Part shown: positions 1-64,000 of the stretch, piece after piece
Numbering within the stretch: the stretch's first letter is position 1
Layout: the number at the start of each line of letters is the position of its first letter
Origin: Membranipora membranacea
Taxonomy: Eukaryota > Bryozoa > Gymnolaemata > Cheilostomatida > Membraniporidae
NCBI GenBank assembly: GCA_914767715.1
Contig: OU612070.1
Coordinates: 2,187,501-2,251,500 of the forward strand
Direction of reading: 5' to 3'
Length of the DNA: 64,000 nt
Translations under genes and position numbers: made by a program
Notes under the pieces: generated by a model
Seen by the model: only the letters and a program-made list of their open reading frames with translations
Database searches by the model: none
What the model was told of the DNA's origin: nothing

Positions 1-1
1 G

Positions 2-2687
2 ACAGCAGATCTAATACGTGACCCACTGATGACCATGAAAGATTTTTACAACCTCGGAGAAGATGGTAAATGCTATTTCATGTAGAAATTCTCTACTAGT
101 GCATTAAATCAAAACCAAACAACCAAAAATGACATCTATCATCTATCCCAGATCAAAAACTTACAGTTGTGCCCATCTAAGTCCAACGACTGATAACAGT
201 CATTGTGCTCCTGTGGATAATCTTTGTCATCATATTTCAAACAACCCTAGAACTATTCTTATGATGTTTCCTTTGTGACTGTTTGATTTTGCAGGCATTC
301 TTGATGAAGACGCTCTTTCCTTCATGGCCTTACCTCGATGTGGTAACAAAGACATAAGGGATCCAACCAGACCCTCTGTCTCCGTGAGTGTCGATACTGA
401 AGGTAGCGGAGTTGATATGGATGCAGATGAGTTTTCCAGCACCACAAGCAGCACGAGCTCGACCACAAGCTCGACCACTACCACCACCACAGAATTACCG
501 GCTAACGAGACAGACACTGCTGAATCCTCCTCAACACAATACCTGATTGGTCCAGAACATAGCAGCAACCTGCCCCATGAAAATTTACTTGAGAGAAACA
601 GGCGTTTTGTTATAATTGCAGGAGTTCCAACATGGGTTTCACCTGAATTTGACTTTAAATTTCCAATCACTGTCGGTTATCAAGATTATAGCTCAAAGAT
701 GACAACGGCTGACCAGGACGCGGCACTGGTTCACTGTCTTACGGTAAGTACAGGCAACATCTAGTTCTTCTGTTCATAACAAAAGGCAGAGTCATGTATT
801 CTATCGATATGTGACCATACACAAATGTAATATCTCTTGGCTTTCTTTGCTTGGACTACTTACTTCCAATTTTCGCTGTGCCCATGGTTGTGTTAAAGGG
901 TTATTCCCTCTTTTTATCCGAGAAGATAACTACAAAATCAATCCATATATATATTCTTATAAATTTCAGGCTTTTTCTCTGACTCGCAAAACAACAAACA
1001 CTGCTTGAGAGCTAGAATATTTTAATTTTGGACTTGATTGAAAGATGAATGTGTAATTTATTGTCCGATCTGCTCAGTTTTCATTTCTGTTTGTTTTAGA
1101 AGTGGGCAGAGGTTTCCGGTCTGTCTTTCCGGGTGGTTCCCGGGGGGAGTACAAATATCTATATAACTTTTGTACCCAGTCTTCCGAATGACCCAGGACC
1201 ATTCGGAACCCTGGCCATTGCCGCGTCACCAACACCTTGGATAACTAACGGACCAGGTTCTCAAATCAGGTTTGATGCGCGAGAGCCATGGGTGGCTAAA
1301 TGGACTCCTGGAATGACAGGTAAGTGTTTTGTGAAAAAGACAAAGTGATGGCGATGGTTGACTTACATGGTTATATATCATATATATCAGGTAGAGGTAG
1401 AGCTCAAGGCTCAGGTGGCCATCTCACGTCTACCATGGGAGGGCGCGATTTAGCAGATCTAACTCCATTTTATCCTCAGAAAAAATGACGTTGCGAATGA
1501 GGGCAGACGATTGACCTTGACATGGAATAGAAACCTGAGGATGGGAGGTTGGGGTATCGGGGTGGAACAATTCATCAATAAATGAGCAATGAGCTTCAAG
1601 TGAAAAGCAAACCATCATCTTCATCTGAAAGTTTGAGTATTGTATAATTGAGATTACATAGCACCTAAGTAATTTCTGTTCTCTGCTATCGATAATACTG
1701 CATTGTAGAATCTGAGCATCGAGGTGAAAATGGTTGCTCTAAGTTGCATCAAAAGCATCTTGTTATCTTGTTAGCTTGACACATCTTCCCATTATTATAG
1801 GTGACACTATAAGCTTTCAGGCGACGCTATGTCATGAGCTCGGACACTCCTTAGCCTTAGATCACTCATCTGATCGAAATGCGATCATGTTTGCTGAGGT
1901 GGTCGCAATGAATTCTGAGGCTGCACTGAACAGCGATGATATCGCTGGTATTCAATCTATCTATGGTACATCTAATGGTCAGGTTTGTATGTCTATGGTT
2001 TCCATGTCTATGGTTTCTATGTCTATAATTCCGCTCCAGCCACTTCACACTGTTTTAATATGCGGAAACTGCACAAATAATTATCACTTGTTAATCTAAT
2101 GCCTCTTTTGATATGACTCAAATTTACATTAACATGGAAAAGGACAAACGCATATGGCCTCTTCATATGATATGTTATAAATGTGCTCCTATTTATGTAT
2201 GTGTTATAATGTGCATAAATGAATGGTATTGTGGAATATCTAGAACTAGATTCTTTTCTCTTTTTAGACAATTGTGTCAGGATCAGGTCCAGCCCCAGCC
2301 CCAGCTCCTGTTCCATCCCCTGTTCCAGCTCCTGCTCCAGCACCTGTTCCAGCGCCAGTTCCAGCACCAGTTCCAGCCCCTGTTCCAGCGCCAATTCCTG
2401 GTCCAGCCCCCGCCCCATCTCCAAATCCTGCTCCTGCCCCAATGCCAATGCCAATGCCAATGCCGGTACCTACCCCGATGCCAGTACCAATGCCAACAAG
2501 AGCTGATCAGAACCCGAGAGGTGTTATAGGAATTGTTACACAGGCACTACCACCTCTTCTCCCTCCCCCCAGGGGCGGTGGAGGACGAAGGGGCGGTGAC
2601 AGAAGAGAAGCTCGCTTCAGATGTAGAGATATATCCAACAGACGCAGAAGGAGAAAATGTGTTAGAAGAGAGCTCAGAAAGCTGTGA
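2..2687 (+). CDS. Matrix metalloproteinase-like protease 1 (5' end outside window)
   Basis: Predicted secreted zinc endopeptidase of the matrixin family. Exons, joined by matching phase: 2-65, 295-743, 1100-1319, 1801-1982, 2268-2687. The first two encode the end of an MMP prodomain (MKDFYNLGEDG then ILDEDALSFM) with the cysteine switch PRCGNKD. A Ser/Thr/Asp-rich linker and a furin-like RNRR follow, then the catalytic domain. The zinc site is HELGHSLALDH, with Ala where the family has Gly (HExxHxxGxxH), followed by a Met-turn AIMFA. The last exon has no hemopexin domain; it is a Pro-Ala/Val low-complexity stretch followed by an Arg-rich tail and stop. AATAAA lies at 3070. The signal peptide and start of the prodomain lie upstream of the window. 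It is a tandem paralogue of the next gene, with the same intron phases (1,0,1,0). Family assignment is firm; substrate unknown. Confidence 0.88.
2282..2506 (+). repeat. Coding Pro-rich minisatellite
   Basis: Imperfect repeats of roughly 12-24 bases built on CCAGCNCCNGTT within the last exon of MMP 1. They encode Pro-Ala/Pro-Val and then Pro-Met repeats. The antisense frame is also open, which makes a shadow ORF there. Length variation between alleles is likely. Confidence 0.8.
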
Positions 2688-2730
2688 TTTACTCTAACAA
2701 AGTAGTGCACCATTATGGACAATGATCACC

Positions 2731-2769
2731 TTTTATCCAGGGAGTTACAGAGAAACTCCTTGTTTTATC
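2731..2769. repeat. Micro-palindromic insertion, family 1, 7-bp target duplication
   Basis: A 25-bp insert at 2738-2762 begins CAGGGAGTTACAGAG and ends AAACTCCTTG. It is flanked by exact direct repeats TTTTATC at 2731-2737 and 2763-2769. The insert ends are near inverted repeats of each other. The same start sequence recurs at 35495. Confidence 0.75.
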
Positions 2770-3038
2770 TAAGCTGATGTTTACCATTTTGATACCACAA
2801 AGGTATTATATTCAAATGATTACATCATAGCTACAACTATAAAATTAGCCTGATTATGACGCATTACCATTTTAGATCGAAATCTTGGTATTATTTTTTT
2901 AATTACCTGTTTGCGCAAGAATACGTTAAAATCAGATTCAAAGTGAAAGACCTTTTTCCTATAATATGTTATTACTCTAACTCTGGTCATCCACAGACCT
3001 AACTAACCTCTTCATAGACTATTTTGTGACTTTAATCA

Positions 3039-3071
3039 GTTAGAACAAGGAGTATTACTCCTTGGTTAGAA
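3039..3071. repeat. Micro-palindromic insertion, family 1, 7-bp target duplication
   Basis: The 19-bp insert CAAGGAGTATTACTCCTTG (3046-3064) is a perfect hairpin with a 3-base loop. Exact GTTAGAA copies flank it at 3039-3045 and 3065-3071. The right copy overlaps the AATAAA (3070-3075) of MMP 1. Confidence 0.8.
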
Positions 3072-4329
3072 TAAAGGTTATATTTACCATATCCTTGCTT
3101 ACTCAATTTTTATGGTTCCATCTTCAAAATTTATTGATTCCTAAACATATAATATATTATAAATATATAAAGGTCAGACATATGATGGGCTACTTTTACA
3201 CAGTCGGATTAGATTGTCTCCCTATAAAAACCTTCTACATATAATAAAAAAGATTATTCGTTGCTGGAATATAACAGATCACTCACTCAAATCAAGAAAC
3301 TCAAGACAGATAGTGGGTAATCTGTCTCACTTTCTATGGAAGTAGAGTTTTTGTTGGTAAAAAACTGTTAATTGTAAATGCAAAATATTTGATCCTAAGC
3401 ATATCTTTACGCAAGGACTTGCTAAGTTATTGCTCCTTATTTATTCTAAGATCAACAAAGAGAGTTTTTTTACTGTCTCTCATGTGACCACACAGAATAA
3501 TCAAGAGATTATCTCCTTGTGATACGAAAGACTCGTTGTCTCCTGATTATAACTGTTACATATTACGATAATTATCCTGATAAATAATACAAATTATTTC
3601 GCAAATCGATCATCAAAAGCTCTTGATGTAAGCTCTTGGTAATCACTGGCACACTCCCATAGCTGGCTGATACTATTTAGGAGTTAACTCTCTACTTAGA
3701 CAAAAACAACAATAGGTAATAATGGATAATCTTTACTTCGATAGTAACCTGAAGTCACATAGTACCAGTACCATGGACCCAGAACTGGTACACATCTACT
3801 TTCTTATTAGTCATGATATTACCTTCTACTTATTCTCAAGAGATTTAGTAAGATCTGAGCCGTTACGACATAGACAGAATAGCGTTAGCTGATTTGGATT
3901 AACTCCTGACACTTAGTTCCACATCATATATAAATATACCCAAAGCTCAATGATGAGGTTGCAAACCTCTGACAGTTTGAGTCGAGTTGACTGGTAACAT
4001 TTTTTTTGCTTTTATCCCAGCCGGTTTTCAGTTTCACATTTTTTTCGATACGATCATACAGGCTCTGATAATGGTCAGCAAGGAAGCTTCATAGTACCAT
4101 CTGGAATAATTTGATTTTGCTGCTCTCAGTCCCATACGTCTAACATCGCGTTGTTACGATATTTTTATATATATGGGAAAAGTGGGCTTCATAATTCAGT
4201 GTCATCACTTTAATACAGGGATTCTTAGTCTTGCCTTGTCTTACGAGGGGGACTGGGATAGAATGGAAGAAATCAGTCAGAATACAGGCTATATATGGCA
4301 CCCATCGTATTCAGAGGCCCCAGACTAAT

Positions 4330-4620
4330 TTGGTTTAGCATATATTGGTAGTAAGTCTGTCAGACAATTTTGTAAAGTCAGCCAGATCCATCACCTTAAT
4401 GCAAAGTTGTGTTTTAAGGTTTTGATATGTATCTATTTTGAGTGATTTCTTCCTGATTTTGGAGTAAATTGGGCAGTCAAAAATAAAGTTAATATTTGAA
4501 TCGATATAACACCGCATTTAGGACAGGATGACTCGTATGCAATGTTCATTCCGTTTGAGTGTTCTCTGCATTACCGTGACCTGTGATAGTGTTTACTACA
4601 TATGACAGAAGTGGCCTTCT
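4330..4620 (-). pseudogene. Decayed reverse-transcriptase-type ORF fragment
   Basis: Minus-strand reading gives VNTITGHGNAENT, then a SCPKCG-like knuckle near 4525, then NFIFDCPIYSKIRKK in another frame. This order (TGHG, CxxC, FDCPxYxxxR) is typical of the C-terminal end of non-LTR retrotransposon polymerases. Stops and frame changes separate the pieces, so it is a relic. The assignment rests on short motifs only. Confidence 0.45.
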
Positions 4621-5722
4621 GAGTTGCAACAGGGGTTTCGATATTTGACCCTTGATATGTCTAGCCATTGATATATAAATTCATATATTTCATATTTATA
4701 TATCAATGTGTCTAGTAATGGTTTTTGTTTTTGTACATTTCTTTGAGTTGAACCACTTATCGGTAAAAGCGCTGATAGCATGTACTTTGATTTTTCATTT
4801 GATGACTGTTTGAGCAATAGGGGGTGAGGGTTCAGGATCGAGGGTATCAAGCGCACCTCCTGGGATTGTTTAATGATTCATGGTTGTCAACTTAAAAATA
4901 TTCTCTCCGACAGCTGAACATCAACAGAGCATTTTAGCTCAGCCTTACAGCAATTATTTTAGTTCGATGTGCATCAATAGCATGAATTTGTGAACAGAGG
5001 GTAATGTTTATCTTCAATGGAAAGGGAAAGTTACAATAAGGTAAGAAGGCTGAGTTACCAGAGTTAAGTGAAATGAGTTCTGATTTCAAGATTTAACCCA
5101 GACCACAGATTAAGGATGCATTGTTTAAGCCTACAGGTATTATTTTGTTCCCTTTGTTTCCTTTGTTATTTTTTGTGGTGTATTGTTGCATTGGCAGATT
5201 TGGATATAAGGTGGTGCAAGGTAGCTGCGGCATTTCATAAGAAAGATTATCCTTAATGTGTCAATAATTGACATGATCAATGATGATAATATTGCCTCTC
5301 ACTGGCATATAAAAATGGTTCTGTGTGGAGTTCGTTCCTCAGTCTAACTTCGAACTTGAAGCCTCGCATCTTATCAGAGGATTGTTTTGTCCATGCGGTC
5401 TGACTGAAAAATTCCAAAGGTAGGTTTTTTTCTAAAATATTGTACATTTAAAGTTGCAATGATTAATAATTTGCAATATCTGAATTCACTGACTCGACAT
5501 ATTGAATGATACCATTACCTGCATAACTAATTTGGTTGCCAATAAAGGATATATTTTCTAAAGTGTCTCTACTGTTGTTGTTGTGCTTGTTCTTCAGAGA
5601 CACAATGGTCATTTCTCATATATTATTATATCAATGTTCAGGAAGAACTGTATTACACCGAGTATATCTATTTGGGAGTCGGCTGTTGATATAGTAGTAT
5701 CTGTCCTTCTATTGTACAGAGA

Positions 5723-8700
5723 ATGAAGTTAGTTCTTGTTCTGCTTGTGGGGAGCTTAGTGTCAGTATACTCTGCCAGTGAATCTTATGGTGAATTAGAT
5801 GATGTTGACAAATTTCTTCATTCAAACAATTTTACACAGGATGAGGTAAGACTTAACCTTTATTATTATATGGTTTGCTCTAACCAGTGAGTTTGGGACA
5901 TTCCAAACTTACTGCTCTTGCTGGGTGCAAAAATATGTTTTTCTCTAATTTAATATTACACTAAGTTTAATTACAGAATAAGTAAAATACTCCTTCTCTG
6001 TTATATGATAAATACATTCCTTCTGAGTTAGCCAGCATTACCAGCCAGAACATAAAGAGTAAATGTATTATTTTCTTACTCATTTGTGCAACTGTTGAAC
6101 AATCCAAACCACAATCGATTGATTTCGACTACAACCAGTCAAAACTGTGTACATATGCAGATCTGGTTATTCATGAGATTGTCATATCCCTCATTTGAAT
6201 GGAATATTTGTAATATTATTGTTTTTCTAAAGCTTTAGCACATCATAGTTTTAGGGTTTGAAACACCATGTGTGGCATATTTTATTTGCGTCATACAATT
6301 TGATAATCCTAAACATATAATCTTGTATTATAGTTGCCGTTTTCACACAGCTGTATGGAGAAGGAAAGTTATAATTTGATTGACCCTCGGTAGGGTTGTG
6401 TGGTTTCTTCTGTCTAGTTTGTCATTTTGATTTCTCTTTGCTTGTAGTGGATTACTCAATCTGCACAAGAGAGATTAGATACTATTGAGACACCTGCAGA
6501 GGGAATTAAAAGATTAAATGGCACACGTCAAGATGGTAAGACAAGTAATCTAACCAGGCCGATAACATTTTTTTTGACAGCTCATTTCTGAATCAATTCA
6601 CAACTTTCATCCCAACAAAGGAAAGGCTTATCTTAAGATTATGCTATTGACGCAGTCCTGGAGGCTAATTGATGAGAAATCTATTACAATATTATGCCGC
6701 TCAGGTGCCGTATAACTCTTTTCTCATGAGTCTCTCGCTAAAAAAAACTGCTGATCACGAAGAGGAAGGAGGTAATCCCCTCCTGCAGCTTAGTAATTCA
6801 GTAGCTTGATTTGAGCTGACAGCTGGAAATCTGTGGTTTATGACAATGCATAATCTAAATTTCTAAAAAAAAACATTCTGTGGCACGAGTATGAGAATAT
6901 GGATATAAGGAAGATTATGGTTGCACTTAGCGCAATCTTTAACTCAAACAGATAAAGTTATCGTATGGCAATAAATTATAACTTTGATAGTACACACTCA
7001 CTCACTCACTCACCACAGCAGTGCATAGTATAGATTACTGAGACTGAGAACGAATTATTTAATGTCAACACATGTATGTAAGGTGTAAACATAGACTTAA
7101 TATACTACTGTAGTATATTAAGTCTATGGGTGTAAATCAGCTAACAGATAGGAATAGTCTTCTCTTGAAACATGAAAACACAACTCTGATGCATAACTCA
7201 AATCAAAATTCTAAAATAGAGGTAACTTTTCAACAGTCAGAAGAAAACATTAATTACACTACAATGCATACACTTAGGTGGTATATCAAGTATATTAGTA
7301 GATAAAGTCGAATGGGAGTATGCTATGTCTATTAAATTTTGCACATTAACCCTAAGAAGAATATTTGTCATTTCAACAAAATTGACCAGCAATAAGAAAT
7401 GTAAAATTCCATGATCAAATCCCTGACAGCAAAATATTTCAAAATGGAGACCCAATATAGACAACAATATATGTACTTATCAGGTAAATGGTTTTGGAAA
7501 TGTGCAGTCAGTTTGAAAACATACTGTAGTACAAAACAAGCCATGAATATATTCAATAAACAGGGATAGGACCAAAAAACTCAGGACATCAAACATTTGT
7601 AGCACAAGGCAGGGCTTGAATCATTTGGCTACCTCTCTACATCTCAAAATGAATATTACTTATATACTGGAAGTATTGCGCATGACCTAAATATTTTTTG
7701 ATAATCTTTAGCTGGTTCACCAAAAGAAATCACGGAGATGAGTCAGGATCTGACGACGACATCAGAGCAAACATTGAGTAGAAAGAGAAGATATTCCTAT
7801 ATGGGTGATGGAAAGACTCTGTGGGTGGATATGCCAGTCACGTTTGGCTTCAAAAACTACCTACCAGACTCGAAAATGTCTAAAAAAGTGCAGGAAGACG
7901 TCGCGAGGGATTGTGCATCGGTAAGTAAACTTGAAGTAGAACTATCATTCATATGAAAATTTAAATGTCTGATGATAAAAACCACTAATATGAAAATCAA
8001 AGAATCTTTCGTTGCATAATTTTTCGTGCTTGTAAGTTGGTAACTTCTCAATTTCAGAAATGGGCTGCAGTGTCAGGGCTTTCGTTTGTGCTGGTCAGAG
8101 ATAAAATACCTAACATTAGAATAGAGTTTGTAAAGTTGGATGGTGCGCTTGGGACACAGAAAGCGGGTCAGGGAAATTTTATTGGAGAGGGGCAGATGCC
8201 CCAGCCATACAGCAATCCACCGTCATCCTTCCTACAGCTAGACGAGGAAGAGGACTGGACACCACGATGGTCTGTCAGATTCTCAGGTAGGTGTCGCTCA
8301 TCTGTGGTAGTTTTTTTCCCACCGGGTAGCTGATGATTGACTGACTAGGTTACCAGCTTATTATCTCAAATAAAGGTGTCAGTTGCGTCAATAAATTGCA
8401 TGAACTTTGCAAACTGGTTACTGATTCAATGTGTGTTTAGAAGTTTATGTAGATTTGTTGTAATTTTGAGAATTTTCTTTAATTACAGCGATAAGTTTAC
8501 AAGAGACAATGTGTCATGAGTTTGGGCATTGCCTTGGTCTAAATCACAGTACTATACGTCAGGCTGTCATGTTTGCTGATACTTCGGGGCGTACAAGCGA
8601 CACCCGTCTCTCCTCTGATGATATTGCAGGCATTCAAAGCCTCTATGGTAAACCGAGTCAGGTAGGGTCAGCTTTATTAGAATACTAATTTTGGTTCAAT

Positions 8701-9113
8701 TCAACTGTGTAAAAGCTGCTATTGTATATCATTGTACTGATCTCATTGTCAGTCTCTTTACCAGTTTGATTTCTGTTTGGTTGTAGGAATCAGTGTCTCC
8801 TGACCTTGAACAAAGAAACTTGAGAGTTGAATCAGTTACACCTTCTCCAAGGACAACACCGAAACCAAAACCGAAACCAACACCCCCACCACCACCGCCT
8901 CCACCACCACCCACTGCTCCCCCAGCACCTACATGGGCACCCATCCCTCAAATCCAACAAACTCCCAGATCAAATAGAGCGCAAAATTCTAACAACCGTG
9001 CAAACCAGAACAGAGGTAGCACACAAAGGTGCAATCAAAGAAACAGAGCTAGAAGGCGGTCGTGTCGTAATCAAAAACGACAGCAGCGCCAAAACAATAG
9101 ATCCAGATCATGA
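5723..9113 (+). CDS. Matrix metalloproteinase-like protease 2, cysteine switch not found
   Basis: Predicted secreted zinc protease of 382 residues. Exons: 5723-5845, 6448-6535, 7712-7920, 8058-8286, 8489-8661, 8787-9113, all phase-consistent. The start is the ATG opening a clear signal peptide (MKLVLVLLVGSLVSVYS). The propeptide ends at a furin-like RKRR. The catalytic domain has HEFGHCLGLNH (intact HExxHxxGxxH) and Met-turn AVMFA. The C-terminus is Lys-Pro and poly-Pro, then Arg/Gln/Asn-rich, with no hemopexin domain. AATAAA at 9478. The exon that in MMP 1 carries PRCGNKD is present here at the same intron phase but reads GSPKEITEMSQDL; no Cys-switch sequence was seen in the 1.2 kb intron before it. 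Intron 2 holds a micro-palindrome at 7082-7136. Confidence 0.88.
7082..7136. repeat. Micro-palindromic insertion, family 2, 8-bp target duplication
   Basis: A 39-bp hairpin (7090-7128) with arms CATAGACTTAATATACTAC and its complement around a 1-base centre. Exact direct repeats GGTGTAAA lie at 7082-7089 and 7129-7136. A sister copy is at 48974-49017. Confidence 0.8.
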
Positions 9114-9647
9114 AAACTCCCCAAAGGCCAAATTTATTTGTTTCTAGTATACATTTTTATATTTTTTTGTGTAAACATCCTCCCAGGCCAACCTGCACCA
9201 TATCACAATATAGCTTTTTTATGGAGGCCTTCTAGATTGCAATGCCCTGCCACGAGGTGTTATTTTTGATTTTTTTTAATTGTTTAATACCTTATATATA
9301 TTATATAAGTTAAGTCTTCATTCTGTCTTGTCTGTCTTTGTATTGCTATTGAGAAGAAAAAATATGCCTTCATAATATCATAGAACGGAAATTGACAGCA
9401 AGTTGATTACTTATGTGTACATTTAAAGCTACCCCTAAAGAAGCGAATGTACAAGAGATACAAGTAGCACAACCTAGAATAAAGCAGTGCAGACTGTTGG
9501 TGAAAAGTTTTATATTTTCTTGTTCTTTAAAATTATGTAAAATATTGGCGGCATAACAAACCTCCCAGGTGCTGACTTATCATGTACTATTACATAACTG
9601 CTTCAACCAAAACTTTACCAATTACTATTACACCATCAATTCAGTTA
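9114..9647. other. Convergent intergenic gap
   Basis: Lies between the stop of MMP 2 (+) and the stop of the sulfotransferase (-). It contains the MMP 2 3' UTR with AATAAA at 9478-9483. Nothing else was recognised. Confidence 0.6.
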
Positions 9648-12600
9648 TTACTGAGGTTGGCAGTCAAATATCTGTAATAGTTTAGGATACTTCTCTCTCA
9701 TATTAGGATAATCCTGCTGTCTAGTATCGAAGGTACTCATGAATTGTTCATGTTGAACAGAATCAAAATGGTTTCTCCAATCCCCTACTTTACCTACAAC
9801 CAACAACCACACGATATTACATTACCAAATAATATAATTAGGTATGTATGTATAGTTAATGTATATCTGAAGGACACAGTCCTTGAACAGCAATTACTGG
9901 TTAACTTCACACACACATACATACATAAGCTTTTTATTCTTCACAGGCAGAATCTCTATTTTGTTATGAGATTGTCCTGTTGTCTTGGGAAAAGGATTTA
10001 TCAACTATGTGGTACATATTTGACAAACTGGCGCTAATACTGCTATTTCACATCTGATATGATCATTGGGCTAGTTCACTTGAAAGAATGACCAAGCTTC
10101 GCTGATTTTCAATGAAAACGTGATGACAAGGATTCATCCCCGGTGACCCTACCTTCTCTGTACATTGAGTAGTCTTCTGAAACATAATGTCCTAATGCTT
10201 CAACTTCTTTTGCATGTTTGACATCTTTCATCTTACTGAAAGAGGTGCTTTCAGCTATTGCTGCTATTAATTCTTCATCCCGCTTTAGTCCTAGAAACTC
10301 TGAAAGTCTTGTGATTTCCTCTGTAGGGTTCTAAAATCAGTAATGTTTTCTTTTCGTCAAGCCCAAACCTTGTTATTCTATACACACAAAAGCATCTGAA
10401 GCTATTTTAGAGTAATTCACGTACAATCTTGTTGGCATTACTGCTGCCGGCACGGCATGAGCTAATCTATATGTTAGAATAATTTTATAACAACAATATT
10501 GTAAAGCCATCATCAGAGTTTTTTACCTCTCTGCTCTGAGTAGACAACCTGCAAATGCCATATATATATATATATATATACATATATATATTATACTGCT
10601 ACTTGTTTCACTAACCGCCTTCAGGTCTTCGTAGTATAGATTATAAAAGTTTTTATCTTGCTTGTGCTGAAGCGTCGTACCAGGTAGATTGGGGCACTAT
10701 AAAAACAGATTGATGGAAATCAGACTGTTCTGCTGGTAGTAAGATGAGATACACATAGATATAGAAGGAAGGTGTTGTCTAAGTTTTATGACGGTTTACA
10801 TCAAGGAGTAAAATTGCCACGTTGACATGATCCTGTTCTTTTCAATGCAGCTGGCTCAATTATCAGATTCAGAGGGAACCTGCTCACTCTTTTTGCTTTA
10901 CATATACATTTTTGCGCACTCGTTGATTAGCTGCTTCTAGAGACAACACATACAGACCAAAGCATTCATGCTAATTGTGTTGTACCAAGGAGTCAGACAC
11001 TCCTTGGTTGTACTGACTGCATAAACACAGCAGAGCTAGCTGCCTGACTATATAAAACTCCATGGACTGAGTGTTGTCTTCGTTTAAAATAGACTCACTG
11101 AGCTATTATTTGTGAACACATTGTTGATGTAGTAATTCCAGTCACAAGTCATGGCCAATCCTTTGACACTTCTCACACCATGGTGATAGAAGGAGACTGT
11201 AACGTCAGCTGGATTCCTATGTACTAAACTTTCCTCTGGATTAAAAAGTAATTATTTTATTAATTTTAATGAACATGACATGCATCGAAATATGTCTCAC
11301 GTAAGGTAGCGACACCGGGTCAGCAAATTATTGACTTTATATTGTTGGCAAGCTGCCAAGCTCCTGATGGTTAACAGCTCATTTTAGGCTATTTTAGCAA
11401 AAAGGATGGTTGAGCCAATTTGATTGCTAGAAATTTCAAAACAGGTAATATTTATTCTTAGAAATATAGTTCATCATAATTTTGGTTTAAAATAATATAC
11501 GATGAGACTAATGTGGCTTTTTACGTCACGTCATAATGCATATGATTTTTTTAATTCAATGAGATAATGCAAAATTTAAGCAACGATTAGAAACAGATTG
11601 AATAAGTGAGAGCTAAGACTTTTGCTAGTTTCCACTGAAGTGCTGTTATTATAATAATCAGATATATATATATAGATTTTATTTTTATTTATTTATTTCC
11701 CATCATGATGTGGTAATTTGATTGATAAAAAATGTCACAATGCACAATAGATATCCATAGAAAGTAGGTAACAGCTGATGTTACTACCATCAGCCCTTGA
11801 GCACTTCGCTAACCACCAGGAATTCTTAGTACAGACATCACATACACTGGTATACGTTACATGCACTTATGTCACATCTATGATATGTCCACACAGAGAT
11901 GAGTGTATAATTCTCGGTCTGCTGACTTCCTCCCTGTTTTGTGTGGTGGTATCTATACCCTCCTCCAGCATCTGCTCAATCTTGTTTTCTGTTCTGGCCT
12001 CTTCTGACCCTCGCGTCAGCATCATAAGTATCTAGAGAACTAGAGAACTCGATCAAGTTTGGTCCAATTTGCAAGCATTCAGACCGTTCCCATTCTAAGG
12101 ACTGCCTTTTCTGGCGGCTCGAAGGGGCAACTTAAAATGCAGGCAAATTGGATCATACTTGATCTAATAAGATACCAATGCGAATTAGGCATTACTTATT
12201 TATTATGTAAATTTATATTATTGTTTTTGTCATTAATTTTACCATTGATCATATGCCATCCGTTTCTTTTTAATCAGCATCTCATTTGCTTTAACCTGGA
12301 TTCAAAATATATGATGTGTGATGACCACTGATATGGAATAAGTGTTTATATACCTATATATAAATGATAATAATAATATAATAAATACAAATAATAACAT
12401 AAATATGTATATAATATAATGAATTTAAATATACCCCAGTGGTGCTATCATTTGGCACCTCACCTAAGTCATCAAACAAAATAAAAACAAAAAAATAATC
12501 ACAAGCTGAATGTCCCACTATATTAGCTACCACATGCAGGTACCATCACTCACCTGATTTAGGATAGGTTAGCAAGTAGAGGTCATCGTCAAAGACAGGA

Positions 12601-12793
12601 AAGTTCTGCCTGTAGCTTTCCAGTCTCTCCGCCATATTGCCCCCAAATACAATATGCAATCTACCGTTGATATCAAGTACGTTACTAACAAATGTACCAT
12701 CTTCACCATACACTTTGCGAAAACACTTCTCCATCATGTAAGTGTCTTGTTTGGAATCGACCATCTCTGTAATGTTTCCATTCCGACCTAGCA
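9648..12793 (-). CDS. Cytosolic sulfotransferase (SULT family), incomplete model
   Basis: Transfers sulfate from PAPS to small acceptors; the acceptor cannot be told from sequence. Exons in transcription order: 12793-12554, 12031 to about 11890, 11223-11099, 10696-10616, 10330-10153, 9793-9648. The first ends FDDDLYLLTYPKSG (5'-phosphosulfate loop). Then come a RPRIIHSS segment (KTHLP region), VHRNPADVTVSFYHH (3'-phosphate binding and dimer-side region), NFYNLYYEDLK, NPTEEITRLSEFLGL and KVGDWRNHFD (the conserved GxxGDWKNxF loop), ending CQPQ and stop. Two short pieces were not found: the residues joining PKSG to ILMML (normally T-x-W, perhaps a tiny exon) and about 20 residues before VHRNP. 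Either they are small or divergent exons, or the gene is damaged. A true start upstream of 12793 is also possible. Confidence 0.82.
10559..10590. repeat. (TA)n microsatellite
   Basis: Alternating TA tract interrupted by one CA, in a sulfotransferase intron. Confidence 0.8.
10979..11013. repeat. Micro-palindromic insertion, family 1, 7-bp target duplication
   Basis: The 21-bp hairpin at 10986-11006 has arms CAAGGAGT and ACTCCTTG around CAGAC. Exact direct repeats GTTGTAC lie at 10979-10985 and 11007-11013. It sits in a sulfotransferase intron. Confidence 0.8.
11285..11545. mobile_element. Degenerate copy of the 14.5-15.6 kb inverted-repeat transposon arm
   Basis: Shares, in order, AGAAATTTCAAAACAGGT, a TTCATCATAA-like stretch and TTTTTACGTCACG with the arms of the element at 14555-15622. 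It is diverged and lacks a recognisable second arm. It lies in a sulfotransferase intron. Confidence 0.55.
12051..12166. repeat. Short inverted repeat
   Basis: GATCAAGTTTGGTCCAATTTGC near 12051-12072 pairs with GCAAATTGGATCATACTTGATC near 12143-12164 (about 20 of 22 bases), enclosing about 70 bp. Likely a small foldback element within the sulfotransferase gene, in the gap where its missing exon is expected. Confidence 0.5.
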
Positions 12794-13257
12794 CTGAAAA
12801 GTGGTTAAAGTATAATTGTTGTCCGTGAATGACATCTCATGAGCAGTCTGTTGGGGCAATGACCACTGCTCTGTGTGACAGCCTCTGTAACCTAGAACTT
12901 CTTCACCACATTCTTTATCACATTAATAATTAATTATATTTTGGGGAAGAATAGGGGGAGGGTTTATTGAATGACCCGAGCTCTGATGTAAATGGTATTT
13001 ATAACAATCTGTCTTGTTTTCGCTAGCACATGCAATACCAGCATGGTACAAGAATTCTTAATCCCCTAAAGATAATATGTTTGGTTTATTGCTGCATGCT
13101 AGATGCTTTCAGCGTACATTACAAACAAAAACCATCTAAATAGTAAATACTCATTGATTTAGCAGCAGCAGTATCATTATGTAGTCTTTGTACTTACACA
13201 CAGTATACATGACATACATATAGCTATAGTTAACATATGGGCTCAATGCTGTATATA
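12794..13257. other. Gap upstream of the sulfotransferase
   Basis: AT-rich sequence between the first sulfotransferase exon found and the LINE 3' end. A 5' non-coding exon and promoter would be expected here; none was recognised. Confidence 0.5.
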
Positions 13258-14190
13258 TTATATATTCCATGTTTATCCTGGAGAAGAATAAGTCCTTAGG
13301 ACTTGTACCCAGAAAACAGAAAAATTGATAAAATATGTTGTAGAATTAAAAAGACATGTAACTAAAAATCAAGAACAATGACAGGTAAAATTACAAACTA
13401 CACACAGGCATTAATTAGCAGTAAAATGTTACACAAGTTAATACACAATAGCTAGGAAAAGACATTTAGAACAATGCAGCAGTAGGCTAAAATGAAATGA
13501 TAACAACTGACTCATTAATTGAGAAGTTTGAGGACGTGGCTCCGAGTGGCATTTTTGAATGACGCAAGGGATTGACTCAGCTTAACATGATTGGGTAATT
13601 CGTCAAACTTCTGAGCACCGAAATTAGCTACAGCAAATCTAAAATTTTCCTTGGATAGTCTAAATCCAGAACTTTTAGCAAGCCGAGTTTCACTAGTTAA
13701 CTTTTCAGGTAGCAGATTGGTATCAATTATTGGGACTAAATTATTAACAATTTTATAAAACGTCAGCGATACAAATATTCGAAACGCAAAGTTACAACAG
13801 GGATGTTGTAGGTCTTTCGAGTATTATCTTTAGAACTGTCATAGTCTATAATTTTCAGATATATATTCTCAATTTTTAAAAATTCTTTTTTTACATAGTT
13901 GTTTGTTGTAAATAAAAGAGGAGAGCTGTATTCCAGGTTGGAACGTATAAGGCCAATGTACCAAAGCGTGGCTAATTTAGGTGTAAGGAATTTTCTATTG
14001 CGTTGAAAGTTGGTGACTATTGGATAAAGTTTTTGTTTAATTTTACTGGTAGGAGATTTAAAATTTAATTTGTTATCAAGAATCACACCTAAGTACTTAA
14101 TTCGGATGATTATTTGCCCAGAATTCTTGTGAAACATTTCTTCCATCAGGCACTCAAACTCAGCTAAAAGAGAATACCACATAGCAGTTT
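13258..14190 (-). mobile_element. 5'-truncated non-LTR retrotransposon (LINE) with 3' UTR
   Basis: Minus-strand coding reads the C-terminal end of a reverse transcriptase: KYLGVILDNKLNF, then a thumb-like region, then NHVKLSQSLASFKNATRSH and stop at 13515-13517. A one-base frame change near 13770 breaks it. The 3' UTR (13515 down to about 13262) ends in an AT-alternating tail. The same 3' UTR, ending at the same base before a (TA)n tail, occurs at 46326-46525. The 5' end stops near 14190 without an upstream polymerase, as expected from incomplete reverse transcription. The clade (CR1/jockey-like or other) is not determined. Confidence 0.75.
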
Positions 14191-14554
14191 CCTGTTCCTG
14201 TTATTATTTAGCCTGTGCTCTATAATTATTACAGCAAAGTCTTGGAACCTCCCCTAAACTGAAGGGCTACCCAGCTTAGAGTCAGCAACTACTTTGAGTT
14301 TTGCATGGCGTAATGCACAAAGCTGATGCTGCCCAGCACATTATTTGCTACCCATTAATGCATTGCTGCGAAACCTTGGTTGCCCTTTAAGATTATCCCA
14401 AGCCAGTTTTCCAGACGCCAGCAGAATGAAAAAAAAGTGGCTTTTCTTTAATGATTTATATATAAATGCGATATATAGGTTTATTGCATCAGAGTTTAGA
14501 AACAATGTAAATAAACTGTTTTTAAAGAAAAAAAGAAAACTGACGACAATCAAT

Positions 14555-15622
14555 GTAATGTCAAAGACCGATCCGAATATCAACATATTATATACCGTTG
14601 GAAAGCTGCCGAGATACTGAAAATGAATACCTGAACAAAAACTTGATTCAATGACGTTGTGTCATTTTAGGGAGGAAATGAGGCAGAAAACGCTGTTTTT
14701 GTCAAAGCAGATGGGGGAGTCAAATTAAATGCAAGAAATTCCAAACCAGGTGAAATGCATACTTAGAGATTGTGTTCATCTTAAATTTTGATTTTCTTTG
14801 ATATATTACTAGTCTAAACTGACTTTTTACGTCACGCCATACAATGCATTTTTTTTGTGAAAAGCCATGGTGCACACAAGAAATGCCAAAAGATTTTTTC
14901 CCTGCATCTTCGTTTTTCTTGAATTTAACGCTATTTTTTGGGACTTTTGAGGTGTTTTTGGCCATTCTTTTGGGTTAAATTCAAGAAAAACGAAGATGCA
15001 GTGAAAAAATCTGTTGGCATTTCCTGCGTGCACCATGGGTAATAAAAGCGGCTTCGTATGTGAGAACTTTCAAAAAAACTTTGTTTGGCCACAATAATGG
15101 TCATTTGGACAGCACATTTGACGTTATGCAAAAAATGCGAAAAATATCAGGTGTATTCGAGAGTCCACTGTTTTCGCAATATGTAAGCTAGTTTGTTTAA
15201 AGTGAATATGTATGACATTTGAAGTGTATTCTAAGGGAAAATCATAATTAATTTTGTTTCGAGCCTATGATCTGTTCTGAATTAATGATTGAAATTTCAC
15301 ATATTTTCACGGCTTCACCAAAAAAAATGAGTTGTATGGCATGACGTAAAAAGTCAGTTTAAAATAGTCGTATATCAAAGAAAATCAAATTTTACTATGA
15401 ACTCAATCTCTAAGTATACATTCCACCTGTTTTGAAATTTCTTGCAATTGATTTGACTCCTCCATCTGCTTTGACAAAAACAGCGTTTTCTGCCTCATTT
15501 CCTCCCTTTAATGACACAACGTCATCGAATCAAGTTTTTGTTCAGGTATTCATTTTCAGCAGCTCGGCAGCTTTCCAACGGTATATGATATGTTGATATT
15601 CGGATCGGTCTTTGACATTACC
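14555..15622. mobile_element. Non-autonomous inverted-repeat DNA transposon with nested palindromes
   Basis: The left arm, about 14555-14868 (starting TAATGTCAAAGACCGATCC), pairs with the right arm, about 15309-15622 (ending GGATCGGTCTTTGACATTA), at high identity over roughly 310 bp. Inside, about 14860-14936 pairs with 14969-15042 (CTTCGTTTTTCTTGAATTTAA and complement, flanked by the GCACCATGG/CCATGGTGC region), a second internal inverted repeat. No transposase ORF exists; open frames here are shadows. An older copy lies at 11285-11545. No clear target duplication was identified. Confidence 0.75.
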
Positions 15623-15810
15623 TTAAATGAAAGTTAGCTTTCCTTTGTCTCAGTGTCAGTTACTGTGGAGCAAGGAATGGATGTGATTAATATATAACAT
15701 CATATATATATAGATTCAAATCTGTGCTTATAAGTGTCATCTGTGTGTATTTGGCCCCAACTAAGTGTCACTCAAAAATAAGGAGTCATTTTATATGACC
15801 CACAAAAAAA

Positions 15811-16860
15811 TCATGTCTTAAATCCTCTTAAATAATCATGTTGGGCATCCTTAACCCAATAGTAATTAATGGTAGATAAAATAGCCTGACATGGTCGGAC
15901 AACTCCAATGCAAAGATCTGCCCTACACACTGATAGCCACTCATTGTCCATGGTTTTTATGGGTACAATAGTGGGATATATATTCTCCTCCATGGTAGCT
16001 GACAGCAGTCTTTGGGATATCACTGAGAGTAGAACTCATGATTAGAATAATAATGATAAGGTGTAAAGACCTACATTCATTCCAGCTCTAGGTTTGATAT
16101 CTGCCAACGGCAGTCATTCTTGATTGGGTGCACCATTATATTTACTTTTTAATGGCCACTATATCATTTCTTAACGAAATGTCTTCTGTTCAGTGCTAAA
16201 ATTTAAATTAATTTGATCAAATATATAAAGAGCTTGTGTATTGCATGTTAAAAAGATACTGCCTTAGTTATTGAACAAAATGGCCATAGATAAGGTATTC
16301 GTCCTAGGCAGTACTATGCAGAACAGGACTAAGAATACCGCGGGTACACTGTATGTAAACACCATATCTATATCTGTGTCTATGGTAAACATGCAGCACA
16401 TTCAGCAACAAACAGTACCCCCTTCTGCCTCTTCCAGTACCTGTACTCAAGAGAGTATAACTCTCCTAAAATCAGAGATAGTGATGATGAGCTGTTTCAG
16501 CAAGATGGGAGGGGGTTGTATCACACCCTCCCTGGTTTCAGATTGATTTCAATTTTATATTTTGTGTACTCAACTATTTGAAAAAGGAAAATTTTACTTA
16601 CTCAAATTTTTTCTGATTCTCACGTATATCTCATCACTTGAGCCTCCATTAGTCTTTGAATGGGTATAGTAAGACTGCCACAGACCACATGATTTTGCGA
16701 CAGCGCTATACTTGAAGGCCACACAGCTTTGCTTCCTCATCAGACACATCAGTGCACAATTGGCATTGGTTACACTTGCTATATTACTGGTAGCATATGG
16801 TGGTAAGCTGTATCCTGCTGTATTTTCGAAAACTGCTGGCTCGATAGTACAAAAGCTCAC
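15811..16860 (-). CDS. PAN/apple-domain protein (5' end not found)
   Basis: Two phase-matched minus-strand exons: 16860-16602 and 16022-15811 (stop TGA at 15813-15811). The first encodes a Cys-rich module with ANCALMCLMRKQSCVAFKY and SCGLWQSYY, the C-x3-C ... C-x-AF-x-Y ... C-x-LW pattern of PAN/apple domains, which bind protein or carbohydrate extracellularly. The second adds about 70 residues with three more Cys and no recognised domain, ending GFKT. A signal peptide exon is expected upstream (above 16860) but none could be placed. The second exon's membership rests on intron phase (1) and good splice sites only. Confidence 0.6.
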
Positions 16861-17846
16861 CTAATCAACAGATAGATTTACCCAGAGCTATTAACTTACT
16901 ATTTTAGTGCAAGATGGATATCCATCTTGCATTTCAGAATCTCAAGTGCACTCAAAACTCAAAGAAATATGCGCTCGTCTGTTGAGAGATATCAGTTTGT
17001 ATCAGCAAGGCAGGACAAACACAAATATTTGATCTTCAAGGTTATCATCAGATATCATCAGCAGTAGTGACTGGCACCCTCAGGAAACTTACAGACAGAT
17101 ATGCGGCAGGATTCCAGATGCAACTCGAGTTTTCTATGTGAGATAAGTGATAAATCACTAATGTTCGGAAGTACTATCAACTGCTTACTGGTGAAGGAAG
17201 CGAGTGAAAAGAACAAATACTTAGTGTATGTTCCTTAGGATATGTATGTTATGATACTGAAAACAAAATTTTTTGTGCATTTTTGTTCCTATGAATTGCC
17301 ACGGAGTAGCACTTGTCTCTGATAAATATTAATGGGAATAGTATAATTTAGACATGACTTCTCTCAGAAATTGTCTTGTATTGATTGAAAGCTGAATTTT
17401 TTTGATAATACCGATGTCAAGCATGATACATTTAGAGTAAATGCACTTTTTTTCTTTCTCAGATTGTCTCTTGTCTGCTCTAGAGAAATATTCAGGGTTT
17501 ATGGCCCAGTGATAGCAATAAAATAAAAAAAAAAGCAAAAGAAAACCATCAAATTTGTTCCTTAATCAAACAAGATAAAAAATACCTTAGATGCCAACAA
17601 AAATAGAATACAATAGTGAACTAGACTGTTTCTACAATGCTGAATTAGGCAGGAGTCCCATGAATTATATAGATAACCGAACAAATGGAAAGTATCACAT
17701 GCTGAATTTACCCCTATTGGAAGACATGATCATATAAGATTAAATAGGGAAGGAAATAGAAGTAAGCTATTGGAAGTTATCTTAAAATCACAATTAGTAA
17801 GCGACAGTGCCTTACATACTGTTCATTAGACAGCAGTATAACAGCG
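16861..17846. other. Gap between PAN gene and hydrolase 3' end
   Basis: Contains the palindrome at 16901-16938 and AT-rich DNA. It should hold the first exon(s) of the PAN gene and the 3' UTR of the hydrolase, but neither was identified convincingly. Confidence 0.5.
16901..16938. repeat. Perfect 24-bp palindrome with near-duplicate flanks
   Basis: A perfect palindrome occupies 16908-16931, centred on GATATC, with arms TGCAAGATGGAT. If its last A is counted as flank, the sequences on either side are ATTTTAG (16901-16907) and ATTTCAG (16931-16937), 6 of 7 identical, like a target duplication. Confidence 0.6.
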
Positions 17847-20800
17847 TCAAAGTTTAGGTCCATCAGTCGTTAGCTTGCTGTGCCGCTTCAGAAAGTCATT
17901 CATCAAATCACTAATGTCTTTCGGGTGCTGCATATGAAAATGATGGGTGCCGTCAAACTCTAATATCTCAAACTAAAAGTGAAAACAAACATATTGTAAA
18001 GAGTGTCTTGTGATAAACATACGATGAGAAAATACAGTTTAAGTGTGAAGCTCAAATACTTGAAAAATAGCCCTGGGCAGCTCTACCAATCTGCATGAGA
18101 TCAGATTGCCAAGGAATTGATCTATAAAGACACCTCTTTTGTCCATGAATTGACATATTAAATCTACATAGACTTGCTTGTTTTGATAGATTGCTGCTTA
18201 GCACATCAAATAATGGCATTTCTTTGCTAACTTAGATTATTCTAATGTAGATTGCTGCTCACAGAGTTATAGCTTGTTGCTGGTTACTCAGGTTGAGAGG
18301 GTAACTCTATATAATGTTTTATCAGACCACCTCCCAACACTGTGATCAATCAATTACATACACAAGTTAGCAATAGACCAATCGCCATTCAGTTAAAATC
18401 TGTTTGGTATCATCAGAATATGACTGGTGTACAAAGAATCTTCAGCTAATACAATGTAAAAGTGAAGCTGGATCAGTGTGGCCTCGCTGATATGTACCCA
18501 TCAACAAACATGTAAACCGTCTACATGCACACTGTGGCCATGGTGGAATGGAATGAACTTGAGAGTGTATGACTGCGAGTAGTGAATAGCACTCGCCTAT
18601 AAGCGCCATTACCCCTTATCGTTTTGGGAATAGTGAGGTGGCACTATAGGTAGGCACCCCTGATTGGGGCAGCAGGGGTCGTGGGATTGAATTAAATACT
18701 GGCTGAGCTTTCAAGATTGATTGGTCCAGCCCACTTTTGTCTATGGACTTCCAAGCTTCTAAAAGAAGATAGGGTAAAAACATGAAGCTCACATCATTAG
18801 GGTAGGACTTCTTTAGCGTCTCGAAAGCAGCCTTCCACTTAGACTCAGATGATGCGTCTGTAGTAGTTTCCCATGTATGTTGTTTAGCTCTACAAAACCG
18901 ACACAATAGAAATCTATGACTATAAGGTAACCAGTTTTGTTTCACAGCTCTATCATGAACACAACAAATGATAACCATCACTGTTTTATATTCTGTCATA
19001 GTAAGTCTTGCTTTAACCTATCTAAAGCTTATAAAGCTGTAATTCAAACCAGGCACTATGACTATCATGATGAGTTGCTCGTTTTCTACCTACGCCTGAG
19101 TTGTTCAGCAGAGGTGTAGTGGTGAGTTTATTGATATATAATATATTAATTATATATGATCAGACAGTCCCTGTTCCCAAATTTTTTTCTTTCTCAAATG
19201 TCGTTCTTTATCTTGAGAAACTTATTTTATACCATCAATCGAATCAAGCGCCTATAACCACTGAAATTGAGTACTACTGCTATGGAATTATACCTCAGTG
19301 CCTTTAACTCATAACCCATAAGGAGCCTATGTAGCCAAAGCTGAGCAGTGAAATGTAAGCCATACTGACCTGATGAAAAGTTGAGGTGTATCTTTGTTAT
19401 TCTGCATACATTTCATGTTCATTTCCATAGTTTGCTGGAGAACAGCATTAGTCTAAAACAAATGTAATTTGTCCTGAAAGATTTCACTGTGGAGTGTTGT
19501 TGGTTGGAGAAGATGTCATAACAGATGTTTTTGTTTTCTGGGTCTTCTCTTAATTAATCACATGTCTGTATTGCTTGAGGCATATGGTTAGCTTAGAATT
19601 TAGCCAGAATCAAAAATTCCATTAATAATCCAAGGGCCAAAAACATTTCTGTTATTCCTTATGGTAAAGTGCCTCATTATCAAAAAACACTGGATAGATT
19701 CGACCTCCCATGCATCATTTATACTAAAGATAATTGCTTACCCTGTTGTGTAAAGCTGGAGAATAAGTAAAGATGTATTTGCCATTTTCTGAAATAAAAA
19801 TCGTGAATGAACTGTTTTAATTACTTGGAAAACTCACAGCAAGAAGAAACCAGGCAGAAGAAGCTCAGAATATAATCTTCCCGGGAATGATTATACTGCT
19901 ATTTGGCATTGAGGAATGTTTTAACGGAATCATTCAAGACCCGGCATTACCAGGTATTGTAGGATCATAATTATTACGGTATATTGTACTGGCCACCCAT
20001 CACAATTATCTAGACGATGTTCTCATTTTCTTACAGGTCAATAATTCCAAAGTGGTTACAGGGCAATCATTAAAATTATAAATTTCTTACAATCTGATTA
20101 TTAAAAGGTTCAGACATATCTTTTCCATGCAACTTCACTTAAACTCACCTAATTTCTTACAGCCTCGTTTCATGAGTATTTCGAACTCCTCCTCTGTTAT
20201 GCCTGGAGCAGCCGCCCTCCATCTATCTGATAATTCCTGCCAGGTGTGCTCTCTGCCCTTCTTACCACTATAATCCTCCTCATACTTCATAAATTTGTCT
20301 ATCTGTCTGCCCCAGGCTGTGTAAGGATTACCATCCTAAAATATGAGCATAACTGGTAACGAATCCTTACGATTACAGCAATTGATATCCTTTTTTATTT
20401 GGTAGAGAGGAATGGATGGAGTGGCTGGAGTGTGTCGGGAATTTAAAGGGCTAAAACGGCAATATTTGAGATTTAGTTGCATTAAAATACACATAATAAT
20501 ATGGAGCCACAAAATCATTTGCATATGCAGAAGCTTGCACAGTATGATTATTATGTTGAGCTACAAATTAACTACTGCAATACATGTGAGCCCAGCATAT
20601 TGGTTTTTCATTCCCCAGAGCAATTTGATGGAAAATACCATCAGTTTTATATTCTTTCCTGTACATACTATGATGTATCATACAGCCAATAGATGATGAC
20701 AATCTGCACAAGCTATGGGGTATCTACACAAGCTATGGGGTATATACACAAGCTATGGGGTATCTACACAAGCTATGGGGTATCTACACAAGCTATGGGG

Positions 20801-23800
20801 TATCTACACAAGATATGGGGTATCTACACAAGCTATGGGTTATCTACACAAGCTATGGGGTATCTACACAAGCTATGGGGTATCTACACAAGATATGGGG
20901 TATCTACACAAGCTATGGGGTATCTACACAAGATATGGGGTATCTACACAAGCTATGGGGTATCTACACAAGATATGGGGTATCTACACAAGCTATGGGG
21001 TATCTACACAAGCTATGGGGTATCTACACAAGATATGGGGTATCTACACAAGATATGGGGTATCTACACAAGATATGGGGTATCTACACAAGCTATGGGG
21101 TATCTACACAAGCTATGGGGTATCTACACAAGCTATGGGGTATCTACACAAGCTATGGGGTATCTACACAAGCTATGGGGTATCTACACAAGATATGGGG
21201 TATCTACACAAGATATGGGGTATCTACACAAGATATGGGGTATCTACACAAGATATGGGGTATCTACACAAGCTATGGGGTATCTACACAAGATATGGGG
21301 TATCTACACAAGCTATGGGGTATCTACACAAGATATGGGGTATCTACACAAGCTATGGGGTATCTACACAAGCTATGGGGTATCTACACAAGATATGGGG
21401 TATCTACACAAGATATGGGGTATCTACACAAGATATGGGGTGTCTACACAAGATATGGGGTATCTACACAAGATATGGGGTATCTACACAAGCTATGGGG
21501 TATCTACACAAGCTATGGGGTATCTACACAAGCTATGGGGTATCTACACAAGCTATGGGGTATCTACACAAGCTATGGGGTATCTACACAAGCTATGGGG
21601 TATCTACACAAGCTATGGGGTATCTACACAAGCTATGGGGTATCTACACAAGCTATGGGGTATCTACACAAGATATGGGGTATCTACACAAGCTATGGGG
21701 TATCTACACAAGATATGGGGTATCTACACAAGATATGGGGTGTCTACACAAGATATGGGGTATCTACACAAGCTATGGGGTGTCTACACAAGATATGGGG
21801 TATCTACACAAGCTATGGGGTATCTACACAAGATATGGGGTATCTACACAAGATATGGGGTATCTACACAAGCTATGGGGTATCTACACAAGATATGGGG
21901 TATCTACACAAGCTATGGGTTATCTACACAAGCTATGGGGTATCTACACAAGCTATGGGTTATCTACACAAGCTATGGGTTATCTGCACAAGCTATGGGG
22001 TATCTACACAAGCTATGGGGTATCTACACAAGATATGGGGTATCTACACAAGCTATGGGGTATCTACACAAGATATGGGGTATCTACACAAGCTATGGGG
22101 TATCTACACAAGATATGGGGTATCTACACAAGCTATGGGGTATCTACACAAGCTATGGGGTATCTACACAAGCTATGGGGTATCTACACAAGATATGGGG
22201 TATCTACACAAGCTATGGGGTATCTACACAAGCTATGGGGTATCTACACAAGCTATGGGGTATCTACACAAGATATGGGGTATCTACACAAGCTATGGGG
22301 TATCTACACAAGATATGGGGTATCTACACAAGCTATGGGGTATCTACACAAGCTATGGAGTATCTACACAAGCTATGGGGTATCTACACAAGCTATGGGG
22401 TATCTACACAAGCTATGGGGTATCTACACAAGCTATGGGGTATCTACACAAGCTATGGAGTATCTACACAAGCTATGGGGTATCTACACAAGCTATGGGG
22501 TATCTACACAAGCTATGGGGTATCTACACAAGCTATGGGGTATCTACACAAGATATGGGGTATCTACACAAGCTATGGGGTATCTACACAAGATATGGGG
22601 TATCTACACAAGCTATGGGTTATCTACACAAGCTATGGGGTATCTACACAAGATATGGGGTATCTACACAAGATATGGGGTATCTACACAAGCTATGGGG
22701 TATCTACACAAGATATGGGGTATCTACACAAGATATGGGTTATCTGCACAAGCTATGGGGTATCTACACAAGCTATGGGGTATCTACACAAGATATGGGG
22801 TATCTACACAAGATATGGGGTATCTACACAAGATATGGGTTATCTGCACAAGCTATGGAGTATCTACACAAGCTATGGGGTATCTACACAAGCTATGGGG
22901 TATCTACACAAGATATGGGGTATCTACACAAGCTATGGGGTATCTACACAAGATATGGGGTGTCTACACAAGCTATGGGGTATCTACACAAGCTATGGGG
23001 TATCTACACAAGATATGGGGTATCTACACAAGCTATGGGGTATCTACACAAGATATGGGGTATCTACACAAGATATGGGTTATCTGCACAAGCTATGGAG
23101 TATCTACACAAGCTATGGGGTATCTACACAAGCTATGGGGTATCTACACAAGATATGGGGTATCTACACAAGCTATGGGGTATCTACACAAGATATGGGG
23201 TGTCTACACAAGCTATGGGGTATCTACACAAGCTATGGGGTATCTACACAAGATATGGGGTATCTACACAAGCTATGGGGTATCTACACAAGCTATGGGG
23301 TATCTACACAAGCTATGGGGTATCTACACAAGCTATGGAGTATCTACACAAGCTATGGGGTATCTACACAAGCTATGGGGTATCTACACAAGATATGGGG
23401 TATCTACACAAGCTATGGGGTATCTACACAAGCTATGGGGTATCTACACAAGCTATGGGGTATCTACACAAGCTATGGAGTATCTACACAAGCTATGGGG
23501 TATCTACACAAGCTATGGGGTATCTACACAAGATATGGGGTATCTACACAAGATATGGGGTATCTACACAAGATATGGGGTATCTACACAAGCTATGGGG
23601 TAACTACACAAGATATGGGGTATCTACACAAGATATGGGGTATCTACACAAGATATGGGGTATCTACACAAGATATGGGGTATCTACACAAGATATGGGG
23701 TATCTACACAAGATATGGGGTATCTACACAAGATATGGGGTATCTACACAAGCTATGGGGTATCTACACAAGATATGGGGTATCTACACAAGATATGGGG

Positions 23801-26800
23801 TATCTACACAAGATATGGGGTATCTACACAAGCTATGGGGTATCTACACAAGATATGGGGTGTCTACACAAGCTATGGGGTATCTACACAAGCTATGGGT
23901 TATCTACACAAGCTATGGGGTATCTACACAAGCTATGGGGTATCTACACAAGATATGGGGTATCTACACAAGATATGGGGTATCTACACAAGATATGGGG
24001 TATCTACACAAGCTATGGGGTATCTACACAAGATATGGGGTATCTACACAAGATATGGGGTATCTACACAAGATATGGGGTATCTACACAAGATATGGGG
24101 TATCTACACAAGATATGGGGTATCTACACAAGCTATGGGGTATCTACACAAGATATGGGGTATCTACACAAGATATGGGGTATCTACACAAGATATGGGG
24201 TATCTACACAAGATATGGGGTATCTACACAAGCTATGGGGTATCTACACAAGCTATGGGGTATCTACACAAGATATGGGGTGTCTACACAAGCTATGGGG
24301 TATCTACACAAGCTATGGGTTATCTACACAAGCTATGGGGTATCTACACAAGATATGGGGTATCTACACAAGCTATGGGGTATCAACACACGCTATGGGG
24401 TATCTACACAAGCTATGGGGTATCTACACAAGATATGGGGTGTCTACACAAGCTATGGGGTATCTACACAAGCTATGGGTTATCTACACAAGCTATGGGG
24501 TATCTACACAAGATATGGGGTATCTACACAAGATATGGGGTATCTACACAAGCTATGGGGTATCTACACAAGATATGGGGTATCTACACAAGATATGGGG
24601 TATCTACACAAGATACGGGGTATCTACACAAGCTATGGGGTATCTACACAAGATATGGGGTGTCTACACAAGCTATGGGGTATCTACACAAGCTATGGGT
24701 TATCTACACAAGCTATGGGGTATCTACACAAGCTATGGGGTATCTACACAAGATATGGGGTATCTACACAAGCTATGGAGTATCTACACAAGCTATGGGG
24801 TATCTACACAAGCTATGGGGTATCTACACAAGATATGGGGTATCTACACAAGATATGGGGTATCTACACAAGATATGGGGTATCTACACAAGCTATGGGG
24901 TATCTACACAAGCTATGGGGTATCTACACAAGATATGGGGTATCTACACAAGCTATGGGGTATCTACACAAGCTATGGGGTATCTACACAAGCTATGGGG
25001 TATCTACACAAGATATGGGGTATCTACACAAGATATGGGGTATCTACACAAGCTATGGGGTATCTACACAAGATATGGGGTGTCTACACAAGCTATGGGG
25101 TATCTACACAAGCTATGGGTTATCTACACAAGCTATGGGGTATCTACACAAGCTATGGGGTATCTACACAAGATATGGGGTATCTACACAAGCTATGGGG
25201 TATCTACACAAGATATGGGGTATCTACACAAGATATGGGGTATCTACACAAGATATGGGGTATCTACACAAGATATGGGGTGTCTACACAAGCTATGGGG
25301 TATCTACACAAGCTATGGGTTATCTACACAAGCTATGGGGTATCTACACAAGCTATGGGGTGTCTACACAAGATATGGGGTATCTACACAAGATATGGGG
25401 TATCTACACAAGCTATGGGGTATCTACACAAGATATGGGGTATCTACACAAGATATGGGGTATCTACACAAGATATGGGGTATCTACACAAGCTATGGGG
25501 TATCTACACAAGATATGGGGTGTCTACACAAGCTATGGGGTATCTACACAAGCTATGGGTTATCTACACAAGCTATGGGGTATCTACACAAGCTATGGGG
25601 TATCTACACAAGATATGGGGTGTCTACACAAGCTATGGGGTATCTACACAAGCTATGGGTTATCTACACAAGCTATGGGGTATCTACACAAGCTATGGGG
25701 TATCTACACAAGCTATGGGGTATCTACACAAGCTATGGGGTATCTACACAAGATATGGGGTATCTACACAAGATATGGGGTATCTACACAAGATATGGGG
25801 TATCTACACAAGCTATGGGGTATCTACACAAGCTATGGAGTATCTACACAAGCTATGGGGTATCTACACAAGCTATGGGGTATCTACACAAGATATGGGG
25901 TATCTACACAAGCTATGGGGTATCTACACAAGCTATGGAGTATCTACACAAGCTATGGGGTATCTACACAAGCTATGGGGTATCTACACAAGCTATGGGG
26001 TATCTACACAAGCTATGGGGTATCTACACAAGCTATGGGGTATATACACAAGCTATGGGGTATCATTGTCAAGCAGCAAACTTATGACTGTGTGACAAGG
26101 CTAAAATTTCAATGACTTCTGCACTTTTTGGTTGACAAATGATTAGCAGGCAATATAAATTGATTTAAAATGATGAATGCCGTGCCAAAAAGCTATCAAT
26201 AGCCCTGTCATAGTACAGTGTAATATTCAGTTCATAGTCCTATATTCTGATTCTTTCATCGATAACAGTTAAAAAACAAGGTTAGTATTTTAATAGTAGT
26301 GTCGGGATAGCTGTGTCGGGTTGAGATAGCTGTGCGGTGTCGGGATAGCTGGTAATAGCATTTCATTTTGGTTAGGAAAGTAGTCGCTAATGAAATGCTA
26401 CTACCGGCTATCTCGACACCGTTAGCGCTTAAACTAGGTTAGTATATTTGGATAACAAAATAGCATGCACCAGATTACAGTGCAAATCGGGAAGCAACAA
26501 TTAGCCTGTGCTGTGTAGGTAATTCAAGAAAACACAAGGAAAAGTAGAACAGGGTTTGTCACTGGCTCGCTTTAATCCGCCGCCTTACCCCTGAAGTTCT
26601 CTTGGCAACATTTTGGCTTACCTTTGTCATAAATTCTAAAGGGAGTATAACACCATCAAATGTAATGATAGACTCTATTTCTTCTGGATAACACATGGCA
26701 TAGGCTTGTGTTCTCATAGCTCCCATACTATGACCTGAAAGTAAGAATATATACCTGAAATCATCAACCAACCTTAGCACTTAGCAGCACTTCATCTCGC

Positions 26801-28279
26801 CACAGTCTGAGTTTTAAAGCATACTAATAATACATGAGTCACTGAATGGATAAATTATTTCTGTAAATTTAATGAGGTTCAGTGCATGATTCATTGTGGC
26901 CACTGATATGGAATCACGGATACGCACACAGGTGAATACACAGTATTTGTGAAGGATTTCTCACAACTGATATATTATATATTTTCCGGCTTCCTGTAGG
27001 ATAGTCATGTGGCATATACTATATCTGCAGCACAGCAATGGTGGGGGTGTCTTCCATCAAGAAAGGCAACAGTTAAGGTTATGAGATTCCTAAACCAGTG
27101 TTCCATTGTTGACTAAATGTTTCCAAATGACGGATTATCATTGGTTTGTTAGTTTAGGTACAAAACCTAACCAAACCAAGAATATAACCCAACAGTATGC
27201 ACCATCTAGAGTTATATAAATTTAAATCCGAATATATATATTATAGTCATATGCTTGTGTAGGGTCAGATACGATATAAGCATGTGTTTATATAAGAGTG
27301 ACTTCTCCCTACTTTAATCTAATTTGAGAGATTAGATTAAACTTGTATCAGTGACCAAGTAAAAGCTCCTTTTGATGGACAAGCAAAAATTAAGCAACAT
27401 GCAGGAAAAAAGTAACACATTAAAGATTGATGCCCAGCCTGATATCCTGTCTTTCAGCTTCCATGACAATGAAAGAAACAAATGATGTCTGGGAATATTC
27501 TCAAAATACTAATTTATCAAACTTACCTATCAGGTTGAATCTTGACCAGCCTAGTTGTTTGACTACTGATCTAACACCTTGTAAGTCTGATGCAGGTGAA
27601 AACGGAACTCCCTTAGGTAGATGACTAGACCACCCATGCCCGGGTAACTCAACACATGCCACACACCTCTCCCCAACACCTGGGTAGATTTTTTTTTAAA
27701 GAAATTACATGTCATATGTACTCAATAAAGTACCAAAAGACCTACATGGATGAATCAAAACGTGCTAAGACCAAATAAGAGATTATTGCCATTGAACACC
27801 AACATGGTTTAAAAGTAAAATGTACAATGATGACTCTAGCCTACGAACAACACCAGGGCGGAGTAAGCCCTTTTCGTTGACATGTGCAAACGCTGATTAT
27901 ATTTTACTCAAAGCGCCTACAATTGACTGTCCCTTCATCTGTATACCTTAGTAGAGTAAATTGTAGCTAGAGTTTAATTTAGCTAGGTAAAGGATGAAAT
28001 AATGCAAGCTAACACTTATATTTTGCTAATCGAGTAGAGGGCTAGGTAAATTTAGCTATTACATAGACATCAAATAACGGGCGTAATATTGAGCTTACCA
28101 CTGTCAAGGAAGTGTTTCATTAGCGGGTCAAAAGATCCTGCATTGTCCAGCCAGCCGTGTACGGCAAGAAACTTCTGCGCAGTTGGCTTGTTGATGCCCC
28201 AAAATTTGTAGCAGACATCTCCATACCCGACCTTAACAGCGAGGTCACGGCAGAACTGAGAGGCCATTTTGGTGGTCAT
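17847..28279 (-). CDS. Serine hydrolase-like alpha/beta hydrolase (SERHL family)
   Basis: Alpha/beta-hydrolase of 328 residues. Eight exons in transcription order: 28279-28099 (ATG), 27679-27527, 26734-26622, 20335-20149, 19788-19742, 19452-19370, 18889-18793, 17972-17847 (TGA); phases match at every junction. Key pieces: FLAVHGWLDNAGSF (oxyanion region HGWLD), VELPGHGWSSHLPKG, GHSMGAM with the Ser nucleophile split by an intron after IG, and the catalytic His in FDGTHHFHM near the C-terminus. Size and motif order match vertebrate SERHL/SERHL2, whose substrate is unsettled. No signal peptide, so probably cytosolic or peroxisomal. The third intron (20336-26621) is unusual in being filled by a 5.36 kb satellite array. 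The start at 28279 is the first ATG in frame before the conserved region that keeps a normal length. Confidence 0.9.
18636..18705 (+). repeat. Possible tRNA-like SINE head
   Basis: GTGGCACTATAGGTAGGC followed by GGGTCGTGGGATTGAA resembles RNA polymerase III A and B boxes at a plausible distance. It lies in a hydrolase intron. Weak; no tail or duplicate was confirmed. Confidence 0.3.
20701..26064. repeat. 20-bp satellite array, about 268 units
   Basis: Uninterrupted head-to-tail repeats of TATCTACACAAGCTATGGGG. Every unit is exactly 20 bp: no insertion or deletion across about 5.36 kb. Variation is confined to a few positions: C or A in AG(C/A)TAT, the last G to T, TATC to TGTC, GGGG to GGAG, CTACAC to CTGCAC, plus single sporadic changes. 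Combinations recur as blocks; 22801-23040 is identical to 23041-23280. A TATATACACA variant is found only near both edges (20741, 26041). Short inverted sequences TGACAAT (left) and ATTGTCA (right) bracket the array. It lies in intron 3 of the minus-strand hydrolase. It is free of stops in all three forward frames, which produces giant false ORFs. Confidence 0.97.
26336..26420. repeat. Foldback (hairpin) element
   Basis: GGTGTCGGGATAGCTGGTA and adjoining AGCATTTCATT pair with AATGAAATGCT, ACTACCGGCTATCTCGACACC. Arms are about 32 bp with a loop of about 20 bp. A partial GTGTCGGGATAGCTGTG copy precedes it at 26300-26316. Located in the hydrolase satellite-bearing intron. Confidence 0.65.
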
Positions 28280-29220
28280 CTGAAATCTTAGTGGAAAAAT
28301 CAATCTGATGCAGAGTTTGAACTTGTGCATAGCATTTTCCCGATAAAAGTTAGATAGAGGCCTCATCGGTGGCATAGTTTTATGCTTCCAACTTGCCATT
28401 GCAAAACAAACTTTATAAATGCATGGAAGCATATACCAGCAAGCAACAGTTGCATAGTTCAGTTCATCAAACCACCAGATATAAGTTGTAATGGCCTCAT
28501 AGGTGGTGGTATACGATGAACCTTAGGGTATCGGACTTGTGATAGTTGAGATTCACTGACCTTAGACTAGGACTATAATAAAGTCATTAAAACAACAAAC
28601 AGGCGACTCAAACATAGCAAGTTAAGGCAAAGGCTTTTTGCAAGAAGCCTCTAACTAAGATCACCTTGCCTCAGCCCAGTGACCCGGGACATTTAAACAT
28701 GCAAGTCATACTCAACAAGCAAGTGCACCAGGGAGATCATTAGTGACAACATATACAATCATCAGGACACACCCACGCAACCACTGGACTCGGGCAGACC
28801 TCTGACTGCGGACATGACTCGTACTGGCTATCGACCAGCATGGCCTGAGCAGGGGTCATTGCAGTGCTGACGCAAGCTTAGTCTATCTGTTCACAATGTA
28901 ACAATCTTATGACCGGATGTAGGGTATGGCCTGTTGTCTTAATTTTAGCCTTGGAAAAAATGAAAATAAGAGACCTTCAGTGCAGCATCAGTGAGTGATA
29001 GGAAGATTACACTTCAAGTAATATGAGAAGGCCTAGGAGTAAATAATATTTCAACTGATTCTGATGGACTCCAGAGCAGTCTGATTCTACCACAAACTCC
29101 TTTGGGTGTGAACACCAAAGGTCTACTCCAAAACCTGGACTTTGGCATGATGATGTTTGACTGCACCCTTGAGGGTTTGTTGCTTGACGAAACAACAATA
29201 ACAACAACTTAAGGAGGGCA

Positions 29221-29280
29221 GTCAAACCAAGGAGTAAAAAAACTCTTGGTCAAACCAAGTCTTTAACTCCTTGGTCAAAC
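29221..29280. repeat. Double micro-palindromic insertion with three target copies
   Basis: Three exact copies of GTCAAAC (29221-29227, 29249-29255, 29274-29280) separate two family 1 inserts. The first is 29228-29248, CAAGGAGT...ACTCTTG. The second is 29256-29273, CAAGTCTTTAACTCCTTG. Confidence 0.8.
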
Positions 29281-29362
29281 ATTGCCAAAGACCAAGGTAA
29301 GGTAGGTTTTGGAGTGGACTGACCTATGGTACCAGGCTTAAACTGCAACAAGTAATGAATAT

Positions 29363-29397
29363 GATTAACCAAGGAGTATTTCACTAATTGGATTGAC
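29363..29397. repeat. Decayed micro-palindromic insertion, family 1
   Basis: A 21-bp insert (29370-29390) starts CAAGGAGT and ends ACTAATTG, two changes from ACTCCTTG. It is flanked by GATTAAC and GATTGAC (6 of 7). Confidence 0.55.
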
Positions 29398-29620
29398 CAC
29401 TATTATCCTTTGCAGCCAAGGGCATAGTTTCCCCTGTTACATCAAGGTTCATAGTAGCTAATACCCTTGGTTATTTGCTTGGTTGCAGCAAAGCTCCTTT
29501 TCATTTTCTGATTTTATGTAAAAAAAATGGAAAACCCAGTGGCTGTACTAACAATCAGCCTTGAATTGAGAAAGGTCAAAGTCCAAACATAGCCCGAAAG
29601 CAAGGATTTCAAGAGAAATC

Positions 29621-29741
29621 CCATTCTGCGCATGCTCAGCTCTGGGCATGCCCAGTCAGATCACGAGAGTCAGTATGGAGAAATCCTTGCCGAAAGTGTC
29701 ATACTGACTCTCGTGCCCAGAGCTAAGCATGCGCAGAATGC
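29621..29741. repeat. Hairpin repeat
   Basis: CATTCTGCGCATGCTCAGCTC with CACGAGAGTCAGTATG downstream pairs with CATACTGACTCTCGTG and GAGCTAAGCATGCGCAGAATG. The left arm has an extra 15-base insert. Likely a foldback element. Confidence 0.6.
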
Positions 29742-30476
29742 GAAAGTGTGGCTACGTTGACAATTAGGAGTTGTCCCTTTTCTGAGTAGCGGTACACAAC
29801 TTCAAGAAAGGATTATTGCCAGACTGCCCACCCTCCTTGCTTATAGTCCTAAAAAACGGAAGGATGGGGCGGGTAGGGGTCAAAATTAAAGAGCTTGTGC
29901 CTTTAAGAGACTTATGTGAAGATTTTTATCCATGTTAACTTCCCAGGGATTGAAGTGTAATGAGTATCAGCTAATCTTTCCTTTCCAAATAAACCTTTTT
30001 TTTATACCATCATTTAGAACTGGAGCAGAATCAAATAATTATTGCTATTAGATTTAAGTCATGTTTTATTTAATTTGTTTTTTTCCTGTAGCCAAAATTC
30101 ACTTCGGTTCTGCCAGACCAATAAGTTCTTATAATTTAAGGCAAGCATGTTGAGAGGTGAACAACGAGATGATAGATTATGCCCATGGTCGCGAAAAAGC
30201 TCGGCTGATTAATCTTATCATATGACAAGAAATTCAGATCACATAGTCAGTAATTAACAACTTCAATTATGTCTCAGGACTCAGATGTGACCCTTTGGGG
30301 TTATGAACATAAACTACTGACATTCTTTGATGGCGCTTGATTTTAAAGAGCAGTCTGTGACTATTACCATGAATATTGGTAGTGTACCTCATTTCCTGTT
30401 TCTCATTGCACAATATTGGTAATACACCTTGAGCTGACTGAAATGACGACAATTTAGGCTCTCTTCCCCTGAGCTA

Positions 30477-31548
30477 ATTTCTAATCATTATAAGCCCAGG
30501 GTTTTTTCACCTCAGTGGATATGCAACAGGGGATTTTCCTGTCCCACTCATTTGGTCAACTAAACTTCATGCTTGCACAAGGGATACGGATAAACTTAGC
30601 GCGCTCATCAATGCTGCTATAGGTGCAGATTCAAAACTGAATTCTGTAACTGCAGTAGTGAGAATTGCTGTAGCACTAGTTTGGATACAGGTTTTTACTA
30701 TGATTAGCACAACACTATACCTGACTGTGGCATTATGGAAATACAGGAGGGGGATTAAAGTAAAAGTTGGAGACAGTGAAGAAGCAAAGCCACCAAAATC
30801 TGAGCAGATATCAGCGGATGGTAGTAGAACGTCAGGTGACTCTACCAGTCTATTTCCAGACAATAAGGTCAGTTAACTTGACGGGTATTATAAAATATGT
30901 TATATGCTGAGTTTGACTAAGTTATGCTTTGCATAACTTGAACTTTGTGTTGATTAGTACATTTGATAGCTCATTTTAGTGTTATGAACTTTATTCCCTC
31001 GTTATTTTGCAGCCTGAAATGGCTATGTATTATACTTTGGTACTTAGCACTTTCGTTTGGCTGCCAATGATGGGTGCTGGGGTAGAAATAGGAGCAATTC
31101 AGGGGGAAAAGCCAAACAAAACGAATCGCAAGCGTGCCGTTTTTTCTCTCATTTTTAATCTCAGCTGTTAATGCCGTAATGCAAGCTGTAGTAAATCCTG
31201 AGCTCAAAAAAACCTATATAAAGGCATGGAGTTTCATATTTGGATCGGAAAATTTAAAAGTGGAAGCTGGCATTGATGCTACCAACACTGAGGGAAATCG
31301 GCCTTCTGCGCAGGAAGGTTCTGCTAAACCCAACCTAGGTCTGAATGCTACAACAAGTATCTTTGATAAAAAGAGACAAAATTTCAACCAGCTAATCCTG
31401 TTGATCAAACTAACAATGGAAAACAGGTCAGTTCAAGGATCAAAAATGGAGTAGACAAAAATGTTCAACAAAAAGTCGCTCAAAATTCATATCGGACAAT
31501 GAAGTTGAAGAGGTGACAAGGTTACTCAATAAGGTATTGTTGGATTAG
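30477..31548 (+). pseudogene. Broken partial copy of the GPCR gene
   Basis: Closely matches the intact GPCR at 33485-36498 but begins abruptly at 30477, opposite position 34000 in the intact copy, so TM1 to TM3 are absent. The first part (to 30867, donor GTCAGT) keeps the frame from SPGFFHLSGY through FPDNK. The second exon starts at 31013 and is frameshifted around 31100-31135, giving a stop shortly after FNLSC. The coding tail is shortened by an internal deletion but ends with the same LLD and TAG (31546-31548) and AATAAA at 31610. Intron and 3' flank are also duplicated. Non-functional as a receptor. Confidence 0.9.
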
Positions 31549-31829
31549 GTGCAGATTCTGCAGCCGGTGTGTAATACAGTCAGTTTCTAAGATTTAATTT
31601 TCATGTTTTAATAAATCATTGTGTAACAACCACTTCACACCGAATCATCTTTTCAGTGCCGCTGTGACTTGTTTTGGCTATTGTATCGATTTCACAAAAA
31701 AAAGAGCCAACTACTCAATGATAGCAATAGTCCATGGCTTGCATTGTTCTGTAGAGGGTAGATGATACATGTGATTGAGGTGCTTGTAACGTTCCAAAAG
31801 CTGTACTATGATGTGTTTCAATATCATTT

Positions 31830-31863
31830 ACGGACGGACGGATGGACAGGCGGACAGACAGAC
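31830..31863. repeat. Tetranucleotide microsatellite
   Basis: Imperfect GGAC/GACA units (ACGGACGGACGGATGGAC then CGGACAGACAGACAG). Confidence 0.75.
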
Positions 31864-32269
31864 AGCTCAGTTACTGATACATTATCTATTCAGCCATCAT
31901 TTTCATGGCATATAAGTAACTAGTTTCATTAATTTAGCATTTGCAAAGACTGCCCAGCACATGTAGGTTCCATTAGGTGCAGCCCGGGTAAAACGTGTTG
32001 GGTGGTTAGGTTTACCTGGTTGTGGATTGTTACTGCTGCTACACTAGGGTATCTCCATACTTTATATTATGTTTGTAAATAGAACTGATACGACCTCAAA
32101 AGTTTTGATACTTTTGATAGAACCTCAAAACTATCGTTTTTCGGTTGGATTATCACTTATTGTTTTACATAGTATTTACAAAAGCTGTCGATGTACTCTA
32201 GCTTGTCAATATGTCGTATCCATATCAAAATGGGCCGTCAGGCGGGGGCAAGAGTCTTGGGAGCTCAGC

Positions 32270-32410
32270 CTAAGCCGTCTGTGTAGCACCACCTCCTGTA
32301 CACTCACCTAACTTATTTGACCCCTCTGCGCAAATAGCAGGAAACATATTATTGTCGTAGAATATTACCAAATGGTATTTAAGTGTCCTCAGCAACAACA
32401 GTCTATTTTC
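32270..32410 (-). pseudogene. Isolated duplicate of the last profilin exon
   Basis: 141 bases, the same length as the real last exon (37257-37117), with an acceptor CAG and an open frame ENRLLLLRTLKYHLVIFYDN...KLGECTGGG to TAG. Only this exon was copied, since the duplication ends nearby, so it lacks a start and the first two exons. It could act as an alternative 3' exon only for a transcript starting far upstream on the minus strand, for example from the profilin promoter. Confidence 0.8.
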
Positions 32411-33361
32411 CTGTAAAGCAAATAGATGAAAAGTATTTATCATGGTTGAGACAAAACTTTGTTACATGAAAAGAAATTTACATCACACCTGTTTGACTAA
32501 TACTATGAATATTGGTAGTTCACCTCAAGCTGACTGGAATGGGACAACTTAGAATCTTTCCCCTGTACTACAACTCAGTGATAATAAAGCAAGATGGTGT
32601 TGACTGTTGATGCATGGGTAGCTTATCTTGACAAGCCTTGGTTGTGTGTTTGTTTCCTCCCCTCCCTCCCCTCCCCCACCCAATCAAGAAGGGAGCGACA
32701 TTATAATTGTTGCCCAGTGTAAGGCATAGACACAGACAGGTTTTGTCTGTAGAACTCCTTTTTTAAAAATCATTTATGATAACCACGCAACTAGTGATGT
32801 CTCCGTCTTGTGCGATTTGTCTCCTCGAGATACTGTCTCGTCTCGTCGAGACAGACACTCTCGATACAGGTCGAGAGTTGTTCATTATAAACATTGTAAT
32901 GATGATTACCCAATGGGCCATATGTACAGTCAACACCTAACTATACTGTATTATGATGTATTATCGTGACCACTGATCTTCCAAAATGAGAAGAGTATAC
33001 TGAAAAGGCCCCCAATGTTTGTTCAGAAGCCTAGACTGATGTAATATCAAAATTGATAAAATCATTTCTGTATCATATTCAATTCCTAGATGCCAATAAA
33101 GTGGCAGTTTTCAATTTTATCGGCATCAATATATTTCTCGGTCTTGTCCTCGTCTCAAATGTTGTTGCTGTCTTAGTTTCATCTTGTCTCGCCAAAATCT
33201 GACAGTTTGCAATCACTACATGCAACCATAGCCGTGGCCTCAAAGCAATGTATTGGTTACCCAATGAGCGGAAGTTCAACCATCTCTGCAAAATTCAAAA
33301 AACTTTGGGTGGAAAAGCCCATAGCTAATTTCTGTCGTAACTTTAGGGATGCGAAATACAT

Positions 33362-33495
33362 GCAATAGTATTATTGTAAGTTGTGAGTTAGGGATTGTTG
33401 AGTGAATGGTCATCAGAATGACATTACAGCAATAGTATTATTGTAAGTTGTGAGTTAGGGATTGTTGAGTGAATGGTCATCAGAATGACATTACA
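33362..33495. repeat. Perfect 67-bp tandem duplication
   Basis: 33362-33428 and 33429-33495 are identical. The second copy contains the ATG at 33485 that may start the GPCR; the first copy contains the same ATG upstream. Confidence 0.92.
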
Positions 33496-36400
33496 CAATG
33501 TCTTACACATCTTTGGACAATATTATACATGCAGTTTGAGTGTGACCATGAACATTAGTTCAGTCGGCCAACACAACACTACTGTGCATGATGGTTATTT
33601 CTATATTATCGATGAGACGCAACTGGCAAGCGGAGTTAATTCTTTATTGCTGCTGATATTAGGCATCAACATTTTAATTGGCGTGCCGATGAACTGTATA
33701 TCGATGATGATTCTATGTTGTGAGAGGCGTTTGACAGCGCTGAGGAATATATACATCGGGTATACTGCATTCATAGACTTCGCTATCTGTGGAGTATACA
33801 GTATAATTTCTATGGTTGCATTAGTTCAGGGTAAAATATCCAAACTAGTCTGTGAAGTTGCAGCAGGCGTTCAAACTGTCCATCTTCAAACGAAGCTCAT
33901 GACTGTCGCGTTCATTGGTATACTTCAAGTGATCCGACTACAGTACAACAAACACTCGGAGTACTCAGGCATTTTCAGTAGATCGTTTACAATAACTGCA
34001 TTTCTAATCATTATAAGCCCAGGGTTTCTCCACCTCGGAGGATATGCAACAGGGGATTTTCCTGTCCCATTGATTTGGTCATCTAAACTTCATGCTTGCA
34101 CAAGGGATACGGATAAACTTAGCGCGCTCATCAATGCTGCTATAGGTGCAGATTCAAAACTGAATTCTGTAACTGCAGTAGTGAGAATTGCTGTAGCACT
34201 AGTTTGGATACAGGTTTTTACTATGATTAGCACAACACTATACCTGACTGTGGCATTATGGAAATACAGGAGGGGGATTAAAGTAAAAGTTGGAGACAGT
34301 GAAGAAGCAAAGCCACCAAAATCTGAGCAGATATCAGCGGATGGTAGTAGAACGTCAGGTGACTCGACTGGTCTCTTTCCAGACAATAAGGTCAGTTACC
34401 TTCTTAAACATATACTTGTATAATGTGATATGCTACATAATATTATGTATATTTTATGTATACTGTTGTTAACGTGATATATCGCCTTTTCAGTTTCTCA
34501 GGAATTACTTGTCCCATCTAAAAAAATTACTTCACTGACACGTTGCTAGTAGTCTGACTTATATTTCATACCGCAAATTTTTTTAAACCGCACGCTTCTA
34601 ATTTGATTAATTTTACATTAACTAATAAAATACATTGAAAACATATAGGCAGCAATGGGCAAAATGATGCAGTAAATTACTTTATGCAAAAGCGTGATGA
34701 GAATCTATGCAGTATTACATGCAAAGCACATTGTGTACAACAATGGATCATCTTTTTTGGGTGATTGTTTAGCATCGAAAGAGAAATGTTTATGCTCATA
34801 ACTTCTCTACTATTGAATTTACATCTAACGCCACAATCAAAACCTCGAAAATACTCTCTAGTTTAATGGAAGCTGGTGTGTATAACATGTTGTTTAACCT
34901 ATTTTCGGTTTTTTGGCTGGAGAGGAGTGCATGTTTTGGACCAAATAAAGCTAGTATAGCCAAAAAAAATCCAAATATCTCAAGATGTAAAGCCATAATC
35001 ATAAATCGCTTCGATCAAAATCTAGACAATCTCCTGCTGTTCATCATGCTAACAACAAATTTGGTTTACATCTTTCTGAATTTCTGAATTTTGGCTGGGA
35101 AATTTTGACCTAAATTAGTGAAAATTTGAGTTATCATCTGATTCAGTTGTGACAACCAGGATGTGTGAGCTGGTAAGATTATTGTTGGAAGCGACAGTAC
35201 AAGACCAAAATGGTATAATAAATTGGAAATTTTAGTTTGTGCGTTAATGGGGTCGCATGTAATGAGGGGTCAGAAATGGCCCTATTACTATTGCAAAAAT
35301 CAATTTCAAGTCTCGACGACAGGAGGCCCAAAAACATCATGTTTCACTAAAATGTCACTCCTCCAGTTAGTGCCATGCTTCCTCTATATGGTGAAAGCAT
35401 AAACTAATCAAATACCTCAAAAACAAGGCACAGAGGGCTCAATTTAAAAAGGCCACCTTTTGCCCCAAAATGAACTTCCAGAGGTCACTGTGACCAGGGA
35501 GTTACAGAGTTTTCAAACTCCTTGCTGTGACTCAACGTCAAATATTTGGGAGGTTTTAATTGTGAAAATAACTATAACATAATATGATCACCAATACAAT
35601 ATTTATAAGTTTAAAAAGCGATATATCACGTTAACTCGCACTGCAGGTTTTAAGCCCCAGCAAATCATGCAGGTAAAGACCTGACAACAACTTGTATTGG
35701 ACAGGTGGCACGGCAGAGATGAAAGATTTTGGACAAAATTACCATTGAGTGTGACTTAGTTATGCCTAATAACGCTAATAAAACATAAGTTGAACTTGTG
35801 TTGTTTGTTCGCTTAGCACAGTTGATAGCTCATTTTGTTTTGAACTTCATTCCCTTGTTATTTTGCAGCCAGAGATGGATATGTATTATACTTTGGTACT
35901 AAGCACGTTTGTTTGGTTGCCGTTGAGTGGTGCTGGGTTTGCAATTGGAGTATTTGAGGAAGAAAACCAAAGCAAACGTATCGCAAGCGTGCCATTTTAT
36001 CTCTCATTTTTAATCTCAGCTGTTAATGCCGTAGTTCAGGCTGTCGTCAATCCTGAGTTCAAAAAAACTTATATAAAAGCATTAAGCTTCATATTTGGAT
36101 CGAAACTTTGTAATTCAAAAGTGGAAGCTGTTGTTGAGGCTACCAACACTGTGCCAAATCGGCCTTCTGAGCAGGAAGCCAACCTAATAGCTTTGAGTGT
36201 AGAAGCTACTAGGAGCTATTTAAATCATGTGAAATCAAAATCAGCAAAAAGGAGACATAGCCGCTCTATCGGATCTTACATGACAGGTCTGAATGGTACA
36301 ACAAGTATATTTGATAAAAAGGAGATAAAATTCCAAACAGCTCATCCTGTTGATACAACTGACACAGGGAAACAGGTCAGGTCAAGGAACAAAAATGGAC

Positions 36401-36498
36401 TAGACACAAATTTTCAACAAAAAGGTCGCTCAAAGTTCATTTCAGAAAATGAAGTTGAAGAGGTGAAAAGGTTACTCAATCAGGCATTGTTGGATTAG
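33485..36498 (+). CDS. Rhodopsin-like (class A) G protein-coupled receptor
   Basis: Seven-pass receptor in two exons: 33485 (or 33548) to 34390, and 35869-36498. Starting at the second in-frame ATG (33548, MNISSV) gives 490 residues with N-glycosylation sites NIS and NTT before TM1 (LLLLILGINILIGVP). TM2 and TM3 follow, with the conserved Cys in LVCEVAAG. At the TM3 end the DRY position reads QVIRLQY, unlike typical DRY. Loop 2 has a Cys (LHACTRD); TM5 is VVRIAVALVWIQVF. TM6 and TM7 come from exon 2, where NPEFKKTY replaces NPxxY. The long Ser/Lys-rich tail lacks recognised domains. AATAAA at 36560. Ligand unknown; the subfamily is not assigned. A 67-bp tandem duplication overlaps the 5' end, and a truncated copy lies upstream. 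Confidence 0.8.
35488..35531. repeat. Micro-palindromic insertion, family 1, 7-bp target duplication
   Basis: A 30-bp insert (35495-35524) starts CAGGGAGTTACAGAG and ends AAACTCCTTG, the same ends as the 2738 copy but 5 bases longer in the middle. Exact CTGTGAC lies at 35488-35494 and 35525-35531. Located in the GPCR intron, and apparently not matched in the duplicated copy's shorter intron. Confidence 0.8.
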
Positions 36499-37116
36499 GT
36501 TCAGATTCTGCAGACTGGTTGTAATACAGTCAGCCTCTTAGATTTAATTTTCATGTACTAATAAAAAACTTCTGTAACCACCGCTTCACACCAAATCATC
36601 TCTTCAGTGCCTTTGTGACTTGTTTTGGCTTTTATATCGATTGTGTTGTTATGTAGAGGGTGATAATACATGTGATTGAGGCAGGCCTAGTGTTCCAAAA
36701 GCTGTCCCATGGTGGGATTCAATAACCTTTGTGTATCAAATAATCAGCTGAAATTTATAAAACATAATATTCAGTGGTAGAAATACAGGCAGATAGACAT
36801 ACATTTACTGATCCACTATCTGTTCAGCCATCATATTCTAAGCATTCATCTAACACCTGTGTTTCTAATGATTAACTTAGCAATGGCAACACTGCCCCAC
36901 TACTAAGTGTCAAATTATACTGGTGCTATGTGTGGTAGTTGTGTTACGTGCAGTCAGGGTAAAAGGTGTTTGCTTGGTTGTGGATCGTTTCTAGCGCTCC
37001 ACTAGGGTGTCACCATAAACATATGAATACTCTTTCTGTTCTGTGCACTTGCTGTTTTATATAGTTGATCTACACAATATTTCTCTGTATAAACTGGGCC
37101 GTTGGACAGGGTGAGA
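36499..37116. other. Tail-to-tail gap between GPCR and profilin-like gene
   Basis: Holds the GPCR 3' UTR with AATAAA at 36560 and sequence shared with the 3' flank of the broken copy (for example the CACTAGGGT(A/G)TC stretch near 37000 and 32045). No further gene seen. Confidence 0.6.
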
Positions 37117-38658
37117 CTAGGCCCTTGGTGTAGCACCACCTCCTGTATACTCACCTAATTTATTTGATGCCTCTGCGCAAATAGCAGGAAACATATTATT
37201 GTCGTAGAATACTACCAAATGGTATTTAAGTGTCCTCAGCAACAACAGTCCTCCTTCCTGTAAAGCAAATAGATGAAAAGTATTTAAATCTGATAAATTA
37301 TGAAGAGCTATCACGTCTGTGATCGCCCTCTCTCTATGTCACAAAGATTCAGCTCATTCTGTTCATAATGAGTAGGATATCCAGATTGTTCATATATAGT
37401 TCATGGTTAAACTCATGAGCTCTGTTTGACCAATCTAATAAACCATTCTAGTTGACCCACAGTAGGTATATTTTGTAATATAGAGGGAATATAAAAAAAA
37501 AGCGTGTAACCATCCTTTTTAAGGTATGGAGTTATCTTCTCATTTTGTCTGAGCAGATAAGTTCCAAATTGGCAAGTTTGCTAGTGAAAATTTGTGGCAT
37601 TTATTTATCAAACATGATTTTTGCCATATTGAAGACATGATCAACTTATCATCATTCCAGGCTCCAGCAGAATTACTGATATTGAAACATGATCTAATAA
37701 AGAATTTAATGATATACGTCATATATAAAATGTGTACTGTATTGTTGACAAAAGAAGTCAAATATTTCACCCGCAAAACACAGTAGATAATCTCAGTAAC
37801 TGAACGTCATGCAAGTTTTAAAAGATGGTTTGGATGTAGTGAAATGAGCGCTAGACCACTGCAGTGTACATACCTCAGTCTTAGCATACACTGCATCACA
37901 GTCACGTCTCGATACACTGTAACTATTTGAATTAAAAGTGAATCCTTTACTTCTTAGGTTTGGCTTAGTGAATAGCATACCAAGTTTTATGACACCAGCA
38001 TCTGGAATCTAAAAACAAAGGATATCTCCAACCCAATTCATCATGAGCAAGCAATGTAGAAAAGTCATCACTAATTATTTAGAAGGTACCATTTGGTTTA
38101 ATGGACTGTGGGCCAATGCTATATCCAAAAGTCCTACTGATCTCTTATTTTAATGCAAATGATCTTTTCTCAACACATAGTCATAAATTGTTCCTGGATC
38201 AGTCAGATTTCCATCCCATTATATGAACTGATGCTGTCTGAATTTTGGCACTTTTTATTCATAAACTAAATTTTAATCATTTGTACATTCAAGTCTGGTC
38301 GTTGTGTGTCTTTCAACCAAGACCAGTTTTTCTTACGATTAATAAAAACCCGGCTGAATATCGTGAGATCCGTAACTTTCTAGGAGCAAAGTGGTGGGGT
38401 TAACACAACAAATAGATTTCACACATGTTTTTATGTAAAAATAATGTATGTCAAGTTGTGAAAACTGCATCGTAATAGAGTTCTTACCTCAAAACCAGGG
38501 TTTGCTGATATGTAAGAGAAATCCTTCAGGTCGATGAGTACGGCATCCTTGACATTTCCGCAGCTGAGCAGATTGTCAACCAGCAGGGCGTGTTGCATAG
38601 CCTCAGAGAACCCTCTCTGTGGAATAGCAGGAAGAGGACGGCGCAGCACACTAGACAT
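37117..38658 (-). CDS. Profilin-4-like protein
   Basis: 148 residues from three phase 0 exons: 38658-38488 (ATG), 38008-37874, 37257-37117 (TAG). The sequence reads DNLLSCGNVKDAVLIDLKDF, SANPGFE, then a middle exon with GFTFNSNSYSVSRRD and DAVYAKTE, then LLLLRTLKYHLVVFYDNNMF, ICAEASNKLGEY. The fold pattern (VDxLL...AAL, sPGF, YxxxR, vvvkT..yllvaTY, YPsiC.Ea...LGdYL) fits the profilin family and most resembles profilin-4. That divergent class binds phospholipid, with weak actin interaction reported for mammals. The last exon contains GGTGAG, which looks like a donor but is coding (KLGEY). The last exon was duplicated to 32270-32410. Confidence 0.82.
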
Positions 38659-38790
38659 GGTGTAGGGCTTACTTGTTCACCAGCGTAACGATTTGATTTG
38701 CGTTTTGCATCGTGTCTTACATCACAGCGTTATGTTCAACCCTGTTATAGTTCTGCTGACCTTCGCGACCAATAATTCCAGAGCAAGGAT

Positions 38791-38816
38791 ATGGGAGTTT
38801 CTACTCCTTGAGTTAT
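38791..38816. repeat. Possible family 1 micro-palindrome without clear target repeat
   Basis: CAAGGATATGGGAGT and ACTCCTTG ends form a hairpin like the other family 1 inserts. The flanking 7-mers do not match, so it may have been inserted then rearranged, or may be chance. Confidence 0.35.
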
Positions 38817-39205
38817 AAGAATCAAGCAATTATAGTATATAAGTGCAATTTTAATAATAGTCATGTATACAGTCATCAACGTGGGCGCAAGTTCCAAGTT
38901 TAGAAGAGCAACAAGTTTTATCTAATATTTTTTTATTATTTGCAATTTTGGTGACAATTTATTGACAGTACTCTAGGTATTCATTTCTCAAGCAAGGTGA
39001 CTATAGACTCCTTAAGAGAAGCATATACACTCCAGGGTTCTAGGGGCTGGAAGAATCAATCTGAAAAGTTCCTCCTAAAATTATTTTGTTTCTGAATTTT
39101 GCATCATTCTTTATCAATAGACATTGTTCAATCCATGTTGTTGCCAAATGATTCCTCATATCATCTCACTTGCTAGTTGCTACTGTTTAGAATCATCATA
39201 TAGTA

Positions 39206-39295
39206 CTACTTCACATGTACTGGTCCTGTCTCAATGGTTTGCCTCGCAGCTGAAGTAGACTTCCGGTCTAGTTTTCCAGCAAGGGTGAACAGCTC
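39206..39295 (-). CDS. Candidate orphan terminal exon
   Basis: After an acceptor-like TATATCACAG, an exact 30-codon frame reads ELFTLAGKLDRKSTS and AARQTIETGPVHVK to TAG. The codon content looks coding, but no upstream exon or family was recognised. Low confidence. Confidence 0.25.
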   Translation of the reverse strand, partial: ELFTLAGKLDRKSTSAARQTIETGPVHVK

Positions 39296-41209
39296 CTGTG
39301 ATATACTGAGATTTATTATGCTCACGTTCACATTGCTCCTAAATAATTGCACAATTGCTTACGGTGTGCTGTGTTAGATGAGAAATGATGATGATCGCCA
39401 TAACTGTATCCACATACACTATAATTTACAAAATGCACAAACAACTTAACTGTCTGTATGAGGAAATAGTTATCATTATGATTCAACTGCATACCCTATC
39501 TTGCCCTTTAAACAACGTTGTATGCTGAATGATTCATTGACAAAATAGAAGCACTATCGCATAGTATCACTCTCTCAGTTATTTAAAGTCAAAAATGCTC
39601 AGCTGTAGTTATCTCCTCCTTACTTTTCCAAAAGCTATCTCCTTCCTACAGTTTTTAATTCAGAATAACCACATTTGGTCACCTGGATCGTTAGTCAATC
39701 AGCTAACTATTCATTTATTTTTTTCTGCAAACTCCAAATCTGACAAAAAATCTCCAAGTTCATGTTTTTCTGCTTGGGCAGAATTACATTTCGACATGGT
39801 AACTCACAGAGATCTGGTTTTTTTTGGAGCATCAGTTCATCACATTATCTAAATGAGCTTTTGAGGGCATGTTTGAAATATCTTTTTAACATATTTAAAA
39901 TTGCGATTTACTTTTTCATTACAGTGTTTATTTCATCCATCAGTGCAGTGGCGATGTTGCGCAAGGCAGTGCAAAGAGCCTATATATTTGTAGTTTCTAT
40001 GCCATTGTGTACAGTTTCAAACACATTTTAATTGCCTTTTATCAAAGGAGTGGAGCAATTTAAAATGACAATGGAGATGCTATACTGAACTTAAACAAAA
40101 GAATATTTCTGTTGATAGATATAAGTTTTCAATATAGATTGTGGTGACCCATCAGACACCCATCAAATTCTATCAGAATGAAGATATACCTCAAAATAAT
40201 TTATCTTCATCATTCTACATACATCTTCAGAAATATCCAGAATCTATATCTGATTCGATACTCTGTTTGTCTTGTTGTATTGCACTTTTAGCCAGTCAGA
40301 TCTGCACTTTTACCTCGATAGAATTTTTGATTTATGTATGCAGCGTTAGGTATGTTGTAATTCCTGCTCAGACCAAATATATTTTCCAATCAGTATCCCA
40401 AGCCCGAAACCCCAGTTCTGATACAAAATTTGGCCCATAATGAGTGTGCCCCATTTTTTATACCAATTATATTGCATCTAAGATATCATATCATATTATG
40501 TTGAATCAATAGGCTCTAGTGGCTGGCTGCCCATTTATTTACATTTTTGAAATCGACCATGATACCTTGTCGACATTCAATTATCCACACTCTGTTTACT
40601 CAACAAAACCATGGTCCATGCTTCTAAAAAAGTGATACAAGGTTGCGATCACTTCACTCTTGGCTAGCCGGGTAAACCTTCTTCCGGGAGTTATTGCACA
40701 ATCAAGTAGAGGGTGCCCTGGGACTGAATTTATACTGCAACAAGTTATAATGTTGTTACTTTTGAGGATTCAGTTAGCCAAACAGGTGGGCTGCCTCAAT
40801 AAACAACAAATCTGAGATGGCCCCAAAAAAAATTGGAAGCAGTTCTTCACGCAGTGCATTGAAACGATCCAAGTACAATTGAGACCTAAGCTGGATGAAG
40901 ATATCAGTTAGAGCAATTACAGACATTGTTTTCTTAGAGTAAATTTTCTAATCCCTCAAGAAATCTTAATTGTAAACAACCAGTTGTATTGCATTTTCTG
41001 TCTTTCATTACAGGGAACGAATTTGTTACTGTTGTGCCTTGTTTATCTTTTCCAAAGGATTTAAAGGCAATGTAATATTAGCATATCAAAACCTGAGGAT
41101 AATCTTTGTGTCTCAAGACTTGTTGCTTCTTATGATATTCATGTTTCAAGGCATTATTACATCTGATTAAAATTGAAGGTTGATTTAAATCAGATGTCTT
41201 GTCACAAGC

Positions 41210-41350
41210 CACATCCCGGAGCATAGGCGGCGAAATTCGTTGCCTTAGTGGCCAGGCCACAATATCTGCGCCAGGTTGCTCTCTGTTTGCAGGCAGGTCG
41301 GAGCACACCTGGGTGCCAACCAAAGCCCAGTAGACGATGGACCGCAGATA
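41210..41350 (-). repeat. Diverged SINE copy
   Basis: Shares CATCCCG, GCGCCA(A/G)(T/G)TTGCTCTC and GGCAGGTCGGAGCACACCTG with the SINE at 44795-45015 in the same order. The tRNA-like end is decayed. Confidence 0.65.
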
Positions 41351-41740
41351 CATTTGATATGAGGCCCTTTCGATAAATTTAAGGTTCAATGATTGCACAG
41401 ACCAAGGGTACATTGCGGCAGCATCATTCAAGGATTGTCAAGATAGTTAATCCTATTGTAAAAACTGCCACAATACTGCCTTCCTAGCTCTACCCACCTT
41501 ATCAATTTAGCTAGAATAGTTAGGTGTAATTTAAGCATGAAACATCAAGTCTAATTGTGGAGTAAGGCTGTACAAAAAGAATTTTTTATGGGAGAGCCTG
41601 CATATTCTATTTTTTACTGTGATCAAAAACTTTGAATTCAGTTCATTCTCCAGAACCCTATAATTGTGACAAATACATGAAAGGAGTTTTTGGCATCAAG
41701 CTTCACATAACTTTCCCCTTGACACAAAGCTTGCAGGTAC

Positions 41741-41774
41741 CTTGACCAAGGAGTAAAAAAACTCTGTCTTTGAC
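41741..41774. repeat. Decayed micro-palindromic insertion, family 1
   Basis: A 21-bp insert (41747-41767) starts CAAGGAGTAAAAAAACTC, matching the first insert at 29228. The flanks CTTGAC and CTTTGAC differ by one base. Confidence 0.55.
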
Positions 41775-42781
41775 TATTGTTAAACAATTTATTCTGTACC
41801 CCTTACTCTGTGAAGCAGTCGAGCCACATGCTTGAAACTAAAATTTTTAGACAGATAGATAGATGGGGTGATAACTCTATTCTGCAAATGAGCCACCAAA
41901 ATTCAACAACAAGAGAAGACAACTTCGTAGCCTAAGATTTGCCAAAATTGACTTTAATGAACTGAGTCTGTGATAGTGTGGTGGCTTCTTATTAAGTGTA
42001 ATGACAAACATTGCGGTGTTGCATCATAATCATCTCTGTAATACGAGATATAGAGTCAGTCACCTGAGCAGTTAATATTTTACAGCCATCGATCAGTCCT
42101 TTACGAGTCAACATAGAAGCAAAACATATCAGCAAGCTGCACTGTTTGTATTTAGTATCATGGTTATCTGTGGAGACAATTGAAGATAAGCTTTGTCTAA
42201 CAAGCGTGGGTGGAAGAGCATATAACTGCACGGCTGTACAGAGTACTACTTACTTACATCAATTCCACCAGACCGTTATTCAGGTATGCATGTGTCTCTC
42301 ACTACAGAGTAAACATCTCATGGTACCATGAAACAATAAGCTCACTATTTTTTACTGCCGGGAAGTTGGATAATTTTGTCACCGCTGTTTTCTCACCAAG
42401 CCATTGCATAATCCCACAGCCCCCGATCACCATAGTCACATACATAATAGCATAGTCACTCTGCCATTACTTCACTTTCACCGGCGGGATAGTTGTCTGT
42501 AAGCCGTTTTGTCATTATACTCAAAATAACACATTTTCTCACTGGATGGTGAAAAGCATACCAGGAAGGGAGGGAGGAAGTGACAAAATGACAGTTGGTA
42601 AATAGACCACATATGATTGCCTTATCTCAAAGCAGTGGGTTACTTTAGAGCATATCACATGAAACTTACAATCATGCGCTCAACTGGTTTAAATATTATG
42701 AACTGATAGATTTGGACTTTTTTTACTTGTTTTGAAATATAAATTCCATTTATAATTTATGAAGGCGATAGTGACACACAG

Positions 42782-45700
42782 ATGGATCGTCTACAGGAGA
42801 TGATGGTTGAGTTCTGCGACCAGCTGAACCTCAAAGATCCAGATGAAAAGTTCTATGAAGAGCTCACACCATTGTTAGGTCAGCTTTCTTTTGATGATAT
42901 AAAAAGCACTCTCCAGAAAAAGAATTTTTTTGGCTGGAAACCTCTTAATTGGGCAGCAAAACAAGGCCATTCCCGTGTCATCACGGCTTTCCTCACAGCG
43001 GTGCCAATGGAGAGGAGGCTGCGGCTACTGCAGACAAATAAATACACCCCATTACATCAAGCGTGTCGACAAGTTAATGTGATCAAAACCATTCTGTCTC
43101 ATTTATCCACTGAGCAGAAGGCCACACTGATCTGTTCACAGAGTAGAGATAGCTGTACGCCTCTACATGAGACTGTGAACTGGGGTAAAACAGATATAGC
43201 TAAAATACTGCTAGACAGTTTAACACCAAAGCAGCAGCTTCAGCTTCTCGCTGTCAAAGATAAAGATGATAAGACAGCAGTTCAGATCGCTGACTCTAAA
43301 GACGATATGGATATGGAGGAACTACTCATTGATTATCAGGAGCAAGCTCAACAATCCATAGACAAAGCGAGACTTAGTCTAGGTATGTTATACATTTTAA
43401 TGTCTGACAACGTCCCCCCCCCCCCATCATTTGCCCTAATTTCTGTGCTACGTTTACGGAACACATCATACCTGCCAAATAAAGAGTGTATAATCATGAA
43501 AATAATATTTCGGTTTCATTACGCTAGAAAGATACTAATATTACTGGCATGGCTTGACGTGTAGGGTACTGCCTGATGTCGGATATGATTTTGTAAAGCA
43601 GAAGAGCAGGAAGTGTTTGCTTTATAATCGTGTTTCCTCGTTATAGAAAAAGATTGTCTCAGATTTTCTCATTTTATGTAATTATGCCTTCTTAGCTGCA
43701 TTTATAGAAGCTGAAAATAAACATTGGGAACAAAACCCAGTCTTCAGTGATAGTCAGCTCTGTGACCTGGTAGATTGCCATCTCGTATTTATCCTGGTTT
43801 TATTAATCTAGCTCCAGACTAAGACTTTTCTGCCTTACTACTACTATCCTTTTTGTTCATTTTTAACAGCGGTATCTGATGAGATCAAAGAAAGAAAAGA
43901 AGACAACTCAAAACGGAATATTTCTGACAATCTAGCAAATACTTTCAAGAACTTGGAGCTTCCCAATTTTGCAGGTAAATCTCTCGGCTCATCAGTGAGG
44001 ACATTGCATGGTATTTAAACACCAAATCACAGCAAAGCAACATGAAATGGCTGGCTTCCATCCACTTCTCACAGCTTGAAATGGCAAGACTTTTCCCATA
44101 TGTCCCAACGGTGATCAGGGTTGGGCGCTGTGCTTGTGATGGCAGGAGGTTTTGATCACTCAACAGACAGATTCTATACAATATTTTGGCTGATCGGTTT
44201 CATTAAAAGTTTGAGATATCCGAAATTTAAGCAGATTATGAAAGTTCTAGTTTGCTAACGATCCTTCATCATTACATGTATGACTGGACACTGAACGTCT
44301 TGCTCCGCACTCATTCTGTGCCCAAATAAATAAAAAATATACTATATATTTCATCTCTTTATGAAAATGCAATCAATGAATCACTGTAGTGGAGAACCTA
44401 TACCTCTAACCCATGGGACTCCGCCATGCATTACCAAGGGATATATTGAGCAATACATATACATAGGTATTATCACCTTACTAGAGGTATGATATTTTCT
44501 CTGCAGTAAATACGTTTTCATTTTTAATTTAATACTTTATTACTTAATTTAATACAGGTAATTTTGGGAAAATGATACCATTCTCTGGTAAGCAGCTCTC
44601 TGAGGATATAAAGGCTAAGGTGGACAGGTGCCGAATACCGAGTGAGAGATTGTCTATTGGTCAACAGCTCGGCAAGGGGAATTTTGGAGTTGTCTACAAA
44701 GGCAAATTTATAGCTCCATCCGGAAATATCAAAACAGTAGCAGTCAAAAGCATCAGAGGTAAAATAATGTTGGTTAAAATCTCAAGGTTTCATCACTCAC
44801 CGCATCCCGTAGAAAGGGCTTTGCCGCAATGTCAGCGCCAATTTGCTCTCAGTTTGTAGGCAGGTCGGAGCACACCTGGGGGTCCAACAATCCCCAATAG
44901 TGAGTGGACTGCAGTGGGATTTGGACCCACAACCTTCAACACTTGCGCGCTGAAGGCCGGCGCTCTAACCAAGGAGTTAACTCCTTGCTCTAACCTGAGC
45001 CACCTTCTACTCCTGCATTTATTATTAACTTGCTGTTTTTGTGATTTTACCATGTTAAATATCGTATAGCGTTATCCATTTCATCATTTCATCATCAATT
45101 GTAATAATTGTTCTAGTTTTGTGGCTGCGTTGAAACTTATTATTTTATTTTAATTTATACAGATGACAGGGAGATGAGTTTTGAGGATTTGTAGAATTTC
45201 CTAACAGAGGGAACTCTGATGATTGACTTCAAACATGAGAACGTTCTCTCCCTGATCGGTGTGGTCTATGAAAAGGCCGATCTACCTCTGGTAGTTTTAC
45301 CTTTCATGGAGAACGGAGATTTATGTACATTCGTGAAAAAAGAAGATTTGGTCAGTATGAATAATAAAATATCTAGAGTCTTCAAATGTTTGTTTTGAAA
45401 AACCCCAGGTATTGTGCTACTGCTGTTCACTAATTTTATCTGATTCATGTTGTCCAAGGAGAAAATCCTGTGCCAACGCTTTTAGAAATATCCTGTCAGT
45501 TGACTGAAGACAAGCCCCTGGTAAAAAACCAAACCTTATTTAGGGAAGTTTGGAGTTGTCCACAACCACAACTATGCCTCCTATATTACATGTACTTATA
45601 ATATAATCTCTTCTAAGTTTTCTCGATCTCATTAAAGACCTTACTCTTGCATCTTATATAATGTGAACAAAACTTCTATGATTAGTTACATTCCCATAAA

Positions 45701-46297
45701 ATCTTATTGTTTTTACCATTCAATGTTTTAGACCCTAACATTGGCAGATATACTTCACTTTGGGTATCAGATTGCAAACGGAATGAAATATTTAGCTGAG
45801 AAGAAGTTTGTTCATCGGGATTTAGCCGCAAGAAATTGCATGTGGGTCTCAAATGCGATACTATTTCGGAATCAGTTTTTCTAATCAGTTCAATGATCAA
45901 TTGTTTATTATCAGTTTGAAAATCACCATGAAAATAGGGTTATTTTCTTTATATTTGCTTGTGGTGCACACTGACAGGTTATTTTTTTGGATATATATAT
46001 ATAATATATATACATATATATTATAATATTATGCTGTGTGTTGGGTTTTTCAAACACACAGTAGACCTCCTGTATTTATGGTCCTAATCTGAACAGACTT
46101 TTACACTGTTTGTTCTTTCCGTACAGGATTGATGGTTTCTATATGGTGAAAATAGCTGACTTCGGAATGTCTCGAGACATTTATAAGACAGACTATTATA
46201 CTGTGGGAGATATGAGCAAACCTGTGCCGATGAAATGGATGGCTTTGGAATCTCTAAAGGAAGGAAGATACACCTCAAGTTCTGATGTTGTATGCTG

Positions 46298-46328
<31 letters not shown>

Positions 46329-48345
46329 TCCATGTTTATTCTTGAGAAGAATAAGTCCTTAGGACTTGTACCCAGAGAACAGAAAATTTGATAAAATATG
46401 GTGTAGAATTAAAAAGACATGTAACTAAAAATCAAGAACAATGACAGGTAAAATTGCTAAGTACACACAGGCATTAATTAGCAGTAAAACATTACAAAAG
46501 TTAATACACAATAGCTAGGAAAAGAAAAGTTATCACTTCTCTAATCATTTTCTTCTCTCTCGTTCGGAATAATGTCCAGCTGGAAAAGAATTGAATGACC
46601 CTAGCGAAGTGGAATAGTCACAAAAGTTTGCCATTTCGCTCAAGCTTGAAAAACTTTAAAGCTAGCTTACATTTACTCACCTACTTTAGTTCAAAAAGAC
46701 TTTTTTCAGACTAGCTTAACATTTAAGGTTTATGTTAATGACAGAGAAAATAAATACTTCGACATTGTGCACCCAGGTTCACAAACAAGTAAATAAAATT
46801 TTAACCTATGGGGAGACATTAGACAAAGGTTTGGCTCAAAGGTGCAAACCTAAACACCTCACAGGCACCCCTACCACAAAATATCAGGTACATGCGCCAG
46901 TCCCTCAACCTGGATGGTTTAAGGTTAAAACTAGGGGTTTTAGCTATGTGTTTAGTTAAAAAGCATTTGAGACAGTATGAAATAGTCTCTGGAATGAATC
47001 CCTACTGATCATATATAGTAATTGCTATGTGACATAACTTTTTATTAAGGATGCATTTATTTGTCAGTGGTCTTTCGGAGTGACGCTGTGGGAGTTATTT
47101 ACTCGTGGAAGTACTCCCTACCCAGGAGTAACCAACTATGGTGTGAAGAAATATATAGATAATGGTCAACGTCTGGATAAACCAGCAAGTTGTCCACCTA
47201 TGATGTAAGTACATGTAGAATATAAATGTACAATCTTAAGCTCTGTAGCAGCATCCCATTCATAGACTTCGATTAATTACTGCATCACCCTTTGCCTCAA
47301 ATTGTGCTGATAATTTTATTTGGTCAATGGCAATTAAAGGGATAATACACTTCTGATCTCTGTTTGGCAGCCAATGGAGCACAGAAAAATGTATGTACAT
47401 ACATAAACTCCTTATTTGTAATTCAAAACCCCTTGTTCTGCTCAAATGTGCATTCTAAATTGTAGTTGTGCATCTCCAACAAGAAATAAGACAACTAACA
47501 GAATTGCTTGTGATCTGAAAAAAGCTGATTTTGTGAGCAGTTGTGTGCTCCTACCTCTTGGTTGGTGTTTCAATTCTACAGATACACAGAGTGCGCATGT
47601 GCAATAATGATGACCTTTGGACTTTAGCTTGTTATTTTCTAACAGCCCAGCTTTACACTTTTATTATCATATCCGGTTATGGTAGTAAAAGTGTTAAGCT
47701 GGGCTGTTAGAAAATAACAAGCTAAAGTCCAAAGGTCATAATTATTGCACATGCGCACTCTGAGTATCTGTAGAATTGAAACACCAACCAAGAGGTAGGA
47801 GCACACAACTGCTCACAAAATCAGCTTTTTTCAGATCACAAGCAATTCTGTTAGTTGTCTTATTTCTTGTTGGAGATGCACAACTACAATTTAGAATGCA
47901 CATTTGAGCAGAACAAGGGGTTTTGAATTACAAATAAGGAGTTTATGTATGTACATACATTTTTTCTGTGCTCCATTGGCTGCCAAACAGAGATCAGAAG
48001 TGTATTATCCCTAAGCTGAAATCACCCCAACATTCACATGAGTCTCAACGTCTTATCATTTTTACCAGTTATGAGATGATGCTCAGATGCTGGGCAGAAA
48101 ACCCTCACAGTCGGCCATCTTTTGACGAGATAAGTCAGTTTATTGGAAAAATACTGAGCAACCAGCCAGAGCCGGAGGCAGGAGCTACAGGACAAGATGG
48201 TTACTTGTATGTTAGAAGTGTCACAAAGGATATACCAGAAGATTATCTGATAAACAATCTACACCATGATTATGATAACATCATCACAGCAAAAACTGTA
48301 TGGGAAGTATACATAGATCCCCAAGCGCAAGCCACTAAGCAATGA
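42782..48345 (+). CDS. Ankyrin-repeat protein tyrosine kinase with an in-frame stop
   Basis: Eight phase-matched exons: 42782-43382, 43870-43974, 44558-44758, 45163-45350, 45732-45841, 46127-46289, 47068-47204, 48069-48345. Together 594 codons. The N-terminus has three to four ankyrin repeats ([39 protein letters not shown]). A linker and a complete tyrosine kinase domain follow: [30 protein letters not shown], tandem YY in the activation loop, MKWMALES, and [15 protein letters not shown]. The kinase resembles MET/AXL-type domains. No membrane segment or SH2 domain was seen, so probably cytoplasmic. Codon 313 in exon 4 (45192-45194) is TAG, just before the alpha-C glutamate region (NFLTEG). 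Everything after it is conserved and open, so the break is recent, allelic or a sequence error. AATAAA at 48508. A 5' exon may precede 42782 (CACAG there). Confidence 0.85.
44795..45015 (-). repeat. tRNA-derived SINE, interrupted by a micro-palindrome
   Basis: Minus strand: GGTGGCTCAGGTTAGAGCG (A box, split by the insertion) and GGTTGTGGGTCCAAATCCC (B box) at tRNA-like spacing, then a body shared with 41210-41350. It lies in a kinase-gene intron. Confidence 0.8.
44963..44994. repeat. Micro-palindromic insertion, family 1, inside a SINE
   Basis: The 18-bp perfect palindrome CAAGGAGTTAACTCCTTG (44970-44987) is flanked by exact CTCTAAC (44963-44969 and 44988-44994). The target is the A box of the SINE, so the uninterrupted target sequence is known. 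Confidence 0.88.
46296..46525 (-). mobile_element. LINE 3' end with (TA)n tail
   Basis: 46326-46525 is nearly identical to the LINE 3' UTR at 13267-13470. Its 3' end is followed by (TA)n at 46296-46328. Severely 5'-truncated. Inserted a few bases inside the donor side of kinase intron 6. Confidence 0.85.
47338..48012. mobile_element. Long near-perfect palindrome (foldback transposon)
   Basis: The left arm starts AGGGATAATACACTTCTGAT at 47338 and the right arm ends with its complement at 48012. Arms are about 330 bp each with very few mismatches and a central spacer of about 10-20 bp around 47674 (TCATATCCGGTT). It has no coding capacity. It fills kinase intron 7 and ends about 55 bp before the last exon. 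No certain target duplication (TAA on both sides at best). High arm identity suggests a recent origin or ongoing arm correction. Confidence 0.9.
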
Positions 48346-48373
48346 TTGTCTTTTTTGACTTACCATAGTAATT

Positions 48374-48436
48374 TAGTCGGTTGTGCAATGAGTAGGGCAT
48401 GGGTCTTTTAATCGAGAGGTCCGTAGACCCGTACTT
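48374..48436 (+). repeat. Possible tRNA-like SINE head
   Basis: TAGTCGGTTGTGCAATGAGT with AGGGC, then GAGAGGTCCGTAGACCC about 40 bases on, resemble A and B boxes. No tail boundary was found. Confidence 0.4.
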
Positions 48437-48973
48437 ATACTTGGAAAAAAAACCCAGTTAGGCTACATCAAGGTTCCTCACCCATATCACAGGGTATCGA
48501 TACTATAAATAAACGTGAGTTTTTTTATAGTATTTTAGTTGGTACATACCATTATTTCAAAACTGTTTTTCATCAATATCCTAGCAACATTTTTCATTGG
48601 TACTTCCAGTTGCTACAGATGAAAGACTTTATATATATATAGTATATACGACAATATCAGTAAAATAGTTCATCATAATAAATTCACTGATTAAATTGTA
48701 ATGATCTACTTTTATAACGTCATAGATCGTCAGTCTGACAACAGGTCCAGTTTTATCCAGTTTGCCTGCATTCTGAATCGCTCCCCCTCTACTGATTGGC
48801 TGCACGCTTATCAGTATATTATTATAATAATATCAATTTTATTTGCTGAACAAGTCATAAATGATGCATAAGACCGTGTATAAAACAAATGTCTTAATGT
48901 AGAGAGGGAGGAGAATGCTAGCTGATATTCAATAAGCAAATCAGCAAAAAAGTTTCACTGTCTTGTGGAATAA

Positions 48974-49017
48974 GGGTATGCCATAGACTTAATAATTATT
49001 AAGTCTATGGGGTATGC
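48974..49017. repeat. Micro-palindromic insertion, family 2, 8-bp target duplication
   Basis: A 28-bp perfect palindrome (48982-49009) with arms CATAGACTTAATAA. Exact GGGTATGC lies at 48974-48981 and 49010-49017. The terminal 13 bases match the insert at 7090. Confidence 0.85.
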
Positions 49018-49816
49018 GTAAACAAATTTATCCTGTGTACAAATAATAGAATCAGCTGTGGAATGATTTCTGTTTCAGATAATTTCTATTGAATCAATTA
49101 ATATATACATAGAGACTATATAGACTATATAGACTATATAGTACAGCATCAATACAAAATTTATTGTCTTGTGGACTAGCAAATGAAGTGTTAATTTGTT
49201 CAGTATTCCATAAGTAGTCAGTGTATGTGCATGCCTACTAGTACTAGTATATATTTGCATTCGATTATATTTTGCACTCAACGGAGGAGACAACGCCGAG
49301 TAAATCATTCTGCTGACATCATAGAAATGATAGGGAATAGCAGCAGCTGCATTTCTGCAAGTCACTCCAGAGACCACAAAACTGTCAGCTCTGAATAAAC
49401 ATTATACTATGATGAGCTGTCATCAGGGTCAGTGTGATACCACAACTGTATCTGTGGTCTTATATCACAACATGCATAGCAAGAATCTGGAATACAAGCT
49501 ATAGTTCACACTTGGTAGGTTACAGCTTTTGGATCGTCTTTTGCAAGCTTTCTTCTGTTTTCTACAAGGTTCTAAAAGCACATGAACTAAACTATCTCAC
49601 CATCATGCTGGTGTACCTCAGTGGCTCGTTAGTAGTGTATTGCACCAGCGTGTTGGAGAAAATCTGAAGTAGACCTGTTGCTGTGATGTGGCTGCTAGTC
49701 TGCTCGTAAAGTATCGATTTTTATTGAGTTGGCAGCCGAACATGAAATGCATCTCACGTCTACTTTTTGATTTATTTTCATTTTCATTTTGCAGACAACT
49801 CTTATTATCAGAGGTC

Positions 49817-52800
49817 ATGGATGAGCAAAGAAGGAAAGATTTACCGATCGACAGAGGATGGGCGTGGGTCATAACATTGGGTGAGACTTTGAAATTATCT
49901 GATCCTACAAAGGACTAAATCAGTACCCACCTTTTACAGTTTGATGATTCATGTTGTACATTGCTAATACTCGCGTTTGCTTATCTGATGGCTGTCTATC
50001 TGCCTGATGCTATGATTTCACATGATGTAGTTACATGAACATGACAAAGTGTTTGGGTAATACACTATAATCTAAGCTTTGGTGACATTGGCATGGATTC
50101 TGACCAGTTTGATAGAGCACTCGTTGTCTGATAGTCCGAGCCCCCCCCCCCCCCCAGAGTCTCCCCCCATCCGAAGGCCCCCCCGTTGTCTGTATGTATG
50201 TACTCCTTGATGTATTGTACCGTTTAGCCTGCTGTGGATTGTTTGGTTACGTATCGGGAGGATTTAAGACACAGGGAGTTATACTAGTAGAACTACAGGA
50301 GTTATTTCCTGATGCTTCTACAGAATCTCTCTTATGGGTATTCAGTCTCACTATGCTCATGAATAGATGTACAGGTGAGGGCAACTCCTAATGTTAAACA
50401 TATGCAGATCAAATACGGAGGGAAGGTTATGTGTAGCCAATGTGTTGGCTCTGACTGGAATTGTAAAAAATTAAGTCACCAAGCGTAAAATAACTGCTCC
50501 CGTGAAACACTTGGCTGTGAGGATATTGTCAACATCTTCTGGTCACAAGTTACAAAGCCCGATTTCATGATAATGGGTCTCCCCATGTCAACTTTAGCCT
50601 TTAATAATTACCAAAGGCTTTGCCTGTCACCCGCACTTAATTCCCCCAAATTGCAGCAAGGCGTCTTCATAGGGTGGGTGGGGAAGACATCCACTACAGT
50701 CTGTCAAGGCAAGGTATTTCTTTCCGAGTCGCCCTGAAGTCATTAATAGGTATGCTCATTTTGCATCTGATTTTGATTACATGAATTATGATCAAAGTTT
50801 CAATAACAGAACAAAGTTATTTTGTTGTTACAAGCAAGAACTTGGAGTATCCTGGTCCGTTGGTGAGCAAAGGTTGAAACATTGTAACTATTTTGTGTAC
50901 AAGAATTGTAATCAACAAAGTTAGCTGGCTACAATCACAAAACTGTGATTGTATTACTGCAGAGTGCAGAGTGCAGAGTGCACATGTACTATGGCAGCAA
51001 CAAAATTTGGTTTGAATCCGGTAAATGTGGAATTATTGCTGTTAAAAAAACACACAAACATGCTTTTAAATCCTTTTATGAAAAACAGCTAATTTTTTGA
51101 CACTGACTGTTTTGTTGACATGAGCATTTTAATTTAGCTCAACATTTTAATGGTAATGATAGTGACATTTTATCCGAACGTTACAAAAATATTCGTAGAT
51201 ATTTTATCATGCCTAAAACTAGAACTAAAAGATTTTTGTCCAGCTTTGTATCTTTTAGTATTCTTCTTCGTATTAACTTAAAGATATGGTTCACACTTAA
51301 ATTGTAATGTGTTTTTAACACAATTAAACAAAAATTAACTCCATTCCTCCATTCCATACAATTTATCTCACAAAATCACCCCATAAATATTGATCAATAC
51401 TACCGAAGCCATTTAAATTACATCAGAAGGTTTTATATTTCACAGGCCCGCTCAATGGCTACTTTCTTGCAAAGACATCACACAGGTTCGCCTGCTGTTT
51501 GGGTTTGCTTATAATGACAGCGAGCATAGCTTGCTTTGGTTACATACCCAAAGTCGCATACATGTACCCAGCATATGGAGTGGCGTATGGTGAGTTTATT
51601 GTCACAGTAAAAAAGAAGTCAATTTGATGGTTGTTATCGGCCTGTCAGGTAGCCTGGGCAGGCAGGCACCTCGACAGCCTACAGGCTACTGTCAGACCAT
51701 ATTGTCTGAGAAATATGATGAAACCCTACAGCATCTGGAATTGAACACAGATAATACATTCAGGAAACATTTTGCTAAAAAATATGAAACACTGTTCAGC
51801 TTGAAGATCTCCTGCTGATAAAACCGTAAAATTATTACGAGGAGGAGGAATATAATCCTCCTGAGTCGCTGGTGACCAGGTCAATGATAAAACTTCTGAT
51901 CTCTTTGGGTATCCCAGACTAGAATAACATTTTGGGGATGATGTCATTGTGCCCTTTCCCATCAGGTGCTAGTTTTAGTTTCGTGATTTCTGTAGGCTGG
52001 GCATCAGGACTAATCACACTGTCAGCATTCACTGCTTACGGTCCATACTTTGATAAGAAGAAAGCAATATCCGTCGGGATATCCGGGGCAGGATCTGGAC
52101 TGGGCACCATATTCATTCCTATCATTCTACGCACTCTATTTGATAATTACTCGTTCACTGGTGCCATGCTTATATATGGTGAGTAACATGAATGATATAT
52201 ATTGAATAAAATTGATAAGTATATGAAATGGGATAGATATATATATATATCCCATTCCAATCGATTGAACTGTACAAAATACCTATCGTCACTTCCAAAC
52301 TATCAAGTTAGTAGTGACATCATAATGCCCACTGGGAAGATGAGAACCGCTGTGTCATGGTTATACTCTGATAAATACACGTGTATCCCAAAGTTGTGGC
52401 TTTATTTTGATCAATCGTGGTCTGAGGTTCTTTTTTATAAACGAACTTCCATCTTGGAGATGGTAATAACATTTGTGACATTTGGTTATTTTAAGCTGGC
52501 ACTGCAGCCCAGATGTTAGTCTTAGCATGCTTACTTCGCCCGATATCATTCTATGAAAATCTGGCAGCAAGGAAAAAAGCATACAACAACGGGCACTCTT
52601 CGGATCCAGCTGATGAGATTGACGGAACAATTAAAAATAAATCTACAAACGACAACACATTGAGTGTGGAGGTAATACATGGATTATATCTCTCATACTC
52701 TGCTTGAATGTCCGATTTGTCCTCGGCAACCTAGCCAACATCCTCTGATCAGCGTGTCATCCATTCATTGAGAACTGAAGGTCCTAGTTCACTTCACAAT

Positions 52801-54807
52801 GTTGAAACACTCTGGTGAAAAAATTTCCTGCAAATCTCTTTATTTTGTTCAATTCAGTTATATTCCTGATAACATTTTAGACCATTTTCACATTTGAAGG
52901 TTGTTACAATGAGATCTAGTGAAAGCAGTTAAATCTTGCATATCCTGTGAATTCAGAACTTTTTGTTTCTCTTGGCGTACCTTCTGAGAATTGAATTTCT
53001 CTCTATCATGTCCTCTCTCAATTCATGATGGAAATAACAACATACCACACTTGAATTTAATTATGAATTGTGACTGTAGTTTCAAAGTCCTTTTTAGAAC
53101 AGTTAAAAATTGTCTTGTAGGATGAATTTCGGAGGCGAAGTCACAGTCATAGCGTTTCAAGAAGTATTAACATAACTGATCCAGCTTTGGAGGAACATGA
53201 TAGTTTTAAGTCTACACCCATTGACCTTCATACAATTGCTGCAGGGAGCGACAAATTTCCTGAAGAGCTGGAAGTGAAGCGTGGCTATATCCTTGATGTG
53301 ACTCGTAAGGAGTTGGCCTACAGCTTGCAAGACATCTCAGGGAGTGTATCTGCATTCAACCTCGCTAAAGAAGAGGGGGACAACGATGGTAATACAGATA
53401 CTGGGCTGCCACCAAAACAAGCGAAGAAAGGTGATTTCAACTGGAGACTAGCATATCATCCTAAATGTATAATTCTAGGATTAGCTGTGATGACCTATTC
53501 TTCTGGGCTGACAGTCGCATATTACTCCATTCCACCGCTTGGAAAATCAGCAGGTAAGACCTACCTCAACATATCAACAATTTGATCTCTACAGCTACAT
53601 CACCACAGCTTGATATGTTGTTGATTTTGTTGTTGAGTATCCTACCAGGTCAATTAAATGAGCAGCCATGAATCATTTTTTTGTAGGTGTGAGCAAAAAA
53701 CTGATAGCCACTCTGCTGACCATCGCTGGGGGAATAGAGATCCCCTTCCGTATATTTAATGGATGGTTGGCAGATAAGAACTATGTCAGTGCGTACACTC
53801 AGCTAATGCTCAACATGTTTCTCGCAGGAATCGGGGCTATCACATGCGCCGCAGTGTCAGGAGTTGCAGGTATGTTGGGATATGCATCATGTGATCATGG
53901 ATTTATTTTAATCAAGATCAAGCCGGGGAAGATGGTCAGTGACTGCCTGGTGCTGTCTCGGTCCTGTATGTATTAATAACGCGAAACATATCAAACACCT
54001 CTCCCCAACCTATACCAACTAATCAGCTGAGTTGTCTCCCTACGGTGATAGGAAAGACAACTTTAGTCACCGTTGCGTTTTTTTCAGCAAAATATGAACA
54101 ACTACTAGCTGCTAATTTGATATTGCTTTAACTGGCTGGAGGACTGAAAGGGCTCGAAGTATCTTGTCTGCAAATAGTTCACCTAACTGTCTCCTCTAAT
54201 GATTGCTGTTTACTTATCAGGGATAGTAGTGATGATTATATGTTGCTCTACTGTGGGTACTTCTGTATACAGCCTAATGCCAATAACAGCTGGAGAGCTC
54301 CTTGGTCATGAGAATGCTTCAGCTGCCACTAGTATTCTATTTGTCTATCATGGAGCCGCTAGCATTGTCAGCACTTTTAGTGCAGGTATGTCTTTCATTG
54401 ACCCAATACTAAGCGATGTTAGCTAGTAATTTAGCTGCGTTAATTGTTCTACCAATTCCTAACAAACTAGGGGGCGACCGAATCCTAGTTGAAATTGCAT
54501 CGTAGCCCAAGGAACTGCATCACTTGTGCGATGTAGACAGATGATCTAACCAGTCGAGCCACTTCCAACTCCTTCTCCTATGTAGCCATATATGTTTCGT
54601 CAGTTTGTGTTTTATTTTATTCAAGGTGCTATTGTTGAGGCAACAGGTAAATGGGAGAATGTTTTCTTCTATATTGGTGCTTGTGAGATGTTCGCCTCAG
54701 GTATATTAGCCGTGTCAGCTTTCTTCTTTCGATGTGTGGAGAAAAAGAACAATGAAAAGATGCAAACAGCTAGAAATTTACACGTAGTGGACAGTTCAAA
54801 GTTGTGA
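49817..54807 (+). CDS. Monocarboxylate-transporter-like MFS protein A (SLC16 type)
   Basis: Twelve-span membrane carrier of 558 residues. Nine phase-matched exons: 49817-49880, 50228-50374, 51446-51589, 51996-52178, 52496-52671, 53121-53553, 53687-53869, 54221-54385, 54626-54807. The start is MDEQRRKDLP; the first helix opens with DRGWAWVITLG, the MCT signature ([DE]G[GS]WGW). Exon 4 carries YFDKKKAISVGISGAGSGLG, the second MCT signature. A hydrophilic loop of about 130 residues (exons 5-6) separates the two six-helix halves. By family it probably co-transports protons with small organic acids, but many SLC16 members have other substrates. AATAAA at 54994. It is the upstream member of a tandem pair with identical exon structure; this copy is open throughout. 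Confidence 0.9.
51130..51306 (+). other. Possible retroelement ORF tail in transporter A intron 2
   Basis: An open stretch reads NGNDSDILSERYKNIRRYF then IMPKTRTKRFLSSFVSF and ends at TAA at 51306-51308. It is Lys/Arg-rich like retroelement ORF ends and has no counterpart in the same intron of transporter B. Not assigned to a family. Confidence 0.3.
51642..51695. repeat. Micro-palindromic insertion, family 3
   Basis: A 39-bp insert (51650-51688) starts TAGCCTGGGCAGGC and ends AGGCTA. Flanking 8-mers CTGTCAGG and CTGTCAGA differ only in the last base. It lies in intron 3 of transporter A and is not seen in transporter B. Sister copy at 61922-61980. Confidence 0.7.
54462..54572 (-). repeat. 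tRNA-derived SINE fragment
   Basis: Minus strand: GTGGCTCGACTGGTTAGATC (A box) and, about 60 bases on, AGGATTCGGTCGCCCCC (degenerate B box). In the last intron of transporter A; absent from the B copy. Confidence 0.5.
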
Positions 54808-55803
54808 GATTAGGGGGGAGGGGTGGGTACCACGTACTTCAAGTATGTTCTCTCTTACTCTAGCATGACAACAAGAGATTGGCAATGTGTGTACTGGATC
54901 GTATTAAGCCGAGCAGTGAATAGACTTTTTTGTTTGTTTATAATTATGGTTTTTTTCCGTGGAATATGGATAGAACAATTTGCCTGGTGCATAAATAAAA
55001 CAAACAGCTGTGAAAAGATTTTCTATTGAATCAATTAGTAGTAGATGCATATAGCCAATAGTAAGGCAGCACTGTGTGTGTGTGTACTAATACCAGTTAT
55101 TGCATGGCGATATACTTCAGTAACGATTTATAACAAATGAAATGTTAATTTATTCAACATTCAATAGGTAGTCAGCAAAAGTGCATTCTTACTCGAAATG
55201 CATTTTCTCACAGTGTTGTAAATAGCACTCAACAGAAAAGCAACATCAGTAAAATGTTTGTAGTCCTGACATCATAGAATTGAGATGGACTTGCAGTAGC
55301 AGTATTACCGCAGACTAAGGTCAGTAGCCTTTTATTCCAGAGGCCATCAAAACTGCCAGCTCTGAATAAACATGATACTTTGATGGGTTTGTTAACAGAG
55401 TTGGCGTGATACGACAATTGAATCTGTGGTCTTATTTCACAACATGCAAGCAAGCAAGAATTGAAGCTATAGTTTGCAGGTCTCGGTAGGTTTCAATTTT
55501 TGGCCCGTCTTTGAATAGCTCGGCTTGTTTCTTCTAAGGTTCTAAATGCATATGAACTGAACCGTCTCAGAATCCCGCTGGTGTACCGCTGTGGCTCCCT
55601 GTTGATCGCACCCATGGTTGGGCTGTAGCTCATTCAATAGACAACTGAAGTATAGGACTTGATTGATTGGCAAGCGGAACAGGAACGTACATGCATTACA
55701 ATCTCAAATGAAGTAGACCTATGAACACCCCATTGCATTCTATAGTGTTGTAGTCCATTGGATAGTTTGCTTTTCATTTTTCAGACTTGTAATATCGGTG
55801 ATC
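54808..55803. other. Gap between the two transporters; duplicated 5' flank
   Basis: Contains the 3' UTR of transporter A and, from about 55015, sequence parallel to 49075-49816 (for example TTCTATTGAATCAATTA, and GCTGGTGTACC near 55578 and 49609). Thus promoter and 5' UTR were included in the tandem duplication. An acceptor CAG lies 20 bases before the B start. Confidence 0.65.
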
Positions 55804-56060
55804 ATGGATGAAGAAAGAAAGAAGGATTTACCGATCGACAGAGGATGGGCGTGGGTTATAACATTCGGTGAGGCTTGGGAGCTTTCTGATCCTACTAAGG
55901 AATAAATCAGTACCAACCTTTTACAGTTTGATGATTCATGTTGATATATTGGCCATTTCTAGTATCTGTTCAGGTAGTCGCTGTTCTGATTTTTCAGTGT
56001 TTTTCTGCTTGCAATATTATGATGTCACATGATGTATTCATTGAGCGAAGCTAAATAATT

Positions 56061-56113
56061 GGGTAAAAATAAAGCAAACCATAGACAAAACACTATGTCT
56101 AAGGGTAAAAATA
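56061..56113. repeat. 31-bp insertion flanked by 11-bp direct repeats
   Basis: GGGTAAAAATA occurs at 56061-56071 and 56103-56113. Between them are 31 bases containing ATAGACA and TATGTCTA, reminiscent of the family 2 arms but degenerate. Confidence 0.55.
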
Positions 56114-56208
56114 CAGGCTGTGTTCACATTGCCTGGATTTTGAGCATCAGCCCGGCAATAAACTAGTCTATATACTCAGACTGCTTCGGTTGCTTGCTTG
56201 CGATTTTG

Positions 56209-56247
56209 TGGCATTACATTAACAGATATCCTGTTAATGTGATGCCA
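56209..56247. repeat. Near-perfect 39-bp hairpin
   Basis: TGGCATTACATTAACA pairs with TGTTAATGTGATGCCA around GATATCC, with one mismatch. No flanking direct repeat. In intron 1 of transporter B and not present in A. Confidence 0.7.
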
Positions 56248-59200
56248 CTAACTCGTACTTGATGTCCTCTGAGTACTAGACCGGGATAAACCACTTTGAT
56301 AGAGCACTAATTGTCTGTATGTATTGTACCGTTTAGCCTGTTGTGGATTGTTTGGTTACGTATCGGGAGGATTTAAGACACAGGGAGTTATACTAGTAGA
56401 ACTACAGGAGTTATTTCCTGATGCTTCTACAGAATCTCTACTCTGGGTGTTCAGTCTAACTACACTGATGAGTCGTTGTACAGGTGGGGACAACTTATAA
56501 TCTTAAATAAACACTATAGGAATAAATTTGAGCTCGAGTTAAGCTGAGCTACTTTGGCGTCGGCAGTGACCTAATAGTAGCAGTAAAATTTGACTAGTTG
56601 AGATGGAATTCTATATAAGATAAAAAGGGTGAGTAACTGTTTGCTAGTATCAAATTTTGCAGTATCATGTATGCGAGGAATGACAAACTTTCCCCCCTAA
56701 GAACTTTTTACTCCTCCAGGGTAAGTAGAAATTTTATGAATGATTATGGAGTAAGAGGGACAAAAATAGAGACACCTAGATTAAATCAACTTCTCTCTTA
56801 TTAATAATATGTCAGTGTCCAGGACAAATCCACATGAAACTCTTGGCTGTGAGGGAATGATGCCCTCTTCTAACTACCTCATTATTTGGTCACAAATCAT
56901 AAACATTTCATAAAAGTTATTTTCCTCAACCATAGCTCTGGATATTATGAATTACTTTGCCAGTCACCTTTGCAAACATTTCCCACCGCGAGCTAATGTC
57001 TTGAGGCATTTTTGCTGGGTCATTCTTCAGATAACAACAAGGCTGTCCACTATACAACTGATTACAGGGACACTAATGGTATTATGAATATGATTTTGAT
57101 ATTTTCAATAACAAATTGCTGTGGTTTGGCAAGCATTTTGTTGAATGCAGCTTGTTGTTGCAGGATCCTGATATTAAGGCAGTCAGCTAAAGGACAAACC
57201 ATATTTAAATAACTGTTTGTGTGCAAGGATCCGTAATCATTAATTATCCCGTTTGAATCTGGTTATCATGTGGATTTTTGCTGTTAAATAATTGTACTTC
57301 ACATGCTGATCATTTGAACCACTATTTCACAAAGTCATCCCGATTGATGCCAGCTTAGCTATTTTAGTTGTAATTAAAAGTTTCACTGTTTTACAGGCCC
57401 GCTTAATGGTTTCTTTCTTGCAAAGACATCCCACAGGTTTGCCTGTAGTTTGGGTTTACTTATAATGACAGGCAGCTTAGCTTGCTTTGGTTACATACCC
57501 AAAGTCGCATAGTTGTACCCAGCATATGGAGTAGCATATGGTAAGTTTATTGTCACAGTCAAAAAGAAGTCCATTTTTCCATCTCATTTGCTATCTCAAC
57601 TATTGTCGGAAACCTCCCCCCTGGGGGGACGACTACTATGTCATCGGGCCAATATGATTAGGTTGGCAGTGTTGACACACCGACTGGGGAGAGGATACCT
57701 ATGATAGCATAAAGGAACAAACAGATTTATAAGTCCCCCAAATGAAAACCCACCAGTTCAGAGATCTGCGTTAGAGCACAGCCAGTAGATTATGTGGATG
57801 TGGATGCTAAATGACCTAAAAACAAGCTTGACGATGTTCTGGTGAACAAAAGATTAAATCATTACTAGGAGGGATTTATTTATCCTGATTCACCTAGGAC
57901 CAGGCCAATGCTAGCACTTCTGACAGATGATCTCTTTAGGCACTTTGGGCTAAAGTTGCATTTTGGGGATGATGTCATCATGCCCTATTCTATCATCATT
58001 TCTATCCAAGATGCTTCTTCAAAACAAATTGTTACATGATTTCCTTTAGGTTGGGCATCAGGACTAATCACACTGTCAGCATTCACGGCTTACGGTCCAT
58101 ACTTTGATAAGAAGAAAGCCATATCTGTCGGGATATCCGGGGCAGGATCTGGATTGGGCACCATATTCATTCCTATCATTCTACGCACTCTATTTGATAA
58201 TTACCCGTTCACTGGTGCCATGCTTATATATGGTGAGTAACATTAATAAAATCTTGTTCTGACAATTGAGCCGCACAACATATCTATCGTCATTTCAAAA
58301 CCATCAAGCTTGTAGCTTGTATCTTATGGTAGGCAAATAATCACTGTGTCACTGTACCTCCTTATCAGCCCATAGTGCAATTGTGGTCAAATGTTTTTTT
58401 CTTATTAACAAATTTCCATTGTGGAATGGTTATAACATTTGTGACACTTGGTTATTTAGCTGGCACTGCAGCACAGATGATAGTCTTAGCATGCTTACTG
58501 CGCCCAATGTCATTTTATGAAAATCTGGCAGCTAGGAGAAAGGCACACAACAACAGGAACCCTGCAGTCCAAGCTGAAATTACTGATGGAGCAATTAAAA
58601 AAAACAGCACATTGAGTGTGGAGGTAATACATGAATTATATCTCTGATACTCCGTTTGAATGTCTATCTCGTCCTCGACCACCTAGCCAACGTCCTCTGA
58701 TCAGCGTGTCAGCAAAACATGTTTATCTATCATTCATTCACCCGTTTGAGAACTGAAGATCATACCATAGAACCTACATGCTTTTCAGCATAGGGTTTCA
58801 CTCATGACTTCTGGGCTTGATGGTCCACCACCTTCTTAACCTCATATTATATCCAACAATGTATTCTATAACATACTGTAGTACAAACCTCATGAACTCC
58901 TATGTGCAACATCCATCTTTGGATCAAAATATTTCACATACATGGTATGTGAATTTACAGCAGAACTATTTATTTGATTCAACTCAGTTGTATTCCTGAA
59001 CCCTAATTCTGACATGATACCATTATCTGCTATTGTGAACTGTCACAGAATTTGGATTCTTGTTTATTTCAGGATAGTCCGAGTCACAGCATTTCCACAA
59101 GCATGCACAAAGCTGATCCAGCTTCTGACTATTTTAAATCATCATCTATTGAACTGCACTCAATTGCCGCAGAGAGCAGCAAATTTTCTGATGCGCAGGA

Positions 59201-60619
59201 AGCAAAGCCTGGCTATATCCTTGATGTGACTCGTAAAGAATTGGCCTACAGCTTGCAAGACATCTCAGCGAGTACATCTGCATTCAACCTCATTAAAGAG
59301 GAGGAGAGAACGACGGTAATACAGATACAGGGATAGAGCAGCCACCAAAACAAGCGAAGAAAGGTGATTTCAACTGGAGACTAGCATATCATCCAAAATG
59401 TATTATTCTTGGATTAGCTGTGTTGACATATTCTTCCGGGTGGGCAATCACATATTACTCAATCCCACTGCTTGGAAAATCAGCAGGTAAGACAACTTAA
59501 CATATCAGCAGTTCAATCTCTACAGCTCAGTCTCCACAGCTTGATGGATCGATGGGATATGATATGAGACATTCTCTACTAGATTAGATCGGCAGTCATG
59601 AATTGTCTTTTGTAGGTGTTAGCAAAAAACTGATAGCCACCCTGTTGACTATTGCCGGGGGAATAGAGATCCCCTTCCGTATAATTAATGGATGGTTGGC
59701 AGATAAGAACTATGTCAGTGCGTACACTCAACTTATGCTCAACATGTTTCTCACAGGAATCGGGGCTGTCACATGCGCTACAGTGTCAGGAGTTCCAGGT
59801 ATGTTGAGATATGCAGGTATTCATGGATTTATTTTAATCAAAACCATCATCCAAAGCTAAGCCAGGGAAGATGTTAGTGGCAGCCTTATGCCTAGCAGTG
59901 TCTTGGTCCTGTATGTATTATTAAAACGAAACATATCAATCACCTCTCCCCAACCTGTAAATAATCAGCTGAGTTGTCTCCCCACAATGTTAGGAAAGAC
60001 AACTCACGTCATCGTTGCATTTCTTGCAGCATAATATGCATAAGTACTCTAACAATAGGTCACCCAACTGTCTTCTAACAATAATGATTGCTGTTTACTT
60101 ATCAGGGATAGTAGTGATGATTATCTGTTGCTCTACTGTGGGTACTTCTGTATACAGCCTAATGCCAATAACAGCTGGAGAGCTTCTAGGTCATGAGAAT
60201 GCTTCAGCTGCCACTAGTATCCTATTTGTCTATCATGGAGCCGCTAGCATTGTCAGCACTTTTAGTGCAGGTCTGTCTTTCCTTACACAGGTATTTGAAT
60301 CAAAGGATGGTATTTTAGATGTGTTAAGTTTTCTGCCAATTCCTAGCAAACCGGGGGCAACAAGTCTTAGTTGAAATTAACTGCAGTGTTATTGAGCCCG
60401 GAGAAAGATAAAGACTGAAACATCCCACACCTTCCCATGTGTATGTCGTATACATTTTGTCATGTTGTATTTTATTTTATTCAAGGTGCTATCGTTGAGG
60501 CGACAGGTGAATGGGAGAATGTTTTCTTCTTTATTGGTTCTTGTATGATATTTGGCTCCGGTATACTAGCCATGTCAGCTTTTATCTTCCGATGTGTGGA
60601 GAAAAATAACAACACTTAA

Positions 60620-62282
60620 TTCACAATGAAAAGATCCATATAGCTAGAATGTAACAGGTTGTGGGAAAGCGTCCAGGAAAGATCAAATTTATGAAAATAG
60701 CAGCGCAGGTTGCCCATGTCTTACGATCATGAACTTCTTCCATAAATTTTACCCACGTTAATGTGCTGGTTATGATTTATGATCCCCGTAAATATAAATC
60801 AAGTCTGTAGCTATATACACACTTGACTGGCATAGTTATTTTTCGTACTCTTTTTATACCCTTACCTTACTGCATGAAAATATTACCATTGATTTGGTGA
60901 CATACTCCTGCGTATTTTACTGCTGACTCTATTTTCCTAGTGGAATTCACTCCGGTACATCACACTTCTGGTTTTAGGAGGAATACAAATATATACATAC
61001 ATAGCATAAAGATGTGGTATTCTTAGAATCAAATACCCTGTAGAGGAATAAAGTGTTAGCAGGATAAAAAGTTCCTCATCTCATATATGCTAACAAAAGC
61101 TTACATTTACGTACCCTCTTCATTTTATATAGACTCCATCCTCAAAAGCCAAAAGTAAATACTTGCTCACATTAAGCCATTGAGTTAAACTAAACTTGAG
61201 CAAATATTTAACTCCTCTAGGATACTATAACATTTTGTTTCCAAAACTATACGTTAATGTGTTGTCAAAAGGTTTTGATGTTTGGCGACATAAGTGCGAA
61301 GTGCAACGCAACTGATGGAAACTCTCTGAGATCGTTTTGAGATTAGCTACTATAATGAAAATTTTAATTTGCGCACACTTACTAGGTACTAGCTTTGCAA
61401 CATCGTAAAACTGGAAATGTAGCTCATATTTTAATTGTAATCAAGTTTTACTAAGCAACTAAACTTTTAACTAAAATATTGTGATCTCTGATAAAACCCC
61501 ATTAACAAAACCCTCTCAAAGAGAGTTAGCTTTGGTTAGTTGAGCTTGTCATTGTCATTGTCACATTTATCATCAGACCATTGCTAGTTTATGATAAGCA
61601 GTGTGGTAAATGAATTCTGGGAAAACCAGTGTGTTAAAACCACTGAGTGGAAAACCCATTGCACACATCACTATAGAATGATAATAGCGGGAACTCCCCT
61701 TTATGACTGGGGGAATTTGCGATCATTAATCAATGGGCTTGTGTTGCCTCACTGAGGTTAGTTTAAGTTTTGTACGCATCAGTGCTAAGCCTGCTTACTA
61801 TTGGGGTCGTACTAATTTGAAGCACAGTCACACCTGCAGCATTTACTGGAACAGTTTGGAATCAAGGTAGGCATATATTTTATGTGGTGATGTGAATACT
61901 TCATAGTAGGCATAGTCAGGGGGGGTGGTTTAGCCTGGGCAGGCTGTCGACACAACAGCCTGCCCAAGCTAGGGGTGGTTGATACTGGACATGGGCAAAT
62001 TATGCATGCTTGTAACTCCAGATGCCCATGACTTTAGGTATGGTAGTCATAATGTAAGCGTACGTGTTAGGTATAATCATGTGCTGGCAGTTTGACACTG
62101 CTGATTCCAATATTTGCATAACTTTCTCCAATATCTATGGTAGTTCAATTCAGTTATAATAGATGACAAGAGGTATCTTTGTCAATATTGCGGATTATTG
62201 TGATGTGCTGAATTCGTTGTGCAAATTGCTTACTTTTCATCAAAATGGTGTTTTCTTCTTCCTCTCTTGTTCATAGCAAGTC
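60620..62282. other. Intergenic region upstream of the cGAS-like gene
   Basis: AATAAA at 61047 may end transporter B. A likely 5' non-coding exon of the next gene ends at 61866 (AATCAAG then GTAGGC), spliced to 62277, six bases before the ATG. The family 3 insertion at 61922-61980 lies in that intron. Promoter elements were not identified. Confidence 0.5.
61922..61980. repeat. Micro-palindromic insertion, family 3, 9-bp target duplication
   Basis: A 41-bp hairpin (61931-61971) has arms TAGCCTGGGCAGGCTGT and ACAGCCTGCCCAAGCTA. Exact GGGGTGGTT lies at 61922-61930 and 61972-61980. Confidence 0.85.
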
Positions 62283-63913
62283 ATGGCCAACACCGAAGTT
62301 GTATCCTCAGAATCAATTGAATTTGAAGCCAACTGTGAGGGTCAAGGACCTGGTAAAGGCTTTCGAAGATTGAGAGATGAAGAACTAGAAAGGCTAAACA
62401 AAGATTTGACACTCTTCAGTGATGAGGCCACAAAGATATCTTCTGAGGAGATTGAGTTCAAAAAAGGTGGGAAATATCAGTCTGCTAAGCTAAGATCTCG
62501 CCAGTCTTGGCTTATTGGTTTAGATCAAAGTGTAACTGCTCGTGCCAGTTTCAGTTTTGGCAGCTTGCTGCACACATAGTATTTAATTTAATGGCCCCAC
62601 ATCTAGGATACAATTCTAGTTATCTAGGATGTAACACATTCTCAGTATGAGGATTTCGAGCACCTTGCGCCCTCTTTAGGGGCAGCCAATCTTCTGTTTC
62701 TTACTAAACACAAGATCTTGTCAGCACAAACAAACTCAGGGCCTTCGCTGATATCTTAAGATGTTTTCGTTTGCCAAACATAATTTCTGTCTGAGCTAGA
62801 ACACCTTCTGAATTGAGAAGCACCACTGTGACCATACATGATACATAAACTAAAGTTCAGTCTTCACAAAAATAGCAAAGAGAATTATATTATGTGAGCG
62901 TAAGAGTTGAACGAAGCAAGGGCATGATATTTTGCAGAGCTGGTGAAATGGCTAGTGAAAAGCTTCAGAAATGCTATAGGAGGTTATGTCTACAAGACCT
63001 TTAATACAGGCAGCGCTTATGAGAAAGTCCAGGCTGGAGAAGCCAAGGACTTTGATGTCATGATATTTCTGCATGTCAGAAAATGGGCATGGAAGGTGAG
63101 AGTTATAAACCTTATACAGTTTAGTTGTCAATATGCTGACGCAAAATCGCAGGTTATATACCTAAGTCAACGAGGAAATAAACAATGATAAGGTAGTTCA
63201 TAAATGTAATTTGTCATTGACTTAATCAGGCATTGCAGATGACAACAGGATTATCGATACAAGCATTGCCTAGTGCTGTGCTGAACCCAGCAGGCAAGTA
63301 TTGCATTAGACTGATGACCATACCAGCTAACCGGGCCTGACTTCGGCAGTCTTTAATAGACCACGCCAATCTGATAACACACATTTGTAATCTTATATCA
63401 CTGAATTAAATTCTTCTCATGGAATGGAAATAGTATCATAACCTTATACAATAAGAACACTCAACACAGGGACTGATCTAACGTTGTTTGATTGGCTGTC
63501 CCTACTAGCATGAATAGCATAGCCTTGGAAATTGTCTCGTCTACAAATCTGCAAACAGTAATAAATTACCTTCAGCTTTGATGATTTTGGGCGTTTCTAG
63601 AATGCTACAAGGGACTGGCGTTTTTTGCAAGCCTTTTGTTTTGCAAAAGAAAGCTAATGATGCTATTCCAGATATGGAATTCAATGTCTTATATGGAATA
63701 AAAAACTGTTATAAATCATATGCCAACAATCCTGCCTTTATATGAACCTCTCCTACTTTATATAAATCTCTTCTATTTTGGCTTATCTAGGTACACGATG
63801 AGCCTGACAAACCAGGGTTCTGTTACATCACCAGAGGAAAAGAAAGAAGGAGTGATAAGCCTAACAGTTTTGCTCATTTACTGGACAGCGAAGGGCGATT
63901 GTCTTCCCTTAAG
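62283..63913 (+). CDS. cGAS-like / Mab-21-fold nucleotidyltransferase (3' end outside window)
   Basis: Three coding exons seen: 62283-62466, 62938-63095, 63791-63913; the gene continues beyond the window. About 60 charged, helical residues lead into ELVKWLVKSFRNAIG, then NTGSAYEKVQ and KDFDVMIFLHV. This GS-x(n)-[DE]hD arrangement is the metal- and nucleotide-binding signature of cGAS, OAS-type and Mab-21 enzymes. Exon 3 adds DEPDKPGFCYI, matching the strand after the second catalytic Asp in this family. Animal cGAS-like receptors sense nucleic acid and make cyclic dinucleotides that activate STING; Mab-21 proteins are developmental. The zinc knuckle or third Asp that would separate these lies downstream. 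Between exons 2 and 3 an alternative open piece at 63234-63343 is probably not used. Confidence 0.82.
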
Positions 63914-64000
63914 GTAAATATCAAATACTGAAACTGAGTTTTTCAAAGTTACCTTATCACCAATGCTTCATAGACATTAGCTGCTTAGAGATGAATAGGT

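Follow-up and report, generated by a model that had tools for sequence, protein, structure and literature searches.

Excision of the P element in Drosophila leaves footprints in which the target site duplications (TSDs) are kept around the joined tails of the two element ends (Chan et al. 2010, PMC2895639). A 14 nt-(AT)-14 nt product was recovered in 14 of 66 isolates from males lacking Rad51 (Table 1), one-sided and filler-bearing products occurred too, spacers of about 5-44 bp were present in 63 of the 66 isolates with a median near 30 bp, and 18 of the 66 had only 5-8 nt between the repeats. Excerpted descriptions place the cut of P transposase 17 nt inside the inverted repeat and give about 13-31 bp for the terminal inverted repeats (TIRs) of the P superfamily. 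Excerpts of a study on target sites list a 7-bp TSD with the motif GTTNAAC for 1360 and an 8-bp TSD with the motif GTCCGGAC for P, and a GT...AC motif also for hobo, a hAT element (PMC3276498). For P and 1360 sites a tendency towards ANAGT...ACTNT is reported. Galileo likewise makes a 7-bp TSD, which in the excerpts reads GTAGTAC, GTANTAC or GTATTAC, depending on the sample (PMC2775673, PMC4168063). For P ends in Anopheles a requirement of about 100 bp has been suggested; the names of the reference copies of Anopheles P-MITEs contain sizes from 205 to 675, the TSD is 8 bp, and the TIRs of related P elements span 27-31 bp (PMC1562414). Among the open-licence titles and abstracts listed, none described a survey of whole genomes for P-type footprints or for comparable inserts.

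The window, i.e. the whole stretch of 64,000 nucleotides analysed here, carries a family of very short palindromic inserts. With a probability of roughly 0.6 we interpret them as scars that end joining left behind when a cut-and-paste transposon, a member of the P superfamily, was excised; its target habit would be nearest to those of 1360 and Galileo.

Micro-palindromes flanked by direct repeats

A preliminary description of this DNA had reported TSD-flanked micro-palindromes, and this observation is confirmed. The sequence is as described at all nine positions of family inserts; exact 7-bp direct repeats (7/7) flank those at 2738, 3046, 10986, 35495 and 44970 as well as the double insert, and the copies at 29370 and 41747, which had been called decayed, are each flanked by a 6/7 repeat. 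The features are as follows, unstranded unless a strand is given.

2731..2769: putative footprint at 2738-2762, CAGGGAGTTACAGAG+AAACTCCTTG, 25 bp; TSD TTTTATC 7/7 (2731-2737, 2763-2769)
3039..3071: putative footprint at 3046-3064, CAAGGAGTATTACTCCTTG, 19 bp; TSD GTTAGAA 7/7
10795..10828, strand +: possible one-armed footprint at 10802-10821, weak; flanks TTTACAT/TTGACAT 6/7
10979..11013: putative footprint at 10986-11006, CAAGGAGTCAGACACTCCTTG, 21 bp; TSD GTTGTAC 7/7
29221..29280: putative double footprint, GTCAAAC, 29228-29248 (21 bp), GTCAAAC, 29256-29273 (18 bp), GTCAAAC; 7-mer three times, exact
29363..29397: putative decayed footprint at 29370-29390, 21 bp; TSD GATTAAC/GATTGAC 6/7
29594..29696: putative related footprint at 29601-29621 and 29687-29689, CAAGGATTTCAAGAGAAATCCTTG, 24 bp; TSD CCGAAAG 7/7
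35488..35531: putative footprint at 35495-35524, CAGGGAGTTACAGAGTTTTCAAACTCCTTG, 30 bp; TSD CTGTGAC 7/7
41740..41774: putative decayed footprint at 41747-41767; TSD CCTTGAC/CTTTGAC 6/7, right end poor
44963..44994: putative footprint at 44970-44987, CAAGGAGTTAACTCCTTG, 18 bp and perfectly palindromic; TSD CTCTAAC 7/7
50194..50215, strand -: putative one-armed footprint, ATGTAT + GTACTCCTTG + ATGTAT; has a paralogous empty site
56313..56330: paralogous empty site matching the 50194 insertion, in a block of 91% identity

The 24-bp insert at 29601-29689 (CAAGGATTTC..GAAATCCTTG) was later interrupted by a 56-bp element, which brought a TSD of its own (GAGAAATCC, 9/9). Spacers range from 10 to 30 bp with a median of 21 bp across 12 copies; these include one weak copy and the split one, from whose length the nested insert was subtracted.

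The exact 8-mer CAAGGAGT and its complement match the window 15 times, whereas 60 letter permutations gave 1 match at the median and never more than 6. Twelve of the 15 belong to inserts whose flanking repeats match at 6/7 or better; two copies, at 10802 and 50202, have a single arm and a 6/7 repeat, and the copy at 38803 shows no duplication. When ends and repeat were scored together, nine rows reached 20-23 (the double counted twice, as two readings) and none of the control rows from 40 permuted ends scored as high as 20; the minisatellite was excluded from these controls. A candidate at 16501 (score 18, repeat 7/7) lies in the chance range, in which the 40 permuted ends gave 28 control rows of 18-19. 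A 6/7 repeat by itself is weak, as it is equalled or bettered at 15% of random positions (27 spacers, minisatellite included). For this reason the repeat at 10802 is weak, and the assignment of 41747 leans chiefly on its first 19 nt, which are identical to those of 29228.

As a further control, flanking 7-mers were compared at occurrences of CAAGGAGT-N0..24-ACTCCTTG in viral contigs, of which there are at least 120. Among the 120 matches listed, the flanks agreed at 0/7 in 13 cases, at 1 in 24, at 2 and at 3 in 36 each, at 4 in 10 and at 5 in a single one; a repeat of 6/7 or 7/7 was present in none, the best being 5/7. The reservation that flank duplications might be no commoner than at random palindromes found no support, with 0 of 120 listed matches there against 5 of 5 here.

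Target sites and probable superfamily

The duplicated sites favour the palindromic sequence A-GTTNAAC-T. Symmetrised over nine sites, A at -1 occurs in 10/18, followed by G in 11/18, T in 14/18, T in 10/18 and a central A or T in 16/18. Of 20,000 random sets, 0 attained the GTTNAAC score, whether all nine sites were used or just the six with exact repeats; GTNNNAC ranked first among 16 palindromic dinucleotide motifs, and GTANTAC fitted worse (p 0.0005). At position -3, T (8/18) exceeds A (5/18). A at -1 fits the P/1360 tendency and position -3 does not.

A paralogous block (50210-50398 and 56319-56507) is 91% identical between its two copies. The paralog lacks 16 bp of the 50194 insertion and carries a single ATGTAT at this position (56319-56324). 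At the one site checked, the empty site consequently does not already carry two copies of the repeat, which the preliminary description had raised as a counter-argument. For the insert at 35495 and another at 51649 the flanks of putative paralogous empty sites were not alignable. The claim that the inserts arose by staggered-cut insertion through a transposase stands as well supported by the TSD test, the palindromic target motif and the empty paralogous site.

The TSD of 7-8 bp that is typical for the P superfamily was found (7/7 at six close-paired sites), and so was its preference for GT...AC, which is shared with hobo and thus with hAT. The hAT superfamily itself was rejected, as it requires an 8-bp TSD and the one here is 7 bp. 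Dada was rejected as well, as its members lack TIRs and use a fixed site in small-RNA genes, whereas the inserts have inverted 8-bp ends and varied sites.

Size limit and shared interiors

End pairs were scored with ends within one mismatch and a TSD of at least 6/7. All five pairs spaced 16-35 bp apart carried a 7/7 TSD, and so did the tandem double at 46 bp. At 61-200 bp only 1 of 11 pairs, the nested case, had a TSD, followed by 0 of 78 at 201-2000 bp and 0 of 428 at 2-20 kb, i.e. 0 of 506 for all spacings above 200 bp. At these thresholds the double and the nested case were the sole hits in the range of 31 bp to 20 kb, in a scan that would miss longer copies with more decayed ends. With the same two exceptions, no copy is longer than two tails of 17 nt and a filler would be.

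Centres differ in most copies, and interiors are common to two pairs. The inserts at 2738 and 35495 share 15 nt on the left and 10 nt on the right around five differing central nucleotides; 29228 and 41747 are the second pair. Most ends have only 8-11 nt in common, most of them just the first 8. The bases of a spacer cannot be assigned to one tail or the other, and a reading of 35495 as a pair of 17-nt tails that annealed over 4 nt was discarded, since any 30-mer can be read in this way.

Neighbouring features

Three further families of micro-inserts, 28-56 bp long and with duplications of 8 or 9 bp, are present in the window. In viral contigs the longer end, the CATAGACTTAAT family, the 18-mer CAAGGAGTTAACTCCTTG and the GCGCATGC element had 0 exact matches each, and the longer end had 0 exact matches in contigs of prokaryote genomes; such scans may leave out records of the window's own genome. 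By eye, the insert at 44970 sits within the head of a tRNA-like repeat. ARAGORN with default settings did not restore a tRNA after removal of the insert and one repeat, and lowered thresholds gave poor calls from all three versions of the site. A second copy of the tRNA-like repeat (41256-41347) stops short of the insertion point.

Origin of the inserts

According to our reading as excision footprints, the element would first insert with a 7-bp stagger at an A-GTTNAAC-T-like site and duplicate 7 bp, a step supported by the TSDs, the motif and the one empty site. Transposase would then excise the element and, to judge from P biochemistry, cut one strand at a distance of about 17 nt from the element's terminus; each broken chromosome end may thereby retain the 7-bp duplicate and a short 3' tail of terminal sequence. 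End joining of the tails, in which bases may be trimmed, short fillers added or microhomologies used, similar in kind to fly P footprints, would yield a short near-palindrome with variable centre and intact duplicates, and loss of one tail a one-armed scar. With the element gone, scars would build up and decay. This model accounts for the size limit, the variable centres and the one-armed copy. A longer TIR could not show, because the stubs end before it.

Several points weigh on the footprint reading. No parent element was seen in the 64-kb window, and no P or THAP domain in the 18 distinct ORFs scanned, out of 92 that measure 75 aa or more. About ten scars without an element in 64 kb require many germline excisions. 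If all copies came from a single parent with a TIR of 13-31 bp, their ends should match better at positions 9-17; as most ends agree over the first 8 nt only, the model has to allow for several subfamilies or for fillers. The T at -3, the GT...AC motif of hobo and the missing duplication at 38803 also count against it, as do the lower median than in the fly and the fly products of 5-8 nt, a size class outside the present scan. A full element may have ends such as CARGGAGTTAMAGAG or CAAGGAGTTTGAAAA.

Alternatively, the 18-30-bp palindromes could be ultra-short MITEs mobilised in trans by a P-like transposase with a 7-bp TSD, which we consider rather unlikely. Common ends and TSDs, the shared interiors of 2738/35495 and 29228/41747, the tandem double with its three TSD copies and the further 28-56-bp families with exact 8-9-bp TSDs would agree with it. 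Indeed, copying of a whole micro-element is the simpler account of the 19 nt common to 29228 and 41747, and some of the other micro-inserts (39-56 bp) exceed two P tails, which counts against footprints. However, most copies have differing centres, the 50194 copy lacks one end, and synapsis of the ends of an 18-bp palindrome by two transposase protomers is hard to envisage. Very short ends are not expected to move because P needs long ends: in excerpted reports D. melanogaster P requires at least 138 and 216 bp, and in Anopheles P-MITEs each P part falls a little short of 100 bp.

Still less probable is that MITEs or transposons which were once longer lost their interiors in place, perhaps through hairpin slippage. 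Hairpin-rich DNA is prone to deletion, and both TSDs and both ends would be kept, but random loss should leave a spread of lengths, whereas the window shows a gap from 31 bp to 20 kb bar two cases. Among the three movers considered in the preliminary description, remnants after excision are hence favoured, extreme internal deletion is disfavoured because of the size limit and of the long ends that P needs to move, and a distinct insertion process is not needed. As a variant of excision, a near-complete, possibly programmed removal of a whole transposon family, with stubs in the sequenced, perhaps somatic, genome and elements kept in the germline, seems highly improbable. Chance palindromes or unrelated short duplications can practically be dismissed: short-range direct repeats are only mildly in excess within the window (210 of length 7 against 141-208 and 22 of length 9 against 8-19 in six Markov sequences), but neither the 15-fold occurrence of the ends nor the 5/5 flanking repeats were approached in the controls.

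If the footprint reading is true, the genome keeps a countable tally of transposon departures beside that of arrivals, with about one scar per 6 kb for one family. As target duplication and repair junction are both preserved in a scar, the assembly would reveal the excision load, the habits of end joining and which elements have vanished. Scars of 18-30 bp may escape repeat annotation.

Comparison with known systems

Removal of IES in ciliates is a programmed excision. A programmed loss of the kind mentioned above would be akin to it in outcome, with P-type chemistry and in an animal. 1360 is a longer element. In excerpted data it has the 7-bp TSD and GTTNAAC in common with the inserts, and the flank preference at -3 differs. 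Galileo shares the 7-bp TSD and GT...AC, and its TIRs are described in the excerpts as long and internally repetitive (PMC2775673, PMC4168063). Dada, as excerpted, is alike in its TSD of 6-7 bp (PMC3706591) and differs in having no inverted ends and fixed targets. Anopheles P-MITEs are, from the excerpt, likewise non-autonomous P-type sequences with TSDs. Fly P footprints resemble the inserts of the window in that TSDs surround two stubs, often near-palindromic, with variable centre and asymmetric or filler-bearing products. The fly footprints have an 8-bp TSD and CATGATG ends and were induced from one known element in Rad51-lacking laboratory males, whereas those proposed here have a 7-bp TSD and CAAGGAGT ends, are natural and dispersed with their parent unseen, and show a median of 21 bp against about 30 bp in the fly.

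Paired ends and 7-bp duplications

The preliminary description had placed the inserts of family 1, micro-palindromes with shared 8-bp inverted ends, at positions where the sequence indeed carries them. All left ends (n = 48, with at most one mismatch to CAAGGAGT or CAGGGAGT) were paired with every right end (n = 47), and a pair was scored positive when the adjoining 7-mers agreed at 6 or more of 7 places.

Positive end pairs by distance, with the mean for control flanks shifted outward by 10-55 bp
16-35 bp: 5/5, each 7/7; control 0
36-60 bp: 1/1, the tandem double; control 0
61-200 bp: 1/11, a nested case; control 0
201-2000 bp: 0/78; control 0
2001-20,000 bp: 0/428; control 1.0

Exact ends occur 15 times in the window (permuted median 1, maximum 6). 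Twelve lie within inserts whose target site duplication (TSD) agrees at 6/7 or better, two are one-armed, having only one of the two ends, with 6/7 repeats, and the one at 38803 has no flanking repeat. A lone 6/7 repeat is weak evidence, as 15% of random positions reach it. Where the family-1 palindrome occurs in viral contigs, a repeat of at least 6/7 was found in 0 of 120 stretches among the matches listed.

An empty site at a paralogous segment

The window contains two duplicate blocks, 50210-50398 and 56319-56507, which are 91% identical, and the end at 50202 borders the first of them. In the alignment copy A carries 16 additional bases, ATGTAT plus GTACTCCTTG, preceding ATGTAT, while copy B has one ATGTAT. 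By this alignment, copy B is an empty site for a one-armed family-1 member at 50202, at a single, paralogous site in mildly repetitive context and with a 6-bp instead of a 7-bp repeat. This locus alone supports, and does not prove, that the longer form is inserted rather than ancestral. Two tandem segmental duplications (49177-54790/55131-60664 and 30477-32439/34000-37286; 72-97% identity by block) can serve as internal empty-site controls. The former contains MFS-like ORFs (below Pfam's cut-off), the latter a membrane-protein-like ORF (by eye).

Target motif

Flanks were joined and symmetrised at nine sites, of which six are exact and the other three have related or decayed ends; the consensus was A-GTTNAAC-T. 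None of 20,000 random sets drawn from the 7-mers of the window reached the GTTNAAC score. Among 16 palindromic dinucleotide motifs GTNNNAC came first (z 6.5), followed by CTNNNAG (4.0). Published motifs were compared post hoc, with the data already seen. Within the P superfamily, GTTNAAC with a 7-bp TSD is reported for 1360 (PMC3276498), GTCCGGAC with an 8-bp TSD for the P element and GTANTAC with a 7-bp TSD for Galileo (PMC2775673, PMC4168063). However, the hAT element hobo (target GTNCGNAC, 8-bp TSD) is described as sharing GT...AC, which by itself is thus not unique to the P superfamily. TSD length and motif taken together point to a 1360-like transposase of the P superfamily. With the wider ANAGT tendency published for P and 1360, the window sites agree at -1 but disagree at -3 (T 8/18, A 5/18).

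Compound loci and other micro-inserts

At 29228 three GTCAAAC copies surround two unlike stubs (retained end pieces). Such a double would result if an element had inserted into and been excised from one favoured site twice, if insertion had been in tandem, or if templated repair had copied in the right stub together with its duplicate; the data favour none of the three. Further inserts are as follows.

29601-29689, interrupted: 24-bp family-1 relative CAAGGATTTCAAGAGAAATCCTTG, TSD CCGAAAG
29622-29677: 56-bp element CATTCTGCGCATGC..GAGTCAGTATG, exact 9-bp duplication GAGAAATCC, splitting the 24-bp relative
29700-29740: 41-bp inverted relative of the 56-bp element, exact 9-bp duplication CGAAAGTGT
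7090-7128 (39 bp) and 48982-49009 (28 bp): second micro-palindrome family CATAGACTTAAT..ATTAAGTCTATG
61931-61971 and 51649-51689: two 41-bp inserts with common TAGCCTGGGCAGGC

Since the 56-bp element splits the 24-bp insert, the latter is older; the 56-bp and 41-bp inverted copies lie about 20 bp apart. Both members of the second family are perfect palindromes with unlike centres and exact 8-bp duplications (GGTGTAAA, GGGTATGC). At 61931 the duplication is 9 bp long and exact (GGGGTGGTT), at 51649 just 6 bp, TGTCAG.

At 44823-45030 lies the tRNA-like head of a repeat, a presumed SINE (by eye), in part common with 41256-41347 at 79%. The insert at 44970 breaks the presumed A box of this head, on which ARAGORN gave no clear call.

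Gene content of the window

The 64 kb (38% GC) look like animal-type, intron-bearing DNA, judged from the genes. A matrixin fragment, a tyrosine kinase exon, ankyrin repeats and a PAN domain passed Pfam cut-offs, with additional kinase and MFS matches below them. In a 5.4-kb minisatellite (20702-26064) a 20-bp unit is repeated 268 times with 95% matches. Each of its three forward frames contains long ORFs, with an interruption in one. Kinase-like ORFs flank a near-perfect 580-bp palindrome (47385-47964; 290-nt arms, 98% complementary, without spacer).

Excision footprints or mobile micro-elements

We consider it probable, at about 0.62, that the inserts are end-joining footprints (scars) of a P-superfamily transposon. 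Excision by a P-type transposase, followed by end joining of the stubs, would leave the TSDs intact; this model accounts for the intact duplicates, the upper size limit, the variable centres and the one-armed copy seen here. P transposase is described as cutting 17 bp within the terminal repeat, and chromosome ends are reported to keep the TSD and a 17-nt element tail (PMC2895639). As given in Table 1 of that study, sealed products in flies lacking Rad51 are joined stubs between retained 8-bp duplicates; a 30-bp palindrome is the most frequent short-microhomology type (14/66), other products have lost one tail or gained filler, and merely 5-8 nt separate the repeats in 18/66.

The probability is held at this level by points that fit poorly, namely end agreement, the inserts at 29228 and 41747, the fly spectrum and the absent parent, the putative full-length transposon, which was not found within the 64-kb window. 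Agreement past position 8 is restricted to groups of copies: 2738 and 35495 have 15 nt in common at one end and 10 at the other, 29256 and 44970 have 11 nt of end in common, and 29228 and 41747 have 19 nt in common, which 10802 matches over 12. Because a single parent predicts better end agreement, several subfamilies or fillers are needed. Alternatively, an 18-bp palindrome could itself be mobile, or copied as a micro-element, and the 19-nt match of 29228 and 41747 could stem from such copying. However, ends of at least 138 and 216 bp are reported as required for P mobility in D. melanogaster, and about 100 bp per end are suggested for Anopheles P-MITEs (PMC1562414); given such requirements, a palindrome of 18 bp is unlikely to be the moving unit.

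Compared with the footprint spectrum of fly P elements, the window inserts are shorter in the median. Their sizes are 10-30 bp (median 21, n = 12, including one-armed cases of 10 bp and, weakly, 20 bp, and the 24-bp insert sized minus its nested element), whereas our own tally of spacers in 63 of the 66 fly isolates gave about 5-44 bp with a median of about 30 (from PMC2895639). The fly spectrum is also richer in very short products, at which the window search was not aimed. A natural genome like the present one, where 64 kb hold about ten such probable scars of one family but no element, was not among the matches listed from the open-licence literature. The mechanism, if right, is already known from laboratory flies.
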